64,000 nucleotides of DNA from positions 30,976,707 to 31,040,706 of the forward strand of contig JAWZYU010000025.1 of the NCBI GenBank assembly GCA_038380435.1, written 5' to 3'. The notes beneath the pieces are model-generated. The model was not told where the DNA came from, made no database searches, and saw only the letters and a list, made by a program, of their open reading frames with translations. Source of the stretch: Ryuthela nishihirai (taxonomy: Eukaryota > Arthropoda > Arachnida > Araneae > Heptathelidae). Within the stretch, counting starts at the first letter, position 1. Each line of letters opens with the position of its first letter. Positions 1-64,000 of this stretch are shown here, one piece after another. The position numbers were made by a program, and so were the translations under genes.

Positions 1-3000
1 CTTCCCATTGACTTAACATAATGATTTTCCTTAATATATGGAAACCAATGTAAAAACGAAAGTTTTTATGAAAAAAAAGGCGCCAAATGAGCTGAACACA
101 AAGAACTAAAAAATAATAAAAGAGTACTAAATTAAGGGATGAACGTTCTTATGAAGAAGAGGCGCCAAATGAACTGAACACAAAGAATTAAAAAATAATA
201 AAAGAGTACTAAATTAATAGACGAAAATTCTTATGAAGCAGAGGCGCCAAATGAGCTGAACACAAAGAACTAAAAAATAATAAAAGAGTACTAAATTAAG
301 GGATGAACTATCTTATGAAGAAGAGGCGCCAAATGAGCTGAATACAAAGAACAAAAAAATAATAAAAGAGTACTAAATTAATAGACGAATGTCCTTATGA
401 AGAAGAGGCGCCAAATGAACTGAACACAAAGAACTAAAAAATAATAAAAGAGTACAAAATTAATAGACGAACGTTCTTATGAAGAAGAGGCTCCACATGA
501 GCTGAACACAAAGAACTAAAAAATAATAAAAGAGTACTAAATTAAGGGACGAACGTTCTTATGAAGAAGAGGCGCCAAATGAGCTGAACACAAAGAATTA
601 AAAAATAATAAAAGAGTACTAAATTAAGGGATGAACGTTCTTATGAAGAAGAGGCGCCAAATGAACTGAACACAAAGAACTAAAAAATAATAAAAGAGTA
701 CTAAATTAAGAGACGAACGTTCTTATGAAGAAGAGGCGCCAAATGAGCTGAACACAAAGAACTAAAAAATAATAAAAGAGTACTAAATTAAGGGACGAAC
801 GTTCTTATGAAGAAGAGGCGCCAAATGAGCTGAACACAAAGAATTAAAAAATAATAAAGAGTACTAAATTAAGGGATGAACGTTCTTATGAAGAAGAGGC
901 GCCAAATGAGCTGAACACAAAAAACTAAAAAATAATAAGAGAGTACTAAATTAAGAGACGAACGTTCTTATGAAGAAGAGGCGCCAAATGAGCTGAACAC
1001 AAAGAACTAAAAAATAATAAAAGAGTACTAAATTAATAGACGAACGTTCTTATGAAGAAGGGGTGCCAAATTAATTGAACACAAAGAACTATAAAATAAT
1101 AAAAGAGTACTAAATTAATAGACGAACCTTTTTATGAAGAAGAGGCGCCAAATGAACTGAACACAAAGAACTAAAAAATAATAAAAGAGTACTAAATTAA
1201 TAGACGAACGTTCTTATGAAGGAGAGGCGCCAAATGAACTGAACACAAAGAACTAAAAAATAATAAAAGAGTACTAAATTAAGGGATGAACGTTCTTATG
1301 AAGAAGAGGCGCCAAATGAGCTGAACATAAAGAACTAAAAAATAATTAAAGAGCACTAAATTAATAGACGAACGTTCTTTGAAGAAGGGGCGCCAAATGA
1401 ATTGAACACAAAGAACTAAAAAATAATAAAAGAGTACTAAATTAAGGGATGAACGTTCTTATGAAGAAGAGGCGCCAAATGAGCTGAACACAAAGAACTA
1501 AAAAATAACAAAAGAGTACTAAATTAAGAGACGAACGTTCTTATGAAGAAGAGGCGCCAAATGAGCTGAACACAAAGAACTAAAAAATAATAAAAGAGTA
1601 CTAAATTAAGAGACAAACGTTCTTATGAAGAAGAGGCGTCAAATGAGCTGAACACAAAGAACTAAAAAATAATAAAAGAGTACTAAATTAAGGGACGAAC
1701 GTTCTTATGAAGAAGAGGCGCCAAATGAATTGAACACAAAGAACTAAAAAATAATAAGAGAGGGCTAAATTAAGAGACGATCGTTCTTATGAAGAAGAGG
1801 CGCCAAATAGCTGAACACAAAGAACTAAAAAATAATAAAAGAGTACTAAATTAAGAGACGAAAGTTCTTATGAAGAAGAGGCGCCAAATGAGCTGAACAC
1901 AAAGAACTAAAAAATAATAAAAGAGTACTAAATTAAGGGACGAACGTTCTTATGAAGAAGAGGCGCCAAATGAATTGAACACAAAGAACTAAAAAATAAT
2001 AAAAGAGTACTAAATTAAGAGACGATCGTTCTTATGTAGAAGAGGCGCCAAATAGCTGAACACAAAGAATTAAAAAATAATAAAAGAGTACTAAATTAAG
2101 GGATGAACGTTCTTATGAAGAAGAGGCGCCAAATGAATTGAACACAAAGAACTAAAAAATAATAAAAGAGTACTAAATTAAGAGACGATCGTTCTTATGT
2201 AGAAGAGGCGCCAAATAGCTGAACACAAAGAACTAAAAAATAATAAAAGAGTAGTAAATTAAGAGACGATCGTTCTTATGTAGAAGAGGCGCCAAATAGC
2301 TGAACACAAAGAATTAAAAAATAATAAAAGAGTACTAAATTAAGGGATGAACGTTCTTATGAAGAAGAGGCGCCAAATGAATTGAACACAAAGAACTAAA
2401 AAATAATAAAAGAGTACTAAATTAAGAGACGATCGTTCTTTTGTAGAAGAGGCGCCAAATAGCTGAACACAAAGAACTAAAAAATAATAAAAGAGTACTA
2501 AATTAAGAGACGAAAGTTCTTATGAAGAAGAGGCGCCAAATGAGCTGAACACAAAGAATTAAAAAATAATAAAAGAGTACTAAATTAAGGGACGAACGTT
2601 CTTATGAAGAAGAGGCGCCAAATGAATTGAACACAAAGAACTAAAAAATAATAAAAGAGTACTAAATTAAGAGACGATCGTTCTTATGTAAAAGAGGCGC
2701 CAAATAGCTGAACACAAAGAACTAAAAAATAATAAAAGAGTACTAAATTAATAGACGAACGTTCTTATGAAGAAGGGATGCCAAATGAATTGAACACAAA
2801 GAACTATAAAATAATAAAAGAGTACTAAATTAATAGACGAACCTTTTTATGAAGAAGAGGCGCCAAATGAACTGAACACAAAGAACTAAAAAATAATAAA
2901 AGAGTATTAAATTAAGGGACGAACGTTCTTATGAAGAAGAGGCGCCAAATGAATTGAACACAAAGAACTAAAAAATAATAAAAGAGTACTAAATTAAGAG

Positions 3001-5745
3001 ACGATCGTTCTTATGAAGAAGAGGCGCCAAATAGCTGAACACAAAGACCCTAAAAAATAATAAAAGAGTACTAAATTAAGAGACGAAAGTTCTTATGAAG
3101 AAGAGGCGTCAAATGAGCTGAACACAAAGAATTAAAAAATAATAAAAGAGTACTAAATTAAGGGACGAACATTCTTATGAAGAAGAGGCGCCAAATGAGC
3201 TGAACACAAAGAACTAAAAAATAATAAAAGAGTACTAAATTAAGGGACGAACGCTCTTATGAAGAAGAGGCGCCAAATGAATTGAACACAAAGAACTAAA
3301 AAATAATAAGAGAGGGCTAAATTAAGAGACGATCTTTCTTATGAAGAAGAGGCGCCAAATAGCTGAACACAAAGAACTAAAAAATAATAAAAGAGTACTA
3401 AATTAAGAGACGAAAGTTCTTATGAAGAAGAGGCGCCAAATGAGCTGAACACAAAGAACTAAAAAATAATAAAAGAGTACTAAATTAAGGGACGAACGTT
3501 CTTATGAAGAAGAGGCGCCAAATGAATTGAACACAAAGAACTAAAAAATAATAAAAGAGTACTAAATTAAGTGACGATCGTTCTTATGTAGAAGAGGCGC
3601 CAAATAGCTGAACACAAAGAACTAAAAAATAATAAAAGAGTACTAAATTAAGAGACGAAAGTTCTTATGAAGAAGAGGCGCCAAATGACCTGAATACAAA
3701 GAAATAAAAAATAATAAAAGAGTACTAAATTAAGGGACGAACGTTCTTATGAAGAAGAGGCGCCAAATGAATTGAACACAAAGAACTAAAAAGTAATAAA
3801 AGAGTACTAAATTAAGGGACGAACGTTCTTATGAAGAAGAGGCGCCAAATGAGCTGAACACAAAGAATTAAAAAATAATAAAAGAGTACTAAATTAATAG
3901 ACGAACGTTCTTATGAAGAAGGGATGCCAAATGAATTGAACACAAAGAACTATAAAATAATAAAAGAGTACTAAATTAATAGAGGAACCTTTTTATGAAG
4001 AAGAGGCGCCAAATGAACTGAACACAAAGAACTAAAAAATAATAAAAGAGTACTAAATTAAAAGACGAACATTCTTATGAAGAAGAGGCGCCAAATGAGC
4101 TGAACACAAAGAACTAAAAATAATAAAAGAGTATTAAATTAAGGGACGGACGTTCTTATGAAGAAGAGGCGCCAAATGAATTGAACACAAAGAACTAAAA
4201 AATAATAAGAGAGGGCTAAATTAAGAGACGATCATTCTTATGAAGAAGAGGCGCCAAATAGCTGAACACAAAGAATTAAAAAATAATAAAAGAGTACTAA
4301 ATTAAGGGACGAACGTTCTTATGAAGTAGAGGCGCCAAATGAATTGAACACAAAGAACTAAAAAATAATAAAAGAGTACTAAATTAAGGGACGAACGTTC
4401 TTATGAAGAAGAGGCGCCAAATGAATTGAACACAAAGAACTAAAAAATAATAAAAGAGTACTAAATTAAGAGACGATCGTTCTTATGTAGAAGAGGCGCC
4501 AAATAGCTGAACACAAAGAATTAAAAAATAATAAAAGAGTACTAAATTAAGGGATGAACGTTCTTATGAAGAAGAGGCGCCAAATGAATTGAACACAAAG
4601 AACTAAAAAATAATAAGAGACGGCTAAATTAAGAGACGATCGTTCTTATGAAGAAGAGGCGCCAAATAGCTGAACACAAAGAACTAAAAAATAATAAAAG
4701 AGTACTAAATTAAGAGACGAAAGTTCTTATGAAGAAGAGGCGCCAAATGAGCTGAACACAAAGAATTAAAAAATAATAAAAGAGTACTAAATTAAGGGAC
4801 GAACGTTCTTATGAAGAAGAGGCGCCAAATGAATTGAACACAAAGAACTAAAAAATAATAAAAGAGTACTAAATTAAGGGACGAACGTTCTTATGAAGAA
4901 GAGGCGCCAAATGAATTGAACACAAAGAACTAAAAAATAATAAAAGAGTACTAAATTAAGGGACGAACGTTCTTATGAAGAAGAGGCGCCAAATGAGCTG
5001 AACACAAAGAACTAAAAAATAATAAAAGAGTACTAAATTAAGGGACGAACGTTCTTATGAAGAAGAGGCGCCAAATGAATTGAACACAAAGAACTAAAAA
5101 ATAATAAGAGAGGGCTAAATTAAGAGACGATCGTTCTTATGAAGAAGAGGCGCCAAATAGCTGAACACAAAGAACTAAAAAATAATAAAAAAGTACTAAA
5201 TTAAGAGACGAAAGTTCTTATGAAGAAGAGGCGCCAAATGAATTGAACACAAAGAACTAAAAAATAATAAAAGAGTACTAAATTAAGGGACGAACGTTCT
5301 TATGAAGAAGAGGCGCCAAATGAGCTGAACACAAAGAATTAAAAAATAATAAAAGAGTACTAAATTAATAGACGAACGTTCTTATGAAGAAGGGATGCCA
5401 AATGAATTGAACACAAAGAACTATAAAATAATAAAAGAGTACTAAATTAATAGACGAACCTTTTTATGAAGAAGAGGCGCCAAATGAACTGAACACAAAG
5501 AACTAAAAAATAATAAAAGAGTACTAAATTAAGGGACGAACGTTCTTATGAAGAAGAGGCGCCAAATGAATTGAAGACAAAGAACTAAAAAATAATAAAA
5601 GAGTACTAAATTAAGAGACGATCGTTCTTATGAAGAAGAGGCGCCAAATAGCTGAACACAAAGAACTAAAAAATAATAAAGGAGTACTAAATTAAGAGAC
5701 GAAAGTTCTTATGAAGAAGAGGCGCCAAATGAGCTGAACATAAAG
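1..5745. repeat. 82-bp satellite array, about 70 copies
   Basis: The first 5.7 kb is a head-to-tail tandem array with an 82-bp period (for example 'gaggcgccaa' at 651 and again at 733). Monomers are AT-rich and end in a GGCGCC palindrome. Several subtypes are visible: 'gagctgaac', 'gaattgaac', a 1-bp shorter 'aaatagctgaac' form that follows 'gacgatcg', and a 'gggatgcc/ctataaaataat' form near 1060, 2770, 3910 and 5390. The recurrence of subtypes in fixed order indicates higher-order duplication. The array starts before base 1, so its left edge is not seen. No open frame of note. Confidence 0.97.
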
Positions 5746-6389
5746 GTGCCTGAAGTAGGTAACAACCAGTGAATAGAAGTGGCACGAAAATTATCAGTTT
5801 CGACGTGTCCATCAGCCAATCAGTCCGGCGTTTCTCCTTCCATAGAACGGTACAAAGACGGGGCCAATAACCATCCCCTGTGAGACGCGGCAACAGCTTG
5901 CCGCTCTGAAGAGCCAGTTATCGATCGCTGTTGCGGCTGCAGTTTCCCAAGGACCAGGCGATTGGTGGCAGAGAGTGAACTGCTTTCTACCCCCCTCCCC
6001 CCCTCGATGCTGCCACCACCACCACCCTCCAGCCGCCGACGCGACCAGGTGCAAGGATCTGGCAAACGTGGAGCATTGATTTTTTCCCCTCTCTTTGGAA
6101 GTCGCTTTTGCTGCGAAGGTGTTAACTGTAATGATGCGGAAAGAGGCTAAACGTTTCTTTTATAAGTAGTTTTTTGTGGATCTGCAGGAGCTTCTGTTAT
6201 TAGCTTGATTTTAGAGTTAAAATAATGGGATTTTTTTCCCGTTCAAACGGTTTTTTTTTTAAATTAGCAAACAAATAAGAACAACATTTTCCGTCGATTT
6301 GTTGTTTTTTTTCTTGACAAAAGAAAGATATTATCTTAAAATTTTCTTTACGTCAATAACATTTTTTCACCCGCAAGTATTTTATTTTT
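5746..6389. other. unassigned segment between satellite and SINEs
   Basis: This segment is unique-looking. Its first part, to about 6150, is more GC-rich, with a short CCACCACCACC tract at 6011-6025 and a C-rich run near 5990-6003. The rest is T-rich. Short open frames on both strands look like chance. I see no promoter, tRNA or protein family here. Confidence 0.5.
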
Positions 6390-6620
6390 GGGCGATAGGG
6401 TGTAATTTTGGCCAGGATCGTAATCAGATGTTCCTAGGTTCGAGTCCCAAATCTGCAAACGTTGAGATTTATCACCTCTGACTCCTGCCTCCTGCTTTGG
6501 TGGAGAAAGGGGCACTGATGGGATTGGAAAGGGCATCGTTCGTCGGATGGGGCATAAAACCGTGGCCCAGTGTGCGCTTTAAAGAACATGCTGGATTGAC
6601 TTGAAGAGAACTTCTCATAT
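6390..6620 (+). mobile_element. SINE1, old degenerate copy
   Basis: A recognisable tRNA-like head has an intact B box ('ggttcgagtcc' near 6437). Diverged body motifs follow (gttgagatttatc, cgtcggatgggg, aaagaacatgctggat). The A box is poor and the 3' third is lost. Divergence from the other copies is high, so it is an old insertion. Confidence 0.75.
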
Positions 6621-6647
6621 GTCCAATTGATTCTCTTCTTCTGTTTG

Positions 6648-6905
6648 GCCGGGTTTTGTTCAGTCGATAGCGTGCTAGGATCGTAGTCTACAGTTCCCTG
6701 GTTCGAGTCCCACCTATGCCAGCACTGAGATAAATCCCCACCCTGTCGTCGGTTAGGAAGGAGGACAACGAAGGGTTTGGAATGGCAGCAGTCCATCGGA
6801 CGTTAAATAACATTATAGATGGCCTTTATGGGAGTCTTCTACCGTCTTCTAACAGGCTGCTTTCCAAGGGCCTCCTTACCCAGGCTTCGGGTTCTTGTGA
6901 CGTGC
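6648..6905 (+). mobile_element. SINE1, old degenerate copy
   Basis: Head ('cagtcgatagcgtgctaggatcgtagtct'), B box ('ggttcgagtcc' near 6700) and scattered body motifs up to 'ttcgggttcttgtgac' are visible, but with many substitutions and deletions. Confidence 0.7.
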
Positions 6906-6930
6906 CAATTGAGCCCACTGGGTGAGGGGT

Positions 6931-7262
6931 TGGGTTGTTTTACCTCTGAGCGGTACTTTTTGCACATCATGGGCTAAATGGCCAGATCACAAGGACCCCG
7001 AAGGCTCAGAGAATGTTGGGGGAGGGGACCCACTGGAACAGCTGTTGGGAGACAGATGGTAGCCTCCCGTCAAGGCCATCCATTGTGTTCTTTAACGTGC
7101 ACAGAGTATGGCTCTCCAGCACACGGGGACACGGCTTAACGTTCAATCCGATGGACGGCGACCTATTCAAGAGCATCGGTGTCTCCTACTGACCGTGGGC
7201 AGGGCGGGGAGTTTTGCGGAGATAAATCTTAACGCTGACCCAGCTGGGACTCGAACTCTGTG
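6931..7262 (-). mobile_element. SINE1, nearly full, head truncated
   Basis: Reads on the minus strand. The 3' end ('gggttgttttacctctgagcgg' as seen on plus) is at the left and the body is continuous to the B-box side ('gctgggactcgaac' near 7240). The sequence then leaves the family before the A box, so Pol III transcription from this copy is unlikely. Confidence 0.88.
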
Positions 7263-7637
7263 TGCAGGAAGCGTTGAAATTCTGAAACAATTCTATCACA
7301 AGTCAGAGCAAAAGCAAGTAACAAAAGGGGAGTAGGACAAAAAGGGAGTAAGTGAAAAAAACGTTTTCATGCTTTTATGTGCATTAAAAAGAAAATTAAC
7401 AATGCTGCATTCAGAGGTGAATTAATTTGTTTTAATTTTTCCCAGCTTTGAAAAAAGCCACTCCAGATTTTTCATCCGTCGTCGGCGAATGGATTTCCCG
7501 AGCTCAGATTATGTTTAAAAAAAGTCCCTCTCAGAGATAAACAAGGAATATTTTTTTTCCCTCTATGAACTATATTTTTTGCTACATTAATGTTATATGA
7601 GACTGAATGTTTTGAACCTTTTTCTTTTTTCTTCAAA
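7263..7637. other. unassigned AT-rich spacer
   Basis: No gene, RNA or repeat family recognised. T-rich, with several homopolymer runs. Confidence 0.4.
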
Positions 7638-7965
7638 GCAGCTTTTGTCACAGAAGTCTGACAGGCGCCTGTCAGTATGTCATTTAAATACCTCGAAAGA
7701 AAAACGATCGCGTGTTACAGCCAGATTAGATTTTAAAAACATCGGTAAATTCTCAGAGTATTCTATCGGTTAAACAACAAAACGGATATTAGCAAGTGAA
7801 CAGAGTTTACAGCTTGCCAGAGAGATCACACGAAAAACAATCGGTATAATACGAGGCAGAGGAGATCCATGAGAAAGAAGACACTGAAAAGAATCACTCG
7901 TGCCTTATCGGGGCTCGAACCCAGATCACTTTGATCAGTAGATAAGCGCGTTAATCATTCGGTTG
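7638..7965 (-). mobile_element. SINE2, decayed copy in two pieces
   Basis: The left piece (about 7638-7690) matches the SINE2 3' region with 'gtctgacaggcgcctgtcag'. The right piece (about 7890-7960) matches its tRNA-like head, with a B-box complement 'ggggctcgaaccc'. About 200 bp of other sequence lies between. Identity is clearly lower than in the copies at 44326 and 62155. Confidence 0.6.
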
Positions 7966-8092
7966 GAAGAACGTTTTGGACAAAACTCTGAGCCGAACTA
8001 TTTTGCACACAGTGGACTAAATAAAAAAAAGCACTAATAGCTCAGAGGTAAGAAACTACCACTATATTAAAACGGTGGATCATTACCAAATG

Positions 8093-8478
8093 GGGGCGGA
8101 GGTGGCTCAGTCGGTAGCGCGCCAGGCCCGTAATCTGCAGTTCCCAGGTTCGAGTTCCAGCTGGGTCAGCGTTGAGATTTATCTCCGCAAAATTCTCCGC
8201 CCTGCCCACGGTCAGTAGGGGACACCGATGGGCTTGGAAAGGCCGCCGTCCGTCGGATGGGACGTTAAGCCGTGGCCCCGTGTGCGGGAGAGCCATACCC
8301 TGTGCACGTTAAAGAACACGCTGGATGGCCTTGACGGGAGGATACCATCTGTCTCCCAACAGCTGTTCCAGTGGGTCACCTCCCCCAACCTTCTCTGAGC
8401 CTTTGGGGTCCATGTGACCTGGCCATTTAGCCCATGATGTGCAAAAAAGTGCCGCTCAGAGGTAAAACAACCCAACCT
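8093..8478 (+). mobile_element. SINE1, full length with 11-bp target duplication
   Basis: Full copy from 'ggggcggaggtggctcagtcgg' to 'aggtaaaacaacccaacct'. It is flanked by a perfect 11-bp direct repeat attaccaaatg (8082-8092 and 8479-8489). A box and B box are both present. This copy defines the ends of the family: tRNA-like head at 5', no poly(A), a defined 3' end. Confidence 0.95.
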
Positions 8479-8705
8479 ATTACCAAATGTGCCAGCGTTG
8501 AGAATTAATCTCCTTTAATCCGAATTTGTCCTTCAGTGAATACAGGGGCGCAATTATTATGCATAGTGCATGGAAAAAGCGATAAACGCGCTGGATGTCT
8601 CTAATAGAAGATTTGCATCTGTCTTCTAAGACGTGGCCTGTGTTGGTTATTTTATTTCTGACTTGCTTTTTTTGCACACCATGAGCTAAATGGCCAGGTC
8701 ACAGG

Positions 8706-9468
8706 GGAGGGGGTGGCTCAGTCGATCGTGTCCTAGGCTCGTAATCTGCAGTTCCTAATTTCGAGTCCCACCTGGGCCAGATTTATCTCTGAACAACTTG
8801 ATCAGTAGGGAACACCGATAGACTTGGAAAAGTCGCCGTTCGTCGGATGAGACGTTAAACCATGGCTCCATGTGAGGTTGGGTTGTTTTACCTCTGAGCG
8901 GCACTTTTTTGCACACCATGGGCTAAATGGCCAGGTCACATGGACCCCGAAGGCTCAGAGAAGGTTGGGGGAGGGGACCCACTGGAACAGCAGTTGGGAG
9001 ACGGATGGTAGCCTCCCGTTAAGGCCATCTAGCGTGTTCTTTAACGTGCACAGGGTATAGCTCTCCCGCACACGGGGCCACGGCTTAACGTCCCATTAGA
9101 CGGACGGCGGCCTTTCGAAGCCCATCGGTGTCCCCTACTGACCGTGGGCAGGGCGGGAAATTTTTGCGGAGATAAATCTCAACGCTGACCCATCTGGGAC
9201 TCGAACCTGGGAACTATAGATTACGAGCCTGGCGCGCTATCGACTGAGCCACCCCCGCCCCTCTCCATGTGAGGAGAGCCATACCCTTGCACATTAAAGA
9301 ACATGCTGGATGGCCTTGATGGGAGGCTATTATCTGTCTCCCACAACAGCTATTCAGGGGGTCCCCTCCCCAAACTTCTCTGAGCCTTCGGAGTCCTTGT
9401 GACCTGGCCATTTAGTCCATTGTGTGCAAAAAAAAAAATACCGCTCAGAGGTAAATCAACCCAACCCA
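8706..9468 (+). mobile_element. SINE1, outer copy split by a nested SINE1
   Basis: The two halves are 8706-8877 and 9275-9468. They join into one older SINE1 once the nested copy and one target duplication are removed. It is more diverged than the inserted copy. Confidence 0.9.
8878..9262 (-). mobile_element. SINE1, full length, nested inside another SINE1
   Basis: Full-length copy in opposite orientation, inserted into the SINE1 at 8706-9468. It is flanked by a perfect 12-bp target duplication ctccatgtgagg (8866-8877, 9263-9274), which gives the relative order of insertion. Confidence 0.95.
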
Positions 9469-9784
9469 CGTCACAAAGATCCCAAGGACTCAGAAATGGC
9501 TGGGGAATGGGATCCACTAGATAGCTGCTAGGAGAGAGGAAACTGCCGTCAAGGTTATCCAGCGTGTTCTTTAAGATCAGACAGGGTAAGGTTTCACTGC
9601 ACAAGGGAATGCTGGCTTATCATCCCATCCGATGGAGGCCGCCTTTCCAAGCCCATCGGTGTCCCCTTTCTCACCGAGGACATGTGTGCAGTTAGCGGAA
9701 TAAATCTGAACGCATGCGCAGTGGGGAATAGAATTTAGGAACTGCAGAATATGGAGCAGGAGAGCTACAGCCAACCACCGCCCC
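9469..9784 (-). mobile_element. SINE1, old degenerate copy
   Basis: Motifs in family order on the minus strand (gtcacaaagatccc, ggctgggg, ccgtcaaggttatccagcgtgttctt, ccgcctttccaagcccatcgg) with heavy substitution. The tRNA-like head is barely recognisable. Confidence 0.75.
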
Positions 9785-9989
9785 AAAGTCTAGGATACAA
9801 AAACCTCAAGGGCTGACAGGAGATGTTGAATGAGACCCGATGAATAACTGTTAAGAAGAATTTCCATCCTCTTCATACATTCTTTTAACTAAGAATTCCT
9901 TAGATTGCACAAAACTGAGAGAGATATTTTGGAACGGTATTGCTTGTTTGCTCTTTCCTGTGCTATTTGAAGGCTTCTTATGATAGTTG

Positions 9990-10372
9990 CAGGGCGGGGG
10001 TGGCTCAGTCGGTAGCGCGCCAGGCTCGTAATCTGTAGTTCCCAGATTCGAGTCCCAGCTGGGTCAGCGCTGAGATTTATCTCCGCAAAATTCCCCGCCC
10101 TGCCCACGGTCAGTAGGGGACACCGATGGGCTTGGAAAGGCCGCCGTCCGTCGGATGGGACGTTAAGTCGTGGCTCCGTGTGCGGGAGTCTAACCTGTGC
10201 ACATTAAAGAACACGCTGGATGGCCTTGACGAGAGGCTACCATCTGTCTCCCAACAGCTGTTCCAGTGGGTCCCCTCCCGCAACCTTCTCTGAGCCTTCG
10301 GGGTCCTTGTAACCTGGCCATTTAGCCCATGGTGTGCAAAAAAATGTGCCGCTCAGAGGTAAAACAACCCAA
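9990..10372 (+). mobile_element. SINE1, full length with 8-bp target duplication
   Basis: Full copy flanked by gatagttg at 9982-9989 and 10373-10380. A and B boxes are present. It forms an inverted pair with the copy 38 bp downstream. Confidence 0.93.
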
Positions 10373-10410
10373 GATAGTTGAAACATTTTTCTTGTGTGTC
10401 CTGTGATGGT

Positions 10411-10796
10411 TGGTTGGGTTGTTTTACCTCTCAGCGGCACTTTTTTTCACACCATGAGGCTAAATGGCCAGGTCACATGGACCCCGAAGGCTCAGAGAAG
10501 GTTGGGGGAGGGGACCCACTAAACAGCTGTTGGGCGACAGATGGTAGCCTGCCGTCAAGGCCGTCCAGCGTGTTCTTTAACGTGCACAGGGTATGCCTCT
10601 CCCGCACACGGGGCCACGGCTTAACGTCCCATCCGACGGACGGCGGCCTTTCCAAGCCCATCGGTGTTCCCTACTGACCGTGGGCAGGGCAGAGAATTTT
10701 GCGGAGAAAAATATCAACGTTGACCTAACTGGGACTCGAACCTGGGAACTATAGATTAGAAGTCTGGCGCGCTACTGACTAAGCCATCCTCGCCCC
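10411..10796 (-). mobile_element. SINE1, full length
   Basis: Full-length reverse copy ending in 'aagccatcctcgcccc'. Target duplication not clear (possibly around 'tgatg'). Confidence 0.92.
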
Positions 10797-11001
10797 ATTT
10801 CCAGTGATGAAGGAGAAGGTTTTTGCTATGTTTAATGTAAGGATCTTCCACCCACCCTAAAAAAAAAAAACTTTCATCGAGGCTTCAGAAGAAATGGGCG
10901 AACTCCTGAAGGTAAGATTTAGGAACATTAAATTCGATATTCATTTTCCTTTTATAATCTAACGGAACGTAAGGTTCAATCCCTAAAAAAAATAGATTTA
11001 C
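10797..11001. other. unassigned spacer
   Basis: AT-rich sequence with an A-run at 10860-10870. Nothing recognised. Confidence 0.4.
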
Positions 11002-11223
11002 GTTGTTTTACTTTGATAGGTACTTTTGTGCACACAATAAACTATATGGGCTTGTCACAAAAACCCCAATGGCTCAGACATGGTGTAGAAACGTGACTCA
11101 TGGGACAGCTGTTAGGTGCCAGTTAAAGTCTTTCGTCAGGGCCATCTAGTATATTCTTTAACGTGCACAAGATATGGTCGACCTTCACATGGAACCACGG
11201 CTTAATGTCTCACCTGACAGACG
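11002..11223 (-). mobile_element. SINE1, old partial copy
   Basis: Diverged 3' two-thirds of the family ('gttgttttactttgataggtac' to 'acctgacagacgg'). The head is missing, and a younger SINE1 starts directly after it. Confidence 0.75.
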
Positions 11224-11225
11224 GT

Positions 11226-11990
11226 TGGGTTGAGTTGTTTTACCTCTGAGCGGCACTTTTTTGCACACCATGGGCTAAATGGCCAGGTCACATGGACCCC
11301 GAAGGCACAGAGAAGGTTGGGAGAGCGGACCCAATGGGTTGGGTTGTTTTACCTCTGAGCGGCACTTTTTTGCACACCATGGGCTGAATGGCCAGGTCAC
11401 AGGGACCCCGAAGGCTCAGAGAAGGTTGGGGGAGGGGACCCACAGGAACAGCTGTTGGGAGACAGATGGTAGCCTCCCGTCAAGGCCATCCAGCGTGTTC
11501 TTTAACGTGCATAGGGAAAGGCTCTCCCGCACACGGGGCCACGGCTTAACGTCCCATCCGACGGACGGAGGCCTTTCCAAGCCTATCGGTGTCCCCTACT
11601 GACCGTGGGCAGGGCGGGGAATTTTGCGGAGATAAATCTCAACGCTGACCCAGCTGGGACTCGAACCTGGGAACTACAGATTACGAGCCTGGCGCGCTAC
11701 CGTCTGAGCCACCCCCGCCCCAGGACCCAATGGGACAACTATTGGGAGACAGATGGTAGCCATCCAGCGTGTTCTTTAACATGCACAGGTATGGCTCTCT
11801 CCCGCACACGGGACCACGGCTTTAACGTCCCATCCGACGGACGGCAGCTTTCCAAGCCCATCGGTGTCCCCTACTGACCGCGGGCAAGGCGGGGAGTTTT
11901 GCGGAGATAAATCTGAACGCTGACCCGGCTGGGACTCGAACCTGGGAACTGCAGATTACGAGCCTGGCGAGCTACCGACTAAGCCACACC
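11226..11990 (-). mobile_element. SINE1, outer copy split by a nested SINE1
   Basis: Two halves, 11226-11338 and 11735-11990, of a single reverse copy that is interrupted by the SINE1 at 11339-11722. Confidence 0.9.
11339..11722 (-). mobile_element. SINE1, full length, nested inside another SINE1
   Basis: Full-length copy in the same orientation as its host SINE. It is flanked by a perfect 12-bp duplication ggacccaatggg (11327-11338, 11723-11734). Confidence 0.95.
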
Positions 11991-12432
11991 GATTGGCAGG
12001 GAGGGAAGTTTTGCGGAGAGAAGTAATCAAGCGGTGGCCTAACCAATGCTGTTCCAAGAGTTTTTACTATACCTTTATTCGAGCCGCTCTTCCAGCTCTT
12101 TGATTTTATATGTTCACTCCCGTGAATGTATTTTTTTTCTCACAGAAAATGTTTCTAACATAAATTGCGTCTGAACGATAAAGCTAATTTCCAATTGGAT
12201 GAAATGAACAGAAGTTACCTTTCATGAACGGATGGAAATTTGAAAGAACGTTAACGTGCAATTAAGTGAAGTATTCCGGGGCAAATATTGCCTCACAATG
12301 CCGAATACGGTCTCCAAGCATATCCAGAAATATGATCAAAGCAGTTCAAGTAAGAAGGCAATGAAGGACACAGAAATCACTAATCAGATACGAAACTGCA
12401 AAGCAAGATACTTGAAACTTGGAGGGAAAATG
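11991..12432. other. unassigned spacer
   Basis: No recognised feature. One 75-residue open frame (12256-12483) runs into SINE1 sequence and has no family resemblance. Confidence 0.4.
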
Positions 12433-12815
12433 GGTTGGGTTGTTTTACCTCTGAGCGTCACTTTTTTTGCACACCACGGCTAAATGGCCAGGTCACAAAT
12501 ACCCCCGAAGGCTCAGAGAATGTTGGGGGAGGGAACCCACTGGAACAGCTGTTGGGTGACAGATGGTAGTCTCCCGTCAAGGCCATCCAGCGTGTTCTTT
12601 AACGGGCGCAGGGTATGGCTCTCCCACACACGGGACACGGCTTAACGTCCCATCCCATGGACGGTGGCTTTTCCAAGCCCATCGGTGTCCCTTACTGACC
12701 GTGGGCAGGGCGGGGAATCTTGCAGAGATAAATCTCAACGCTGACCCAGCTGGTACTCGAACCTGGGAACTGCAGATTACGAGCCTGGCAGGCTACCGAC
12801 TGAGCACCCCCGCCC
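12433..12815 (-). mobile_element. SINE1, full length
   Basis: Full-length reverse copy. An imperfect duplication, ggagggaaaatg (12421-12432) and ggaaggaaaaatg (12816-12828), brackets it. Confidence 0.93.
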
Positions 12816-13175
12816 GGAAGGAAAAATGAGAACTACGGCGAGCTGCAATAGGCGGCGCTGGGAGCAGTGATGCTCAGTCGTCTATCTGTGCTAGCTCGTT
12901 AATCTGTGGCTTGAAGAAGCTTGTTATGTTTAGCTGTTTCTGAATAAACTTCATAAACTTTTATGGAATGATAATGTATCCCCTTTTGCTCTCGGATATG
13001 AAATGCTTCTATTAAACCTACAATGTCGGTGATTAATACCACATCCCTTTCCATTTCTTTGCTTCCTAATATAACCACTTGATCCTGCCTCTGGATAACG
13101 GTTTAAAATCTCCATATATGTGGGCCAAAGCGAAACTTCCTATAACATTATGGTCAGAGGCATGCCATACCTACC
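12816..13175. other. unassigned spacer
   Basis: Mixed-composition sequence, nothing recognised apart from the SINE target duplications at each edge. Confidence 0.4.
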
Positions 13176-13562
13176 TGGGGCGGGGGTGCTCAGTCTGTAG
13201 CGCTCCAGGCTCGTAACCTGTAGTTCCCAGGTTCAAGTACCAGCTGGGTCAGCATTGAGATTTATCTCTGCAAAATTCCCCGCCCTGCCCACGGTCAGTA
13301 GGGGACACCGATGGGCTTGGAAAGGTCACCGTCCGTCGGATGGGACGTTAAGCCGTGACCCCTTGTGCAGGAGAGAGCCATACTCTGTGCACGTTAGAGA
13401 ACACGCTGGATGGCCTTGACGGGAGGCTACCATCTGTCTCCCAACAGCTATTACAGTGGGTCACCTCCCCCAACCTTCTCTGAGCCTTCGGGGTCCTTGT
13501 GACCTGGCCATTTAGCCTCATGGTGTGCAAAAATGTGCCGCTCAGAGGTAAAACCACCCAAC
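13176..13562 (+). mobile_element. SINE1, full length with 11-bp target duplication
   Basis: Bracketed by ccatacctacc at 13165-13175 and 13563-13573. The A box has lost one base ('ggtgctcagtctg'). Confidence 0.94.
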
Positions 13563-13899
13563 CCATACCTACCATGGTTCAGGTGAACCAGGACAATTTT
13601 TTGTTTTAGAAGCGTTTCTTCATTATTTCTTTTGGTAGGCGGTCGATAAAAAGGGCCCGGATATCATTTCTTTTTATACTCTTAATTTCTTTCGAAGAAA
13701 TAATTTTCAAGAGGGTTTAACTTTTTACTTTTTTAAGTTTTTTCCCGCACTAAGGCCTGGAGTCACCTTACGAAGAGTTTAAATCACTGTTACCTACAAA
13801 CTCATTGAAACAATATAGGGCTGCTGTGAAGTTTCGTTATATCAAGGTAAGACTTATTTTTAGCTGCTTGCATTAAACATAAAATACTAATAATAATAA
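13563..13899. other. unassigned AT-rich spacer
   Basis: Nothing recognised between the SINE1 target duplication and SINE2. Confidence 0.4.
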
Positions 13900-14019
13900 A
13901 TAAATACCCCTCAAGCAGCTGCTTGCCACAAAGGTCTGACAGGAGCCTGTCAGTTTATAGGCCATAGTAGAAGGTCTGAGAGGATGGCAGGACCTCAGCA
14001 GAAAAACGACACATACATC
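13900..14019 (-). mobile_element. SINE2, 3' half, interrupted by the Polinton
   Basis: Contains the palindrome caagcagctgcttg and 'ggtctgacaggagcctgtcag', then ends at 'cgacacatacatc', where the Polinton begins. The other half resumes at 31287. Uninterrupted copies at 44326-44503 and 62155-62330 show the same junction sequence without the element. Confidence 0.93.
14014..14019. repeat. 6-bp target-site duplication, left copy
   Basis: The tacatc immediately before the left TIR is repeated as 31287-31292 directly after the right TIR. Six base pairs is the known Polinton/Maverick target duplication length. Confidence 0.95.
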
Positions 14020-14203
14020 AGTAGTATCATCACAACCTACCGATTCCCCTTTGCACAGTGCTTTCCCCCCTATGTCGCAATCATCCACGTTGTCTTCTTG
14101 ACTTGGACCCCCTATGTCGCAATCGACCGGAAATTGACCTGTGCTGGGCCACGTTGCCTTCTGAACTTTGACCCTTATATTGCAATCAACAGGAAATTGA
14201 CCC
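14020..14203 (+). repeat. left terminal inverted repeat of the Polinton
   Basis: About 184 bp matching the reverse complement of 31103-31286 with about 8 differences, five of them in the innermost 25 bp. It contains short internal repeats of the type 'ctatgtcgcaatcgaccgg'. In protein-primed systems the ends are replication origins; that role here is inference. Confidence 0.94.
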
Positions 14204-14229
14204 TGGCGTTGCAACTGTCACGGTATTAA

Positions 14230-15220
14230 TAATTCATAATTCATAATTAATAATACATAATTAAAAATTTCTCCCCTTTTAACCCCTGGCGCTATCTAGT
14301 GCCTATGAGGAACACTATTTTCCCAAAAAAAATCCTTATTTTAACTCTAATTTTAAGCCCTCCTTCTCGAGCAGTCTCGATTTTTCTTTATTTCAGACCC
14401 CCCCCCCCCAATGGTTGACTTATATTTTAAACCCTCCACTTGCAGACCACCTGGTTGACCTATATTTTAAGCCCTACCTATATTTTAAGGCCCCCTCGGA
14501 TTACAAGTCTCAGAATAATTCCACAGAAAAGGATGACACAAGTCTCAATTGTAAAAATCAACTCGCAAAGTTGTATTCTTATTAATTAAAACCCTTTCTA
14601 TTAAAAGTTACCTCTATTAAAAATCTTTTGGTGTTCATTTTGCCAGGACTGCTAAACGATTCCCTTTTATTAAAACTCTGGTATTTATTTTTTCCAACCC
14701 CGTTAATCGATCCCTTAGTAAATAAAAACTCTCACTTACCTTTATTAAAATCATCCAGCGCTCGTAATAAATCGGTTTAATCGGGGGAAAAAAAATCATT
14801 CTATCGCTAGCGTACCTCCACGTTAATTTCAGGGGAAAAGCCTCATCGGATCCAAGGTTCACGTATTTTACTAGAAGAATGACACAGTAACTGTTCCACA
14901 GAAAAATTAATAAAATTTGGTTTAAATTATTCGTAGGACTTGTATATAAGATCTAGCTTTAGACGTTCACCAGCCTAAAAGTTTACAAAGTCCGTTATCG
15001 GTGTATCGGAAATCGTACGTTTCCTGTAGACATCCTTCAGATCGCTTATTAGTGGGGTAGCAACAGCACTTTCGCCACATCACACGATATGGTGCAATCC
15101 TTTATCAGCTGGAAGGTCAAATGTCCAGCGCTTCACTGTGTCTGCATTTGACACTGATAAGGTTTAAAAATAGATGATTCCTAGAATCCACATTGCACAA
15201 CGGTCAAAGTCCAGTGGGGG
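14230..15220. other. Polinton left non-coding arm
   Basis: AT-rich sequence between the left TIR and the polymerase promoter. It includes repeated 'aattcataatt' motifs near 14230-14270, a C-run at 14399-14409 and repeated 'ctattaaaa' motifs at 14590-14760. I see no convincing gene; a 75-residue minus-strand frame at 14635-14862 has no recognisable features. Confidence 0.5.
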
Positions 15221-15226
15221 AGGGTG

Positions 15227-15234
15227 TATATAAA
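15227..15234 (+). promoter_or_regulatory. TATA box upstream of the polymerase gene
   Basis: A perfect TATATAAA lies 115 bp before the proposed start codon at 15349. Initiation about 30 bp downstream would give a 5' leader of roughly 90 nt. It is the only strong TATA box near the 5' end of the gene. Confidence 0.65.
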
Positions 15235-15348
15235 CACCGACTTCTCAGCGACTGTCACTGTGTTCTTCATCTGTCAGTTTGCGACCTGTCAACCCTGCTC
15301 GCTCTCCTTCTCTACCTGCTAGCTCGTCGATCCTCTTCTCTACCTGAG

Positions 15349-18300
15349 ATGTCCACTATGCGAGAATTTTCCTGTGCTGGATCCTCAACTGATACCAGGT
15401 AAATGAAATTTTATTTAATATTGTCCTTAAGTTGCTCAACTGAATCACCTACTAACGTACAATATAGATTTTTATATTTGTTTCTAACTAGTAAAGTCAT
15501 TCTAAATGATAATTTTCAAACTTTAGTTATATTTTTGTTGATCAAGCTAGCAAAGTGTGCTTTTACTACAACTGTTCAATATAGATTTTTTTTTTTTATT
15601 TGTTTCTACCCTGTCATTTTATTCTAAATGATAATTTTCAAACTTTAGTTAGATTTTTTGATCAAGCTAGTCAAGTGTGCTTTTACTACAACTGTTCAAT
15701 ATAGATTTTTTTTTTTATTTGTTTCTACCCTGTCATTTTATTCTAAATGATAATTTTCAAACTTTAGTTAGATTTTTTTTTTGATCAAGCTAGTCAAGCG
15801 TGTTTTTATTACAACTGTTCAATATAGATTTTTATATTTGTTTCTACCCTGTCATTTTATTCTAAAACGATAATTTTTCAAACTTTAGTTAAATATTAGA
15901 TTTTTTGATCAAGCTAGTAAAGTGTGCCTTTATTACAACATAACTGTTCTAAGTTAAAAAAAACATGTAAAGTACTGCATATTCTGAGACTAAATTATCT
16001 ATCCAGATCTGATGCTGGTCCTTCCACTGATGCCGACTGCTTTGAAGAGCTACTCACGTCAGTGCGCACTCTAGAGGCGGCAGCCAAAAGACCTCCTACA
16101 CCTGAGCTTCCTGAACAGTCGAAGCGCCTTTGCATACTCCAACAAGGTGGCAGGGAATTAAGGCAAAGGACATCGAAACTTTCCCTCAAGAAGCGTCGTC
16201 AATCCACTGTCGCAGCGGGTATGGGAAATCCCTACGTCCCCGTCGTACCTTCAACTGCAACCAGGTAAATGAAATTTTATTTAATATTGCCCTTAAGGCG
16301 CTCAATTGAATCACTTACTAACGTACAATATAGAGTTTTATATTTGTTTTTACCCTGTCATTTTATTCTATAAATGTTAATTTTCAAACTTTAGTTAGAT
16401 TTTTTGCTCAAGCTAGTAAACTATGCTTTTATTACAACTGTTCAATGTATTTGTTTTCTACCCTTGTAAAACCATTTTACTTTTTTTTTTATTCTAAATG
16501 ATAATTTTCAAACTTTAGTTAGTTTTCTGCTCATGCTAGTCAAGTGTGGTTTTATTACAACTGTTCGGTTCAGTATAGATTTTTCTAACTAGTAAAATCA
16601 TTTTAGTCTAAATGATAATTTTCAAACTTTAGTTACTTAGTTTTTGATCAAGTTAGCAAACTGAAGCATATTGGTTTTTCATTTTCTGTTCTAAGATAAA
16701 AACGTGTAAAGTACTGCATATTCTGAGACTAAATTATCTATCCAGGTCTATCCCTTCCACTGGTGCCGGAACCTCCAGCGTTCGTGTTCCCGTCTCCTCC
16801 AACATAAGGACACCATTCACTATCGCCGCTGGTACCGGACCCTCCAGCGTTCGTGTTCCCGTCTCCACCGGCATAAGGACACCATTCACTATCGCCGCTG
16901 GTACCGGACCCTCCAGCGTTCGTGTTCCCGTCTCCTTCGACATAAGGACACCATTCACTATCGCCGCTGGTGCCGGACCCTCGAGCGTTCGTGTTCCCGA
17001 CATAAGGACACCATTCACTATCGCCGCTGGTACCTCCACCGCTACCAGGTAAATGTAATTTTATTTAATGTTGCCCTTAAGGCGCTCAACTGTACCACAT
17101 ACTAACGTTCAATATAGAGTTTTATATTTGTATCTGTTTTTCTAACTAGTAAAGTCATTTTATTCTAAATGATAATTTTCAAACTTTAGTTAGATTTTTT
17201 TTTTTTGATCAAGCTAGTCAAGTGTGTTTTTTTACAACTGTTCAGTTCAATATAGATTTTTTTTTTATTTGTTTCTACCCTCTCATTTTATTCTAAACGA
17301 TAATTTTCAAACTTTAGTTAGATTTTTTTTTTTTGATCAAGCTAGTCAAGTGTGCTTTTTTACAACTGTTCAGTTCAATATAGATTTCTCTACCATGTAA
17401 AGTCATTTTACTTTTTTTATTCTAAATGATAATTTTCAAACTTTAGTTAGATTTTTTTTTTTGATCAAGCTAGCAAAGTGTGCTTTTATTACAACTGTTC
17501 AGTTCAATATAAATTTCTCTACCATGTAAAGTCATTTTACTTTTTTTTATTCTAAACGATAATTTTCAAACTTTAGTTAAATATTAGATTTTTTGATCAA
17601 GCTAGTCAAGTGTGCTTTTTTTTTTTTACAACTGTTCAGTTCAATATAGATTTTTTTATTTGTTTCGACCCTGTCATTTTACTTTTTTTTTTTATTCTAA
17701 ACGATAATTTTCAAACTTTAGTTAGATTTTTTGATCAAGCTAGTCAAGTGTGCTTTTACTACAACTGTTCAATATAGATTTTTTTTTTATTTGTTTCTAC
17801 CCTGTCATTTTATTCTAAACGATAATTTTCAAACTTTAGTTAGATTTTTTGATCAAGCTAGTCAAGTGTGCTTTTACTACAACTGTTCAATATAGATTTG
17901 TTTCTAACTAGTAAAGTCATTCTAAATGATAATTTTCAAACTTTAGTTAGATTTTTTTTTTTGATCAAGCTAGCAAAGTGTGCTTTTATTACAACTGTTC
18001 AGTTCAATATAGATTTCTCTACCATGTAAAGTCATTTTACTTTTTTTATTCTAAACGATAATTTTCAAACTTTAGTTAAATATTAGATTTTTTGATCAAG
18101 CTAGTCAAGTGTGCTTTTTTTTTTTTACAACTGTTTAGTTCAATATAGATTTTTTTATTTGTTTCGACCCTGTCATTTTACTTTTTTTTTTTATTCTAAA
18201 CGATAATTTTCAAACTTTAGTTAGATTTTTTGATCAAGCTAGTTAAGTGTGCTTTTACTACAACTGTTCAATATAGATTTTTTTTTTATTTGTTTCTACC

Positions 18301-21300
18301 CTGTCATTTTACTTTTTTTTTTATTCTAAACGATAATTTTCAAACTTTAGTTAGATTTTTTGATCAAGCTAGTCAAGTGTGCTTTTACTACAACTGTTCA
18401 ATATAGATTTTTTTTTTATTTGTTTCTACCCTGTCATTTTATTCTAAACGATAATTTTCAAACTTTAGTTAGATTTTTTGATCAAGCTAGTCAAGCGTGT
18501 TTTTACTACAACTGTTCAATATAGATTTTTTTTTATTTGTTTCTACCCTGTCATTTTATTCTAAACGATAATTTTCAAACTTTAGTTAGATTTTTTGATC
18601 AAGCTAGTCAAGTGTGCTTTTATTACAACTGTTCAGTTCAATGTATTTGTTTCTACCCTGTCATTTTTATTCTAAATGATAATTTTCAAACTTTAGTTAG
18701 ATTTTTTGATCAAGTTAGCAAACTGAAGCATATTGGTTTTTCATTTTCTGTTCTAAGATAAAAACTTGTAAAGTACTACATATTCTGAAAAATAAATTAT
18801 CTTTCTAGGTCCGCATTCTCCAACGTTCCTGTCAGTGGATTCTCCAATGTTCCTGTCAGTGGATTCTCCAACGTTCCTGTCAGCTCTACAGAGTCTCCCC
18901 ACTTCACAGTGTCGCACACTCGGCGGTACAACTCGAAAAAATTCAAGACAGAATTCATCTCCACGAGTGTGCGACTTGGAGGTATGGAGAATGTGGAACC
19001 TTATAATTTCCTTCCGGTCCTACACGACCTGCACGAGAAAATGTTGGCTGAAGTCGTCCCCACAGGGGAGTATAGCCATGTTCGGCTGTGTTTACGCTCC
19101 CGGGATTTGAAAAACCCCGTCAACTTGGCTCTTATTCGGCGTAATGCCCTGACGGGGGAGAGATTCATGGCTGCACTAGACAAAGTAGTGCAGTCAAATG
19201 AGTCTCTCGGTCCCGGGAGCGAGCTGGAGTTTGACTTCGTTTGTGCCAACCTGGACCGGGTCGGTAGCGGTGGAGATGGAAGGCGCACAGGTCCCGAGAC
19301 TCGTCGTATCGCTGACGTCCAGTCTTTCATCAACAATAAGAAGGCTGTCACAAAAATTGTAAATCGTGACAACATCTGTTTAGCAAGAGCTCTCGTCGTC
19401 GCACGAGAGCTTTGCTTAAAAAATAAAGGGTTGGCAAACAACTACATCAAAATTGCTGATTATCGCTACCCTTTACAACGCCAGGAAGCGCGTCAACTTC
19501 ACTTGGATGCGGGTATTCCCGAGGGTCCCTGTGGACTCCCGGAAGTACATCTCTTCCAAGCGCACCTGACACAGTTCAGGATTGTTGTGTATTCTGCTGA
19601 CGACGCCTTCCTTCCCATCTTCATTGGTCCCGAAGGTGGGGACAACCTTTATTTGTTGTTTAGTGCAGGGCATTACGACGTGATTACTAAACCATCAGGG
19701 TTTTTCGGAGTTAAGGAGTTCTGTCACATTTGTTTAAAGGGGTCTAACAACGGGCACGTTTGCAGAGGGACCTGTAACAGGTGCCTGTCAACCGATGTGG
19801 TTCATGCAGGGGAGCTGTTGCTCTGCACGGTGTGTTGTGTGTATTTGCGCGGGGCTGAATGCTTTCAGGCGCATCTGCTGAAGGCATGTCAGACGCAACA
19901 TCGCTGCGTTAAGTGCATCAGCTTGTACGATCCCCTGAAAAAGCACGTTTGTAAGGTTGACACCTTAAAATTCGTCGAGCCCTGCAAAATTGACCCTGTC
20001 GGTCAGACTTACCTCTACTTTGACGTAGAGACTGTGCAGTGTGCCGACGGGTTGCTGAAACCGATACTATGTGTGGTCACATACCAAGTGGACGACGAGT
20101 GGGTCTATGCTTCATTCCCGGAAACGGACGCCTTTATGGATTGGATTCTCGCCGAAGAACGTCCCGGAGTTCAAAGATTCAAGGACGCCACAGTCCTCGC
20201 ACATAATCTGAAAGGCTTTGATGGCATGTTCATCATTAGTTACCTGTACAGAAAATTTTTAAAACCGGATCTCGTGTTCGATGGATCTAAGATTTTAGGT
20301 ATCTTTTTACCTGGCCTTAAAATAAGGTTCATTGACACGTTGTCCTTTATTCAGGCTCCTCTTCGATCATTCACGAAGACCTTCAACTTGGAGACGGTGA
20401 AAGGCTTTTTCCCCTTTAAATTCGTGAAGGAGGAAAATCTACAGTATGCAGGACCCATCCCTGATCGGCTTTTTTTCCAGCCGGAAGACATGGAGCCTGA
20501 AACTCTGTCAGCATTCAACGAGTGGTATGCCACAGCAAGCCTTGAACCCTGGGATTTTCAACAGCAGCTTCTGTATTACTGCAAGGCAGATACAGAGTTG
20601 TTGCGGCGAGGCGCCCAAGCTTTCCGTGAGGAATTTTTAAATCTCACAGGCGTAGACCCATTTGCACGTGACCTGACTATTGCTGGTGCTTGTCTTCGAA
20701 TTTTCCGTGGGAAGTTTCTGCAAAAGAATACCCTCGGTGTGTGTCCCGCCCAAGGGTATTCGGCGAGTAACGACCGGCAGTCCTTGAAAGCTCTCGCATG
20801 GTTAGAGTATGAGGCTTCCAAGGACAATATCGTAATTCAAACTGCGCGATCACCCGGAGGTGAATATAAGATAGGGCAGTACAAATTAGACGGCGTGTGC
20901 CACAGTACCCGTTGTTATTACGAGTTTTTAGGTTGTTACTATCATCACTGTTTGAAATGTTTCAAACCTGAAAAAATAGATCAGCGCACGAGAAAGCCAT
21001 TTGGTCTGCTAAACACCCGGACCATGGATCGTCTTGAGACCTTGAAAGTGCTGATGAACGGGTACACATGCAAAATTATGTGGGAGCACGAATTCGACGA
21101 GTTAATGCGCAACAACTCACCCGTCGCATTAATTTATAAATCCGTCGAGCCTATCAGGCGTATAGGAGCCCGTGACTACCTCTACGGAGGGCGCGTGGAG
21201 GTGTTTTCCATCTTTGCATCGGCGGGCCTAGGATGTAGCCTTAACTACGTTGATTACAACAGCCTGTACCCTTATGTTTGCAAGAAGGCTCCATTCGGTA

Positions 21301-22577
21301 AAGGTCACCCGGTTCGGATCACCTCTGATTTCGCCACGGACCTCGACCACTATTTTGGTATTGCACACGCCACACTGTTAGCCCCCGACGATTTGTTCAT
21401 CCCTGTACTGCCCTACAGGTGTAATGGGAAGCTGCTTTTCCCCCTTTGCAGGAGCTGTGCAGATGGTCAGCTGGCACCCCCTTGTCAGCACACCGTGAAC
21501 CAGCGCGCATTGACAGGATCTTGGCCAACGTTCGAAATTTACGCTGCGATGCGTGCTGGATACAAACTTCTTCAATTCCACGACGTGTGGCATTTTAACA
21601 CCATCCTGCAATATGATCCCGCAACAAAAAAGGGAGGTGTCTATGCTGGGTACATAGATACTTTTCTGGGGCTGAAGCAGCGCTACTCCGGGTTTCCCCC
21701 TGACGTGCAGACCGAGGAGCAAAAGGAAGCCTTCTGTGAGGCCTTCTTCCAGGCGGAGGGGGTTCGGATCCTCCCCTCGGAAGTTGAAAAAAACAACCTT
21801 AAGCGTACACTTTCCAAGGTCTCGCTTAATTCGTCATGGGGGAAGCATGCGCAGAACATGAGTCGAACCCAGACGACCATTGTGAGTTGTCCTGTCAAGT
21901 ACATGGAACTCTTGACGGACGCATCGCTAGTCATCACTGACGTCGCTGTTATCAGTGATCAGGCCGTGCTTGTCACGCACAAGCCGGCGGAGTCTGCCAC
22001 TCCAGCGAACACCCGTGGAAGCCTGATTCTCGCCGCAATGGTGACGAGTCACGCCCGACTAAAGCTGTACGAGCTTCTATCAAAATTAGATAGTCGTGCA
22101 ATGTACTCGGACACGGATTCAGTAATTTATACAACGTCTCCTCGCGACACCTACACACCACCACAACATCCCTTTCTCGGAGGTCTCGTAGATGAAATTT
22201 CTTCAAAGTACGGCTCCGGTGTACACATCACTGACTATGTCAGCGCCGGAGCCAAAAGTTATGCCCTTCGGCTGAGCAACGGGGATGAAATTCTTCGCGC
22301 CAAGGGCATATCACTCACGAAGAAAAACCGGTGCACATACAATTTTGAACTACTGAAATCCATGGTGCTAGGGAACTCCCCAACCAGTGAGACCTTCGAA
22401 GTCCCTTTCAATGTAATTCGTAATAAAGTGGATGGGTCACTTACGAATAAGCCCATGGTGAAAAGGTTTAAGGCTAACCTAGATAAGCGGTATCTCAGCT
22501 CGGGTTCAACTCTCACTGTACCTTATGGTTACAATGACCTGGGCCTGGATACCCTTATCCAACTCATGGATGAGTAA
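15349..22577 (+). CDS. polB: protein-primed family B DNA polymerase, four exons
   Basis: Replicative polymerase of the Polinton. I read exons at 15349-15398, 16007-16264, 16746-17048 and 18809-22577 (1,459 residues). Each donor is AG|GTAAAT, each acceptor ends in CAG or TAG, and every junction is phase 2, so the frame stays open throughout. Exon 4 alone holds the enzyme. It has a Cys/His pair in an OTU-like arrangement (Cys at 19377, 'GHYDVI' at about 19670) and a Cys-rich zinc-finger-like stretch (19720-19970). The exonuclease motifs are FDVET (about 20020), HNLKGFDGMF (about 20205) and YYCKAD (about 20575). The polymerase motifs are A DYNSLYP (about 21250), B NSSWGKH (about 21830) and C YSDTDS (about 22100). 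Upstream exons are low-complexity, with a basic KKRRQS stretch in exon 2 and 22-residue repeats in exon 3. The exon-4 frame is certain. The upstream exons are inferred from splice signals and phase; initiation inside exon 4 is the alternative. Confidence 0.9.
15399..16006 (+). repeat. intron 1 of polB with four ~115-bp repeats
   Basis: Donor 'ccag|gtaaatgaaattttattta', acceptor 'ttatctatccag|'. The interior holds four copies of a T-rich unit containing 'ttttcaaactttagttag' and 'tgatcaagctag' (near 15538, 15659, 15781, 15907). Both ends are homologous to introns 2 and 3. Confidence 0.8.
16265..16745 (+). repeat. intron 2 of polB with three ~115-bp repeats
   Basis: Starts and ends with the same sequences as intron 1 and has three diverged repeat units (near 16401, 16528 and 16638). 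Confidence 0.8.
16746..17048 (+). repeat. polB exon 3 made of 66-bp in-frame repeats
   Basis: About four and a half copies of a unit encoding a 22-residue repeat that includes 'IRTPFTIAAG' and 'SSVRVP'. The last full copy is shortened by 12 bp, keeping the frame. The length is a multiple of three and the junctions are phase 2, so adding or losing the exon would not shift the frame. It resembles a disordered linker. No function can be assigned. Confidence 0.75.
17049..18808 (+). repeat. intron 3 of polB with 13 ~115-bp repeats
   Basis: A 1.76-kb intron with 13 copies of the unit ('tgatcaag(c/t)tag' near 17207, 17335, 17461, 17598, 17732, 17849, 17962, 18099, 18231, 18362, 18479, 18596, 18707). 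Each unit has T-runs and a 'caaactttag' that resembles a splice acceptor. Exon 4 starts with three copies of a 24-bp in-frame repeat (18813-18885). Confidence 0.8.
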
Positions 22578-22870
22578 ATGTACAGTTTTCAACTTATTTA
22601 TTTCATATTACACCTTTATTTATTTCATTGTACAGTTTTCAACTTATTTATTTCATATTACACCTTTATTTATTTCATTGTACAGTTTTCAACTTATTTA
22701 TTTCATATTACACCTTTATTTATTTTATATTACACCTTTATTTATTTCATTGTACAGTTTTCAACTTATTTATTTCATATTACACCTTTATTACATTGTA
22801 CAGTTTTCAACTTATTTATTACATCTTTATTTATTACACCTTTATTTATTATTTCACTGTACGCCTTTTA
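22578..22870. repeat. 50-bp tandem repeats after polB
   Basis: The unit 'tgtacagttttcaacttatt' plus 30 bp recurs at 22579, 22629, 22679, 22751 and 22797, starting directly after the polymerase stop codon. Overlapping open frames (22525-23046 and others) only read this low-complexity DNA. Confidence 0.9.
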
Positions 22871-23053
22871 TTTCAATATCCTTAATGGATCTTAATTTAT
22901 CACGCGTAATGACCTTGCACTCGGCGTCGTCAGCAGTTTTTGAAGCTTGTATTTTTGAAACCTACAATATGTTACTGTCCAGCATTGGATATGTGAAACC
23001 AACAGTGGTTATGTCATGTGAAAGCAACAGTGGATCTGTCATGTAAATTTTTT

Positions 23054-23059
23054 AATAAA
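23054..23059 (+). terminator. poly(A) signal for polB
   Basis: The first AATAAA downstream of the polymerase stop that lies outside the tandem repeats, about 480 nt past the stop. Confidence 0.4.
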
Positions 23060-23405
23060 AAAGGTTTCAAAAAATCCGTCTCTTTATTTCTCAGAACTGG
23101 AAGACACTATGGTGGGAGAAAGCACGAGGTAACTTTGTTTTTCAGGTGCTCCGTAAGTCTTATCAGTGATCTGCACAATGCGCTGCTCCCCTCCAAGTCT
23201 CGCTGCTGCAGCAGCATTCTCATTTCCCCGCCCATCGACACTAACGCCCTCTGCTGTACTCCCGAGTGTAGCAGCACTCGTACAACTGCGCCCAGTCATG
23301 CAGATCACTTCCGGATGTCAAACATTGAATGAACTATCAGTGTGAAAACATTGAATGGGAAGAGACATAAAAATGACAAAAGGCATATTATCAGTTTTAC
23401 TTTCT

Positions 23406-23411
23406 TTTATT
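23406..23411 (-). terminator. poly(A) signal for the leftward gene block
   Basis: AATAAA on the minus strand (TTTATT on plus), about 80 nt beyond the stop codon of the last leftward gene at 23491. Confidence 0.45.
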
Positions 23412-23490
23412 GGATACAGATTTTTAATACATGGTTTTTTAACACAAGTCTTCAAGCACACAAGTCTTGGAAAGTTTTTTACAGATATTT

Positions 23491-23775
23491 TCAATACGCC
23501 GTCCACTCGGATAATTTTCTTTTCTTACGTCGGACGGGAACAGCAATGTCTTTTGGGGGCCGCTCTTCAGCTATATGATTTCTGGGAATGTTGACTTTTA
23601 CTTCCTGTGGAGTGTCAAGCTGTTTTGAGAATAATAAATAATTTTTCAAAGCAGTCAGATATTTTTCAGACTTATCGTCAGCATCACCAGACTCTAATAT
23701 TTTCTTCATCTCTGAGTCTAAATCACACACTTTTTTTCTTATGTTTCTCCTCTGCACTGCTTTCACTGAAATCAT
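23491..23775 (-). CDS. small basic Polinton protein, 94 residues
   Basis: Last gene of the leftward block. The first half is charged and probably helical. The C-terminus is basic (RRKKRKLSEW), like a nuclear-localisation or DNA-binding tail. Its ATG overlaps the stop of the upstream gene as ATGA. I do not recognise a family. Position and basic tail suggest a minor virion or core protein, but this is inference. The poly(A) signal at 23406 follows it. Confidence 0.65.
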   Translation of the reverse strand: MISVKAVQRRNIRKKVCDLDSEMKKILESGDADDKSEKYLTALKNYLLFSKQLDTPQEVKVNIPRNHIAEERPPKDIAVPVRRKKRKLSEWTAY

Positions 23776-24095
23776 TTTTTTCTAAATAACGATACCAGCA
23801 GGGGGAGGGCAGCAGTCAATAGTGGTATAATGAACCCTGAACCACGCTGCAGGAGATGCTTCTTGTGGCGTAAAGATGCACGTTTGGATGCTAGACTCCT
23901 TATGACCGTCTTGTGCTGGCGTAAATTCTTTAATACTCGATGGGAGACAGGTATATTGCCTTTTAAGAAATTGGAACACACTTCACATAGAGCATACATC
24001 TGGGGGTCGGAGATGTGCTTCATCAGAGCTGCACGCTGCTTTCCCCCTAGCTTTGGCAAGCACTGAAGGAACGGGCCTTGAGATTTAACTTTCAT
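23772..24095 (-). CDS. small Polinton protein with hydrophobic C-terminus, 107 residues
   Basis: Family recurrent in Polintons and adintoviruses. It has a 'GGKQRAAL' motif near the N-terminus, 'LKGNIPVS' in the middle, a basic stretch (KRASLRHKKH), then 'GSGFIIPLL' and a hydrophobic tail ending in FRKK. I chose the start at 24095 because its ATG overlaps the end of the ATPase gene by 11 nt, like the neighbouring junctions; the frame is open to an ATG at 24143. Related proteins have been compared with small adenoviral core or membrane-active proteins. A role in membrane disruption or DNA condensation is plausible but not shown. Confidence 0.75.
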   Translation of the reverse strand: MKVKSQGPFLQCLPKLGGKQRAALMKHISDPQMYALCEVCSNFLKGNIPVSHRVLKNLRQHKTVIRSLASKRASLRHKKHLLQRGSGFIIPLLTAALPLLVSLFRKK

Positions 24096-24711
24096 TTGGA
24101 ACGTAAAGTATTTCGGGTTCTTCTGATGGAAGAATCTTTGCACGGAGCCTTTCAGTATCTAACGTTCTGGGATGAAGGTCAACACACAAATAGCCACAGG
24201 TTGCTTGTGTAGCTAACCTATAAGCATCCGTCAGGAGTTTAGATTGATGGGGGTATACTTGTCTCGCCAGGTGAGTTATTTGTGAAGCATCCCGACAGTT
24301 GCGAAATAAAAACATGTAGTGAGCATTGAGCGATATAGTCCTCGAATGTCTTCCCTTTAAAAACAGATTTTGTAATATCAGGACAATCGTGATATTTTTA
24401 TGATGACCACCACGAATAAACAATTGTGATATGCGTTCGCTGGCTACAGACTGTTCCATCAAGTCATCCAGTACCAGAAGTGTAGGTCTGAGGGGATCAA
24501 ATTCCAGATCCGTAGGTAGTCCTTCATAAAATTCCACCGTTTTCTTGAAGGGTTCAAAGGCAGGCTGCCACTCCCCGTAGCAGTAAACGACACGTTGGGG
24601 TGGGGGTTCGAATACTTGAGCTGCTTCTCTGATGAGTTTCAGAGTGAAAGTCGTCTTTCCACACTGTGAAGGAGCAGCAATTATAATATTCGAAGGAGTT
24701 CGGAGAGCCAT
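24085..24711 (-). CDS. genome-packaging ATPase (FtsK/HerA-like)
   Basis: Predicted to drive DNA into the capsid. The Walker A motif is APSQCGKT at residues 13-20 and the Walker B is LLVLDD ending at residue 83. A later 'LILQN' fits the sensor strand of this superfamily. The length, 208 residues, is normal for Polinton and adintovirus ATPases. It overlaps the protease gene upstream by 31 nt and the small protein downstream by 11 nt. No disruption is seen. Confidence 0.9.
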   Translation of the reverse strand: MALRTPSNIIIAAPSQCGKTTFTLKLIREAAQVFEPPPQRVVYCYGEWQPAFEPFKKTVEFYEGLPTDLEFDPLRPTLLVLDDLMEQSVASERISQLFIRGGHHKNITIVLILQNLFLKGRHSRTISLNAHYMFLFRNCRDASQITHLARQVYPHQSKLLTDAYRLATQATCGYLCVDLHPRTLDTERLRAKILPSEEPEILYVPNES

Positions 24712-25127
24712 CGCAACACCATGCAGTCGTTAAAGTCTACTCGACACGTGTAATCACGATGCAGTACTGTGGGAAGAGTCGAACCACACGCTCTTTTAAA
24801 CAGGAAATACAGACAGTGAGCACCGCAAGTGTCTCCCAGGGGGTCCTGCAGAGGTATTGAAGGATGTAAGACGTGACGTATGCCTAGTCGACTGTAGTAT
24901 TCTTGCATGGCGACATCGGGACTCGTACCTAGGGGGTCAAAGTGATCCACGTGCATTCCTTTCTTGTAAACTGCTATCCAGTGGGCTCCAGGCATGGAGG
25001 ACGGATCGGTATTGTAGATAAACAAGGCTTCTGATTGGGTGATTCTGCTAGGTAGTCTGTCACGGGGGAACACTCCAAGACTTGTGGGTAACATCGAAAG
25101 GATGGATTCTAGTTGATAGGTATTCAT
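24681..25127 (-). CDS. adenain-like maturation cysteine protease
   Basis: Adenovirus-type (C5/C48-related) protease that would cleave capsid and core precursors. Expected catalytic residues are all present: His49 in GAHW, Asp64 in FDPLG, Gln94 in PLQDP and Cys101 in DTCGAHC. The length is 148 residues, somewhat shorter than adenain (about 200). The start codon overlaps the capsid gene stop as ATGA. Confidence 0.9.
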   Translation of the reverse strand: MNTYQLESILSMLPTSLGVFPRDRLPSRITQSEALFIYNTDPSSMPGAHWIAVYKKGMHVDHFDPLGTSPDVAMQEYYSRLGIRHVLHPSIPLQDPLGDTCGAHCLYFLFKRACGSTLPTVLHRDYTCRVDFNDCMVLRWLSELLRIL

Positions 25128-26419
25128 GAGCTGTAGTCAAACAGGACTTTACGATCCAATGGGATTTCCAGCAAATTCTGATATTCGGCATACAGGATCA
25201 CAGTGACCGATGCGGATAGCGGCTTGGCAAACTTTAATTCGACTCTCACACTCCCACTCTTTATTAAAGAAAACACTTGATTGCATTCACGTTGCTCGGG
25301 GGTCAATTGGAATCCAAACAATGTAAAACCTTCTCCATAGGCTTTTCGCGATAAGTTAATACCACTATCGGATTTCCAGGCATCCACAGCTTCCAATAAT
25401 CCTTGGTAACAGCGGAGATAGCGCCCATTCGCAAAGTCTGGTGCGTAGGACTGGTGATCGCTGTCAATGTGAAGGCTGATGTAGTTTAAGTCGAAATGTT
25501 GGAAGTTGAAGGGATTTTTTTCGTACAATCCATTCAGGCTGGTGCTTTCCACCATACCCAGTACCAGACGTACGGGGAGCTGACCTAGAAATAAATTGTC
25601 ACGGTTCACACTCGTCAGTCCCGAAGCAATGGAAAACATACGTAAATCCGTTCTTCGCAGAGGGTACTTGGCACTCTCTGAACTCAGCAGGCGAGCGTGT
25701 GCGAGGATGACACTCGAAGTGGGTTTGACTTTACGCACGAAAAATTCAGCTTCGTGTATCTGTACTTTGTAAGAGGGGTCTGCTTCACCTGTCACGAGAC
25801 AGAATTCGGGTTTGGATCTCAATAAACGCAGTCTCAGGTCGACTTGATTGAGCAGGTAACGATCTTGATTAAACAGGTCGGCGTGGATCCACGAGATGAG
25901 TTCGATACCTGTTGGTTTGACGTAGCCCTTGCGCTGATGCCATCCCTCGTTCTCCCGACTGGTCAGTTCCATTTTACCGGGGGTGTCGAGGTACCAGAGC
26001 GAGGTGCCGAGCTGGCTTCGTGTGGCATCGGTACCGTAATTCAATAGAGTCTCCAGGTATGCCCTGTAGGGGTACAGGGTGTGAGAAGCACTCACTAGGT
26101 GATCATTGAGGAAGACGTCTACCTGGCTGAAGAGGGCGTGGAAGAAATGATTGCAGGGAGCGATCACTTCTGACGGTGCTGTACCATCGGATTTTACAAT
26201 TTTCAAGACGAGACGTAGGTGACATCGGGACAGATCAATGTAATCGTCTGTTCCTTTCACGATGAATTCAAGTGGAGCATTACCTTCCAAGGAAGCCACA
26301 GGTAAATAATTGACATAGCAGCCTCTTTCTAATTGTGAGACTGTGGGAGGGATCAGAAACAGGTCCAGTTCTGAATTGGCACAGTCGCCAGAATCAGCGT
26401 GAATTTTCTGAATGCTCAT
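25124..26419 (-). CDS. major capsid protein (hexon-like, double jelly roll)
   Basis: 431 residues. It belongs to the Polinton/adintovirus major capsid family, often seen in animal genome annotation as an uncharacterised 'F54H12.2-like' protein. N-terminal 'TVSQLERGCYVNYLPV' and the 'FFHALFSQVDVFLN' region are typical. It is expected to form the icosahedral shell as trimers. It sits between the core protein and protease genes with ATGA overlaps on both sides. Frame intact. Confidence 0.9.
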   Translation of the reverse strand: MSIQKIHADSGDCANSELDLFLIPPTVSQLERGCYVNYLPVASLEGNAPLEFIVKGTDDYIDLSRCHLRLVLKIVKSDGTAPSEVIAPCNHFFHALFSQVDVFLNDHLVSASHTLYPYRAYLETLLNYGTDATRSQLGTSLWYLDTPGKMELTSRENEGWHQRKGYVKPTGIELISWIHADLFNQDRYLLNQVDLRLRLLRSKPEFCLVTGEADPSYKVQIHEAEFFVRKVKPTSSVILAHARLLSSESAKYPLRRTDLRMFSIASGLTSVNRDNLFLGQLPVRLVLGMVESTSLNGLYEKNPFNFQHFDLNYISLHIDSDHQSYAPDFANGRYLRCYQGLLEAVDAWKSDSGINLSRKAYGEGFTLFGFQLTPEQRECNQVFSLIKSGSVRVELKFAKPLSASVTVILYAEYQNLLEIPLDRKVLFDYSS

Positions 26420-26805
26420 GATGAAAACACGTCCTGCACAGTACAGTGTCTCTTCACTTTATGAACCTTGGGATGCTGACGGCGGCGTTTTATGCCTTTC
26501 CCTCCCTGCAGCTTTGAACTGGCACGTTGTAAGAGGGCAGCGCCCGCTTCACGGAGTCCCGCTTTGGCTGCAGATTTGAAATTTTGCCCCTGGGACATCT
26601 CTGAAACGAACCGTAGCCCACCCTTACGTAGGGTGGACAGCGCAGGTCGTACGAGAGGGCTGATGAAACGTCCAATAGTGGCAAAGATGCTTCCTAGCCC
26701 ATCGCCTCTCTGATAACGAGGACCGCGGAACACACCCTTCCCCGTTTGGCTCTTGTAGTAGCTCACGTAGGCATCTGCAGAAGGGGGAACGAATTTAACC
26801 CTCAT
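26416..26805 (-). CDS. virion core protein, pVI/pX-like
   Basis: 129 residues, basic. The N-terminal half has the Gly-rich 'YQRGDGLGSIFATIGRFISP' block common to Polinton core proteins next to penton and capsid genes. The C-terminus is strongly basic (KGIKRRRQHPKVHKVKRH), fitting DNA binding or nuclear import. It overlaps penton by 11 nt and the capsid gene by 4 nt. A GG site inside ('GLG', 'LQGGKG') could be a protease target; that is inference. Confidence 0.8.
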   Translation of the reverse strand: MRVKFVPPSADAYVSYYKSQTGKGVFRGPRYQRGDGLGSIFATIGRFISPLVRPALSTLRKGGLRFVSEMSQGQNFKSAAKAGLREAGAALLQRASSKLQGGKGIKRRRQHPKVHKVKRHCTVQDVFSS

Positions 26806-27832
26806 GACGGAAATGTAACTTGACTAAAACTTTACCGAATTTAAAATGCAGAGGTTCTCCGGTGTCAGTACGAAGGAAGATTCTCACACTCTCGAAACTG
26901 TTCCTTGCAAGGGGGTAGTAATCAGGTTGCTGATACACTGCAACAATGGCTTCGTTATTACTGGTTCTGACGGCGGGGTTCACGACACGCAACAGTTCGC
27001 CGTGAGTATCACCTAACAACTGAGGCGCAATCAGGTCTGAATACAAATAAATACCATACATTCCTCTGTTCATATCGATGGGATAGTCACCCTGGACTTT
27101 ATTCAGTGGTATATCTAATTTAGTGATTCCTAGCATGTCTCCTAATCCGGGGTTCGATCGAGGAAATTTAATGTAATGCGACTTGTCTGTATCCATCAAT
27201 ATGGTGTGATCTGCCTGTTGCTTGAAACGGTAAGCTTTTCTCAGCCTGTAGGGTAACATCTGGTTCATTGCATCGAATAATGATTCGGCTGTTTCGTATC
27301 GTCCGTGGGGTACCTTTCGTTCTTGGAAACTACCTGGGGGTATCACGTAGAAATAACATTCGTCATCTATGTCGAACGTTGGTGTATTGCAAAGTTTGCT
27401 GGCAAATCGTTGGTGGAAGGGTTTGTCAACTTCACCCTCCCCGATACACAGAAGTTTACCGAAATTCGTTTTAGGAAACATCAAACCGTATCCCTCACTC
27501 GGTTTGAATACCCAGTAACCGCTGTTATAGGAAACTATTATTTCTTTTGGGAGTTGGGTGGTGAGGAGAGACAACAGTTCCATTCGAGTTATTTTACCCT
27601 GTTTAAGTTTGATTTTCCTGTATTCTTCGGTGGGAGCGTAATATTCATACGTGTCATTAGAACCGTCCACATTGTACCAGCTCACGGGTAAGTGAACTTC
27701 TGCTAGTCCCACTTTCCATTTTCCGCTCAGTCTTAGGGGTTGTGCTAGACGAACCGTGAAATCAGTCTGCGAATTGTTTGGGTAAATATTCTGACTAGCC
27801 GTGGAGGGTAGGGTCAGGTAGAAACTATCCAT
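26795..27832 (-). CDS. penton (minor capsid) protein
   Basis: 345 residues. The N-terminal 'FYLTLPSTASQNIYPNNS' and 'KVGLAEVHLPVSWYNV' blocks are the signature of Polinton penton proteins, a single-jelly-roll vertex protein. The length is normal for the family. It overlaps integrase by 19 nt upstream and the core protein by 11 nt downstream. Intact. Confidence 0.9.
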   Translation of the reverse strand: MDSFYLTLPSTASQNIYPNNSQTDFTVRLAQPLRLSGKWKVGLAEVHLPVSWYNVDGSNDTYEYYAPTEEYRKIKLKQGKITRMELLSLLTTQLPKEIIVSYNSGYWVFKPSEGYGLMFPKTNFGKLLCIGEGEVDKPFHQRFASKLCNTPTFDIDDECYFYVIPPGSFQERKVPHGRYETAESLFDAMNQMLPYRLRKAYRFKQQADHTILMDTDKSHYIKFPRSNPGLGDMLGITKLDIPLNKVQGDYPIDMNRGMYGIYLYSDLIAPQLLGDTHGELLRVVNPAVRTSNNEAIVAVYQQPDYYPLARNSFESVRIFLRTDTGEPLHFKFGKVLVKLHFRHEG

Positions 27833-28878
27833 TTTTTAGGGATCCAGGAAGGTTTGGGATAACCACGAAATTTGACCAGTGCCTTGTGACCTTTACGCTC
27901 GATTATTTTCTCGACCGTGTAAAGTTCGGGTTCTGTCACTTTTTGAAGTTCCGATTTATAGAATGTACCTTTCAACACTTCTCCCTCTGAATCCCGTATG
28001 ACATACACAGGGGGTTGTCGCTGTAACACCTTGTCGACTATAAATATTTCTTCGGTCCACAAATGCGTTCCTGCCTTCTTGAAGGGTACTTTTACACTGG
28101 CTAGTCGAACCGTGTCCCCCACTTTAAATGCTGGTTTTTCTTTTACTACGGTCGGATTGCGATAGAGTCGAACCCACACAACGTCTTCATTGCGTAAGGT
28201 CACGTCCTTGGGAGCCATATCGTGGGCACTGTGAACGGTGGCATTGTATCCCCGTACAACGCGCGGTAGCACGTCCAGGTAGCGGTAGGTGTTATTGCGT
28301 GTATAATATCTACCCAGTCTCTCGCGTAGGGTACGATTCCATCTCTCCACCAAAGCTGCTTTTTTGTCAGAGTAGGTGGCAAAGAACCGAATACCTTTCT
28401 TTTTCAGGAATTTCTGGAACACTCTGTTGGTAAATTCCGTACCCTGATCCGTATTTAAATTCATTGGAGACCGACCCTTGGAAAGGATTTTTTTGAAAGC
28501 CAATACCATTTCTTTCCCTGTTTTAGCCTTCATGGCAACCGCCCACCCGTACCTCGAGAACAGATCGATGACTGTTAATATGTAGCGATACCCGTCATTG
28601 AAGCGAGTTAGATTTTTCACCACCATGAGATCGGCTTGCCATTGTTCGTCTAACCCTGTGACGTAAACTTTGTTACGGGGGAACTTTCTGCGAACAGGTT
28701 TATGTAGCGTGTAGGCAGGTTGCTTTTCTAACCATTCACGGACGAGTTTGAGTGGTAGTCCCGTATTCTGTGCTAACTTTTTTACACTACCGAATCCTCT
28801 TTCGGGGTCGAAATAATTGGACTCCAAAGTTTTATTTTCTGCTGCACCCAGGCGTCGTACCCCACCAGGTTTTGCCAT
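27814..28878 (-). CDS. retroviral-type integrase with C-terminal chromodomain
   Basis: 354 residues. The N-terminal helical zone (YFDPERGFGSVKKL) is followed by the rve core with catalytic Asp83 (QADLM), Asp144 (NTDQGTEF) and Glu178 (ALVERW). An SH3-like stretch (FKVGDTVRL) comes next and a chromodomain occupies about residues 320-354 (YTVEKIIERKGHKALVKF, then SWIP). The enzyme would insert the linear genome using the TIR ends. The 6-bp target duplication at the borders fits its activity. Its first 97 nt overlap the upstream gene. No later Met would keep the family N-terminus, so this start is required. Confidence 0.93.
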   Translation of the reverse strand: MAKPGGVRRLGAAENKTLESNYFDPERGFGSVKKLAQNTGLPLKLVREWLEKQPAYTLHKPVRRKFPRNKVYVTGLDEQWQADLMVVKNLTRFNDGYRYILTVIDLFSRYGWAVAMKAKTGKEMVLAFKKILSKGRSPMNLNTDQGTEFTNRVFQKFLKKKGIRFFATYSDKKAALVERWNRTLRERLGRYYTRNNTYRYLDVLPRVVRGYNATVHSAHDMAPKDVTLRNEDVVWVRLYRNPTVVKEKPAFKVGDTVRLASVKVPFKKAGTHLWTEEIFIVDKVLQRQPPVYVIRDSEGEVLKGTFYKSELQKVTEPELYTVEKIIERKGHKALVKFRGYPKPSWIPKKWIVST

Positions 28879-29108
28879 TGATGTAGCGAAAGTGTAACAC
28901 CTGTCACTGTAGGAACGTCACCTATAAACTGTCTGATGTCAACTGTTAAGTTACACACACGAATTTTGTATTCCCCATCTAAGGCTTTTGACTCTCCACA
29001 CTGAATATTTTTACTAGGAGCTACAATTTCTAATACAAGCACTGCTATCGTTAACACTGTCACGATTACACTACCCACACTAGCTAACACCTTCTTTCTC
29101 CTATCCAT
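28782..29108 (-). CDS. membrane-anchored PC4-like protein, 108 residues
   Basis: The N-terminus is MDRRKKVLAS followed by one strong hydrophobic helix (about residues 10-31). The rest matches the single-strand-binding fold of transcription coactivator PC4/p15 in pattern: a 'VDIRQF' strand, a short turn, then 'GVTLSLHQWQNL'. The same signature is found twice in the gene at 29164. A tail-out DNA- or RNA-binding domain on a membrane anchor is unusual. The TATA box at 29148 precedes it, making it the first gene of the nine-gene chain. The PC4 assignment rests on motif reading only. Confidence 0.7.
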   Translation of the reverse strand: MDRRKKVLASVGSVIVTVLTIAVLVLEIVAPSKNIQCGESKALDGEYKIRVCNLTVDIRQFIGDVPTVTGVTLSLHQWQNLVGYDAWVQQKIKLWSPIISTPKEDSVV

Positions 29109-29147
29109 ACCAAGACTTAAATGACATTGGATGAAAAGACAGACACA

Positions 29148-29155
29148 TTATATAA
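29148..29155 (-). promoter_or_regulatory. TATA box for the leftward nine-gene chain
   Basis: TTATATAA, palindromic, 40 bp upstream of the ATG at 29108. No other TATA-like promoter is evident before the next eight genes, so a single transcript for the chain is likely. Confidence 0.65.
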
Positions 29156-29163
29156 GGTTACAA

Positions 29164-29958
29164 TTATTTATTTAATTTATACATTTCATTTTTTGCCTCG
29201 TCGACAATAGCGTTATATTTTAGATTGCAAACAAAACCAGAATCTACAAAATTCAACAGACCTCGTTTCCAGGCAGTATCCACAAATACCTGTGCTAAGG
29301 CATTAATGTCCAAGTCACCAGACCACCCTACGATAGTTGGTATTTTTTCTTCAGGTTGCAGTCCATCTAACGGTATCACACGTATAAGTTCTTGCTGAAA
29401 AATATTCACCAGCAGCGGGTAAACACAATCGGGATCGTCGAAAACAGGACCCAGTAGGAAAGGTCGAACGGATTCTGAATGTTCCATAATAGCTGTACGG
29501 AGTTGGTGATCTTTGGGAGTCCCGCACACACTATGCACAATGCGCATCACCTCGTCTAAGTGAATAGCCAGCGTGAACCACTGCGAAGCATTCAGTGTTA
29601 TACAACGTCTCACAACACGGAACTGTAGAGTTCTTTGGTCTGCTGATTCTTTGATGAATTCGACACAACGTTCGCCATCCACAGTTCGATACATGTAGAC
29701 ACGTAAACCATGCGTCACGTACCATGTCTGTTGATCGGGGCCAATTTTCACTTGATCCTCTATGTGGGGGACCGTGGCACACAAAGCCTCCCATTCAGGT
29801 ATGGAGAGGCTAACCCCTGCAAGTGTAGGGTAGATGAGTTCACAATTTTCATATTTCTTGTAGCGGCGTACGTGCACAGAAAACTTATTTTTGAACAGTG
29901 TAGGTACAACGTAAACATCTTCACCGAGACACCACGCATCTGGATTGCTAGGCTGCAT
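29164..29958 (-). CDS. protein with two PC4-like domains
   Basis: 264 residues from the second ATG (29958); an ATG 24 nt earlier (29982) is possible. I prefer 29958 because the TATA-like TTAAATA at 29991-29997 would place the transcript start between the two. The first domain has 'FSVHVRRYKKYENCELIYP' then 'GVSLSIPEWEALC' and 'HIEDQV', close to the pattern of PC4/p15. The second is weaker: 'TLQFRVVRRCITLNASQWFTL'. PC4 proteins bind single-stranded DNA and modulate transcription, so a replication or transcription cofactor is a reasonable guess. The AATAAA at 29167-29172 is the last codons before the stop. Confidence 0.75.
   Translation of the reverse strand: MQPSNPDAWCLGEDVYVVPTLFKNKFSVHVRRYKKYENCELIYPTLAGVSLSIPEWEALCATVPHIEDQVKIGPDQQTWYVTHGLRVYMYRTVDGERCVEFIKESADQRTLQFRVVRRCITLNASQWFTLAIHLDEVMRIVHSVCGTPKDHQLRTAIMEHSESVRPFLLGPVFDDPDCVYPLLVNIFQQELIRVIPLDGLQPEEKIPTIVGWSGDLDINALAQVFVDTAWKRGLLNFVDSGFVCNLKYNAIVDEAKNEMYKLNK
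29167..29172 (-). terminator. poly(A) signal overlapping the end of a coding region
   Basis: AATAAA on the minus strand lies within the last two codons, directly before the stop codon at 29164-29166. The TATA box for the next gene starts 9 bp further on. Confidence 0.55.
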
Positions 29959-29990
29959 CGTGAACAATGACGCACACAGCACTCGCTCCC

Positions 29991-29997
29991 TATTTAA
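29991..29997 (-). promoter_or_regulatory. TATA-like element of the PC4-like gene
   Basis: TTAAATA on the minus strand, about 35 bp upstream of the preferred start codon at 29958. Confidence 0.35.
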
Positions 29998-30027
29998 CTA
30001 GAGAGCCGCACCACCTGGGACGACCAA

Positions 30028-30603
30028 TCAGGAACGATCTGATAAGCAAGTGTTTGTTGGGACATGTTCTCGACGACGATCGATCCATCCGAAGAAAGCA
30101 GCTGTTTCGGCTAAAGAGCAGTGGACGTCCTCTCCGGTGTGATATCCGCACTCGAACTCGGAAACTTTTGGGAGATCACAATATTTGGGGCAGCCGTAAA
30201 GTTCGAGATTAACACTGGGCAGATTTAATTGTTCCAAGAGATTTCTTTCCACAGTACCTCCTTTGTAACCCACCACAGTAGCTTCTTCAGTACGTGCAAG
30301 TTTGTAAGCATATTTCACGATGTTAGGAACGTGATGTAACGACCACACCTTTTCACGAAGCAGAGGACGAAAGGGTAGACCTATCACATATTTAGATACG
30401 TAGCTGACTGTCCTTCTGTCTTTTACTGACAAAGGTTGGTGTTGCCGAAGATTGAAACGGTAGACACCACATTTCCCATTCAGAGTTGCATATCCAAGTT
30501 CGCGCACTAAGAAACGACCATTTACATGGAAACCGTCGAGATCTAGAACCATACAGATGTTTTGCATGGTTGCACTAGTTCGAGTATCTGGAGACAAAAA
30601 CAC
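30028..30603 (-). CDS. putative DEDD-like nuclease, 191 residues
   Basis: It begins with 'MVLDLDGF' and an Arg-Glu-Leu-Gly-Tyr segment. A middle 'KDRRT' region follows, then 'VVGYKGGTVERNLL', 'NLELYGCPKYC' and finally 'CGYHTGEDVHCSLAE'. This arrangement recurs in uncharacterised proteins of arthropod genomes. The N-terminal Asp pair and C-terminal His/Glu look like the frame of a DEDD or RNase H-fold exonuclease. No biochemical role is known to me and the fold is inference. The start could also be the Met at 30567. It lies 18 nt after the upstream gene. Confidence 0.65.
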   Translation of the reverse strand: MFLSPDTRTSATMQNICMVLDLDGFHVNGRFLVRELGYATLNGKCGVYRFNLRQHQPLSVKDRRTVSYVSKYVIGLPFRPLLREKVWSLHHVPNIVKYAYKLARTEEATVVGYKGGTVERNLLEQLNLPSVNLELYGCPKYCDLPKVSEFECGYHTGEDVHCSLAETAAFFGWIDRRREHVPTNTCLSDRS

Positions 30604-30621
30604 TTGACGTCTTCACACAGG

Positions 30622-30975
30622 CTACAGACGTCTCTGTCGTTTACGTCTCAGAGCCTGAACGATGTTCTGCGGTAATCCCGGGGGCCAGGTTTCGGGCGGC
30701 TTCATCACCAGTGGTCCACGTAGTCTTGTAGGTGGTGGTGGGGTAGTGTCCTCCACGACAACAGCCCGTAGCATCGGACCACCAATCCCAGGTCGCGGCA
30801 ACATCTTAATAGTGACGGCTGGAGGTGGGGGTGGCGGTGGAGGAGGTGGCACAATCACAGGTCGACGTAGCAATCGACGAATACGCGTTCGAAAGTGTTG
30901 TGGATCGCTCTCGTAGCCGGAGTCTACATCACTCGTCCAATTATGACCAAAATCCAAGTTGTCGTCGTCGTCCAT
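30622..30975 (-). CDS. acidic, proline-rich protein with DSGxxS motif
   Basis: 117 residues. The N-terminus is acidic (MDDDDNLDF) and carries DSGYES at residues 18-23, matching the phosphodegron read by the F-box protein beta-TrCP. A run of ten prolines, a second 'TPPPPTRLRGP' and a basic C-terminus (ALRRKRQRRL) follow. It is the first leftward gene, with a TATA box 40 bp upstream close to the TIR, a position suited to early expression. No conserved fold. Its probably disordered nature means function cannot be inferred beyond the motif. Confidence 0.65.
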   Translation of the reverse strand: MDDDDNLDFGHNWTSDVDSGYESDPQHFRTRIRRLLRRPVIVPPPPPPPPPPAVTIKMLPRPGIGGPMLRAVVVEDTTPPPPTRLRGPLVMKPPETWPPGLPQNIVQALRRKRQRRL

Positions 30976-31015
30976 AACGTGTGGCTCAGAATAAATGTCA
31001 AACCTTTTTCAGCGG

Positions 31016-31022
31016 TTATATA
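31016..31022 (-). promoter_or_regulatory. TATA box near the right TIR
   Basis: TATATAA on the minus strand, 41 bp upstream of the ATG at 30975. It mirrors the rightward TATA box at 15227. Confidence 0.65.
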
Positions 31023-31102
31023 CAGCCAGAACCGTGACCTTGGGGGGGTTTACAAGGTACTTGGAAAATTACGAGACAATTTCCGGTCGATTGTGACGTA
31101 GG

Positions 31103-31286
31103 GGTCAATTTCCGGTCGATTGCGACATAGGGGTCAAAGTTCAGAAGGCAGCGTGGCCCAGCACAGGTCAATTTCCGGTCGATTGCGACATAGGGGGTCC
31201 AAGTCAAGAAGGCAACGTGGATGATTGCGACATAGGGGGGGAAAGCACTGTGCAAAGGGGGATCGGTAGGTTGTGATGATACTACT
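31103..31286 (-). repeat. right terminal inverted repeat of the Polinton
   Basis: Matches the left TIR over about 184 bp. Just inside it, at 31079-31200, a ~30-bp motif 'tttccggtcgattg.gac.ta' occurs three times, then once more in shortened form, so the terminal region is itself a small repeat array. Confidence 0.94.
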
Positions 31287-31372
31287 TACATCCATGCCTT
31301 ACCCGGGGCTCGAACCCAGGTCCCTTAGATCAGTAGCCAAGCGCGCTAACCACTCGGCCATGGGACGGCACT
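31287..31372 (-). mobile_element. SINE2, 5' (tRNA-like) half after the Polinton
   Basis: Starts with the second tacatc and contains the tRNA-like head (minus strand: 'ggccgagtggttagcgcgc' A-box region and 'gggttcgagcccc' B box). Together with 13900-14019 it restores a normal SINE2. Confidence 0.93.
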
Positions 31373-31648
31373 AACGTAAGAAAAAACTTTTCCAATACTA
31401 TCGTGAATGCACCTTTGCTTTCAAACAGTTTTTGCATCTCTATAATCTATATGTGATTCCTGACAATACTTTACTAATCTGCAAATTTAAACTTTTTTCT
31501 GGTGCTTGTGAAAAAAACACCTTTCTGTGACCAGTTTTCACATGCTAAATAATAGACAGTGATCCGTATGCCTCCATCTAGTCTAAATTCTTTGAGCAGT
31601 GAAAGTTTGAAAAACGTAATAAATAGTATTCTTAAAGCCTTTAAGCTT
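31373..31648. other. unassigned AT-rich spacer
   Basis: No recognised feature apart from the target duplication at its right end. Confidence 0.4.
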
Positions 31649-31947
31649 TTGGGTTGGGTTGTTTTACCTCTGAGCAGCACTTTTTTTGCACACCATGGGT
31701 TAAATGGCCAGGTCACATGGGTCCCCGAAGGCTCAGAGAAGGTTGAGGGAGGGGACCCACTGGAACGGCTGTTGGGAGACAGATGGTAGCCTCCCGTCAA
31801 GGCCATCCAACGTGTTCTTTAACGTGCAATGGGTATGGCTCTCCCACACGCGGGACACGGCTTAACGTTCCATCCAACGGACGGCGGCCTTTCCAAGCCC
31901 ATCGGTGTCCCCTAATGACCATGGGCAGGGCGGGGAGTTTTTCGGAG
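31649..31947 (-). mobile_element. SINE1, 5'-truncated with 13-bp target duplication
   Basis: Lacks the whole tRNA-like head, yet is bracketed by a perfect 13-bp repeat agcctttaagctt (31636-31648, 31948-31960). This is the pattern of incomplete reverse transcription. Confidence 0.95.
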
Positions 31948-31960
31948 AGCCTTTAAGCTT

Positions 31961-32437
31961 CATTTGAAAGAACCGACAAAAAGTCTCCAATCCGCGAGAT
32001 GATATCCTTCACCCATTTCATTCGCTAGAGGTTTACTACATTGTTCTAATAAACCAAATTATTTCGCACTGAAAATTGTTCTTCATGATACCGTTACCAA
32101 GGGAATAGGGTTACAAGTGCTATTAAACTCTATTCATTCGATCTTGAACCTAGTGATTTATCACATTGTTTCGGTAAGTACAAGTCCCACACGGGATCAC
32201 TGAGTTCAAGTTGTTAAATTACGTGTGGAATTTCATTTGATTGTCCACATCAGGAGCTATCACTTTCTGAGTGATTTTTTTTCTGGTTCTGAATCAGATA
32301 TAAAAGACTCTTAAGATTTGTGTAGGTGGCTGAGGAACTGTAATTTCATTGGAATGAGGCACAGGTCATCGCGAATGGCAGATTTGGCTGTTTTATTTTG
32401 TGCCTTGTATTCTTTGTGAAACCTTTTACACTTGTCA
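31961..32437. other. unassigned spacer
   Basis: No feature recognised. Confidence 0.4.
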
Positions 32438-32641
32438 CGTCCGTCGGATGCGACGTTAAGTTACACTGTGCACGTTAAAGAACACTCTGGATGGCTTTGA
32501 CGGGAGGCTACCATCTGTCTCCCAACAGCTGTTCCAGTTGGTCCCTTCTTCAACCTTCTCTGAGCTTCGTGGTACTTATGACCTGGCCATTTAGCCCATG
32601 GTGAGAAAAAAAGTGCCGCTCAAAGGTAAAACAACCGACCC
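32438..32641 (+). mobile_element. SINE1, 5'-truncated, diverged
   Basis: Begins at 'cgtccgtcggatgcgacgttaag' and runs to 'gctcaaaggtaaaacaacc'. The head is missing and there are several substitutions. Confidence 0.88.
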
Positions 32642-32789
32642 CAAGTTCTGTGTGTTTTCAGCACAATATGACCAAGGTTTATCTTGAACTAGTTTACAAC
32701 CAAAGTAAGTTAGCTAGTAAGTAAGCGCTGTAGAGTTTTTCACAATTCTGTAACATTCTGCTTCTGACCAGTCGCAGTGAAAGTTCCTC

Positions 32790-34860
32790 ATGGAAACAAA
32801 ACTCATCGTGTTCACATGTGAAACAAAACTCATTGTGTTCACATGTGTAACAAAACTCATCGTGTTCACATGTGTAACAAAACTCATTGTGTTCACATGT
32901 GTAACAAAACTCATTGTGTTCACATGTGTAACAAAATTCATCATGTTCACATGTGTAACAAAACTCATCGTGTCCACATGTGTAACAAAACTCATCGTGT
33001 TCACATGTGTAACAAAACTCATTGGGTTCACATGTGTAACAAAACTCATTGTGTTCACATGTGTAACAAAACTCATTGTGTTCACATGTGTAACAAAACT
33101 CATTGTGTTCACATGTGTAACAAAACTCATTGTGTTCAGATGTGTAACAAAACTCATTGTGTTCACATGAGTAACATAACTCATCGTCTTCACATGTGTA
33201 ACAAAACTCATCGACTTCACATGTGTAACAAAACTCATCGTCTTCACATGTGTAACAAAACTCATCGTGTCCACATGTGTAACAAAACTCATCGTGTCCA
33301 CATTGTAACAAAACTCATCGTGTCCACATGTGTAACAAAACTCATTGTGTTCACGTGTAACAAAACTCATTGTGTTCACATGTGCAACAAAACTCATTGT
33401 GTTCACATGTGTAACAAAACTCATTGTGTTCACATGTGTAACAAAACTCATTGTGTTCAGATGTGTAACAAAACTCATTGTGTTCATATGAGTAACATAA
33501 CTCATCGTCTTCACATGTGTAACAAAACTCATCGACTTCACATGTGTAACAAAACTCATCGTCTTCACATGTGTAACAAAACTCATCGTGTTCACATGTG
33601 TAACAAAACTCATTGTGTTCACATGTGTAACAAAACTCATCGTCTTCGCATGTGTAACAAAACTCATTGTGTTCACATGAACAACATAACTCATCGTCTT
33701 CACATGTGTAACAAAACTCATCGACTTCACATGTGTAACAAAACTCATCGACTTCGCATGTGTAACAAAACTCATCGTGTTCACATGTGTAGCAAAACTC
33801 ATTGTGTTCACATGTGTAACAAAACTCATTGGGTTCACATGTGTAACAAAACTCATTGTGTTCAGATGTGTAACAAAACTCATTGTGTTCAGATGTGTAA
33901 CAAAACTCATTGTGTTCATATGAGTAACATAACTCATCGTCTTCACATGTGTAACAAAACTCATCGACTTCACATGTGTAACAAAACTCATCGTCTTCAC
34001 ATGTGTAACAAAACTCATCGTGTTCACATGTGTAACAAAACTCATTGTGTTCACATGTGTAACAAAACTCATCATCTTCGCATGTGTAACAAAACTCATT
34101 GTGTTCACATGAACAACATAACTCATCGTCTTCACATGTGTAACAAAACTCATCGACTTCACATGTGTAACAAAACTCATCGTCTTCACATGTGTAACAA
34201 AACTCATCGTGTTCACATGTGTAACAAAACTCATTGTGTTCACATGTGTAACAAAACTCATCGTCTTCGCATGTGTAACAAAACTCATTGTGTTCACATG
34301 AACAACATAACTCATCGTCTTCACATGTGTAACAAAACTCATCGACTTCACATGTGTAACAAAACTCATCGACTTCGCATGTGTAACAAAACTCATCGTG
34401 TTCACATGTGTAGCAAAACTCATTGTGTTCACATGTGTAACAAAACTCATTGGGTTCACATGTGTAACAAAACTCATTGTGTTCACAAGAGTAACATAAC
34501 TCATCGTCTTCACATGTGTAACAAAACTCATCGACTTCACATGTGTAACAAAACTCATCGTCTTCACACGTGTAACAAAACTCATCGTGTCCACATGTGT
34601 AACAAAACTCATCGTGTCCACATTGTAACAAAACTCATCGTGTCCACATGTGTAACAAAACTCATCGTGTTCACATGTGTAACAAAACTCATTGTGTTCA
34701 CGTGTAACAAAACTCATTGTGTTCACATGTGTAACAAAACTCATTTTGTTCACATGTGTAACAAAACTCATCGTGTTCACATGTGTAACAAAACTCATCG
34801 TCTTCACATTGTAACAAAACTCATTGTGTCCACATTTGTAACAAAACAAGATCGTTTTTA
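32790..34860. repeat. 27-bp minisatellite, about 76 copies
   Basis: The unit 'tcacatgtgtaacaaaactc' plus 'attgtgt' recurs over 2.07 kb. Variants (catcg/cattg; gtcttc, gacttc, gtgttc; 'gagtaacataac', 'gaacaacataac') recur in blocks, so the array grew by multi-unit duplication. Because 27 is a multiple of three, several frames on both strands stay open (up to 746 residues on minus, 678 on plus), made of 9-residue repeats. I see no promoter, signal or splice context, so I treat these as non-coding. Confidence 0.95.
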
Positions 34861-35327
34861 TAGGTTCTGGACATCTTGATGCAGGGCGGAACAAGTAGGC
34901 CAGGGACCCTGGGAAAAAATGCTTTTTCCGCCCCCCCCCCCCCCAAATTTTCAACAGTAGTAATTTTTATACTCTAATTTCTCTAGTATATTACATTTAT
35001 TTCGAACTTTTTTTTAAATCGTTCAGTAAATCTATTCAGCAATCTATTCAGTAAAATAACTTTCCGAACTTCGATTGTTTTCTGAAAACATAATCTTTAA
35101 TTTCCTGTGTTTAAATGAATTAAGTTTGTTAAAAAATAAATCGATTATTAAATACCTTAAGAAAAGGGCTTTCTGCTGGCACAGGTTACTCTTGATCCAC
35201 ACTTACACAGTATTTGGGTATAGAGACATTTTGAAGCTTAATAATACAAACTTTTGTTAATGCATTTAGCAAATTTTCAAATTCGGATCGTGTTGTTTAA
35301 GCTTTTGATGTTTTTAAGAGGAACAGT
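34861..35327. other. unassigned spacer
   Basis: Includes a 15-base C-run at 34930-34944. Otherwise AT-rich, nothing recognised. Confidence 0.4.
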
Positions 35328-35704
35328 TGGGTTGGTTTGTTTTTCCTCTGAGCGGCACTTTTTTGCACATCATGGGCTAAATGGCCAGGTTACAAGGACC
35401 CGAAGGCTCAGAGAAGGTTGGGGGAGGGTGACCCACTGGAACAGCTGTTGGGAGACAGATGGTAGCCTCCCGTCAAGGCCATCCAGCGTGTTCTTTAACG
35501 TGCGCAGGGTATGGCTCTCTCCGGCACACGGTTCACGGCTTAACGATCCATCCGACGGACGGTGGCCTTTCCAGCACATCGGTGTCCCCTACTGACCGTG
35601 GGCAGGGCGGGGAATTTTTGCGGAGATAAATCTCAGCTGGGACTCGAACTTGGGAACTACAGATTACGAGCCTGGCGCGCTACCGACTGAGCCACCCCCG
35701 CCCC
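35328..35704 (-). mobile_element. SINE1, full length with 12-bp target duplication
   Basis: Bracketed by aagaggaacagt (35316-35327, 35705-35716). The B box is intact; about 16 bp between head and body ('caacgctgacccag') are lost. Confidence 0.95.
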
Positions 35705-36002
35705 AAGAGGAACAGTAAACAGTACATTGTAAATGAAAATATATGCTTGCATTAAGCTGTTGAGTACTTGGCAATGAACAGGTTAAGAAGTGGAGAGATC
35801 AGTTTCGAAGAATATTTTGAGGTGACAAAGGACGTGCAGGTTGAGAATATAATATTGGAATCGGAGAATAGAGGTGGTGATTCCAGATATCATAACAAGG
35901 GGGCTCGGAGAGGAAGTTTTAGGAATATATTTTCCTTGTCTTTGACAATTTCCTTTCCAGTTTCACTTACGCTCCGAATTGTACAACGCACAATTCGAAG
36001 CG

Positions 36003-36150
36003 TTGGGTTGGGTTGTTTTACCTCTGAGCGGCACTTTTTTGCACACCATGGGCTAAATGGCCAGGTCACATGGACCCCAAAGGCGCAGAGAAGGTTGGGG
36101 GAGGAGACCCACTGGAACAGCTGTTGGGAGACAGATGGTAGCCTCCCGTG
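36003..36150 (-). mobile_element. SINE1, strongly 5'-truncated (148 bp) with 11-bp target duplication
   Basis: Only the 3' end of the family is present, flanked by aattcgaagcg (35992-36002, 36151-36161). Confidence 0.94.
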
Positions 36151-36680
36151 AATTCGAAGCGACTTGATAAAAATCTAGTTGAGTTGTCAAAATTGACTTT
36201 TAACCAAGTCATTTTTAGCACTTTTTTGCAAAAATTTAGGGAAGTTGGCAAAATCGAGTCAACTTGGCAAAGGACGAAGAGACTTAATAAAAGTCGAGCG
36301 CGTATCTTAATGTTTACTCTAATCGTAGCCAAGAAGCTTCGACTTTTACTAAGCCGCTTCGACCTTTGCTAAGTTGACTCGAATCCAGGTGAGTTGCTAA
36401 AATCGAGATTGATTTTATGGAATTGAATGGAGTGGGTAAAGGCGAGGCAACCTGGCGAAATTTAAAGGGATTTGATAAAATCCAGGTGAATTGTGAAAAC
36501 TGATATTTTTTGGCGAAATTAAGCGAGTTGGCAGAATAGAGGCAACTTTGCAATGCTCGAATTGACTTGGGTAAAATCCAGGTGAGTTGCAAAAATCGAG
36601 TTTGTTTTTGTAAAATTAAACGGAATTTGGTAAAATCGAGCAACTTGGAAAAATTCGAAGCGACTTCGTTGATTACTGTT
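36151..36680. repeat. degenerate short repeats
   Basis: Recurring variants of 'cgacttgataaaa', 'gtaaaatcgag' and 'ccaggtgagttgc' at irregular 50-60 bp spacing. An old decayed tandem array is likely; no gene seen. Confidence 0.45.
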
Positions 36681-36681
36681 A

Positions 36682-37552
36682 CAGTTGCTGAAAAAAGTAT
36701 CCGAACACTATGGTTGATTACAGGATTCAGAAAACATATCTGGCAACGATTTTTTTAGAAATTAGTGATCTGGCAACCTTTGTGTCACGTGACATATTTT
36801 TTCGTGATATTTTTTCTGAATTCTGTAATCAACCATAGTGTTCGGATTTTTTTGAATATATATAATGCGTATGAATGTATAATGCAATGAATATGGAGCG
36901 TGTGCAGTTACCGTTCACAGCAAACTGGGACGGTTGCGGTTAATGTTCACAGCACATTGGATCGTGGGAGCTCACAAAGACTTAGATCGTGTGGGCTCAC
37001 TCACGGAAATATTGAGCGTGTGCAGTTACTGTTCACAGCAAACTGGAGCGTGTGCAGTACGCTCCAGTTTGCTGTGAACAGTAACTGGAGCGTGTACAGT
37101 TGCTGTACACGCTCCAGATATTTTTCCTGAATTGTGAAATCACGTGACACAAAGGTTGCCAGATCACTAATTTCTAAAAAAAAATCGTTGCCAGATATTT
37201 TTTCTGAATTCTGTAATCAACCATAGTGTTCGGATGCTTTTTTTATCGACTGTAGGTTGTCATATTATTTTGATACTAGATCGTGTGGGCTCACTCACGG
37301 AAATATTGAGCGTGTGCAGTTACCGTTCACAGTAAACTGGAGCGTGTGCAGTAACTGCACACGTTCCAGTTTGCTGTGAACGGTAACTGGAGCGTGTACA
37401 GTTGCTGTACACGCTCCAGATATTTTTCCTTAATTGTGTAATCACGTGACACGAAGGTTGTGAGATCACTAATTTCTAAAAAAATCGTTGCCATATATTT
37501 TTTCTGAATTCTGTAATCAACCATAGTGTTCGGATACTTTTTTGAGCGACTG
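36682..37552. mobile_element. composite Tc1/mariner-type MITE
   Basis: Bounded by TA dinucleotides and ends of the type 'cagtcgctcaaaaaagtatc'. Two further end-like sequences lie inside (near 36835-36857 and 37205-37254), so it looks like nested or duplicated copies. The middle has perfect hairpins such as 37025-37051 with 37059-37085. No transposase. Confidence 0.8.
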
Positions 37553-37907
37553 TACCATTACTAGCTTTCTTCAAGAGAAGAATCATGGCCCCGTTGGTCC
37601 GCCCCTAGATCCGGCCCCGAGAGTAAATATTTAGATCAGGCCAGTCCAACCGAAACTTAGTGAAGATCCACTATGAAAAAAACTCCAATCATAAAGATCT
37701 GCAGAAAAACGTACCTTCTTAAAAGCAAAAATATACATTTCTAATGAGTAATGAAATGAATTTGAAAAAAAAAACTTTCTTAAGGAATCGAGAAACTAAC
37801 TTGAATGATAAACAAAATCATTTTTAATGAGTACTATGACAAGTTGATTATTTGCAATAGAAGTTCGCTTCATAATTGTTCATGGAATAAATGTAATAGG
37901 TTGTAGG
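37553..37907. other. unassigned spacer
   Basis: AT-rich, nothing recognised. Confidence 0.4.
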
Positions 37908-37909
37908 TA

Positions 37910-38122
37910 CAGTCGCTCAAAAAAGTATCCGAACGCTATGGTTGATTACAGAATTCAGAAAAAATATCTGGCGACGATTTTTTTAGAAATTACTGATCTG
38001 GCAACCTTCGTCTACGTACAAGAAGGCTGCCAGATAACTAATTTCCAAAAAAAATCGTTGCCAGATACTTTTTCTGAATTCTGTAATCAACCATACCGTT
38101 CGGATACTTTTTTGAGCGACTG
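37910..38122. mobile_element. Tc1/mariner-type MITE, 213 bp
   Basis: Ends 'cagtcgctcaaaaaagtatc' and its complement, TA duplicated at 37908-37909 and 38123-38124. The two arms are almost the whole element. Confidence 0.9.
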
Positions 38123-38124
38123 TA

Positions 38125-38205
38125 CTTAATACTATGTGTTAAAAATCCAAATTACATTTGTAACTAATTTGTTCTAATAAAGATTCATTCATTCATTCAT
38201 TCATA
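38125..38205 (+). mobile_element. possible LINE 3' tail
   Basis: Short stretch ending 'tctaataaag' followed by (attc)n at 38183-38203, as in tails of some non-LTR elements. No coding part is left. Confidence 0.35.
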
Positions 38206-38258
38206 GGAATTGGCAAAGGCGTTTTTTTACATCTAATAATGTTTGTCAAAAAACTGGG

Positions 38259-38641
38259 TTGTTGGGTTGTTTTACCTCTGAGCGGCACTTTTTTGCACAC
38301 CATGGGCTAAATGGCCAGGTCACATGGACCCCGAAGGCTCAGAGAAGGTTGGGGGAGGGGACCCACTGGAACAGCTGTTGGGAGACAGATGGTAGCCTCC
38401 CGTCAAGGCCATCCAGCGTGTTCTTTAACACAGGGTATGGCTCTCCCGCATACGGAGCCACGGCTTAACGTCCCATCCGACGGACGGCGGCCTTTCCAAG
38501 CCCATCGGTGTCCCCTACTGACCGTGGGCAGGACGGGGAATTTTGCGGAGATAAATCTCAACGCTGACCCAGCTGGGACTCGAACCTGGGAACTACAGAT
38601 TACGAGCCTGGCGCGCTACCGACTGAGCCACCCCCCAAAAC
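38259..38641 (-). mobile_element. SINE1, full length
   Basis: Full-length reverse copy flanked by aaactggg (38251-38258, 38642-38649). Confidence 0.93.
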
Positions 38642-38649
38642 AAACTGGG

Positions 38650-39205
38650 AAAAAGAGCCAGTTTAATAAATCTATTTGCTTTTTGAGCTGCGGGTTGGGC
38701 AGATCTGTTTTAGATTTCTTTGCCTCTTTTAGAGAAACAAAATTTAAAATTTTAAATACTGAAAAAATACCTTTTCAGACCCCAGTTTCACTTTAAACGG
38801 CTGATTTAAAAATATTAAAATTCACTGTTAAATCTCACCCTTGGAGCAAAAATTCTTTTCTTCCCGATGGTTCAAATGCTAGCGAGCCTCACTACTGAAC
38901 GAAAGAAGCGAAGCAATCTGTCTTTTTCTCAAATGTAAAAACTAAAAATGACGTGAAATATTTTGTCAGTAAATGCAGAAAAAGATGTTTTTAGACTCTG
39001 ATTTCAATAAAATCGGTTAAGAAAAAGAAAACTTGGATTTTCTTTGCTGTACTTGCTGTAAATACATGCCCGAAAGAAATCCAGAATAGCCAAAACAACC
39101 CATTGGTCATAAATTTTGAAACGTACTAGTTCAAAATTCCTCTTAGTGTGTTAGTTTGATAAGATTTCTGACAACCACAAAAAAAGGATCAAAAATATAT
39201 TTTAC
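38650..39205. other. unassigned AT-rich spacer
   Basis: No recognised gene or repeat. Confidence 0.4.
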
Positions 39206-39211
39206 GATAGC

Positions 39212-39811
39212 TACGGTGACCATTTTTCTGGGGGAATATATAGGACATTTATTGAAAAGCATATTTGCTGGTAATTTCCTTCATTAAAACTATTTCTTCG
39301 TCAATTTTTATCATGATATTATTAATTTTATGCTATGTTTAACAAATCCATATTTGAAAAGTGGTAAAATATCCTAAAAAGCTCCAGAATAAAACAAATA
39401 ATACGAAAACATTAAGTTTATTCAAAATGCGAAAAAAAAAATCAAATCCAAAAGCGTAAAGAAGAACAAAGATATTAATACAATAACTTTTAATTTGTCA
39501 AAGGTTCACCATATTTCAAGAATTATTTAATAATTTAATACAATAAAATAAATTTGGATTATATTACAATTTTGAGTTATTATTGTTGATGTAATTAAGG
39601 AATTAATAAGAAAAAATTATCAAAATCAGTGGCAAGATGGAACGATTTTTATTTAGTACCAATAAACCAATAGACCAACCAATAGACCTGTAAAGGATAG
39701 AACAAAAAATATAGGACAAAAACGTCTTTCTCAATTTTTTATAAATACATAGGACAACGTCCTAAAATATAGGATTCTCCTTTAAAATATAGGACGAATG
39801 GTCACCGTGAG
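39212..39811. mobile_element. probable non-autonomous DNA transposon
   Basis: Short inverted ends 'acggtgaccat' (39213) and 'atggtcaccgt' (to 39808), with gatagc on both sides (39206-39211, 39812-39817). The interior is AT-rich and repeats 'ataggac' several times near the right end. The type is unclear. Confidence 0.5.
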
Positions 39812-39817
39812 GATAGC

Positions 39818-40117
39818 ATAAATTCCGATAACAGTTTTGTGAAAACATTCGGCCTGTTTTTGTACAGAAAAAGAGCCCAAGAATAAAGATCTCGAAAAAA
39901 GTTTGGAAAACTTACTTGATTTAACTTTTCTTACTTGATTTAAAAGCGAACAAAACTATTGTTGAAAAACATTATGTTTATTTGACGCCAAAGTTTTTTA
40001 ACTGCTTACCAGAGCACACCAAAGGAATAAGAAATGATGACTTTTTCTATAAGGAATTAAGAAAATGGATTTTGAATGTGGTAAATATTGAGACGATGTT
40101 TTAGAAATAAAAGAGAT
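39818..40117. other. unassigned AT-rich spacer
   Basis: Nothing recognised. Confidence 0.4.
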
Positions 40118-40720
40118 TTAAATGTAATAAAATTTCATTTGATGCTGAGTTGCCATTAAGGTGCTCAACTGAACCACTTTCTAACGCACAGTTCAATATA
40201 GATTTTTATATTTTTTTTCCTGTTTTCTACCCAGTAAAGTTGTTTTATTTTTTTTTTATTTCATTTATTCTTAATGATAATTTTCAAACTTATCAATTAG
40301 TTAAATATTTACTTAGATTTTTTGATCAAGCTAGCAAAGTGTGAGGAAATGTGAAACTGAAGCATGTTACCTTTTCATTTTATTACAACATAACTGTTAA
40401 ATTTCTTCCACAAGTGAGTTTTTACTCTCGTGGAAGACTCAACATTTTTTCTCAGACTTTTACTGAAAAATGTAGGTAAAATTATACAACACTAATGAAA
40501 TATAATATTAAAATTTTCCATATATATGGTATGAATAAATATATGATTTTTATTGGACAAACTATGTATAAAGAAGAATATATATTAGAAAATGTAATAC
40601 TTTAAAATTGTGTATCTGAGATATGCAACATTATATATATTTCATTATAACTTCAGTTCTAAGGTAAAAAACATGTAAATGTAAAGTACTGCATATTTTG
40701 AGAATAAATTATTTATCTAT
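40118..40720 (+). mobile_element. orphan copy of the Polinton polB intron
   Basis: Starts with sequence like the 5' part of the polB introns ('aaggtgctcaactgaaccac', 'caatatagatttttatatttt'), contains one repeat unit with 'tgatcaagctagcaaagtgtg' and ends like their 3' part ('gtaaagtactgcatattttg', 'aataaattatttatctatt'). About 240 bp of unrelated sequence interrupts it (about 40395-40640). No exon sequence is seen on either side. Confidence 0.8.
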
Positions 40721-40908
40721 TAAAAAAATAAGTCTGAGTATTAACCAACGTGCTGATTTTATAGTTCTCGTTGTTTGGTTGCAAGATGATCACCGCTGTG
40801 TAACGTTGACTGTTTAACTTCATGATATGGAAAATAGAGCTGCCACAGCTGAACGATTGCTACTCTATTTCACATGTGTCTTAAGGATTAATGACACCTT
40901 CCCAGCCC

Positions 40909-41224
40909 TCGGGGGCGGGGGTGGCTCAGTCGGTAGCATGCCAGGCTCGTAATCTGTAGTTCCCAGGTAGGAGTCCTAGCTGGGTCAGCGTTGAGATTTA
41001 TCTCCGCAAATTTCCCCGCCCTGCCCACGGTCAGTAGGGGACACCGATGGATTTGGAAAGGCCGCCGTCCGTCGGATGGGACGTTAAGCCGTGGACGAGA
41101 GAGCCATACCCTGCGTACGTTAAAGAACACGCTGGATGGCCTTGACGAGAGGCTACCATCTGTCTCCCAACAGCTGCTTCGGTGGGTCCCCTCCCCCAAC
41201 CTTCTCTGAACCTTCGGGGTCCTG
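40909..41224 (+). mobile_element. SINE1, 3'-truncated at a LINE junction
   Basis: The head and most of the body are present. It stops at 'ccttcggggtcctgg', where the inverted repeat and LINE sequence start. Confidence 0.9.
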
Positions 41225-41258
41225 GTATAAATCCAAATCAATTTGGATTTATACCAGG
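41221..41258. repeat. perfect 18-bp inverted repeat at the SINE/LINE junction
   Basis: Arms 41221-41238 and 41241-41258 with a 2-nt spacer. The right arm is LINE coding sequence, so the left arm is an inverted copy of it. Confidence 0.95.
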
Positions 41259-42780
41259 TAAAAGTGCCACGATGGCTATTTCAAAGCTGATGGCTACCAT
41301 AGATGAAAATAAGGTGCTAAAGAAGCACACGTGTGTTATATCTCTAGAGGTGAAAAGGGCGTTTAACAACGTCTGGTGGCCCTTTCTACTAGATGAACTG
41401 AGAAGACATAAATGCCCAAAGAATCTGTTTAAAGTCTTCAGTAGCTATCTCTCAAATAGAAGAATTGTAGTTAAAGATGGAGAGATAGAAATCTCTAGAC
41501 AATATTGCAAAGGTTGTCCATAGGGGTCCAACTCAGGATCCCTGCTATGGAATATAGTAGCGGATTCCGCTCTGAATATTAAAACAAAAGAAGGAACGCA
41601 GATTCAAGCTGATGCCGACGATATAATAATCATAGTCTCGGCATCAGGGAGACATATATTGGAGCAAGATTGCCGAAAAGTGTTAGCTAACTTAGAAGAC
41701 TGGGCTGAAAGAACGAGGCTTGAATTTAGTCCAGAAAAGACTAACATCATAGTGTTTCCCAAAGAAGGGAAAATGAAAAGGCTTCCGAGTCTAAAGTTTA
41801 AAGACAAACCAGTGAAAGCAGTTAATGTTCTAAAATACCTGGGAGTGTGGCTAGATGACAAAAGAAACTGGTTATCTCATCTAAATAATGGCAAAGATAG
41901 ATATGCGAGAATACTGAATGCCCTACATAGAATGTCAACCAGGACATGGGGGCTAAAACGAGCGGTAAAGAAATAATTGAAAGGATAGTAACCTATGACT
42001 GTGGGGCATGGTGGCCCCCAGGTGGGACAGTAAGAATAATCCTCAGAAATTACAACAGATTCAAAGACTAGCCCTCTTGGGTATCACGAGATGTTTTAAA
42101 ACAACATCAACATCTGCTCTTCAGGTTCTTGCAGGAACACTTCCACTAGAATTGATAATAGAACAAGAAGCAGCGATATACAGAAGCTTCATACTTGAAC
42201 AAAACGTAGAACTTTGGGAAGAGTCAATAGAAAGTACTCCTATTGAAAAGCAAATCACCAAATGGGTAATACACCCAGCTAAACAAACTCAAATAAGGTG
42301 GGACAAGATCCCACCAGAGGACTCAAATAACGACATAAAAATATATACAGATGGGTCCAGAATGGAAGAGCATATTGGAGCATCCATGTGCATCTATAAG
42401 GGTACGAGTCCTATAGTCCAAAAAGAATTTAGACTTTCAGATTCAGCGACAGTTTTTCAAGCTGAAGGCTTTGCAATACTAAAGGCAGTGGAATGGTTTG
42501 TAACCATCAGTACAGATAAAGAAGTGGACTTGTATTCAGACAGCCAGTCAGCACTGTATGCGCTGCAGAGAATAAAACATAAAAATCCAACAGTGGATAG
42601 GATTAAGAATTTAATAATAGAACTTGAAGAAGGTAAGAAGATTTATTTTCATTGGGTGAAGAGTCATCAAGGTTGTTCAGGAAACGATTTGGCAGACGAT
42701 CATGCAAAAAAGGCATGTAGAAGAATACAACTTTACACTATCCGTGTAAAGGGTGTGTGTGTTTGTGCGTGCAAGTTATC
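41240..42780 (+). pseudogene. non-LTR retrotransposon relic with RT and RNase H
   Basis: Minus the 5' part. Reverse-transcriptase motifs appear in order: 'QFGFIPGKSATMAI', 'VISLEVKRAFNNVWWP', then a premature stop at 41521 in the conserved GCPQGS region, then an altered catalytic box ('DADDIIII'). A further stop at 41975 and a frame change near 42000 follow. The last open part (42008-42826) contains RNase H residues (YTDGS, AE, YSDSQSA, DLADDHA). RT plus C-terminal RNase H fits the I/R1/LOA group. It is inactive. Confidence 0.88.
42743..42780 (+). repeat. 38-bp direct repeat, left copy
   Basis: Identical to 43299-43336, on the other side of the fold-back element; the pair suggests local duplication. 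Confidence 0.85.
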
Positions 42781-42835
42781 CGTGTTGTCACCCGCAACTT
42801 TTTCCTCTTCGAGGCATATGGTATGAACTTAAAAT

Positions 42836-43297
42836 GTTCCGCGTTTACTAAAATAATTATCTTATCTAGAACTGCATGTCAATAGCTTGATGATCTGACT
42901 TCGAAATTTAATGCCTTCAAATGTTAGAGTAGCAAACCTTTCTTCCGAACCAGTGTGGTTAAATAAGGGATCTAAACTGGTAACTGTTGAACCAGTCAAA
43001 GTTAGACACACTGATGTTCCCAAATGTAGAAACAAGAGAGTTAAGCCTCTGTCTGCAGATGATTTTAAATTACAACACACATCCCCACAATTGAAATCTC
43101 TTACTCGTCGCAACTACAGTTAGAGAATACGGAACTGCGTATTGCTAGCTTGTAGATTGTTCCTGGTTCGAATCTAAAATCTTCTTTCGGCCACTCTTTC
43201 AAAAATATTTGTTTGAAGGCATTAAATTTCGAAGTCAGATCATCAAGCTATTGACATGCAGTTCTAGGTAAGATAATTATTTTAGTAAACGCGGAAC
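42836..43297. mobile_element. fold-back element with 86-bp inverted repeats
   Basis: Arms 42836-42921 and 43212-43297 differ at about one position. The 290-bp centre carries a 70-residue open frame (42911-43123) with 'VRVANLSSEPVWLNKGS', like the protease/RT linker of Ty3/gypsy polyproteins. No clear target duplication. Confidence 0.8.
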
Positions 43298-43298
43298 A

Positions 43299-43336
43299 GT
43301 GTAAAGGGTGTGTGTGTTTGTGCGTGCAAGTTATCC
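43299..43336 (+). repeat. 38-bp direct repeat, right copy
   Basis: Second copy of 42743-42780. Confidence 0.85.
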
Positions 43337-43344
43337 GCGTAGGG

Positions 43345-43730
43345 GGGTTGTGTTCAAGTGATCAAAGGAGTGCGCGCGCGTTTGTGTTCAAGTGATCAGA
43401 GGAGTGTGCGCGCGCATTTGTGTTCAAGTGATCAAAGGAGTGCGCGCGAGTTTGCGTTCAAGTGATCAAAGGAGTGCGCGCGAGTTTGCGTTCAAGTGAT
43501 CAAAGGAGTGTGCGCGCGTTTGTGTTCAAGCGATCAAAGGAGTGTGCGCGCGTTTGTGTTCAAGTGATCAAAGGAGTGTGCGCGCGTTTGTGTTCAAGTG
43601 ATCAAAGGAGTATGTGCGCGTTTGTGTTCAAGTGATCAAAGGAGTGTGTGCGTTTGTGTTCAAGTGATCTGAAAAAAGGGGCGTGTTTGTGTGTGCAAGT
43701 AATCCGAGTAAAGGGAATAGTGCAAGTGAC
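43345..43730. repeat. 34-36 bp GT/GC-rich minisatellite
   Basis: About ten copies of 'gtgttcaagtgatcaaagga' plus an alternating purine-pyrimidine tail (gtgcgcgcg). The first two start at 43350 and 43384. Confidence 0.92.
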
Positions 43731-44325
43731 CCGAATAAAGGCAATTGAGTATATCTTTAAATAGCAACAATGAAAATAAACTAAGCAATAATAATACCTC
43801 TGAGGAAAACGGAATTCCCGTTTTCAGAGAGAATGAATTTTTTCACATTCCAGCATTTTCAACCGTCTAACAGAGGAAATTAAAAATAATGGAATAATAT
43901 TGCTTTTACTTTTTCCCTTATAAATATTTGAAAATCATCTCTCGTTTTTCTTCGATATAGAGTTCCCAGTCATCAAAACAGAGCTTCAGCAGCAATGTGG
44001 AAGATAACATTCGTGTGTGATGAAGCCTGTGCATGCTGCACATTCCAGCAGGTGAGATCTCCACGCCAACAGACAGAGGAGCCATCTTTAAGTCTAAAGT
44101 TCTGAGAAAACTTCTCCAAAGCTTATATAGGAAGTTATTCAAATGTTATTGCGGAATATCGTTCCTATTTTCTTTGGTTATCTAGCAAAGGATACTATGA
44201 TGAGTGACTATCACATCATAAAACTAGGTTACCAAAGTTAAGAACAAACGACGACAGAAATTCGTCTAGAAGTTGAAATAAAACATTTTTCTCCATATAT
44301 ATATAATAATTAATACCCCCTCAAG
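43731..44325. other. unassigned spacer
   Basis: No recognised gene or repeat; a 74-residue minus frame (43918-44142) has no family resemblance. Confidence 0.4.
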
Positions 44326-44503
44326 CAGCTGCTTGACCACAGAGGTCTGATAGGAGCCTGTCAGTTTATATGCCATAGTAGAAGATCTGTGAAGATGGCA
44401 AGACCTCAGCAGAAAAACGACACACACATCCATGCCATAATCCGGAGCTCGAACCCAGGTCCCTTAGATCAGTAGCCAAGCGCGCTAACCACTCGGCCAT
44501 TCC
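44326..44503 (-). mobile_element. SINE2, complete, uninterrupted
   Basis: From 'accccctcaagcagctgcttg' to the tRNA-like head at 'aaccactcggcc'. It shows the Polinton target site in empty form ('cacacacatccatgcc'). Confidence 0.92.
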
Positions 44504-45036
44504 TGTATAAAGGTAAAGTAAAAATTAATTTAAATGTGCCTTTCATTAACATATTGTCCTGTCAGTGGAGAATTGTCCTAAATGTAATTTTTCAAGTCAA
44601 TTTTAACTGCTGGCACTAAAATAAGAATTTCTGCCGTTATTTAGGCACATAACTCAGATTCTTCAGAATTCTTCTTTGGGTCAGTCTCTACCAACATTTC
44701 CTAATTTAGAAACTCAAATAAGAAATTTTCATTTATTTCTTAAAGTAAAAATGGTGAGTTTTCCAACTACCATAGGCAGAAGGTGGGGGGGATTCGAAGA
44801 AAAAAAAAAGCCCGATGTTTCCATCACAAGGCAGACCCAACTTATATATAAACATGGGAATAAATTTATATAATATTTTTCCTGCATTAATGCACATCAA
44901 AAAAATAGCATTCAACGAAATTAATAATACTGCATTCAGTGGTGAAAGATGTGCTTTTTCTTGAAAATATTTTAGTGTTGTAGTTTTTCCTAATTTAGAA
45001 TATAAAAAGTACACTGTTCAGTTCAGTTCACTGTTC
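44504..45036. other. unassigned spacer
   Basis: Nothing recognised; a short A-run and G-run near 44785-44810. Confidence 0.4.
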
Positions 45037-46625
45037 AGTTTTATTATAATAATAAGGTTACAAACAACATATATTTGTAATACTCTTATTAACCCAAGAG
45101 CATCTAAGCTCAGGTAGGTTAATTTACAAATTATTTAAATACATAATTTTGGCAACACTGACACTCAACTTTACATAAAGAAAAAAAAATATATATATAT
45201 ACAAAAACAACACAGAATTTATAAAAACGAATTAATTTTTTTTTTACTTTAACACTGAAAACAGGCTGTCAGCATTTGTAATGGTCATTAGATAATTAGC
45301 AGTGAGAGATCTGAAATGCATAAAATTAGTTTCATTTCGAATTATAATCGGTAAAGAATTAAAAATTTTAGGGGCCAAATAATCAAAATGTTTGTGCATA
45401 ATTTCTTTATTTGCAAGTGGTAACGGAAACCTTTTCCCATTATCTCGCATAGAATAATTTGCATAATGCAGCACTGCATTATTGTTTTTAAAGAAGTAAT
45501 TTAATGTTCTGTAAACAAATAAGTGTCTCAGTGGAAATACACCAGAAATGATATACTTACAAAAGATGGTAACAGTTTTATATTTATGTGGTAAAATTTG
45601 AAATATAAATTTATTTTGCATTGAGATTAGACTCCTTAATGATGAAATGTATGTTCCTCCCCAACTTGTAATACCATACTATATAGCAGACTGGACCCAG
45701 GATTTGTATAACATTATTAACATTTTATTACTGAGGATTTTTTTTAAATAATAAAATTTATATAACATCTGTCTGTTTGTAAGTTTTCCAATATGCATTT
45801 TCCAACTTAGGGAGCTATCAATATAAACGCCTAGGTATAGTAGACTTTGAACCTGATCGATTTCTTCACAGCAACAAGCTGAGTAATTATTGCATGAAAA
45901 TGTATGCAATTTTAATTTAATCAAATTTGGATTGTATGATTTCTTTTTTAGGTTAAATAGAATATACTTAGTCTTTTTCGTATTTAAATGTAATCCATTT
46001 AAATCCAACCATTTCATCACACATTTTAGATCAGTGTTCATGTTATATAGGAGATTTTCCAGAGAATCAGCACATAAAGTTAATGATGTGTCATCTGCAA
46101 AAGTGTTAATATAGTTATTTATTTTTAATTTACATAGATCATTTATGAATATCAGAAACAAGGTTGGTCCCAGGACTGAACCTTGTGGTACGCCACATGA
46201 AATATGTTTTGGGTTACTAAGTGTATTAAAAAGCCTAACACATGGCGTTCTGTGCTGTAAGTAGTCTTTAAACCATTTTAATACAACACCACGAATGCCA
46301 ATATTTTCTAGTTTGCTAATTAAAATTTCGTGACCAACGGTGTCAAAAGCTTTCTCCAAGTCCATAAATACGGATAGAGTAAATTGATTATTGTCTATGG
46401 AATGAAACACCTTTGACTTATAATTCAACAATGCAGTTTCTGTACCTCTACCCTTCCTAAACCCAAATTGGTTTTCAGAGAGAAAACTAAAACTATCTAA
46501 AAAATTTATCAGTCTATTATTAACTAGTTTTTCTAATATTTTTGAAAATATTGGGAGAAGAGATATCGGTCGATAATTCTTAAAATCATTTTTATTTCCC
46601 TTTTTCTAAACTGGAATTAAATAGC
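45037..46625 (-). pseudogene. CR1/Jockey-type LINE relic (RT region and 3' end)
   Basis: On the minus strand: 'NQFGFRKGRGTETALLNYKS' (about 46475-46420), then the open RT part 45679-46431 with 'FMDLEKAFDTVGHEIL', 'GVPQGSVLGPTLF' and 'FADDTSL'. After a break comes a 125-residue C-terminal part (45244-45621). The 3' end has AT-rich simple repeats to 45037. The 5' half, including any endonuclease, is missing. Inactive. Confidence 0.88.
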
Positions 46626-46665
46626 TTTCTTCATTAAATCTGGAAAAGTGCCACACTAGAAATTC

Positions 46666-47049
46666 GGGGGAGGGTGTGGTTCAGTCGGTAGCGCGCCAGG
46701 ATCGTAATCTGTAGTTCCCAGGTTCGAATTCCAACTGGGTCAGCGTTGAGATTTATCTCCGCAAAATTCCCCGCCCTGCCCACGGTCAGTAGGGGACACC
46801 GATGGGCTTGGATAAGGCCGCCGTCCGTCGGATGGGACGTTAACCCGTGGCCCCGTGTGCGGGAGAGGCATACCCAGTGCACGTTAAAGAACACGCTGGA
46901 TGGCCTTGACGGGAGGCTACCATCTGTCTCCCAACAGCTGTTCAGTGGGTCCCCTCTCCCAACCTTCTCTGAGCCTTCGGGGTCCATGTGACCTGGCCAT
47001 TTAGCCCATGGTGTGCAAAAAAGTGCTGCTCAGAGGTAAAACAACCCAG
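46666..47049 (+). mobile_element. SINE1, full length with 10-bp target duplication
   Basis: Bracketed by ctagaaattc (46656-46665, 47050-47059). It landed at the edge of the LINE relic. Confidence 0.95.
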
Positions 47050-47079
47050 CTAGAAATTCTCTCACTAACCAGAAAATTG

Positions 47080-47128
47080 TGGATTTTTTTAGTTCTGCCC
47101 GTGTGGATTTTTTTAGTTCTGCCCGTGT
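47080..47128. repeat. 23-bp tandem duplication
   Basis: 'gtggatttttttagttctgc' plus 'ccg' occurs twice in a row, with a partial third. Confidence 0.8.
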
Positions 47129-47298
47129 GGATACTAATGCAAATGATTGTTGTCAATGGAATTTTCACGATCTTCACATTCCATCGCCAAAAAATTCGAA
47201 TTATAAATCGATCGTCTGCAATATTCGTTTGAATTTTTACATTTTTCAACTATTCCCACCGTCAGAGGGCGCCGTTAAAACAAGCGAGAGTTTGGAAC

Positions 47299-47676
47299 TT
47301 GTTGGGTTGTTTTACCTCTGACCGGCACTTTTTTGCACACCATGGGCTAAATGGCCAGGTCACATTGACCCCGAAGGTTCAGAGAAGGTTGGGGGAGGGG
47401 ACCCACTTAACGGATGTTGGCAGACAGATGGTAGCCTCCCGTCAAGGCCATCCAGTGTGTTCTTTAACGTGCACAGAGCTCTCCAGCACACGGGGACACG
47501 GCTTAACGTCCCATCCGACGGACGGCGGCCTTTCCAAGCCCATCAGTGTCCCCTACTGACCGTGGGCAGGGCGAGGAATTTTGCGGAGATAAATTTCAAC
47601 GCTGACCCAGCTGGGACTCGAACCTGGGAACTACAGATTACGAGCCTGGCGCGCTACCGACTGAGCCACCCCCATA
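47299..47676 (-). mobile_element. SINE1, full length with 13-bp target duplication
   Basis: Bracketed by gagagtttggaac (47286-47298, 47677-47689). Together with 46666-47049 it forms a spaced inverted pair. Confidence 0.95.
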
Positions 47677-47689
47677 GAGAGTTTGGAAC

Positions 47690-48630
47690 CCGAGCGTCTT
47701 AAGATTTCATCAATACTTATCCAAGCTAAGAAGAATTTTTAATTTATTTCTATAAAGAAAAAAAAAATGACTGTTTACAGATGGACAGGCAGGCAGAAGA
47801 CAAAGTAAAAACAATAGCTTAAAAAAAAAGCTAAAAACTCGAGGGAAAATATAAATCTTCATTTGACCAAACACATTATTATAAAGATCTTCCGCCGCCT
47901 TTCATAAATCTCTCCAAACGCTATCTCTTTATTCCCCACTCATAAATCAGAGCAGCGCAAAAAATCTTTTAAGCATCGCAACAATCTTCCCAACTGTGAT
48001 TTTTTTATTCTCTCCATAAGACTTTTTTTAATCTTTGGAACTATTTTAATGCTCATCGCGTCCACGCTTAACGGTTCTCCAAGCGTTGGCTTAAAGTCAC
48101 GTGGACCGTTGACCTGGTAACCCTTCAGATTCGGTGACGTCGATCGACACATCACAACGTGTCTGGCTACGTCACACCGCAGCACGTTCGCCAGCGCAAA
48201 TGGTGATTGGCTAAAGGCAAAGAAAGCATCCGCGCAGGAGCAGCAAAGCGTAAGGCAGCGTCCGAAATAGCTGCCTCGTGTGCAAGTTGCTCTCGCGCAG
48301 AATTCCAGTTCGCTGACCTTCAACGCCAAATCTCACACTTCCTACACGTTTCCCGAACTTAAATTAACTGAGCGCTTATTTGTGAATGTCCTGAGGGAGC
48401 ACGAGGGACTTAAAATAACTCCCAAGAGATCAAAGAACTCGTTGCTTTTCAGGAAGTTTCGTTAGCTGTCCAGTTGGGTTGCTTCCTCGTATTGTTCTTT
48501 CCTTTTAAATCATCTGGGAAATGGAAACATCACCACAATATGTCACAGGAGAGCCTAATCCGAAGATCTAAATTAAACTTTCTGTGAAAAAATGAGGCTG
48601 AAGACATAATCTAAATCTCGATATTCGTTC
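47690..48630. other. unassigned segment with a GC-richer, promoter-like core
   Basis: The stretch 48050-48320 is GC-richer, with a CCAAT-type 'gattggct' near 48203. It could be a host promoter or first exon, but no TATA box, coding sequence or splice signal supports it strongly. Confidence 0.3.
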
Positions 48631-49460
48631 AGGTGAGTTACCTCTCAGAGGCGTATTATTTTGGCACACACAATGGGTTAAATAGCTAGGTCACAAGGAC
48701 CCCAAATGGGTTAAATGGTCAGGTCACAAGGACCTCAATGAGTTAAACGGCTAGGTCACAAGGACCCCAAACGGGTTTAATGGCCAGGTCACAATGATCC
48801 CAATGGGTTAAATGGCTAGGCCACAAGGACCACAAATGGATTAAATGGTCAGATCACAAGGACCCTAATTGGGTTAAATAGCCAGGTCACAAAGATGGGG
48901 GTTGTTTTACCTCTGAGCGGCACTTTTTTGCACACCATGGGCTAAATGGCCAGGTCACATGGACCCCGAAGGCTCAGAGAAGGTTGGGAGAGGGGACCCA
49001 CTGGAACAGATGTTGGGAGACAGATGGTAGCCTCCCGTCAAGGCCATCCAGCGTGTTCTTTAACGTGCACAGTGCCTCCCGTCAAGGCCATCCAGCGTGT
49101 TCTTTAACGTGCACAGTGCCTCCCGTCAAGGCCATCCAGCGTGTTCTTTAACGTGCACAGTGCCTCCCGTCAAGGCCATCCAGCGTGTTCTTTAACGTGC
49201 ACAGGGTATGGCTCTCCCACACACGTGGCCACGGCTTAACGTCCCATCCGACGGACGGCGGTCTTTCCAAGCCCATCGGTGTCCCCTACTGACCGTGGGC
49301 AGGGCGGGGAATTTTGCGGAGATAAATCTCAACGCTGACCCAGCTGGGACTCGAACCTGGGAACTACAGATTACGAGCCTGGCGCGCTACCGACTGAGCC
49401 ACCCCCGCCCCAGGTCACAAAGAGCCCAGTGAGTTAAATGGCCAGGTCGCAAGGACCCCG
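48631..49460 (-). repeat. tandem array derived from the SINE1 3' region, split by a SINE1
   Basis: About seven copies (48670-48895 and 49411-49460) of a 30-38 bp unit 'gggttaaatggccaggtcac' plus 'aaggacccc', a segment found near the 3' end of SINE1. The start at 48631-48669 still looks like a SINE1 tail, so the array probably grew from one old SINE1. Confidence 0.85.
48896..49410 (-). mobile_element. SINE1 with internal 44-bp repeat expansion
   Basis: A full-length SINE1 inserted into the tandem array, flanked by caggtcacaaaga (48883-48895, 49411-49423). A 44-bp segment 'gcctcccgtcaaggccatcc' plus 24 bp occurs four times (about 49029-49204) instead of once. Confidence 0.93.
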
Positions 49461-49727
49461 AAGTATGACGATACATCACACAACAATCGATAGGAAATCT
49501 AAGCGATTGTAACTTCCTCATAGAAAGAACTCCTAGTACAGATGAAAAGAGTTCATCAGCAATAGAAACAATCAAAAGTAACAGAGCGAAAGTGACAGGC
49601 GTTGTGAGAATTCCAGTCAAATCCTCATGGATACGTACGAAGTTGAACAACGCGAAGATTTGTAGTTCTTTAGCGGCAGAAGGAACAATACCATACGATA
49701 TTTATAGGTAGAGAGACCTGAGCGGTT
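49461..49727. other. unassigned spacer
   Basis: Nothing recognised. Confidence 0.4.
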
Positions 49728-49738
49728 GCCGATAACTG

Positions 49739-50128
49739 TGGGGCGGGGATGGCTCAGTCTGTAGCGCGCCAGGCTCGTAATCTGTAGTTCCCAGGTTCGA
49801 GTCCCAGCTGGGTCAGCGTTGAGATTTATCTCCGCAAAATTCCACGCCCTGCCCACGGTCAATAGTGGACACCGATGGGCTTGGAAAGACCGCCGTTCGT
49901 CGGATGGGACGTTAAGCCGTAGCTCCGTGTGCGGGATAGCCATACCCTGTGCACGTTAAAGAACACGCTGGATGGCCTTGACGGGAGGCTACCATCTGTC
50001 TCCCAACAGCTGTTCCAGTTGGTCCCCTCCCCCAACCTTCTCTGAGCCTTCGGGGTCCATGTGACCTGGCCATTTAGCCCATGGTGTGCAAAAAAGTGCC
50101 GCTCAGAGGTAAAACAATCCAACCCAAA
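49739..50128 (+). mobile_element. SINE1, full length with 11-bp target duplication
   Basis: Bracketed by gccgataactg (49728-49738, 50129-50139). Confidence 0.95.
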
Positions 50129-50136
50129 GCCGATAA

Positions 50137-50223
50137 CTGCGGTTTTATCCGTGGATATCCGCATCTCAAAGCTCTTGGCGAATAAAAGATTAACCTTTAC
50201 GCTGATAGCGGATAAAACCGCAG
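50137..50223. repeat. 15-bp inverted repeat
   Basis: Arms 50137-50151 (ctgcggttttatccg) and 50209-50223, spacer 57 bp; possibly a small decayed element. Confidence 0.7.
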
Positions 50224-50478
50224 ATAAAAAAATGGATGTTAATGCGGATTAAGTCCCGTATTCGATAAGATATACAGAAACATGAACAAACATTATTGCA
50301 TAATTGATAGCTGACTTGAGAAAAAGTATCAGTCGAATGACGGATACTTAATTCCCGCTTTAGGCATTTAAAAGAACAAAATTGATTCCGAAGAATTTGT
50401 AAAATTAGAATTAAATATATTTGTGTTTAAATTTGGAAAGCATATTTTTACGCACAAAGGAGTGTAAACATGTGACAG

Positions 50479-50850
50479 CTAGGCACCGATGGGCTTGGAA
50501 AGGTCACCGTCCGTCGGATGGGACGTTAAGCCGTGACTCCGTATGCGGGAACATTAAAGAACACGCTGGATGGCCTTGACTGGAGGCTACCGTTTGTCTC
50601 TTACCAACTGTCCCGTGGTCCTCTTCCCCCAATCTCCTCTGAGACCTCAGGGTTTTTGTGATCTGCCATTTAATCTAACCTGTGATGCGTAGTAGAATTA
50701 AAGATTATCAGCATTAAAACTGTACGCAACACTTTTCATCTTTCTCCCAGTGGGTCTCAATGCTTGTAGGGGAAGGGTCAGCCGACTTCCTTCAGTCAGG
50801 AAGTTGCAAAAAAAAAAAAAAATTCGCCTCGGAGGTAAACAGCCCAACAA
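50479..50850 (+). mobile_element. SINE1, 5'-truncated, diverged and interrupted
   Basis: Body from 'caccgatgggcttgg' to about 50690. The 3' tail ('cgcctcggaggtaaacagccc') follows after about 110 bp of other sequence. Confidence 0.75.
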
Positions 50851-50880
50851 AGGCGAAACTACTTTCACTGTTTTGTTGGA

Positions 50881-51259
50881 TTGGATTGTTTTACCTCTGA
50901 GCGGCATTTTTTTGCACACCATGGACTAAATGGCCAGGTCACAAGAACCCCCGAAGGCTCAGAGAAGGTTGGGGACCCACTGGAACAGCTGTTGGGAGAC
51001 AGATTGTAGCCTCCCGTCAAGGCCATCCAGCGTGTTCTTTAACGTGCACAGGGTATGGCTCTTCCGCACACGGAGCCACGGCTTAACGTCCCATCTGAGG
51101 GACGACGGCCTTTCCAAGCCCATCGGTGTCCCCTACTGACCGTGGGCAGGGCGGGGAAATTTTGCGGAGATAAATCTCAACGCTGACCCAGCTGGAACTC
51201 GAACCTGAGAACTACAGATTACGAGCCTGGCGCGCTACCGACTGAGCCACCCGCCCCGG
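50881..51259 (-). mobile_element. SINE1, full length with 10-bp target duplication
   Basis: Bracketed by ttttgttgga (50871-50880, 51260-51269). Confidence 0.94.
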
Positions 51260-51269
51260 TTTTGTTGGA

Positions 51270-51821
51270 GAACAGTTACAGTTTTGAAAGTAAGATGAAA
51301 GAAAGAACAGTAGAAAGATTTTTTGTTGAAACAAATACATATACTAATACATTAGTAAACAAACGTGTTAAAAATAAACGAACCTTAAGCGTAATATTTT
51401 TATACATCTGAGATAACTTTTCTTAATTTGTGCTTAAAATCACTTTTATGATATAAAAATTAAAACAGTTTTAATTATAAATTTTAGGAGCATCTCGTTT
51501 TATAAACACCTGAGGGGCAGAGCATCAGCTCATAATCATACGGTGACAACTTCTATTATAATTTTTAAAAAAATAATCGTTACAGAAGCTCCTAGAAATA
51601 AATCTTTACCAGAAATAAATATTTAATGTCTTTATTCCGAAATCGTGTGTAACAAGTCTCGGGCTCTATATCAATCTTATCGGAAAAAAATTATAGTGGG
51701 CAAGATAAAATGACCTCGGAGGTAGTTTGTTTCACACTCTTGGTGTAATTCATTTTTACACCCACATTTCTTCCCGAAAGAACTTTCAATTCAACAAAAT
51801 TACGGGGAGTATTTAAATTTG
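51270..51821. other. unassigned AT-rich spacer
   Basis: Nothing recognised. Confidence 0.4.
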
Positions 51822-51823
51822 TA

Positions 51824-52003
51824 CAGTCGCTCAAAAAAATATCCGAACACTATGGTTAACTACAGAATTCAGAAAAAATATCTGGCAACGTTCGTCACCC
51901 GAAGATTGACAGATCACTAATTTCCAAAAAAAAAATCGTTGCCAGATATTTTTTCTGAGTTCTGTAATCAACCATAGCGTTCGAATGCTTTTTTGAGCGA
52001 CTG
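51824..52003. mobile_element. Tc1/mariner-type MITE, 180 bp
   Basis: Same family as 37910-38122, flanked by TA (51822-51823, 52004-52005). A SINE1 landed 11 bp from its right end. Confidence 0.9.
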
Positions 52004-52014
52004 TACTACAAAAT

Positions 52015-52408
52015 AGGGGCGGGGGTGGCTCAGTCGGTAGCGCGCCAGGCTCGTAAGCTAGAGTTCCCAGGTTCGAGTCTCAGCTGGGTCAGCGTTGAGA
52101 TTTTCCTCCGCAAAATTCCCCGCCCTGCCCACGGTCAGTAGGGGACACCGATGGGCTTGGAAAGGCCGCCGTCCGTCGGATGGGACGTTAAGCCGTGGCT
52201 CCGTGTGCGGGAGAGCCATACCCTGTGCACGTTAAAGAACACTCTGGATGGCCTTGACGGGAGGCTACCATCTGTCTCCCAACAGCTGTTCCAGTGGGTC
52301 CCCTCCCCCAACCTTCTCTGAGCGTTCGGGGTCCATGTGACCTGGCCATTTAGCCCATGGTGTGCAAAAAAGTGCCGCTCAGAGGTAAAACAATCCAATC
52401 AATCCAAA
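52015..52408 (+). mobile_element. SINE1, full length with 12-bp target duplication
   Basis: Bracketed by gtactacaaaat (52003-52014, 52409-52420). The duplication includes the last base of the MITE, so the SINE is younger than the MITE. Confidence 0.95.
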
Positions 52409-52420
52409 GTACTACAAAAT

Positions 52421-53026
52421 TTTTAACGTCATTTCAAAAATGCCTGTTGTCCTAATTTAAATTCAACCAACCCTATAAAAACAATAACAAAGATATCTAT
52501 CGTCCCTTTTTTACCCATCAACTGCAAGTCCAAATTAACGAGCTGTGTTTCTATTTCAGAGTTTAATTGCAATCCTTTCACGCAGCATCAATAATGGCGA
52601 CTGCTGGTCGGACTACAGATTAAGAATCTGTAAAGTGATATGTCGCGTCGAAAGACTAACAAGGCCGAGAAAAAAACAAATCATAAATCCTGTGATTAAT
52701 GATTGAAGTATTCAACGTTAGTTTTTTATTCTTTAGATGAATCAAAAAGACCTTCTTGGCTCTCAGCATTACGAAAAAAAAAAGACCATTAATCAAAAAC
52801 TAGTCTCAGGGAAAGAAGAGGTTTTTCAGAGAATTAAAATAAGAGATTATAAAGCTGGAGACATTGCGCGAACTGTTATAATTAATTCATCATTCTTTGA
52901 ATAATTTAAAAAGAGTGTGTGTGTGTAAGAAACAACACTGTTTCTGAAAGTTTCCCTTGTAAAAATAAAGTGCTCGCATATTTTCTCTCTTACTAGGAAC
53001 AAAAATGTTGGAGTGTTTGTAAAGTA
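52421..53026. other. unassigned AT-rich spacer
   Basis: Contains a short (gt)n at 52915-52926; nothing else recognised. Confidence 0.4.
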
Positions 53027-53288
53027 CAGGGTGTTTTAAAAGTAGTGTACAACTTCGAGAGGACGTATACGTTTATTAATAAATGGTAGGTGCGAATCGA
53101 ATGCATAAAAATGTAGCCAAACATATCACGTTTTATGAGATGTATCAGAGTTTTCCAAGTCTGTGGGTTGAAAGAGCGGATCCGATATCATGACCACCTT
53201 GATCCACGATTTAACACCACGTGACTTTTTCTTATGAGGATCAGTTAAGGATAAAGTATACTTTCCGCCTTTACCTGAATCTATTGAG
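53027..53288 (+). pseudogene. IS630/Tc1-mariner transposase relic, 3' part
   Basis: Starts with 'cagggtgttttaaaag', typical of ends in this superfamily. Near 53205-53285 it reads as 'LTPRDFFL', a stop, then 'GSVKDKVYFPPLPESI', the well-known C-terminal DDE-domain block of these transposases. Only a remnant remains. Confidence 0.7.
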
Positions 53289-53488
53289 GGGTGGGGGGGT
53301 GGGGGGATGGCTCAATTTGTAGCGTGCCAGACTCGTAATCTGCAGTTCCCCGATTCGAGTCCCAGATAGGCCAGTATTGAGATTTATCTCTGCAAAACTA
53401 CCCGTCCTGCCCTTGGTCAGTAGGGATTACTGATAAGCTTTCGAAAGGCAGCTGTCCATTGGATGGGACAAAAATAGCCATGTGGACA
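53289..53488 (+). mobile_element. SINE1, diverged, 3'-truncated
   Basis: Head with A box 'tggctcaatttg' and B box 'gattcgagtcc', ending at a reverse SINE1. G-rich start (53290-53310). Confidence 0.85.
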
Positions 53489-53871
53489 CGGTTGTTTTAC
53501 CCCTGAGCGGTACTTTTTGCACAAAACGGGCTAAATTGTAAGGTCACAAAGACCTCGAGGGCTCAGAGAAGGTTGGGGGAAAGGGACCCACTGGAACAGC
53601 TGTTGGGAGACAGATGGAAGCCTCCCGTCAAGGCCATCCAGCGTGTTCTTCAACGTGCACAGGGTATGTCTCTCCCGCACACGGGGCCACGGCTTAACGT
53701 CCCATCCGACGGACGGCAGCCTTTCCAATCCCATCGGTGTCCCCTACTGACCGTGGGCAGGGCGAGGAATTTTGTGGAGATAAATCTCAACGCTGACCCA
53801 GCTGGGACTCGAACCTGGGAACTACAGATTACGAGCCTGGCGCGCTACCGCCTGAGCCACCCCCGCTCCAC
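53489..53871 (-). mobile_element. SINE1, full length
   Basis: Reverse copy from 'ggttgttttacccctgagcgg' to 'gagccacccccgctcc'. Confidence 0.92.
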
Positions 53872-53872
53872 T

Positions 53873-53975
53873 ATATCAGGACATCAGCAGAAAAACGACA
53901 CATACATCCATGCCTTTCCCGGGGCTCGAACCCAAGTCCCTTAGATCAGTAGCCAAGCACGCTAACCACATGCTT
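53873..53975 (-). mobile_element. SINE2, partial
   Basis: Tail side missing. Contains 'cagcagaaaaacgacacata', the empty Polinton target site and the tRNA-like head, ending at 'gctaaccacatgc'. Confidence 0.88.
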
Positions 53976-54713
53976 TTAATTTCATTATTATTTTTCACTT
54001 ATTATTTTCATTTTCTTGGAAAAGGCGTTTATTTGGACGCAAATAACGATATCGTGCTTTTTTTTTAATAATAATAATAACTTTATTAAGCCTTAGTATG
54101 ATTATATACATAGATTACCCCGCTAAGCCTAATGGCTTGTCAGCAGGATCCTTTCAATCACACGACAGGTTAATTAAAGAATATGACATGTATAATGGAA
54201 AACAAACACATAATTAAAAACAGGAAATAAAACAATAACAACAACAACAAAAAAAACACGTATTAAAACACAGACATGAAAAATTAAACACATTTATAAA
54301 ATAAACCTATAAAATTTCGGATTAAAGCACATATTGCACAAAACAATCACTTATTGTACAAGTCATCATTTCACACTAAAATTGCACTTGCTTAAAAAAA
54401 TACCAGTACAGGATATGACTTTTTAAACATTACTTTTCTAATATTTACATCTAATAACCATTTCGAAACTTTAGTTTTAATTTCTGAATAAGTGTTCGGG
54501 CATAACAGATCTCTCGGTAGAGAATTAAAAATTTTGGGTATTTGATAAGATATCCGCGCTTTACCATAAATATTTTGAAAAACTGGTTCTACAAAATAAT
54601 TTTCACACTTTCGTCTTGTATTGATCACATGCAAAATTTTCTCCTTGTGTTCATTTTTAAAGTAATTTCTAATGATAGTTCAGTGAGATGTATCAGAGTT
54701 TTCCAAGTCTGTG

Positions 54714-54785
54714 GGTTGTATATATAACAAGTCAACTGGTAAAATGTTCAGATATTTTACCAGTTGACTTGTTATATATACAACC
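54714..54785. repeat. perfect 32-bp inverted repeat inside the LINE
   Basis: Arms 54714-54745 and 54754-54785, 8-nt loop. The sequence duplicates LINE coding sequence present again at about 54927-54960. Confidence 0.95.
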
Positions 54786-56306
54786 ACTTGTTATATATAC
54801 AACCACGTACTTATTATAACTGTACTTACTATAACTAATTAATACTGACGTACCACGTACTTACTATAACTAATTAATATTGACTTGTTATATATACAAC
54901 CACGTACTTCTGGTAGAATGTTCATAAATATATAACAAGTCAACTGGTAAAATGTTCAGATAATGAAAAATATTGCCAATGTGATCTTCATTAATTACAT
55001 GTTTATTGAATTTAACAATATTATTTAGAGTACTTTTTTGTATTCGTTTAATTTTATTTAAAACAGATTTATATGTGCATCCATATATACTGATACCATA
55101 CCTAATGATTGATTCACAGAGAGCTTTATATATCATTGTTACGACATCCAATGGAATAAGTGTATTCAACTTCAACACTTTGCAAGATGCATACCTTAGT
55201 TTATCACAAGTATATTTTATGTGCGATTTCCATTTAAAATCTTGGTCAATATGAATCCCCAAATATTGACTTTTACTAATCTCTTCCACAATTGGGCAGG
55301 CGCATGCATTTTGGTTAACGTTTAATTTACATTGACAGTTATAATTATATGTTTTAATGCATAAGTTATTTAACTTGTGCTTACTCTGAATGATCATATA
55401 TTCATTTAAGAAATTCAATTTAAGAAGAGTTTGTTTTTCTGAAATCAAGAATTTGCTACATTATAGTCGTTCTGTGCACATCAAACTACTTCTTCTACCT
55501 GCATACCTGCGTTCAGCAGAACGATATCGTCAGCAAACATAAACAAATTACCCTGAAAATTTATTTCTGCTAAATCATTTATATAAATTGCAAATAAAAG
55601 TGGCCCCAAAACCGAGCCCTGTGGTACACCTGATTTTAAAATTTGATCTCTGCTCTCACAATTTTCAATCCTAGTGATGATAGTCCTATTAGACAAGTAA
55701 TTTTTGAACCATTTATTCAGTGAACCTCGAATTCCCATCAATGATAACTTTCTTTTAACAATATGTCATGGTTAACCGTGTCAAATGCTTTATTCAAATC
55801 CATAAATATAGCACAAACCTTTTTCCAGAATGAGTGCTGTATTAATGTATTGTGAGAAATGCTCTAATAAATCAATAGTTCCTCTGTTCTCCTAAACCCG
55901 TACTGCCTATCTGTAATTATTTTACACTTTTCTAAAAATTTATTAACATATTTGTATACATATTTTTCTAAAACTTTTTCAATAACTGATAAGATCATGA
56001 TCGGTCTATAATTACTATATATATTTCTTGATCCCTTTTTAAATATAGGACGCACAATTGCAGTTTTGAGTGTGTTAGGAACAATGCCAGTGTTCAAACT
56101 CAAATTAATCAAGCGTTGCAGGATCTCAGAAAAAACATCTGCATTGCTTTTTATATATGAAGTGTTCACCATATCATAGCCCACTGCATTACTAGTTTTT
56201 AAATTGCTAATGATCTGTACTACCTCATCTCTATTTGCTTCAGGTATAAAAATAGAATGTGAATTAGAAGGTGTAATAATCTCGTTGACAGCTATATTTT
56301 TTAATA

Positions 56307-56624
56307 CAGTAGATCCCCGATATAATAGCGCATGTCGGGCGGGAAACAACACCCGCGTTATACCGAGCGGCGCGGTGGCGACACAATAAATTTCACACTG
56401 TAAGCTTTTCTTTTACTCATCATGCATACAATAATTAAACACTATTCAAAATACATGCAGGAACTCAATACATACACAATTACTCAATACGCAGTAACAA
56501 TAAAATGCGATACTCACTAACGCCGCATGGACCTGTATAAACATGTTTGAATTTATCGCGAACATCGCCCGCGCTATAACCGAGTGCGCGGTATAGCGAG
56601 CAGCGCTATAACGAAGGTCCACTG
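56307..56624. mobile_element. Tigger/pogo-type MITE inserted in the LINE
   Basis: Ends 'cagtagatccccgatataa' and 'ttataacgaaggtccactg'-like complement, TA on both sides (56305-56306, 56625-56626). No transposase inside. Confidence 0.85.
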
Positions 56625-56740
56625 TATTTCAGGATTAAATTTTCTGTAACACCAGCAAAGAAATTGTTAAAATCATCCACTATCAACTCCATCGCTTTAT
56701 TTTTACCAAAATAGCGATTCCAAACATTGTCAGAAAAAAA

Positions 56741-57562
56741 TAATTGAAAACGTTAAAACACGTTTTCATAGTGTACTCTTTCTCCTACGTTTCCTCATGA
56801 TCTTCCTAATGATTGAGTTCCTGATTTACATCTGTTCGCCAAATAATCAGATTTATTTTAAAGTTTACATTAGCTTACAATACGAAAAATTCAAAATTGC
56901 GTCAAGGCATGCATTTTTGTATGTATGTGTTAGGATATTGCCGTAACCTCTCTTTTTTGGTGATCTCGGACTTCTTTTTAATTTTTCTCTTTAATTAATT
57001 ATTCCAATTAATTAATCTTCACCCTTAATAATGTTAATAATTATTAAGTAACTTAATAAATGTGGTAGAATCACACAATCTTCATTGTGTGATTCTAGGT
57101 GAATCCACAGATCCGCGGATTTTTACACCCGTGATTCGATGTGCGTCCGACTTGGTGTAAGCCAAATGTGATGCCTTCTCTGTTTGAAATGGTTACACTA
57201 GACAGCAAATTGAAACTTTTTTTTTTATTACATTGGTCAATAGGATGTTTTAAACTAATTTTGGGGTGATGAATTCAAATGTAACTGTGAAAAATCTGCA
57301 GCACGTCGAGTTTTTTTTTTTAAATTACGGTTTGATGTACACTCAATTTTGTTTTTACACGATTTATTTTAATCTAAAACGGTTCAAACGGCGCCTTTTT
57401 AAAAATCTCCATTTGAATTTAATTCTGAAAAAATATTCCCATTCAAGAAAAAAATTCTTAGAATTTACATTTATAACAAAGATGCCGTTTTTATGGTCAA
57501 ATTTTTCGAATCAGTTTTAACTTTGAAAATGCAAAATTCACTCTTGAATGTAGATTACGTGT
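56741..57562. other. unassigned AT-rich spacer
   Basis: A short perfect hairpin 'agaatcacacaa' ... 'ttgtgtgattct' lies at about 57068-57097. Nothing else recognised. Confidence 0.4.
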
Positions 57563-57573
57563 TCCTCCTCCAA

Positions 57574-57945
57574 GCGAGCGGGGTGGCTCAGTCGGCAGCG
57601 CGTCAGGCTCGTAATCTGTAGTTCCCAGGTTCGAGTCCCAGCTGGGTCAGCGTTGAGATTTATCTCCGCAAAATTCCCCGCCCTGCCCACGGTCAGTAGG
57701 GGACACCGATGGGCTTGGAAAGGCCGCCGGCCGTCGGATGGGACGTTAAGCCGTGGCCCCGTGTGCGGGAGAGCATACCCTGTGCACGTTAAAGAACACT
57801 CTGGATGGCCTTGACGGGAGGCTACCATCTGTCTCCCAACAGCTATTCCAGTGGGTCCCCTTCTCTGAGCCTTCGGGGTCCATGTGACCTGGCCATTTAG
57901 CCCATGGTGTGCAAAAAAGTGCCGCTCAGAGGTAAAACAACCCAA
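57574..57945 (+). mobile_element. SINE1, full length with 11-bp target duplication
   Basis: Bracketed by tcctcctccaa (57563-57573, 57946-57956). Small internal deletion near 'ccccttctctgag'. Confidence 0.95.
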
Positions 57946-57956
57946 TCCTCCTCCAA

Positions 57957-58436
57957 AGAAAACAGCAAGAATGGCGGTCTGAGGTTAGGTTACTGTTACA
58001 TGTTTTCTCCTACTTGGCAATCAGTGCCAGCCACAAAAAGTGAAATATCTAGTACCCTGGAGATGTTGGTATAGGAAGATCTTAATAGGAGTCAAAATAA
58101 CCAATAACACAAAAAATGGTCAGCACATCACGTTTTTAAAGTCAGATCTGAAATGAGCACCTGAAACATAATTAAAGGCAGCTACAATTGATCATGTTAT
58201 AAAAACCTTGTAAACCAGTGCTATTAATGACTCTGCTTTTCGAAGACAGAACTAAATGTCCAATGCAATAGGTAGAGGACGACACACAATTTATTTACAC
58301 TGTTTTTCCTTCACATATAGATGTATCCAATATGGGAAAGCGCTTTATTGGATGAAACGGCGTTATTTGATATGATTTAGTGACTTTCTCAATCGGAATA
58401 TCGTAGCTTAAATGCTGCTTTGCTTTTGCAGTCATT
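57957..58436. other. unassigned spacer
   Basis: Nothing recognised. Confidence 0.4.
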
Positions 58437-58451
58437 CCCTTAATGAGGTGG

Positions 58452-58822
58452 GGCGGGGGTGGCTCAGTCGGTAGCGCGCCAGGCTCGTATTCTGTAGTTC
58501 CCAGGTTCGAGTCCCAGCTGGGTCAGCGTTGAGATTTATCTCCGCAAAATTCAATGCCCTGCCCACGGTCAGTAGGGGACACCGATGGGCTTGGAAAGGC
58601 CGCCGTCCGTCGGATGGGACGTTAAGCCGTGGCCCCGTGTGTGGGAGAACCATACGTTAAAGAACACGCTGGATGGCCTTGACGGGAGGCTACCATCTGT
58701 CTCCCAACAGCTGTTCCAGTGGGTCCCCTCCCCAACCTTCTCTGAGCCTTCGGGGACCATGTGACCTGGCCATTTAGCCCATGGTGTGCAAAAAAGTGCC
58801 GCTCAGAGGTAAAACAACCCAA
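58452..58822 (+). mobile_element. SINE1, full length with 15-bp target duplication
   Basis: Bracketed by cccttaatgaggtgg (58437-58451, 58823-58837). It lacks about 13 bp around 'ccctgtgcacg'. Confidence 0.95.
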
Positions 58823-59090
58823 CCCTTAATGAGGTGGAAATCTGTACTCTCCCGTAAGGTGATACTTTTACAGACTTCAAAACTCGGCGACAGCATATTT
58901 AATCCTTGCCTACATAACCTGGTTCACACAGAACCGAACACTACTCCTTTAGAGTTTTTTGAGAAAAAGCTAGGTCACTTGAAATACAAAACAAAAGTGA
59001 CTCCTAAGCTGTTCTCTTTGTGCCTTGGTTATTTCCTCATCTCCCGCTCTCGTCTCCCGATGATTCACACCCTAACCCCTCTGGTTATAT

Positions 59091-59474
59091 GGGGCGGGGG
59101 TGGCTCAGTCGGTAGCGCGCCAGACTCGTAATCTGTAGTTTCCAGGTTCGAGTCGCAGCTGGGTCAGCGATGAGATTTATCTCCACAAAATTCCCCGCCC
59201 TGCCCACGGTCAGTAGGGGACACCGATGGGCTTGGATAAAGCCGCCGTCCATCGGATGGGACGTTAAGCCGTGGCGCCGTGTGCGGGAGAGAGCCATACC
59301 CTGTGCACGTCAAAGAACACACTGGATGGCCTTGACGGGAGCTACCATCTGTCTCCCAACAGCTGTCCCAGTGGGTCCCCTCTCCCAACCTTCTCTGGGC
59401 CTTTGGGGTCCATGTGACCTGGCCATTTAGCTCATGCTGTGCAAAAAAGTGCCGCTCAGAGGTAAAACAACCTA
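59091..59474 (+). mobile_element. SINE1, full length
   Basis: From 'ggggcgggggtggctcagtc' to 'aggtaaaacaacc'; no clear target duplication. Confidence 0.92.
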
Positions 59475-59479
59475 ACACC

Positions 59480-59605
59480 ACAGAGAAGACCTGTGAGGAA
59501 GAGGAGACCTCAGCAGAGAGACAACACAAACATCCATGCCTTACCGGGACTCGAATCCAGGTCCCTTTAATCAGTAGCCAAGCACGCTATCCACTCGGCC
59601 ACGAC
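59480..59605 (-). mobile_element. SINE2, partial
   Basis: Diverged copy with 'gacctcagcagagagacaac', 'catccatgccttaccgggac' and the tRNA-like head. Confidence 0.85.
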
Positions 59606-59941
59606 AGATATATCAGATAAATATTATTGCCCTAAAATTAAACTGACATCCTCTAGTCAGACCTCTGTGCCAATCAGCTATTGAGGGGTAATTTGCTTTT
59701 TTATTTTTTTTAACCGACTTAGGCGGAACCGGGCACGGAAATTTGCGCCCGAACTCATCTGTAAAAATGTGTCTAAACTTATTACATTTAAAATCAACAA
59801 CCTGTAAATATTTGAACAAACTGAATACAACAAATGTTTATTTGAAAATATCAGAAAAAAAAAATGTTTTATACTTTAGCATAGGAAAAGACGTTAAGTA
59901 CAGAAAGGTTCTGAAAGTACGCATGAGTTGTGTTCAGGGTA

Positions 59942-60536
59942 CAGTCGCTCCAAAAAGTATCCGAACACTACGGTTGATTACATAATTCAGAAAAAATATC
60001 TGGCAGCGATTTTTTTAGAAATTAGTGATCTGGCAACCTTCGTGTCACGTGATTACAAAATTCAGGAAAAATATCTGGAGCGTGTACAGCAACTGTACAC
60101 GCTCCAGTTACCGTTCACAGCAAACTGGAGCGTGTGTAGTTACTGCACACGCTCCAGTTTGCTGTGAACGGTGACTGCACACGCTCAATATTTCCATGAG
60201 TGAGCCCACACGATCTAGGTCTTTGTGAGCTCACACGATCCAATGTGCTGTAACATTAACCGCAACCGCTCCAGTTTGCTGTGAACGGTAACTGCACACG
60301 CTCCATATTCATTGTATTATATATTTATACGCATTATTTATATTAAAAAAGTATCCGAACACTATGGTTATTACAGAATTCAGAAAAAATAGCTGGCAAC
60401 GATTTTTTTTAGAAAAATATCTGGCAACCTAACACGAAGGTTGCCAGATCACTAATTTCTAAAAAAATCGTTCCCAGATATTTTTTCTGAATTCTGTAAT
60501 CAACCATAGTGTTCGGATATTTTTTTTGAGCCACTG
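59942..60536. mobile_element. large Tc1/mariner-type MITE with hairpin core
   Basis: Ends match the MITE at 37910, TA on both sides (59940-59941, 60537-60538). The core repeats 'ctggagcgtgt' in inverted copies, as in the composite element at 36682-37552 but in reverse orientation. Confidence 0.85.
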
Positions 60537-60749
60537 TACACTCGCGTTAGTGAGAATTCGCAAAACTTGAGGTATAGAAATCAATTGTATATAAATGGAG
60601 ATAAAACTGCGTGAACTTTTAGAAATCATGTACACGCTTACCTAAATATTATTTGTGTAAATTAAATATATAAAATTTATTCTTTAAAATTTATGTAAAG
60701 TCCCTGAATATTTTAACATTTTATTCCTGATCCCTGATCCTTTTCTTTA

Positions 60750-61132
60750 GGGGAGGGGGTGGCTCAGTCGGTAGCGCGCCAGGCTCGTAATCTGTAGTTC
60801 CCAGGTTCGAGTCCCAGCTGGGTCAGCGTTGAGATTTATCTCCGCAAAACTCCCCGCCCTGTCCACGGTCAGTAGGGGACACCGATGGGCTTGAAAAGGC
60901 CGCCGTCCATCGGATGGGACGTTAAGCAGTGGCCCCGTGTGCGGGAGAGCCATACCCTGTGCACGTTAAAGAACACGCTGGATGGCTTTGACGGGAGGCT
61001 ACCATCTGTCTCCCAACAGCTGTTCCAGTGGGTCCCTTCCCCCAACCTTCTCTGAGCCTTCGGGGTCCTTGTGGCCTGGCCATTTAGCCCATGGTGTGCA
61101 AAAAAGTGCCGCTCAAAGGTAAAACAATCCAA
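60750..61132 (+). mobile_element. SINE1, full length
   Basis: A and B boxes intact. Imperfect 'cctgatc' on both sides. Confidence 0.92.
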
Positions 61133-61139
61133 TCCTGAT

Positions 61140-62050
61140 CATCTTCCTCCGACCCCTCAATAGCTAGAGGGTCGTCGGGATCGACTTCGGCTTGAATTTT
61201 GAGAGGCGTTTTTGTCGGTAGATTCGCTACTCTCTTTCTGCAGGCGACGAAACAGGAGTGTAAGAGGTGGAAGGCTCTTTGCGGCGATGCCGTGGTAGAC
61301 TTCGTTATGGCAGAGGATGGCGTTCTTTGAGGCTTTTTCTAGAAGAACATGAAGATAGAATTTGATGAAAATAGTGCTTTTTCTTGGACTTTATTCCTTG
61401 AAAAGCTCTCTTAAGGAAAAGAAACAACTATTCTCTTCACTAGTGATCCTTAAACTCCTTTCCATCTAAGGATCGTACTCCACACTTTGTTTTACCTCTG
61501 AGCGGCACTTTTTTGCACACCATGGGCTAAATGGTCAGGTCACAAGGACCCCAAAGGCTCAGAGAAGGTTGGGAGAGGAGACCCACTGGAACAGCTGTTG
61601 GGGGACAGATGGTAACCTCCCGTCAAGGCCATCCAGCATGTTCTTTAACGTGCATAGGGTATGGCTCTCCCGCACACGGGGCCTTTCCAAGCCCATCGAT
61701 GTCCCCTACTGACCGTGGGCAGGGCGGGGAAATTTCCGGAAATAAATCTCAACGCTGACCCAGTTGGGACTCGAACCTGGGAACTGTAGATTACGAGTCT
61801 GGCGCGCTACCGACTGAGCCACCCCCGCCCCTCAGCTGTTTAAGGAGTTGAAAAACTTCGCTGAAGTTATGGAAGTCCCACGATGCCTGATTAATCTCTT
61901 CTAATTCATCCTCCACTGCACTCTCGACAAGTTCTTGCAATTCTTTTTCTGTTAGATCGTCCCCAATTCAGAAATTCTTTTCTATTGTCCTTGTCCATGT
62001 CATTGAATCCTTTGCCTTTGTTGTATTCCTTCGCCAATTGTTGTAGCATA
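61140..62050 (-). pseudogene. unidentified coding relic split by a SINE1
   Basis: On the minus strand, 61831-62050 contains 'DDLTEKELQELVESAVEDEL' and 61140-61290 contains 'EVDPDDPLAIEGSEEDDQ', with frame changes between pieces. Acidic Leu-rich stretches of this kind occur at the C-terminus of Tigger/CENP-B-type transposases, but I am not sure. A SINE1 lies in the middle. Confidence 0.35.
61487..61830 (-). mobile_element. SINE1 with internal deletion
   Basis: Reverse copy; about 40 bp are missing between 'cgcacacgggg' and 'cctttccaagccc'. Confidence 0.92.
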
Positions 62051-62154
62051 ACTTGTATGCCATGTATCTACAAAATATTATTCTATAAAAACTCGATCTA
62101 CAGATTTTATTTCACGGACATCTATTTCTCTTTAATTTGGTTATCGGTCACCTT

Positions 62155-62330
62155 TTGACTACTGATCTAAGGGACCTGGGTTCGAGCCCAGGGTAAGGCA
62201 TGGATGTATGTGTCGTTTTTCTGCTGAGGTCCTGCCATCCTCTCAGACCTTCTACTATGGCATATAAACTGACAGGCTCCTGTCAGACCTCTGTGGCAAG
62301 CAGCTGCTTGAGGGGGTATTTATTTATTTT
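62155..62330 (+). mobile_element. SINE2, nearly complete, uninterrupted
   Basis: The B box 'gggttcgagccc', the empty Polinton target site ('catggatgtatgtgtcg') and the 3' palindrome with 'gagggggtatttatttatt' are all present. The first ~20 bp of the head are lost. Confidence 0.92.
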
Positions 62331-62659
62331 TTATTATAAGCTAATATTTAGTCACAAAAATAAAATAATTTTAACTCAAGAATTTATCGTTCTTTCGGTA
62401 TAATTTGAATTCTATTTCTTTTGAAATATGGATTACACATTTCAATAAAAGAATGTAAATAACTTTCGACATTATTTGCTTGAAAAAAATCAAACATCTT
62501 TTGATGTACTTTGTCTAATGTATGTTAAAAACTTGTGACATATTTTAATGACAATTTCGTATATATTATTTGTTCGATAAATGATAAGAATTTACCACAC
62601 TATTTTGATGATTTCGTTTCTAAAATAAAATACATTTTTTTCCTCGCTATATAATACAC
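62331..62659. other. unassigned AT-rich spacer
   Basis: Nothing recognised. Confidence 0.4.
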
Positions 62660-62904
62660 TGGATTGCATTCCTTGCCCACAAACGATCACAAATATTTCG
62701 AATGGAAATTCTGTCTCTTTTTTATCAATACCTTATTGCTCATCTGCCTCTTTATAGAAACATTTTATTGGTCGGTTGCCTCTTTTAGCAGCATTTATTG
62801 CTCACCTATCTCTTTTAGCAACATTTTATTTCCACATCTGCTACTTTTAGAAATATTTTATTGTCTCCGTCATATTTATATTATATATATTATATTATAT
62901 TCAT

Positions 62905-63136
62905 CCGTCCGTCGGATGGGACGTTAAGCCGTGGCCACCTGTGCAGGAGAGCCATACCCTGTACACGTTAAAGAACACGCTGGATGACCTTGAAGGGAGG
63001 CTACCATCTGTCTCCCAACAGCTGTTCCAGTAGGTCCCCTCCCCCAACCTTCTCTGAGCCTTCAGGGTCCATGTGACCTGGCCATTTAGCCCATGGTGTG
63101 CAAAAAAGTGCCTCTCAGAGGTAAAACAACCCAACA
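62905..63136 (+). mobile_element. SINE1, 5'-truncated
   Basis: From 'gtccgtcggatgggacgtta' to 'gaggtaaaacaaccc'; the head is missing. Confidence 0.92.
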
Positions 63137-63269
63137 CAAAAGCCTCTTTTAGCAGCATTTATTGCTCACCTATCTCTTTTAGCAACATTTTATTTTCACA
63201 TCTGCTGCTTTTAGAAATATTTTATTGTCTCCCCTGCCTCATTAAGCGATATTTTAGCTTAGATTATTC

Positions 63270-63637
63270 AGTCGTTAGAGCGCCAGGCTCGTAATCTGTA
63301 GTTCCCAGGTTCGAGTCCCAGCTGGGTCAGCGTTGAGATTTATCTCCGCAAAATTACCCTCCCTACACACGGTCAGTAGGGGACACTGATGGGCTTGAAA
63401 AGGCCACCGTCCGTCGGATGGGACGTTGAGCCGTGGCCCCGTGTGTGGGAGAGCCATACCCTGTTCAAATTAAAGAACACGCTGGATTGCCTTGACGGGA
63501 GGCTACCATCTGTCTCCCAACAGCCGTTCCAGTGGGTCCCCTCCCCCAACCTTCTCTGAGCCTTCTGGGTCCATGTGACCTGGCCATTTAGCCCATGGTG
63601 TGCAAAAAAGTGCCGCTCAGAGGTAAAACAACCCAAC
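63270..63637 (+). mobile_element. SINE1, lacking the first few bases
   Basis: Starts within the A-box region ('cagtcgttagagcgcc') and runs to the normal 3' end. Confidence 0.92.
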
Positions 63638-63830
63638 TCTTTTGTCAATATTTATTGCTCACGTACTTCTTTTAGCAATATTTCATTTCCACATCTACTA
63701 TTTTTAGAAATATTTTATTGTCTTTCCTGTCTCATTAAGCGATATTTTAGCACCTCATTCGCCTCTTTATTAAAAAAAAAACATTTTTATTTCTTCATCT
63801 GCGTCGCTTAGCAATATTTCAAATCCGCCT

Positions 63831-64000
63831 CGCGGCACACTTTACGGAATTCCTTGCTCATCACGTCGTCACCTCTTTCGACTAGCGGAGGAGAGCCAAC
63901 GTCATCACTTTACCCGCCACTTCATCCCGCAGCCACGTGGTCGACAGCTTTCGGCAGCTAACTGTTGCTCTCCGCTTCGCAGTATCATCAGACAGCGAAG
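63831..64000. other. GC-richer edge segment, unassigned
   Basis: The last 170 bp are clearly less AT-rich and lack the repeats seen before. They could belong to a host gene outside the window, but no frame or signal supports this. Confidence 0.3.

What the first reader, a model, noticed from the sequence alone, without database searches (positions are those of the whole stretch)
14020..31286. Structurally complete adintovirus/Polinton provirus
All core genes are open, both TIRs are present and the 6-bp target duplication is perfect. Seen in sequence: TIRs, duplication, motifs of polymerase, integrase, protease and ATPase. Known: this gene set defines Polintons/adintoviruses. Inferred: the copy may be recent and possibly still expressed or mobile.
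Basis: partly seen in the sequence, partly recalled or inferred. Interest (0 to 1): 0.85.

Follow-up and report, generated by a model that had tools for sequence, protein, structure and literature searches.

The report
Young animal virus-transposon with palindromic satellites
The window holds one intact-looking copy of a virus-like transposon (an adintovirus/Polinton) that recently spread in a large genome, and the same genome also holds large mirror-image elements with its ends and no intact virus genes, which look like the trace of fold-back copying of a linear virus genome.

Summary
The finding is confirmed: 14020-31286 is a 17,267-bp adintovirus/Polinton provirus with 184/185-bp TIRs (95% alike), a perfect 6-bp TSD, PolB, rve integrase and a double-jelly-roll capsid protein (model matches Sputnik, mavirus and iridovirus capsids); protease and ATPase match weakly. 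It is young and high-copy: 142 scored loci encode its 272-aa PC4-like protein at >=94% identity, 140 of 142 without stops, 23 identical. In copies not chosen by capsid sequence, shared variants show equally strong purifying selection on capsid and integrase.

The surprise lies outside the window. Elements with this family's left end at BOTH ends are giant palindromes (about 12-17 kb). In four, the arms differ by 0-3 substitutions per 7-8 kb, while different elements differ by 0.7-2.5%. All 13 with both ends resolved carry matching 6-bp TSDs. One (C6) is built from this family's own left end and turns back at a 6-nt inverted repeat in polB, as snap-back synthesis predicts. A type without recognisable genes has its centre junction at 51 places genome-wide (7 tested, all palindromic). 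Best reading: defective-genome-like palindromic satellites, made by protein-primed replication and integrated in trans. Precedents (adenovirus, yeast linear plasmids) are recalled, not read; my searches of the held library listed no such Polinton report.

The parts
14014..14019 (.). left target-site duplication TACATC
14020..14203 (+). left TIR (184 bp)
14020..15196 (.). left-end DNA; 14020-14497/14569 and 14543-15196 are shared (87-92%) with the arms of the palindromic satellites
15469..18718 (.). AT-rich stretch without long ORF, with ~118-bp and 69-bp tandem arrays; varies in length between copies (inference from element sizes)
18984..22577 (+). protein-primed-type DNA polymerase B, 1197 aa from the first ATG (1222 aa from a GTG at 18909)
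19158..19208 (+). stretch of polB where the C6 palindrome turns back: 6-nt inverted repeats 19158-19163 and 19203-19208 around a 39-nt loop holding an 8-bp stem
22579..22850 (.). tandem array just after polB
23491..23775 (-). ORF 94 aa, unknown
23772..24095 (-). ORF 107 aa, unknown
24085..24711 (-). A32/FtsK-type packaging ATPase, 208 aa (weak Pfam match, Walker-type motifs)
24681..25127 (-). adenain-type cysteine protease, 148 aa (weak Pfam match, H/D/C motifs)
25124..26419 (-). major capsid protein, 431 aa, double jelly roll
26416..26805 (-). 129-aa basic ORF, possible pVI/vertex-type minor protein (by position only)
26795..27832 (-). 345-aa ORF, penton candidate by position only
27814..28878 (-). 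rve integrase, 354 aa, chromodomain-like C-terminus by eye
28782..29108 (-). 108-aa ORF: hydrophobic N-terminus plus weak PC4-like match
29164..29982 (-). 272-aa PC4-like (single-stranded-DNA-binding-type) protein
30028..30603 (-). 191-aa ORF, unknown
30622..30975 (-). 117-aa proline-rich ORF, unknown
31102..31286 (-). right TIR (185 bp)
31287..31292 (.). right target-site duplication TACATC

Best explanation
The window element is a young, multi-copy adintovirus/Polinton provirus. SHOWN: structure, TSDs, copy family, capsid fold, purifying selection on capsid and integrase, and palindromic relatives with left ends at both sides. INFERRED: outside the chromosome it replicates as a linear DNA from TP-primed ends by strand displacement, with the PC4-like protein coating the displaced strand; its integrase inserts the linear product. 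When synthesis that began at the left end stalls, the 3' end folds back on a short inverted repeat and copies its own strand back to the left end, giving a left-left palindrome. That molecule keeps origin and integrase ends on both sides, so it can be replicated and inserted in trans. One lineage of such molecules, with its own non-coding arms, became a stable high-copy palindromic satellite.
For: TIR/TSD/gene set. Capsid: 1593 homologues at E<=1e-3, best 47% identity; model pLDDT 84, best Foldseek match Sputnik E 9.8e-14. 13 of 14 window-type elements and 7 of 7 left-left elements have matching TSDs, plus 4 of 4 and 2 of 2 left-left elements with both ends found. Palindromy: 5 of 5 whole interiors, 6 of 6 centres, 2 of 2 centres. 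C6 palindrome: first 1.42 kb of both arms 0 substitutions from each other and 1-2 from the window; turn at a 6-nt inverted repeat with 39-nt loop in polB. Arm-to-arm 6 substitutions in 30.8 kb over four palindromes against 0.7-2.5% between elements: arms are homogenised. A mismatch next to the centre recurs in 5 of 7 type-1 centres, so palindromes are inherited as such. Outer 24 TIR columns: 7 vary between elements, never between the two ends of one element, 13 of 13. Centre type 1: 51 places, control 0. Of 100 listed exact left ends, 42 form 21 inverted pairs 11.8-16.8 kb apart, 39 sit at the expected distance from a PC4-like gene, 19 are unassigned, none is both. MCP shared variants: 44 synonymous, 9 not (0.061 per site); integrase 22 and 5 (0.067); singletons 0.39 and 0.52.
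Against: No extrachromosomal molecule, transcript or virion was seen. PC4 match is below the Pfam cutoff (21.0 of 25 bits), its fold model failed (pLDDT 36) and no relative was found in the protein collection; its shared and singleton variants do not differ. Penton not confirmed. One window-type pair (C16b) has no matching TSD; for two palindromes (C5, C17) both ends could not be resolved. C6 arms differ more in their tandem arrays (BLAST 93.6-98%). Arm identity could also come from gene conversion after insertion. The terminal coupling rests on only four terminal variants among 13 elements. One of 16 other MCP copies has a stop and one of 16 integrases a 1-bp gap.
Confidence: 0.75

Rival explanations
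1. Ordinary Polinton family plus unrelated inverted-repeat (fold-back) transposons that merely captured the TIR; the palindromes arose on the chromosome by recombination or aberrant transposition, and their arms stay identical by gene conversion.
For: Gene conversion between palindrome arms is well known (recalled). Two of 7 type-1 centres have lost the centre mismatch. Most of the satellite arm has no similarity to the window element.
Against: A palindrome made on the chromosome from two insertions need not have matching TSDs; 13 of 13 resolved ones do. The C6 palindrome consists of this family's left end and turns at a 6-nt inverted repeat. The arms do share about 1.1 kb of left-end DNA with the window element.
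Confidence: 0.15
2. The palindromes are assembly or library artefacts (hairpin reads, collapsed inverted copies).
For: The assembly is of unknown method; palindromic chimeric long reads exist (recalled).
Against: Both outer ends of each element are anchored in different flanking DNA that ends in the same 6 bp; a shared centre junction occurs at 51 places on many contigs, control 0; different palindromes carry different substitutions on both arms.
Confidence: 0.05
3. The element is only a transposon: capsid genes are passengers and no particle is made.
For: No particle or transcript was observed; no viral-contig relative was found by my scans.
Against: Shared variants in MCP are as constrained as in the integrase (0.061 and 0.067 non-synonymous per synonymous, per site; 44/9 and 22/5, Fisher p 1.0), and both differ from singletons (p 5e-5, 2e-4).
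Confidence: 0.2

Closest known systems
Adintoviruses / Polintons (Mavericks)
   Same: PolB, rve integrase, DJR capsid, protease/ATPase-type genes, TIRs, 6-bp TSD, 15-20 kb (definitions from passages of PMC11071296, and PMC4028283)
   Different: PC4-like gene and 108-aa hydrophobic PC4-like ORF not named in the passages seen; very many near-identical copies; palindromic satellite class
Left-end palindromic defective genomes of adenovirus (recalled, not read)
   Same: left-left inverted duplication expected from snap-back in protein-primed strand displacement
   Different: here integrated in chromosomes with TSDs and, in one lineage, propagated as a family
Palindromic/hairpin deletion derivatives of yeast pGKL1-type linear plasmids (recalled, not read)
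   Same: protein-primed replicon giving inverted dimers
   Different: those are free plasmids without integrase
MITEs and fold-back elements
   Same: non-autonomous, use another element's ends, high copy
   Different: 12-17 kb, whole-length near-perfect palindromes close to the autonomous element's length

Membership tests
Polinton/adintovirus | family B DNA polymerase | tested here: met
   PF03175 E 2.6e-42, above cutoff; exonuclease and polymerase motifs
Polinton/adintovirus | TP and OTU-like domains at the N-terminus of PolB | tested here: inconclusive
   only an OTU-like motif at residue 127; definition from PMC11071296 and PMC11071308 passages
Polinton/adintovirus | rve integrase | tested here: met
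   PF00665 E 5.5e-15, above cutoff
Polinton/adintovirus | C-terminal chromodomain on the integrase | tested here: inconclusive
   no Pfam chromodomain match listed at E<=0.01; likeness by eye only
Polinton/adintovirus | double-jelly-roll major capsid protein | tested here: met
Polinton/adintovirus | penton (single jelly roll) | tested here: inconclusive
   345-aa ORF in the expected place, no match
Polinton/adintovirus | adenovirus-like protease | tested here: inconclusive
   PF00770 E 0.046, below cutoff; no PDB hit; motifs present
Polinton/adintovirus | packaging ATPase | tested here: inconclusive
   PF04665 E 0.0015, below cutoff; Walker-type motifs
Polinton/adintovirus | TIRs and 6-bp target duplication | tested here: met
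PC4 single-stranded-DNA-binding family (272-aa protein) | Pfam PC4 score above curated cutoff | tested here: not met
   21.0 of 25 bits, E 2.4e-4; the three PDB matches at E<=1 are all PC4, best E 0.48. Called PC4-like only
Snap-back (defective-interfering-like) palindromes | inverted duplication of one end with turn at short inverted repeat | tested here: met
   C6 element only; the other centres show short loops but no founder without palindrome was found
Snap-back (defective-interfering-like) palindromes | present as free replicating or packaged DNA | not testable with these tools
   needs DNA from tissue

The most novel reading that the evidence does not exclude
Animal adintoviruses have palindromic satellites: snap-back genomes that lost all recognisable genes, keep a length close to that of the helper genome (12-17 kb against about 17-18 kb), are copied by the helper's polymerase, possibly packed in its capsids, and spread through the germ line as a family of giant integrated palindromes; a defective-interfering genome turned into a heritable parasite of the provirus.
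Probability: 0.45. Interest if true: 0.88.

Novelty: new variant of a known kind. Interest (0 to 1): 0.74.

Why it matters
Whether Polintons of animals pass through a free linear DNA and a particle is still argued mostly from gene content. Here the genome itself keeps two kinds of evidence: integrated fold-back genomes, which are what a stalled protein-primed copy would leave, and a capsid gene under the same constraint as the integrase across a recent burst. Both can be tested directly in one species. If right, the palindromes would be a new class of very large non-autonomous element, and a natural record of defective genomes.

Tried and rejected
TIR-TIR divergence as a clock: rejected, six inner TIR differences recur in 13 of 13 elements compared. 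Relatives in viral contigs: MCP, integrase and an MCP alignment gave no confirmed locus; PolB gave one weak locus, L015, 26% identity, E 5e-4, not followed. Phage records: no integrase match. PC4-like protein: 235 candidates, none at E<=0.001; fold without alignment failed. Host identity: reverse transcriptase next door gave only ~38-51% matches, best-named ones insects; host left unnamed, 'animal' is inference from the capsid's named relatives. Right-right pairs (C1 111.03 Mb, C13 42.69 Mb) looked like a second palindrome class but are diverged: C1 is inverted on itself at 82%, the C13 pieces did not show it. Genome-wide MCP count and type-2 centre count did not complete. Papers: 9 searches; PC4 with Polinton 0 papers; palindrome with Polinton 44 papers, 20 listed; non-autonomous 60, 25 listed; searches likewise listings. 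Passages only were read of PMC11071296, PMC11071308, PMC4028283, PMC12368964. Three papers were not held. So absence from print holds only for listings seen.
Full report
OBSERVATION. The window element runs 14020-31286. Its ends align over 184/185 bp with 8 mismatches and one indel and are flanked by TACATC on both sides. The insertion split a repeat whose right side looks like a tRNA-derived SINE; the same repeat stands unbroken, with one diverged copy of the target, beside another element (L043). Thirteen predicted genes have no internal stop: polB on +, and on - from right to left a 117-aa proline-rich ORF, a 191-aa ORF, a 272-aa PC4-like protein, a 108-aa ORF with hydrophobic start, integrase, a 345-aa ORF (penton candidate), a 129-aa ORF, the capsid protein, protease, ATPase and two small ORFs. 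PolB and integrase pass Pfam cutoffs; ATPase and protease match below cutoff but show their motifs (meanings recalled).

CAPSID. The 431-aa protein has 1593 relatives at E<=0.001, best 47% identical, named only as uncharacterised animal proteins such as F54H12.2-like. A model on 27 sequences has mean pLDDT 84 and finds double-jelly-roll capsids: Sputnik E 9.8e-14, Singapore grouper iridovirus 1.0e-13, mavirus 1.5e-13; 196 matches at E<=0.001.

COPIES. The genome is 3.11 Gb. The 272-aa protein is encoded at 142 scored places (3479 candidates), all at 94% or more, 140 of 142 without a stop, 23 identical, the window's own among them. The left-type inner TIR occurs at 803 places (up to 3 mismatches), the right type at 615 (up to 2), reversed controls 0 and 0; the mismatch limits differ, so the two counts are not to be subtracted. 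Of 14 window-type elements whose two ends I read, 13 have matching, mutually different 6-bp TSDs; C16b does not. Their lengths, from hit positions, are about 17.2-18.2 kb, one 20.7 kb.

SELECTION. MCP and integrase of 16 other copies were fetched by position next to the PC4-like gene, so not chosen by their own sequence. MCP: 16 of 16 without indel, one with a stop; integrase: 15 of 16 without indel, one with a 1-bp gap, no stop in the 15. Variants shared by two or more sequences: MCP 44 synonymous and 9 not (0.061 per site), integrase 22 and 5 (0.067). Variants seen once: 20 and 26 (0.39), 16 and 28 (0.52). Shared and single differ (p 5e-5 and 2e-4); MCP and integrase do not (p 1.0). So the capsid gene was needed for spread as much as the integrase, with decay after insertion. 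For the PC4-like gene (20 copies, 0 stops) the ratio is 0.26, but these were ranked by this protein's own score, and shared and single variants do not differ (p 0.67).

PALINDROMES. Eight of the TIR matches came as inverted pairs 12-17 kb apart, with left-type DNA at both ends; seven were read and have matching TSDs, 7 of 7. Five were fetched whole in pieces and compared piece against piece: 5 of 5 are inverted on themselves over their length. In four of them (C13, C32, C6b, C7) arm and arm differ by 2, 0, 3 and 1 substitutions in 8.0, 7.0, 7.7 and 8.2 kb, indels in repeats aside, while different elements differ by 0.7-2.5%. They share with the window element about 0.5 kb of left end and 14543-15196 (87-92%), have no match to its 13 proteins, and six pieces examined hold three ORFs of 91-110 aa. 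Six more were probed: 6 of 6 centres palindromic, 4 of 6 with both ends found, 4 of 4 with TSD. Two more centres and two more TSD pairs agree. In all, 13 of 13 tested interiors or centres and 13 of 13 resolved end pairs, the two sets overlapping in ten.

HOW THEY FORM. The fifth, at C6:27.90 Mb, is made of this family's own left end. Its first 1.42 kb differs from the window by 1-2 substitutions and the two arms by none; in the tandem arrays the arms differ more (BLAST 93.6-98%). It turns inside polB: the strand runs to 19208, where a 6-nt stretch is the inverted repeat of 19158-19163, and then returns, leaving a 39-nt loop with an 8-bp stem. That is the product expected if the 3' end of a growing strand folds back and primes on itself. 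The gene-free class has two centre types; type 1 occurs at 51 places, 48 of them exact, reversed control 0, 7 of which I tested. A mismatch between the arms beside the type-1 centre recurs in 5 of 7, so these are inherited as palindromes; yet the rest of the arms is kept alike, through replication or later conversion (not separated here).

ENDS. In 13 window-type elements (C16b left out) seven of the outer 24 TIR columns vary between elements but never between the two ends of one element, while six inner columns (137-174) differ left to right in all 13. There are only four terminal variants, so this is suggestive: the outermost ends are copied from each other, the inner TIR is not. It also means TIR divergence does not date an insertion.

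MECHANISM, with what is inferred. Shown: linear elements with paired ends, TSDs, fold-back derivatives. Inferred: TP-primed strand displacement (PolB type; adintovirus/Polinton passages), the PC4-like protein as single-strand cover, insertion in trans. The lengths of the palindromes (21 pairs spaced 11.8-16.8 kb) lie close to the autonomous length although no genes need the room; packaging size could explain this, common descent could too.

PRECEDENT. Adenovirus left-end palindromes and pGKL1 hairpin plasmids are recalled. In the held library no listed title or abstract start described palindromic Polintons (capped listings).

VERDICT. The window element is a new member of a known kind; the palindromic class is a new variant.

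Noticed in passing
window 28782-29982: Two neighbouring ORFs with PC4-like matches, one with a hydrophobic N-terminus; a candidate single-strand-binding protein for Polinton replication (below Pfam cutoff).
   Followed up: partly
L104 (C9:4.818-4.8206 Mb): A 2.39-kb internally deleted relative with 292-bp TIRs (99.3%) and matching 6-bp TSD, carrying DNA like window 30524-31221.
   Followed up: partly
C4:82755572, 82759941, 82764309: Three right-type TIRs in the same orientation 4.37 kb apart, a tandem array of right ends.
   Followed up: no
L018/L034/L026 elements: One copy of about 20.7 kb (C15), and one pair of ends (C16b) without matching TSD.
   Followed up: no
window 31287-31380 and L043: Two elements lie in or beside copies of the same tRNA-like (SINE-type) repeat.
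   Followed up: partly
window 56-5745 and 32795-34847: Long tandem arrays of 82-bp and 27-bp units.
   Followed up: no
window 41524-42826, 45682-46605, 55867-56412: Reverse transcriptase / RNase H fragments.
   Followed up: no
window 57576-57649: tRNA-Thr (CGT) gene by ARAGORN.
   Followed up: no
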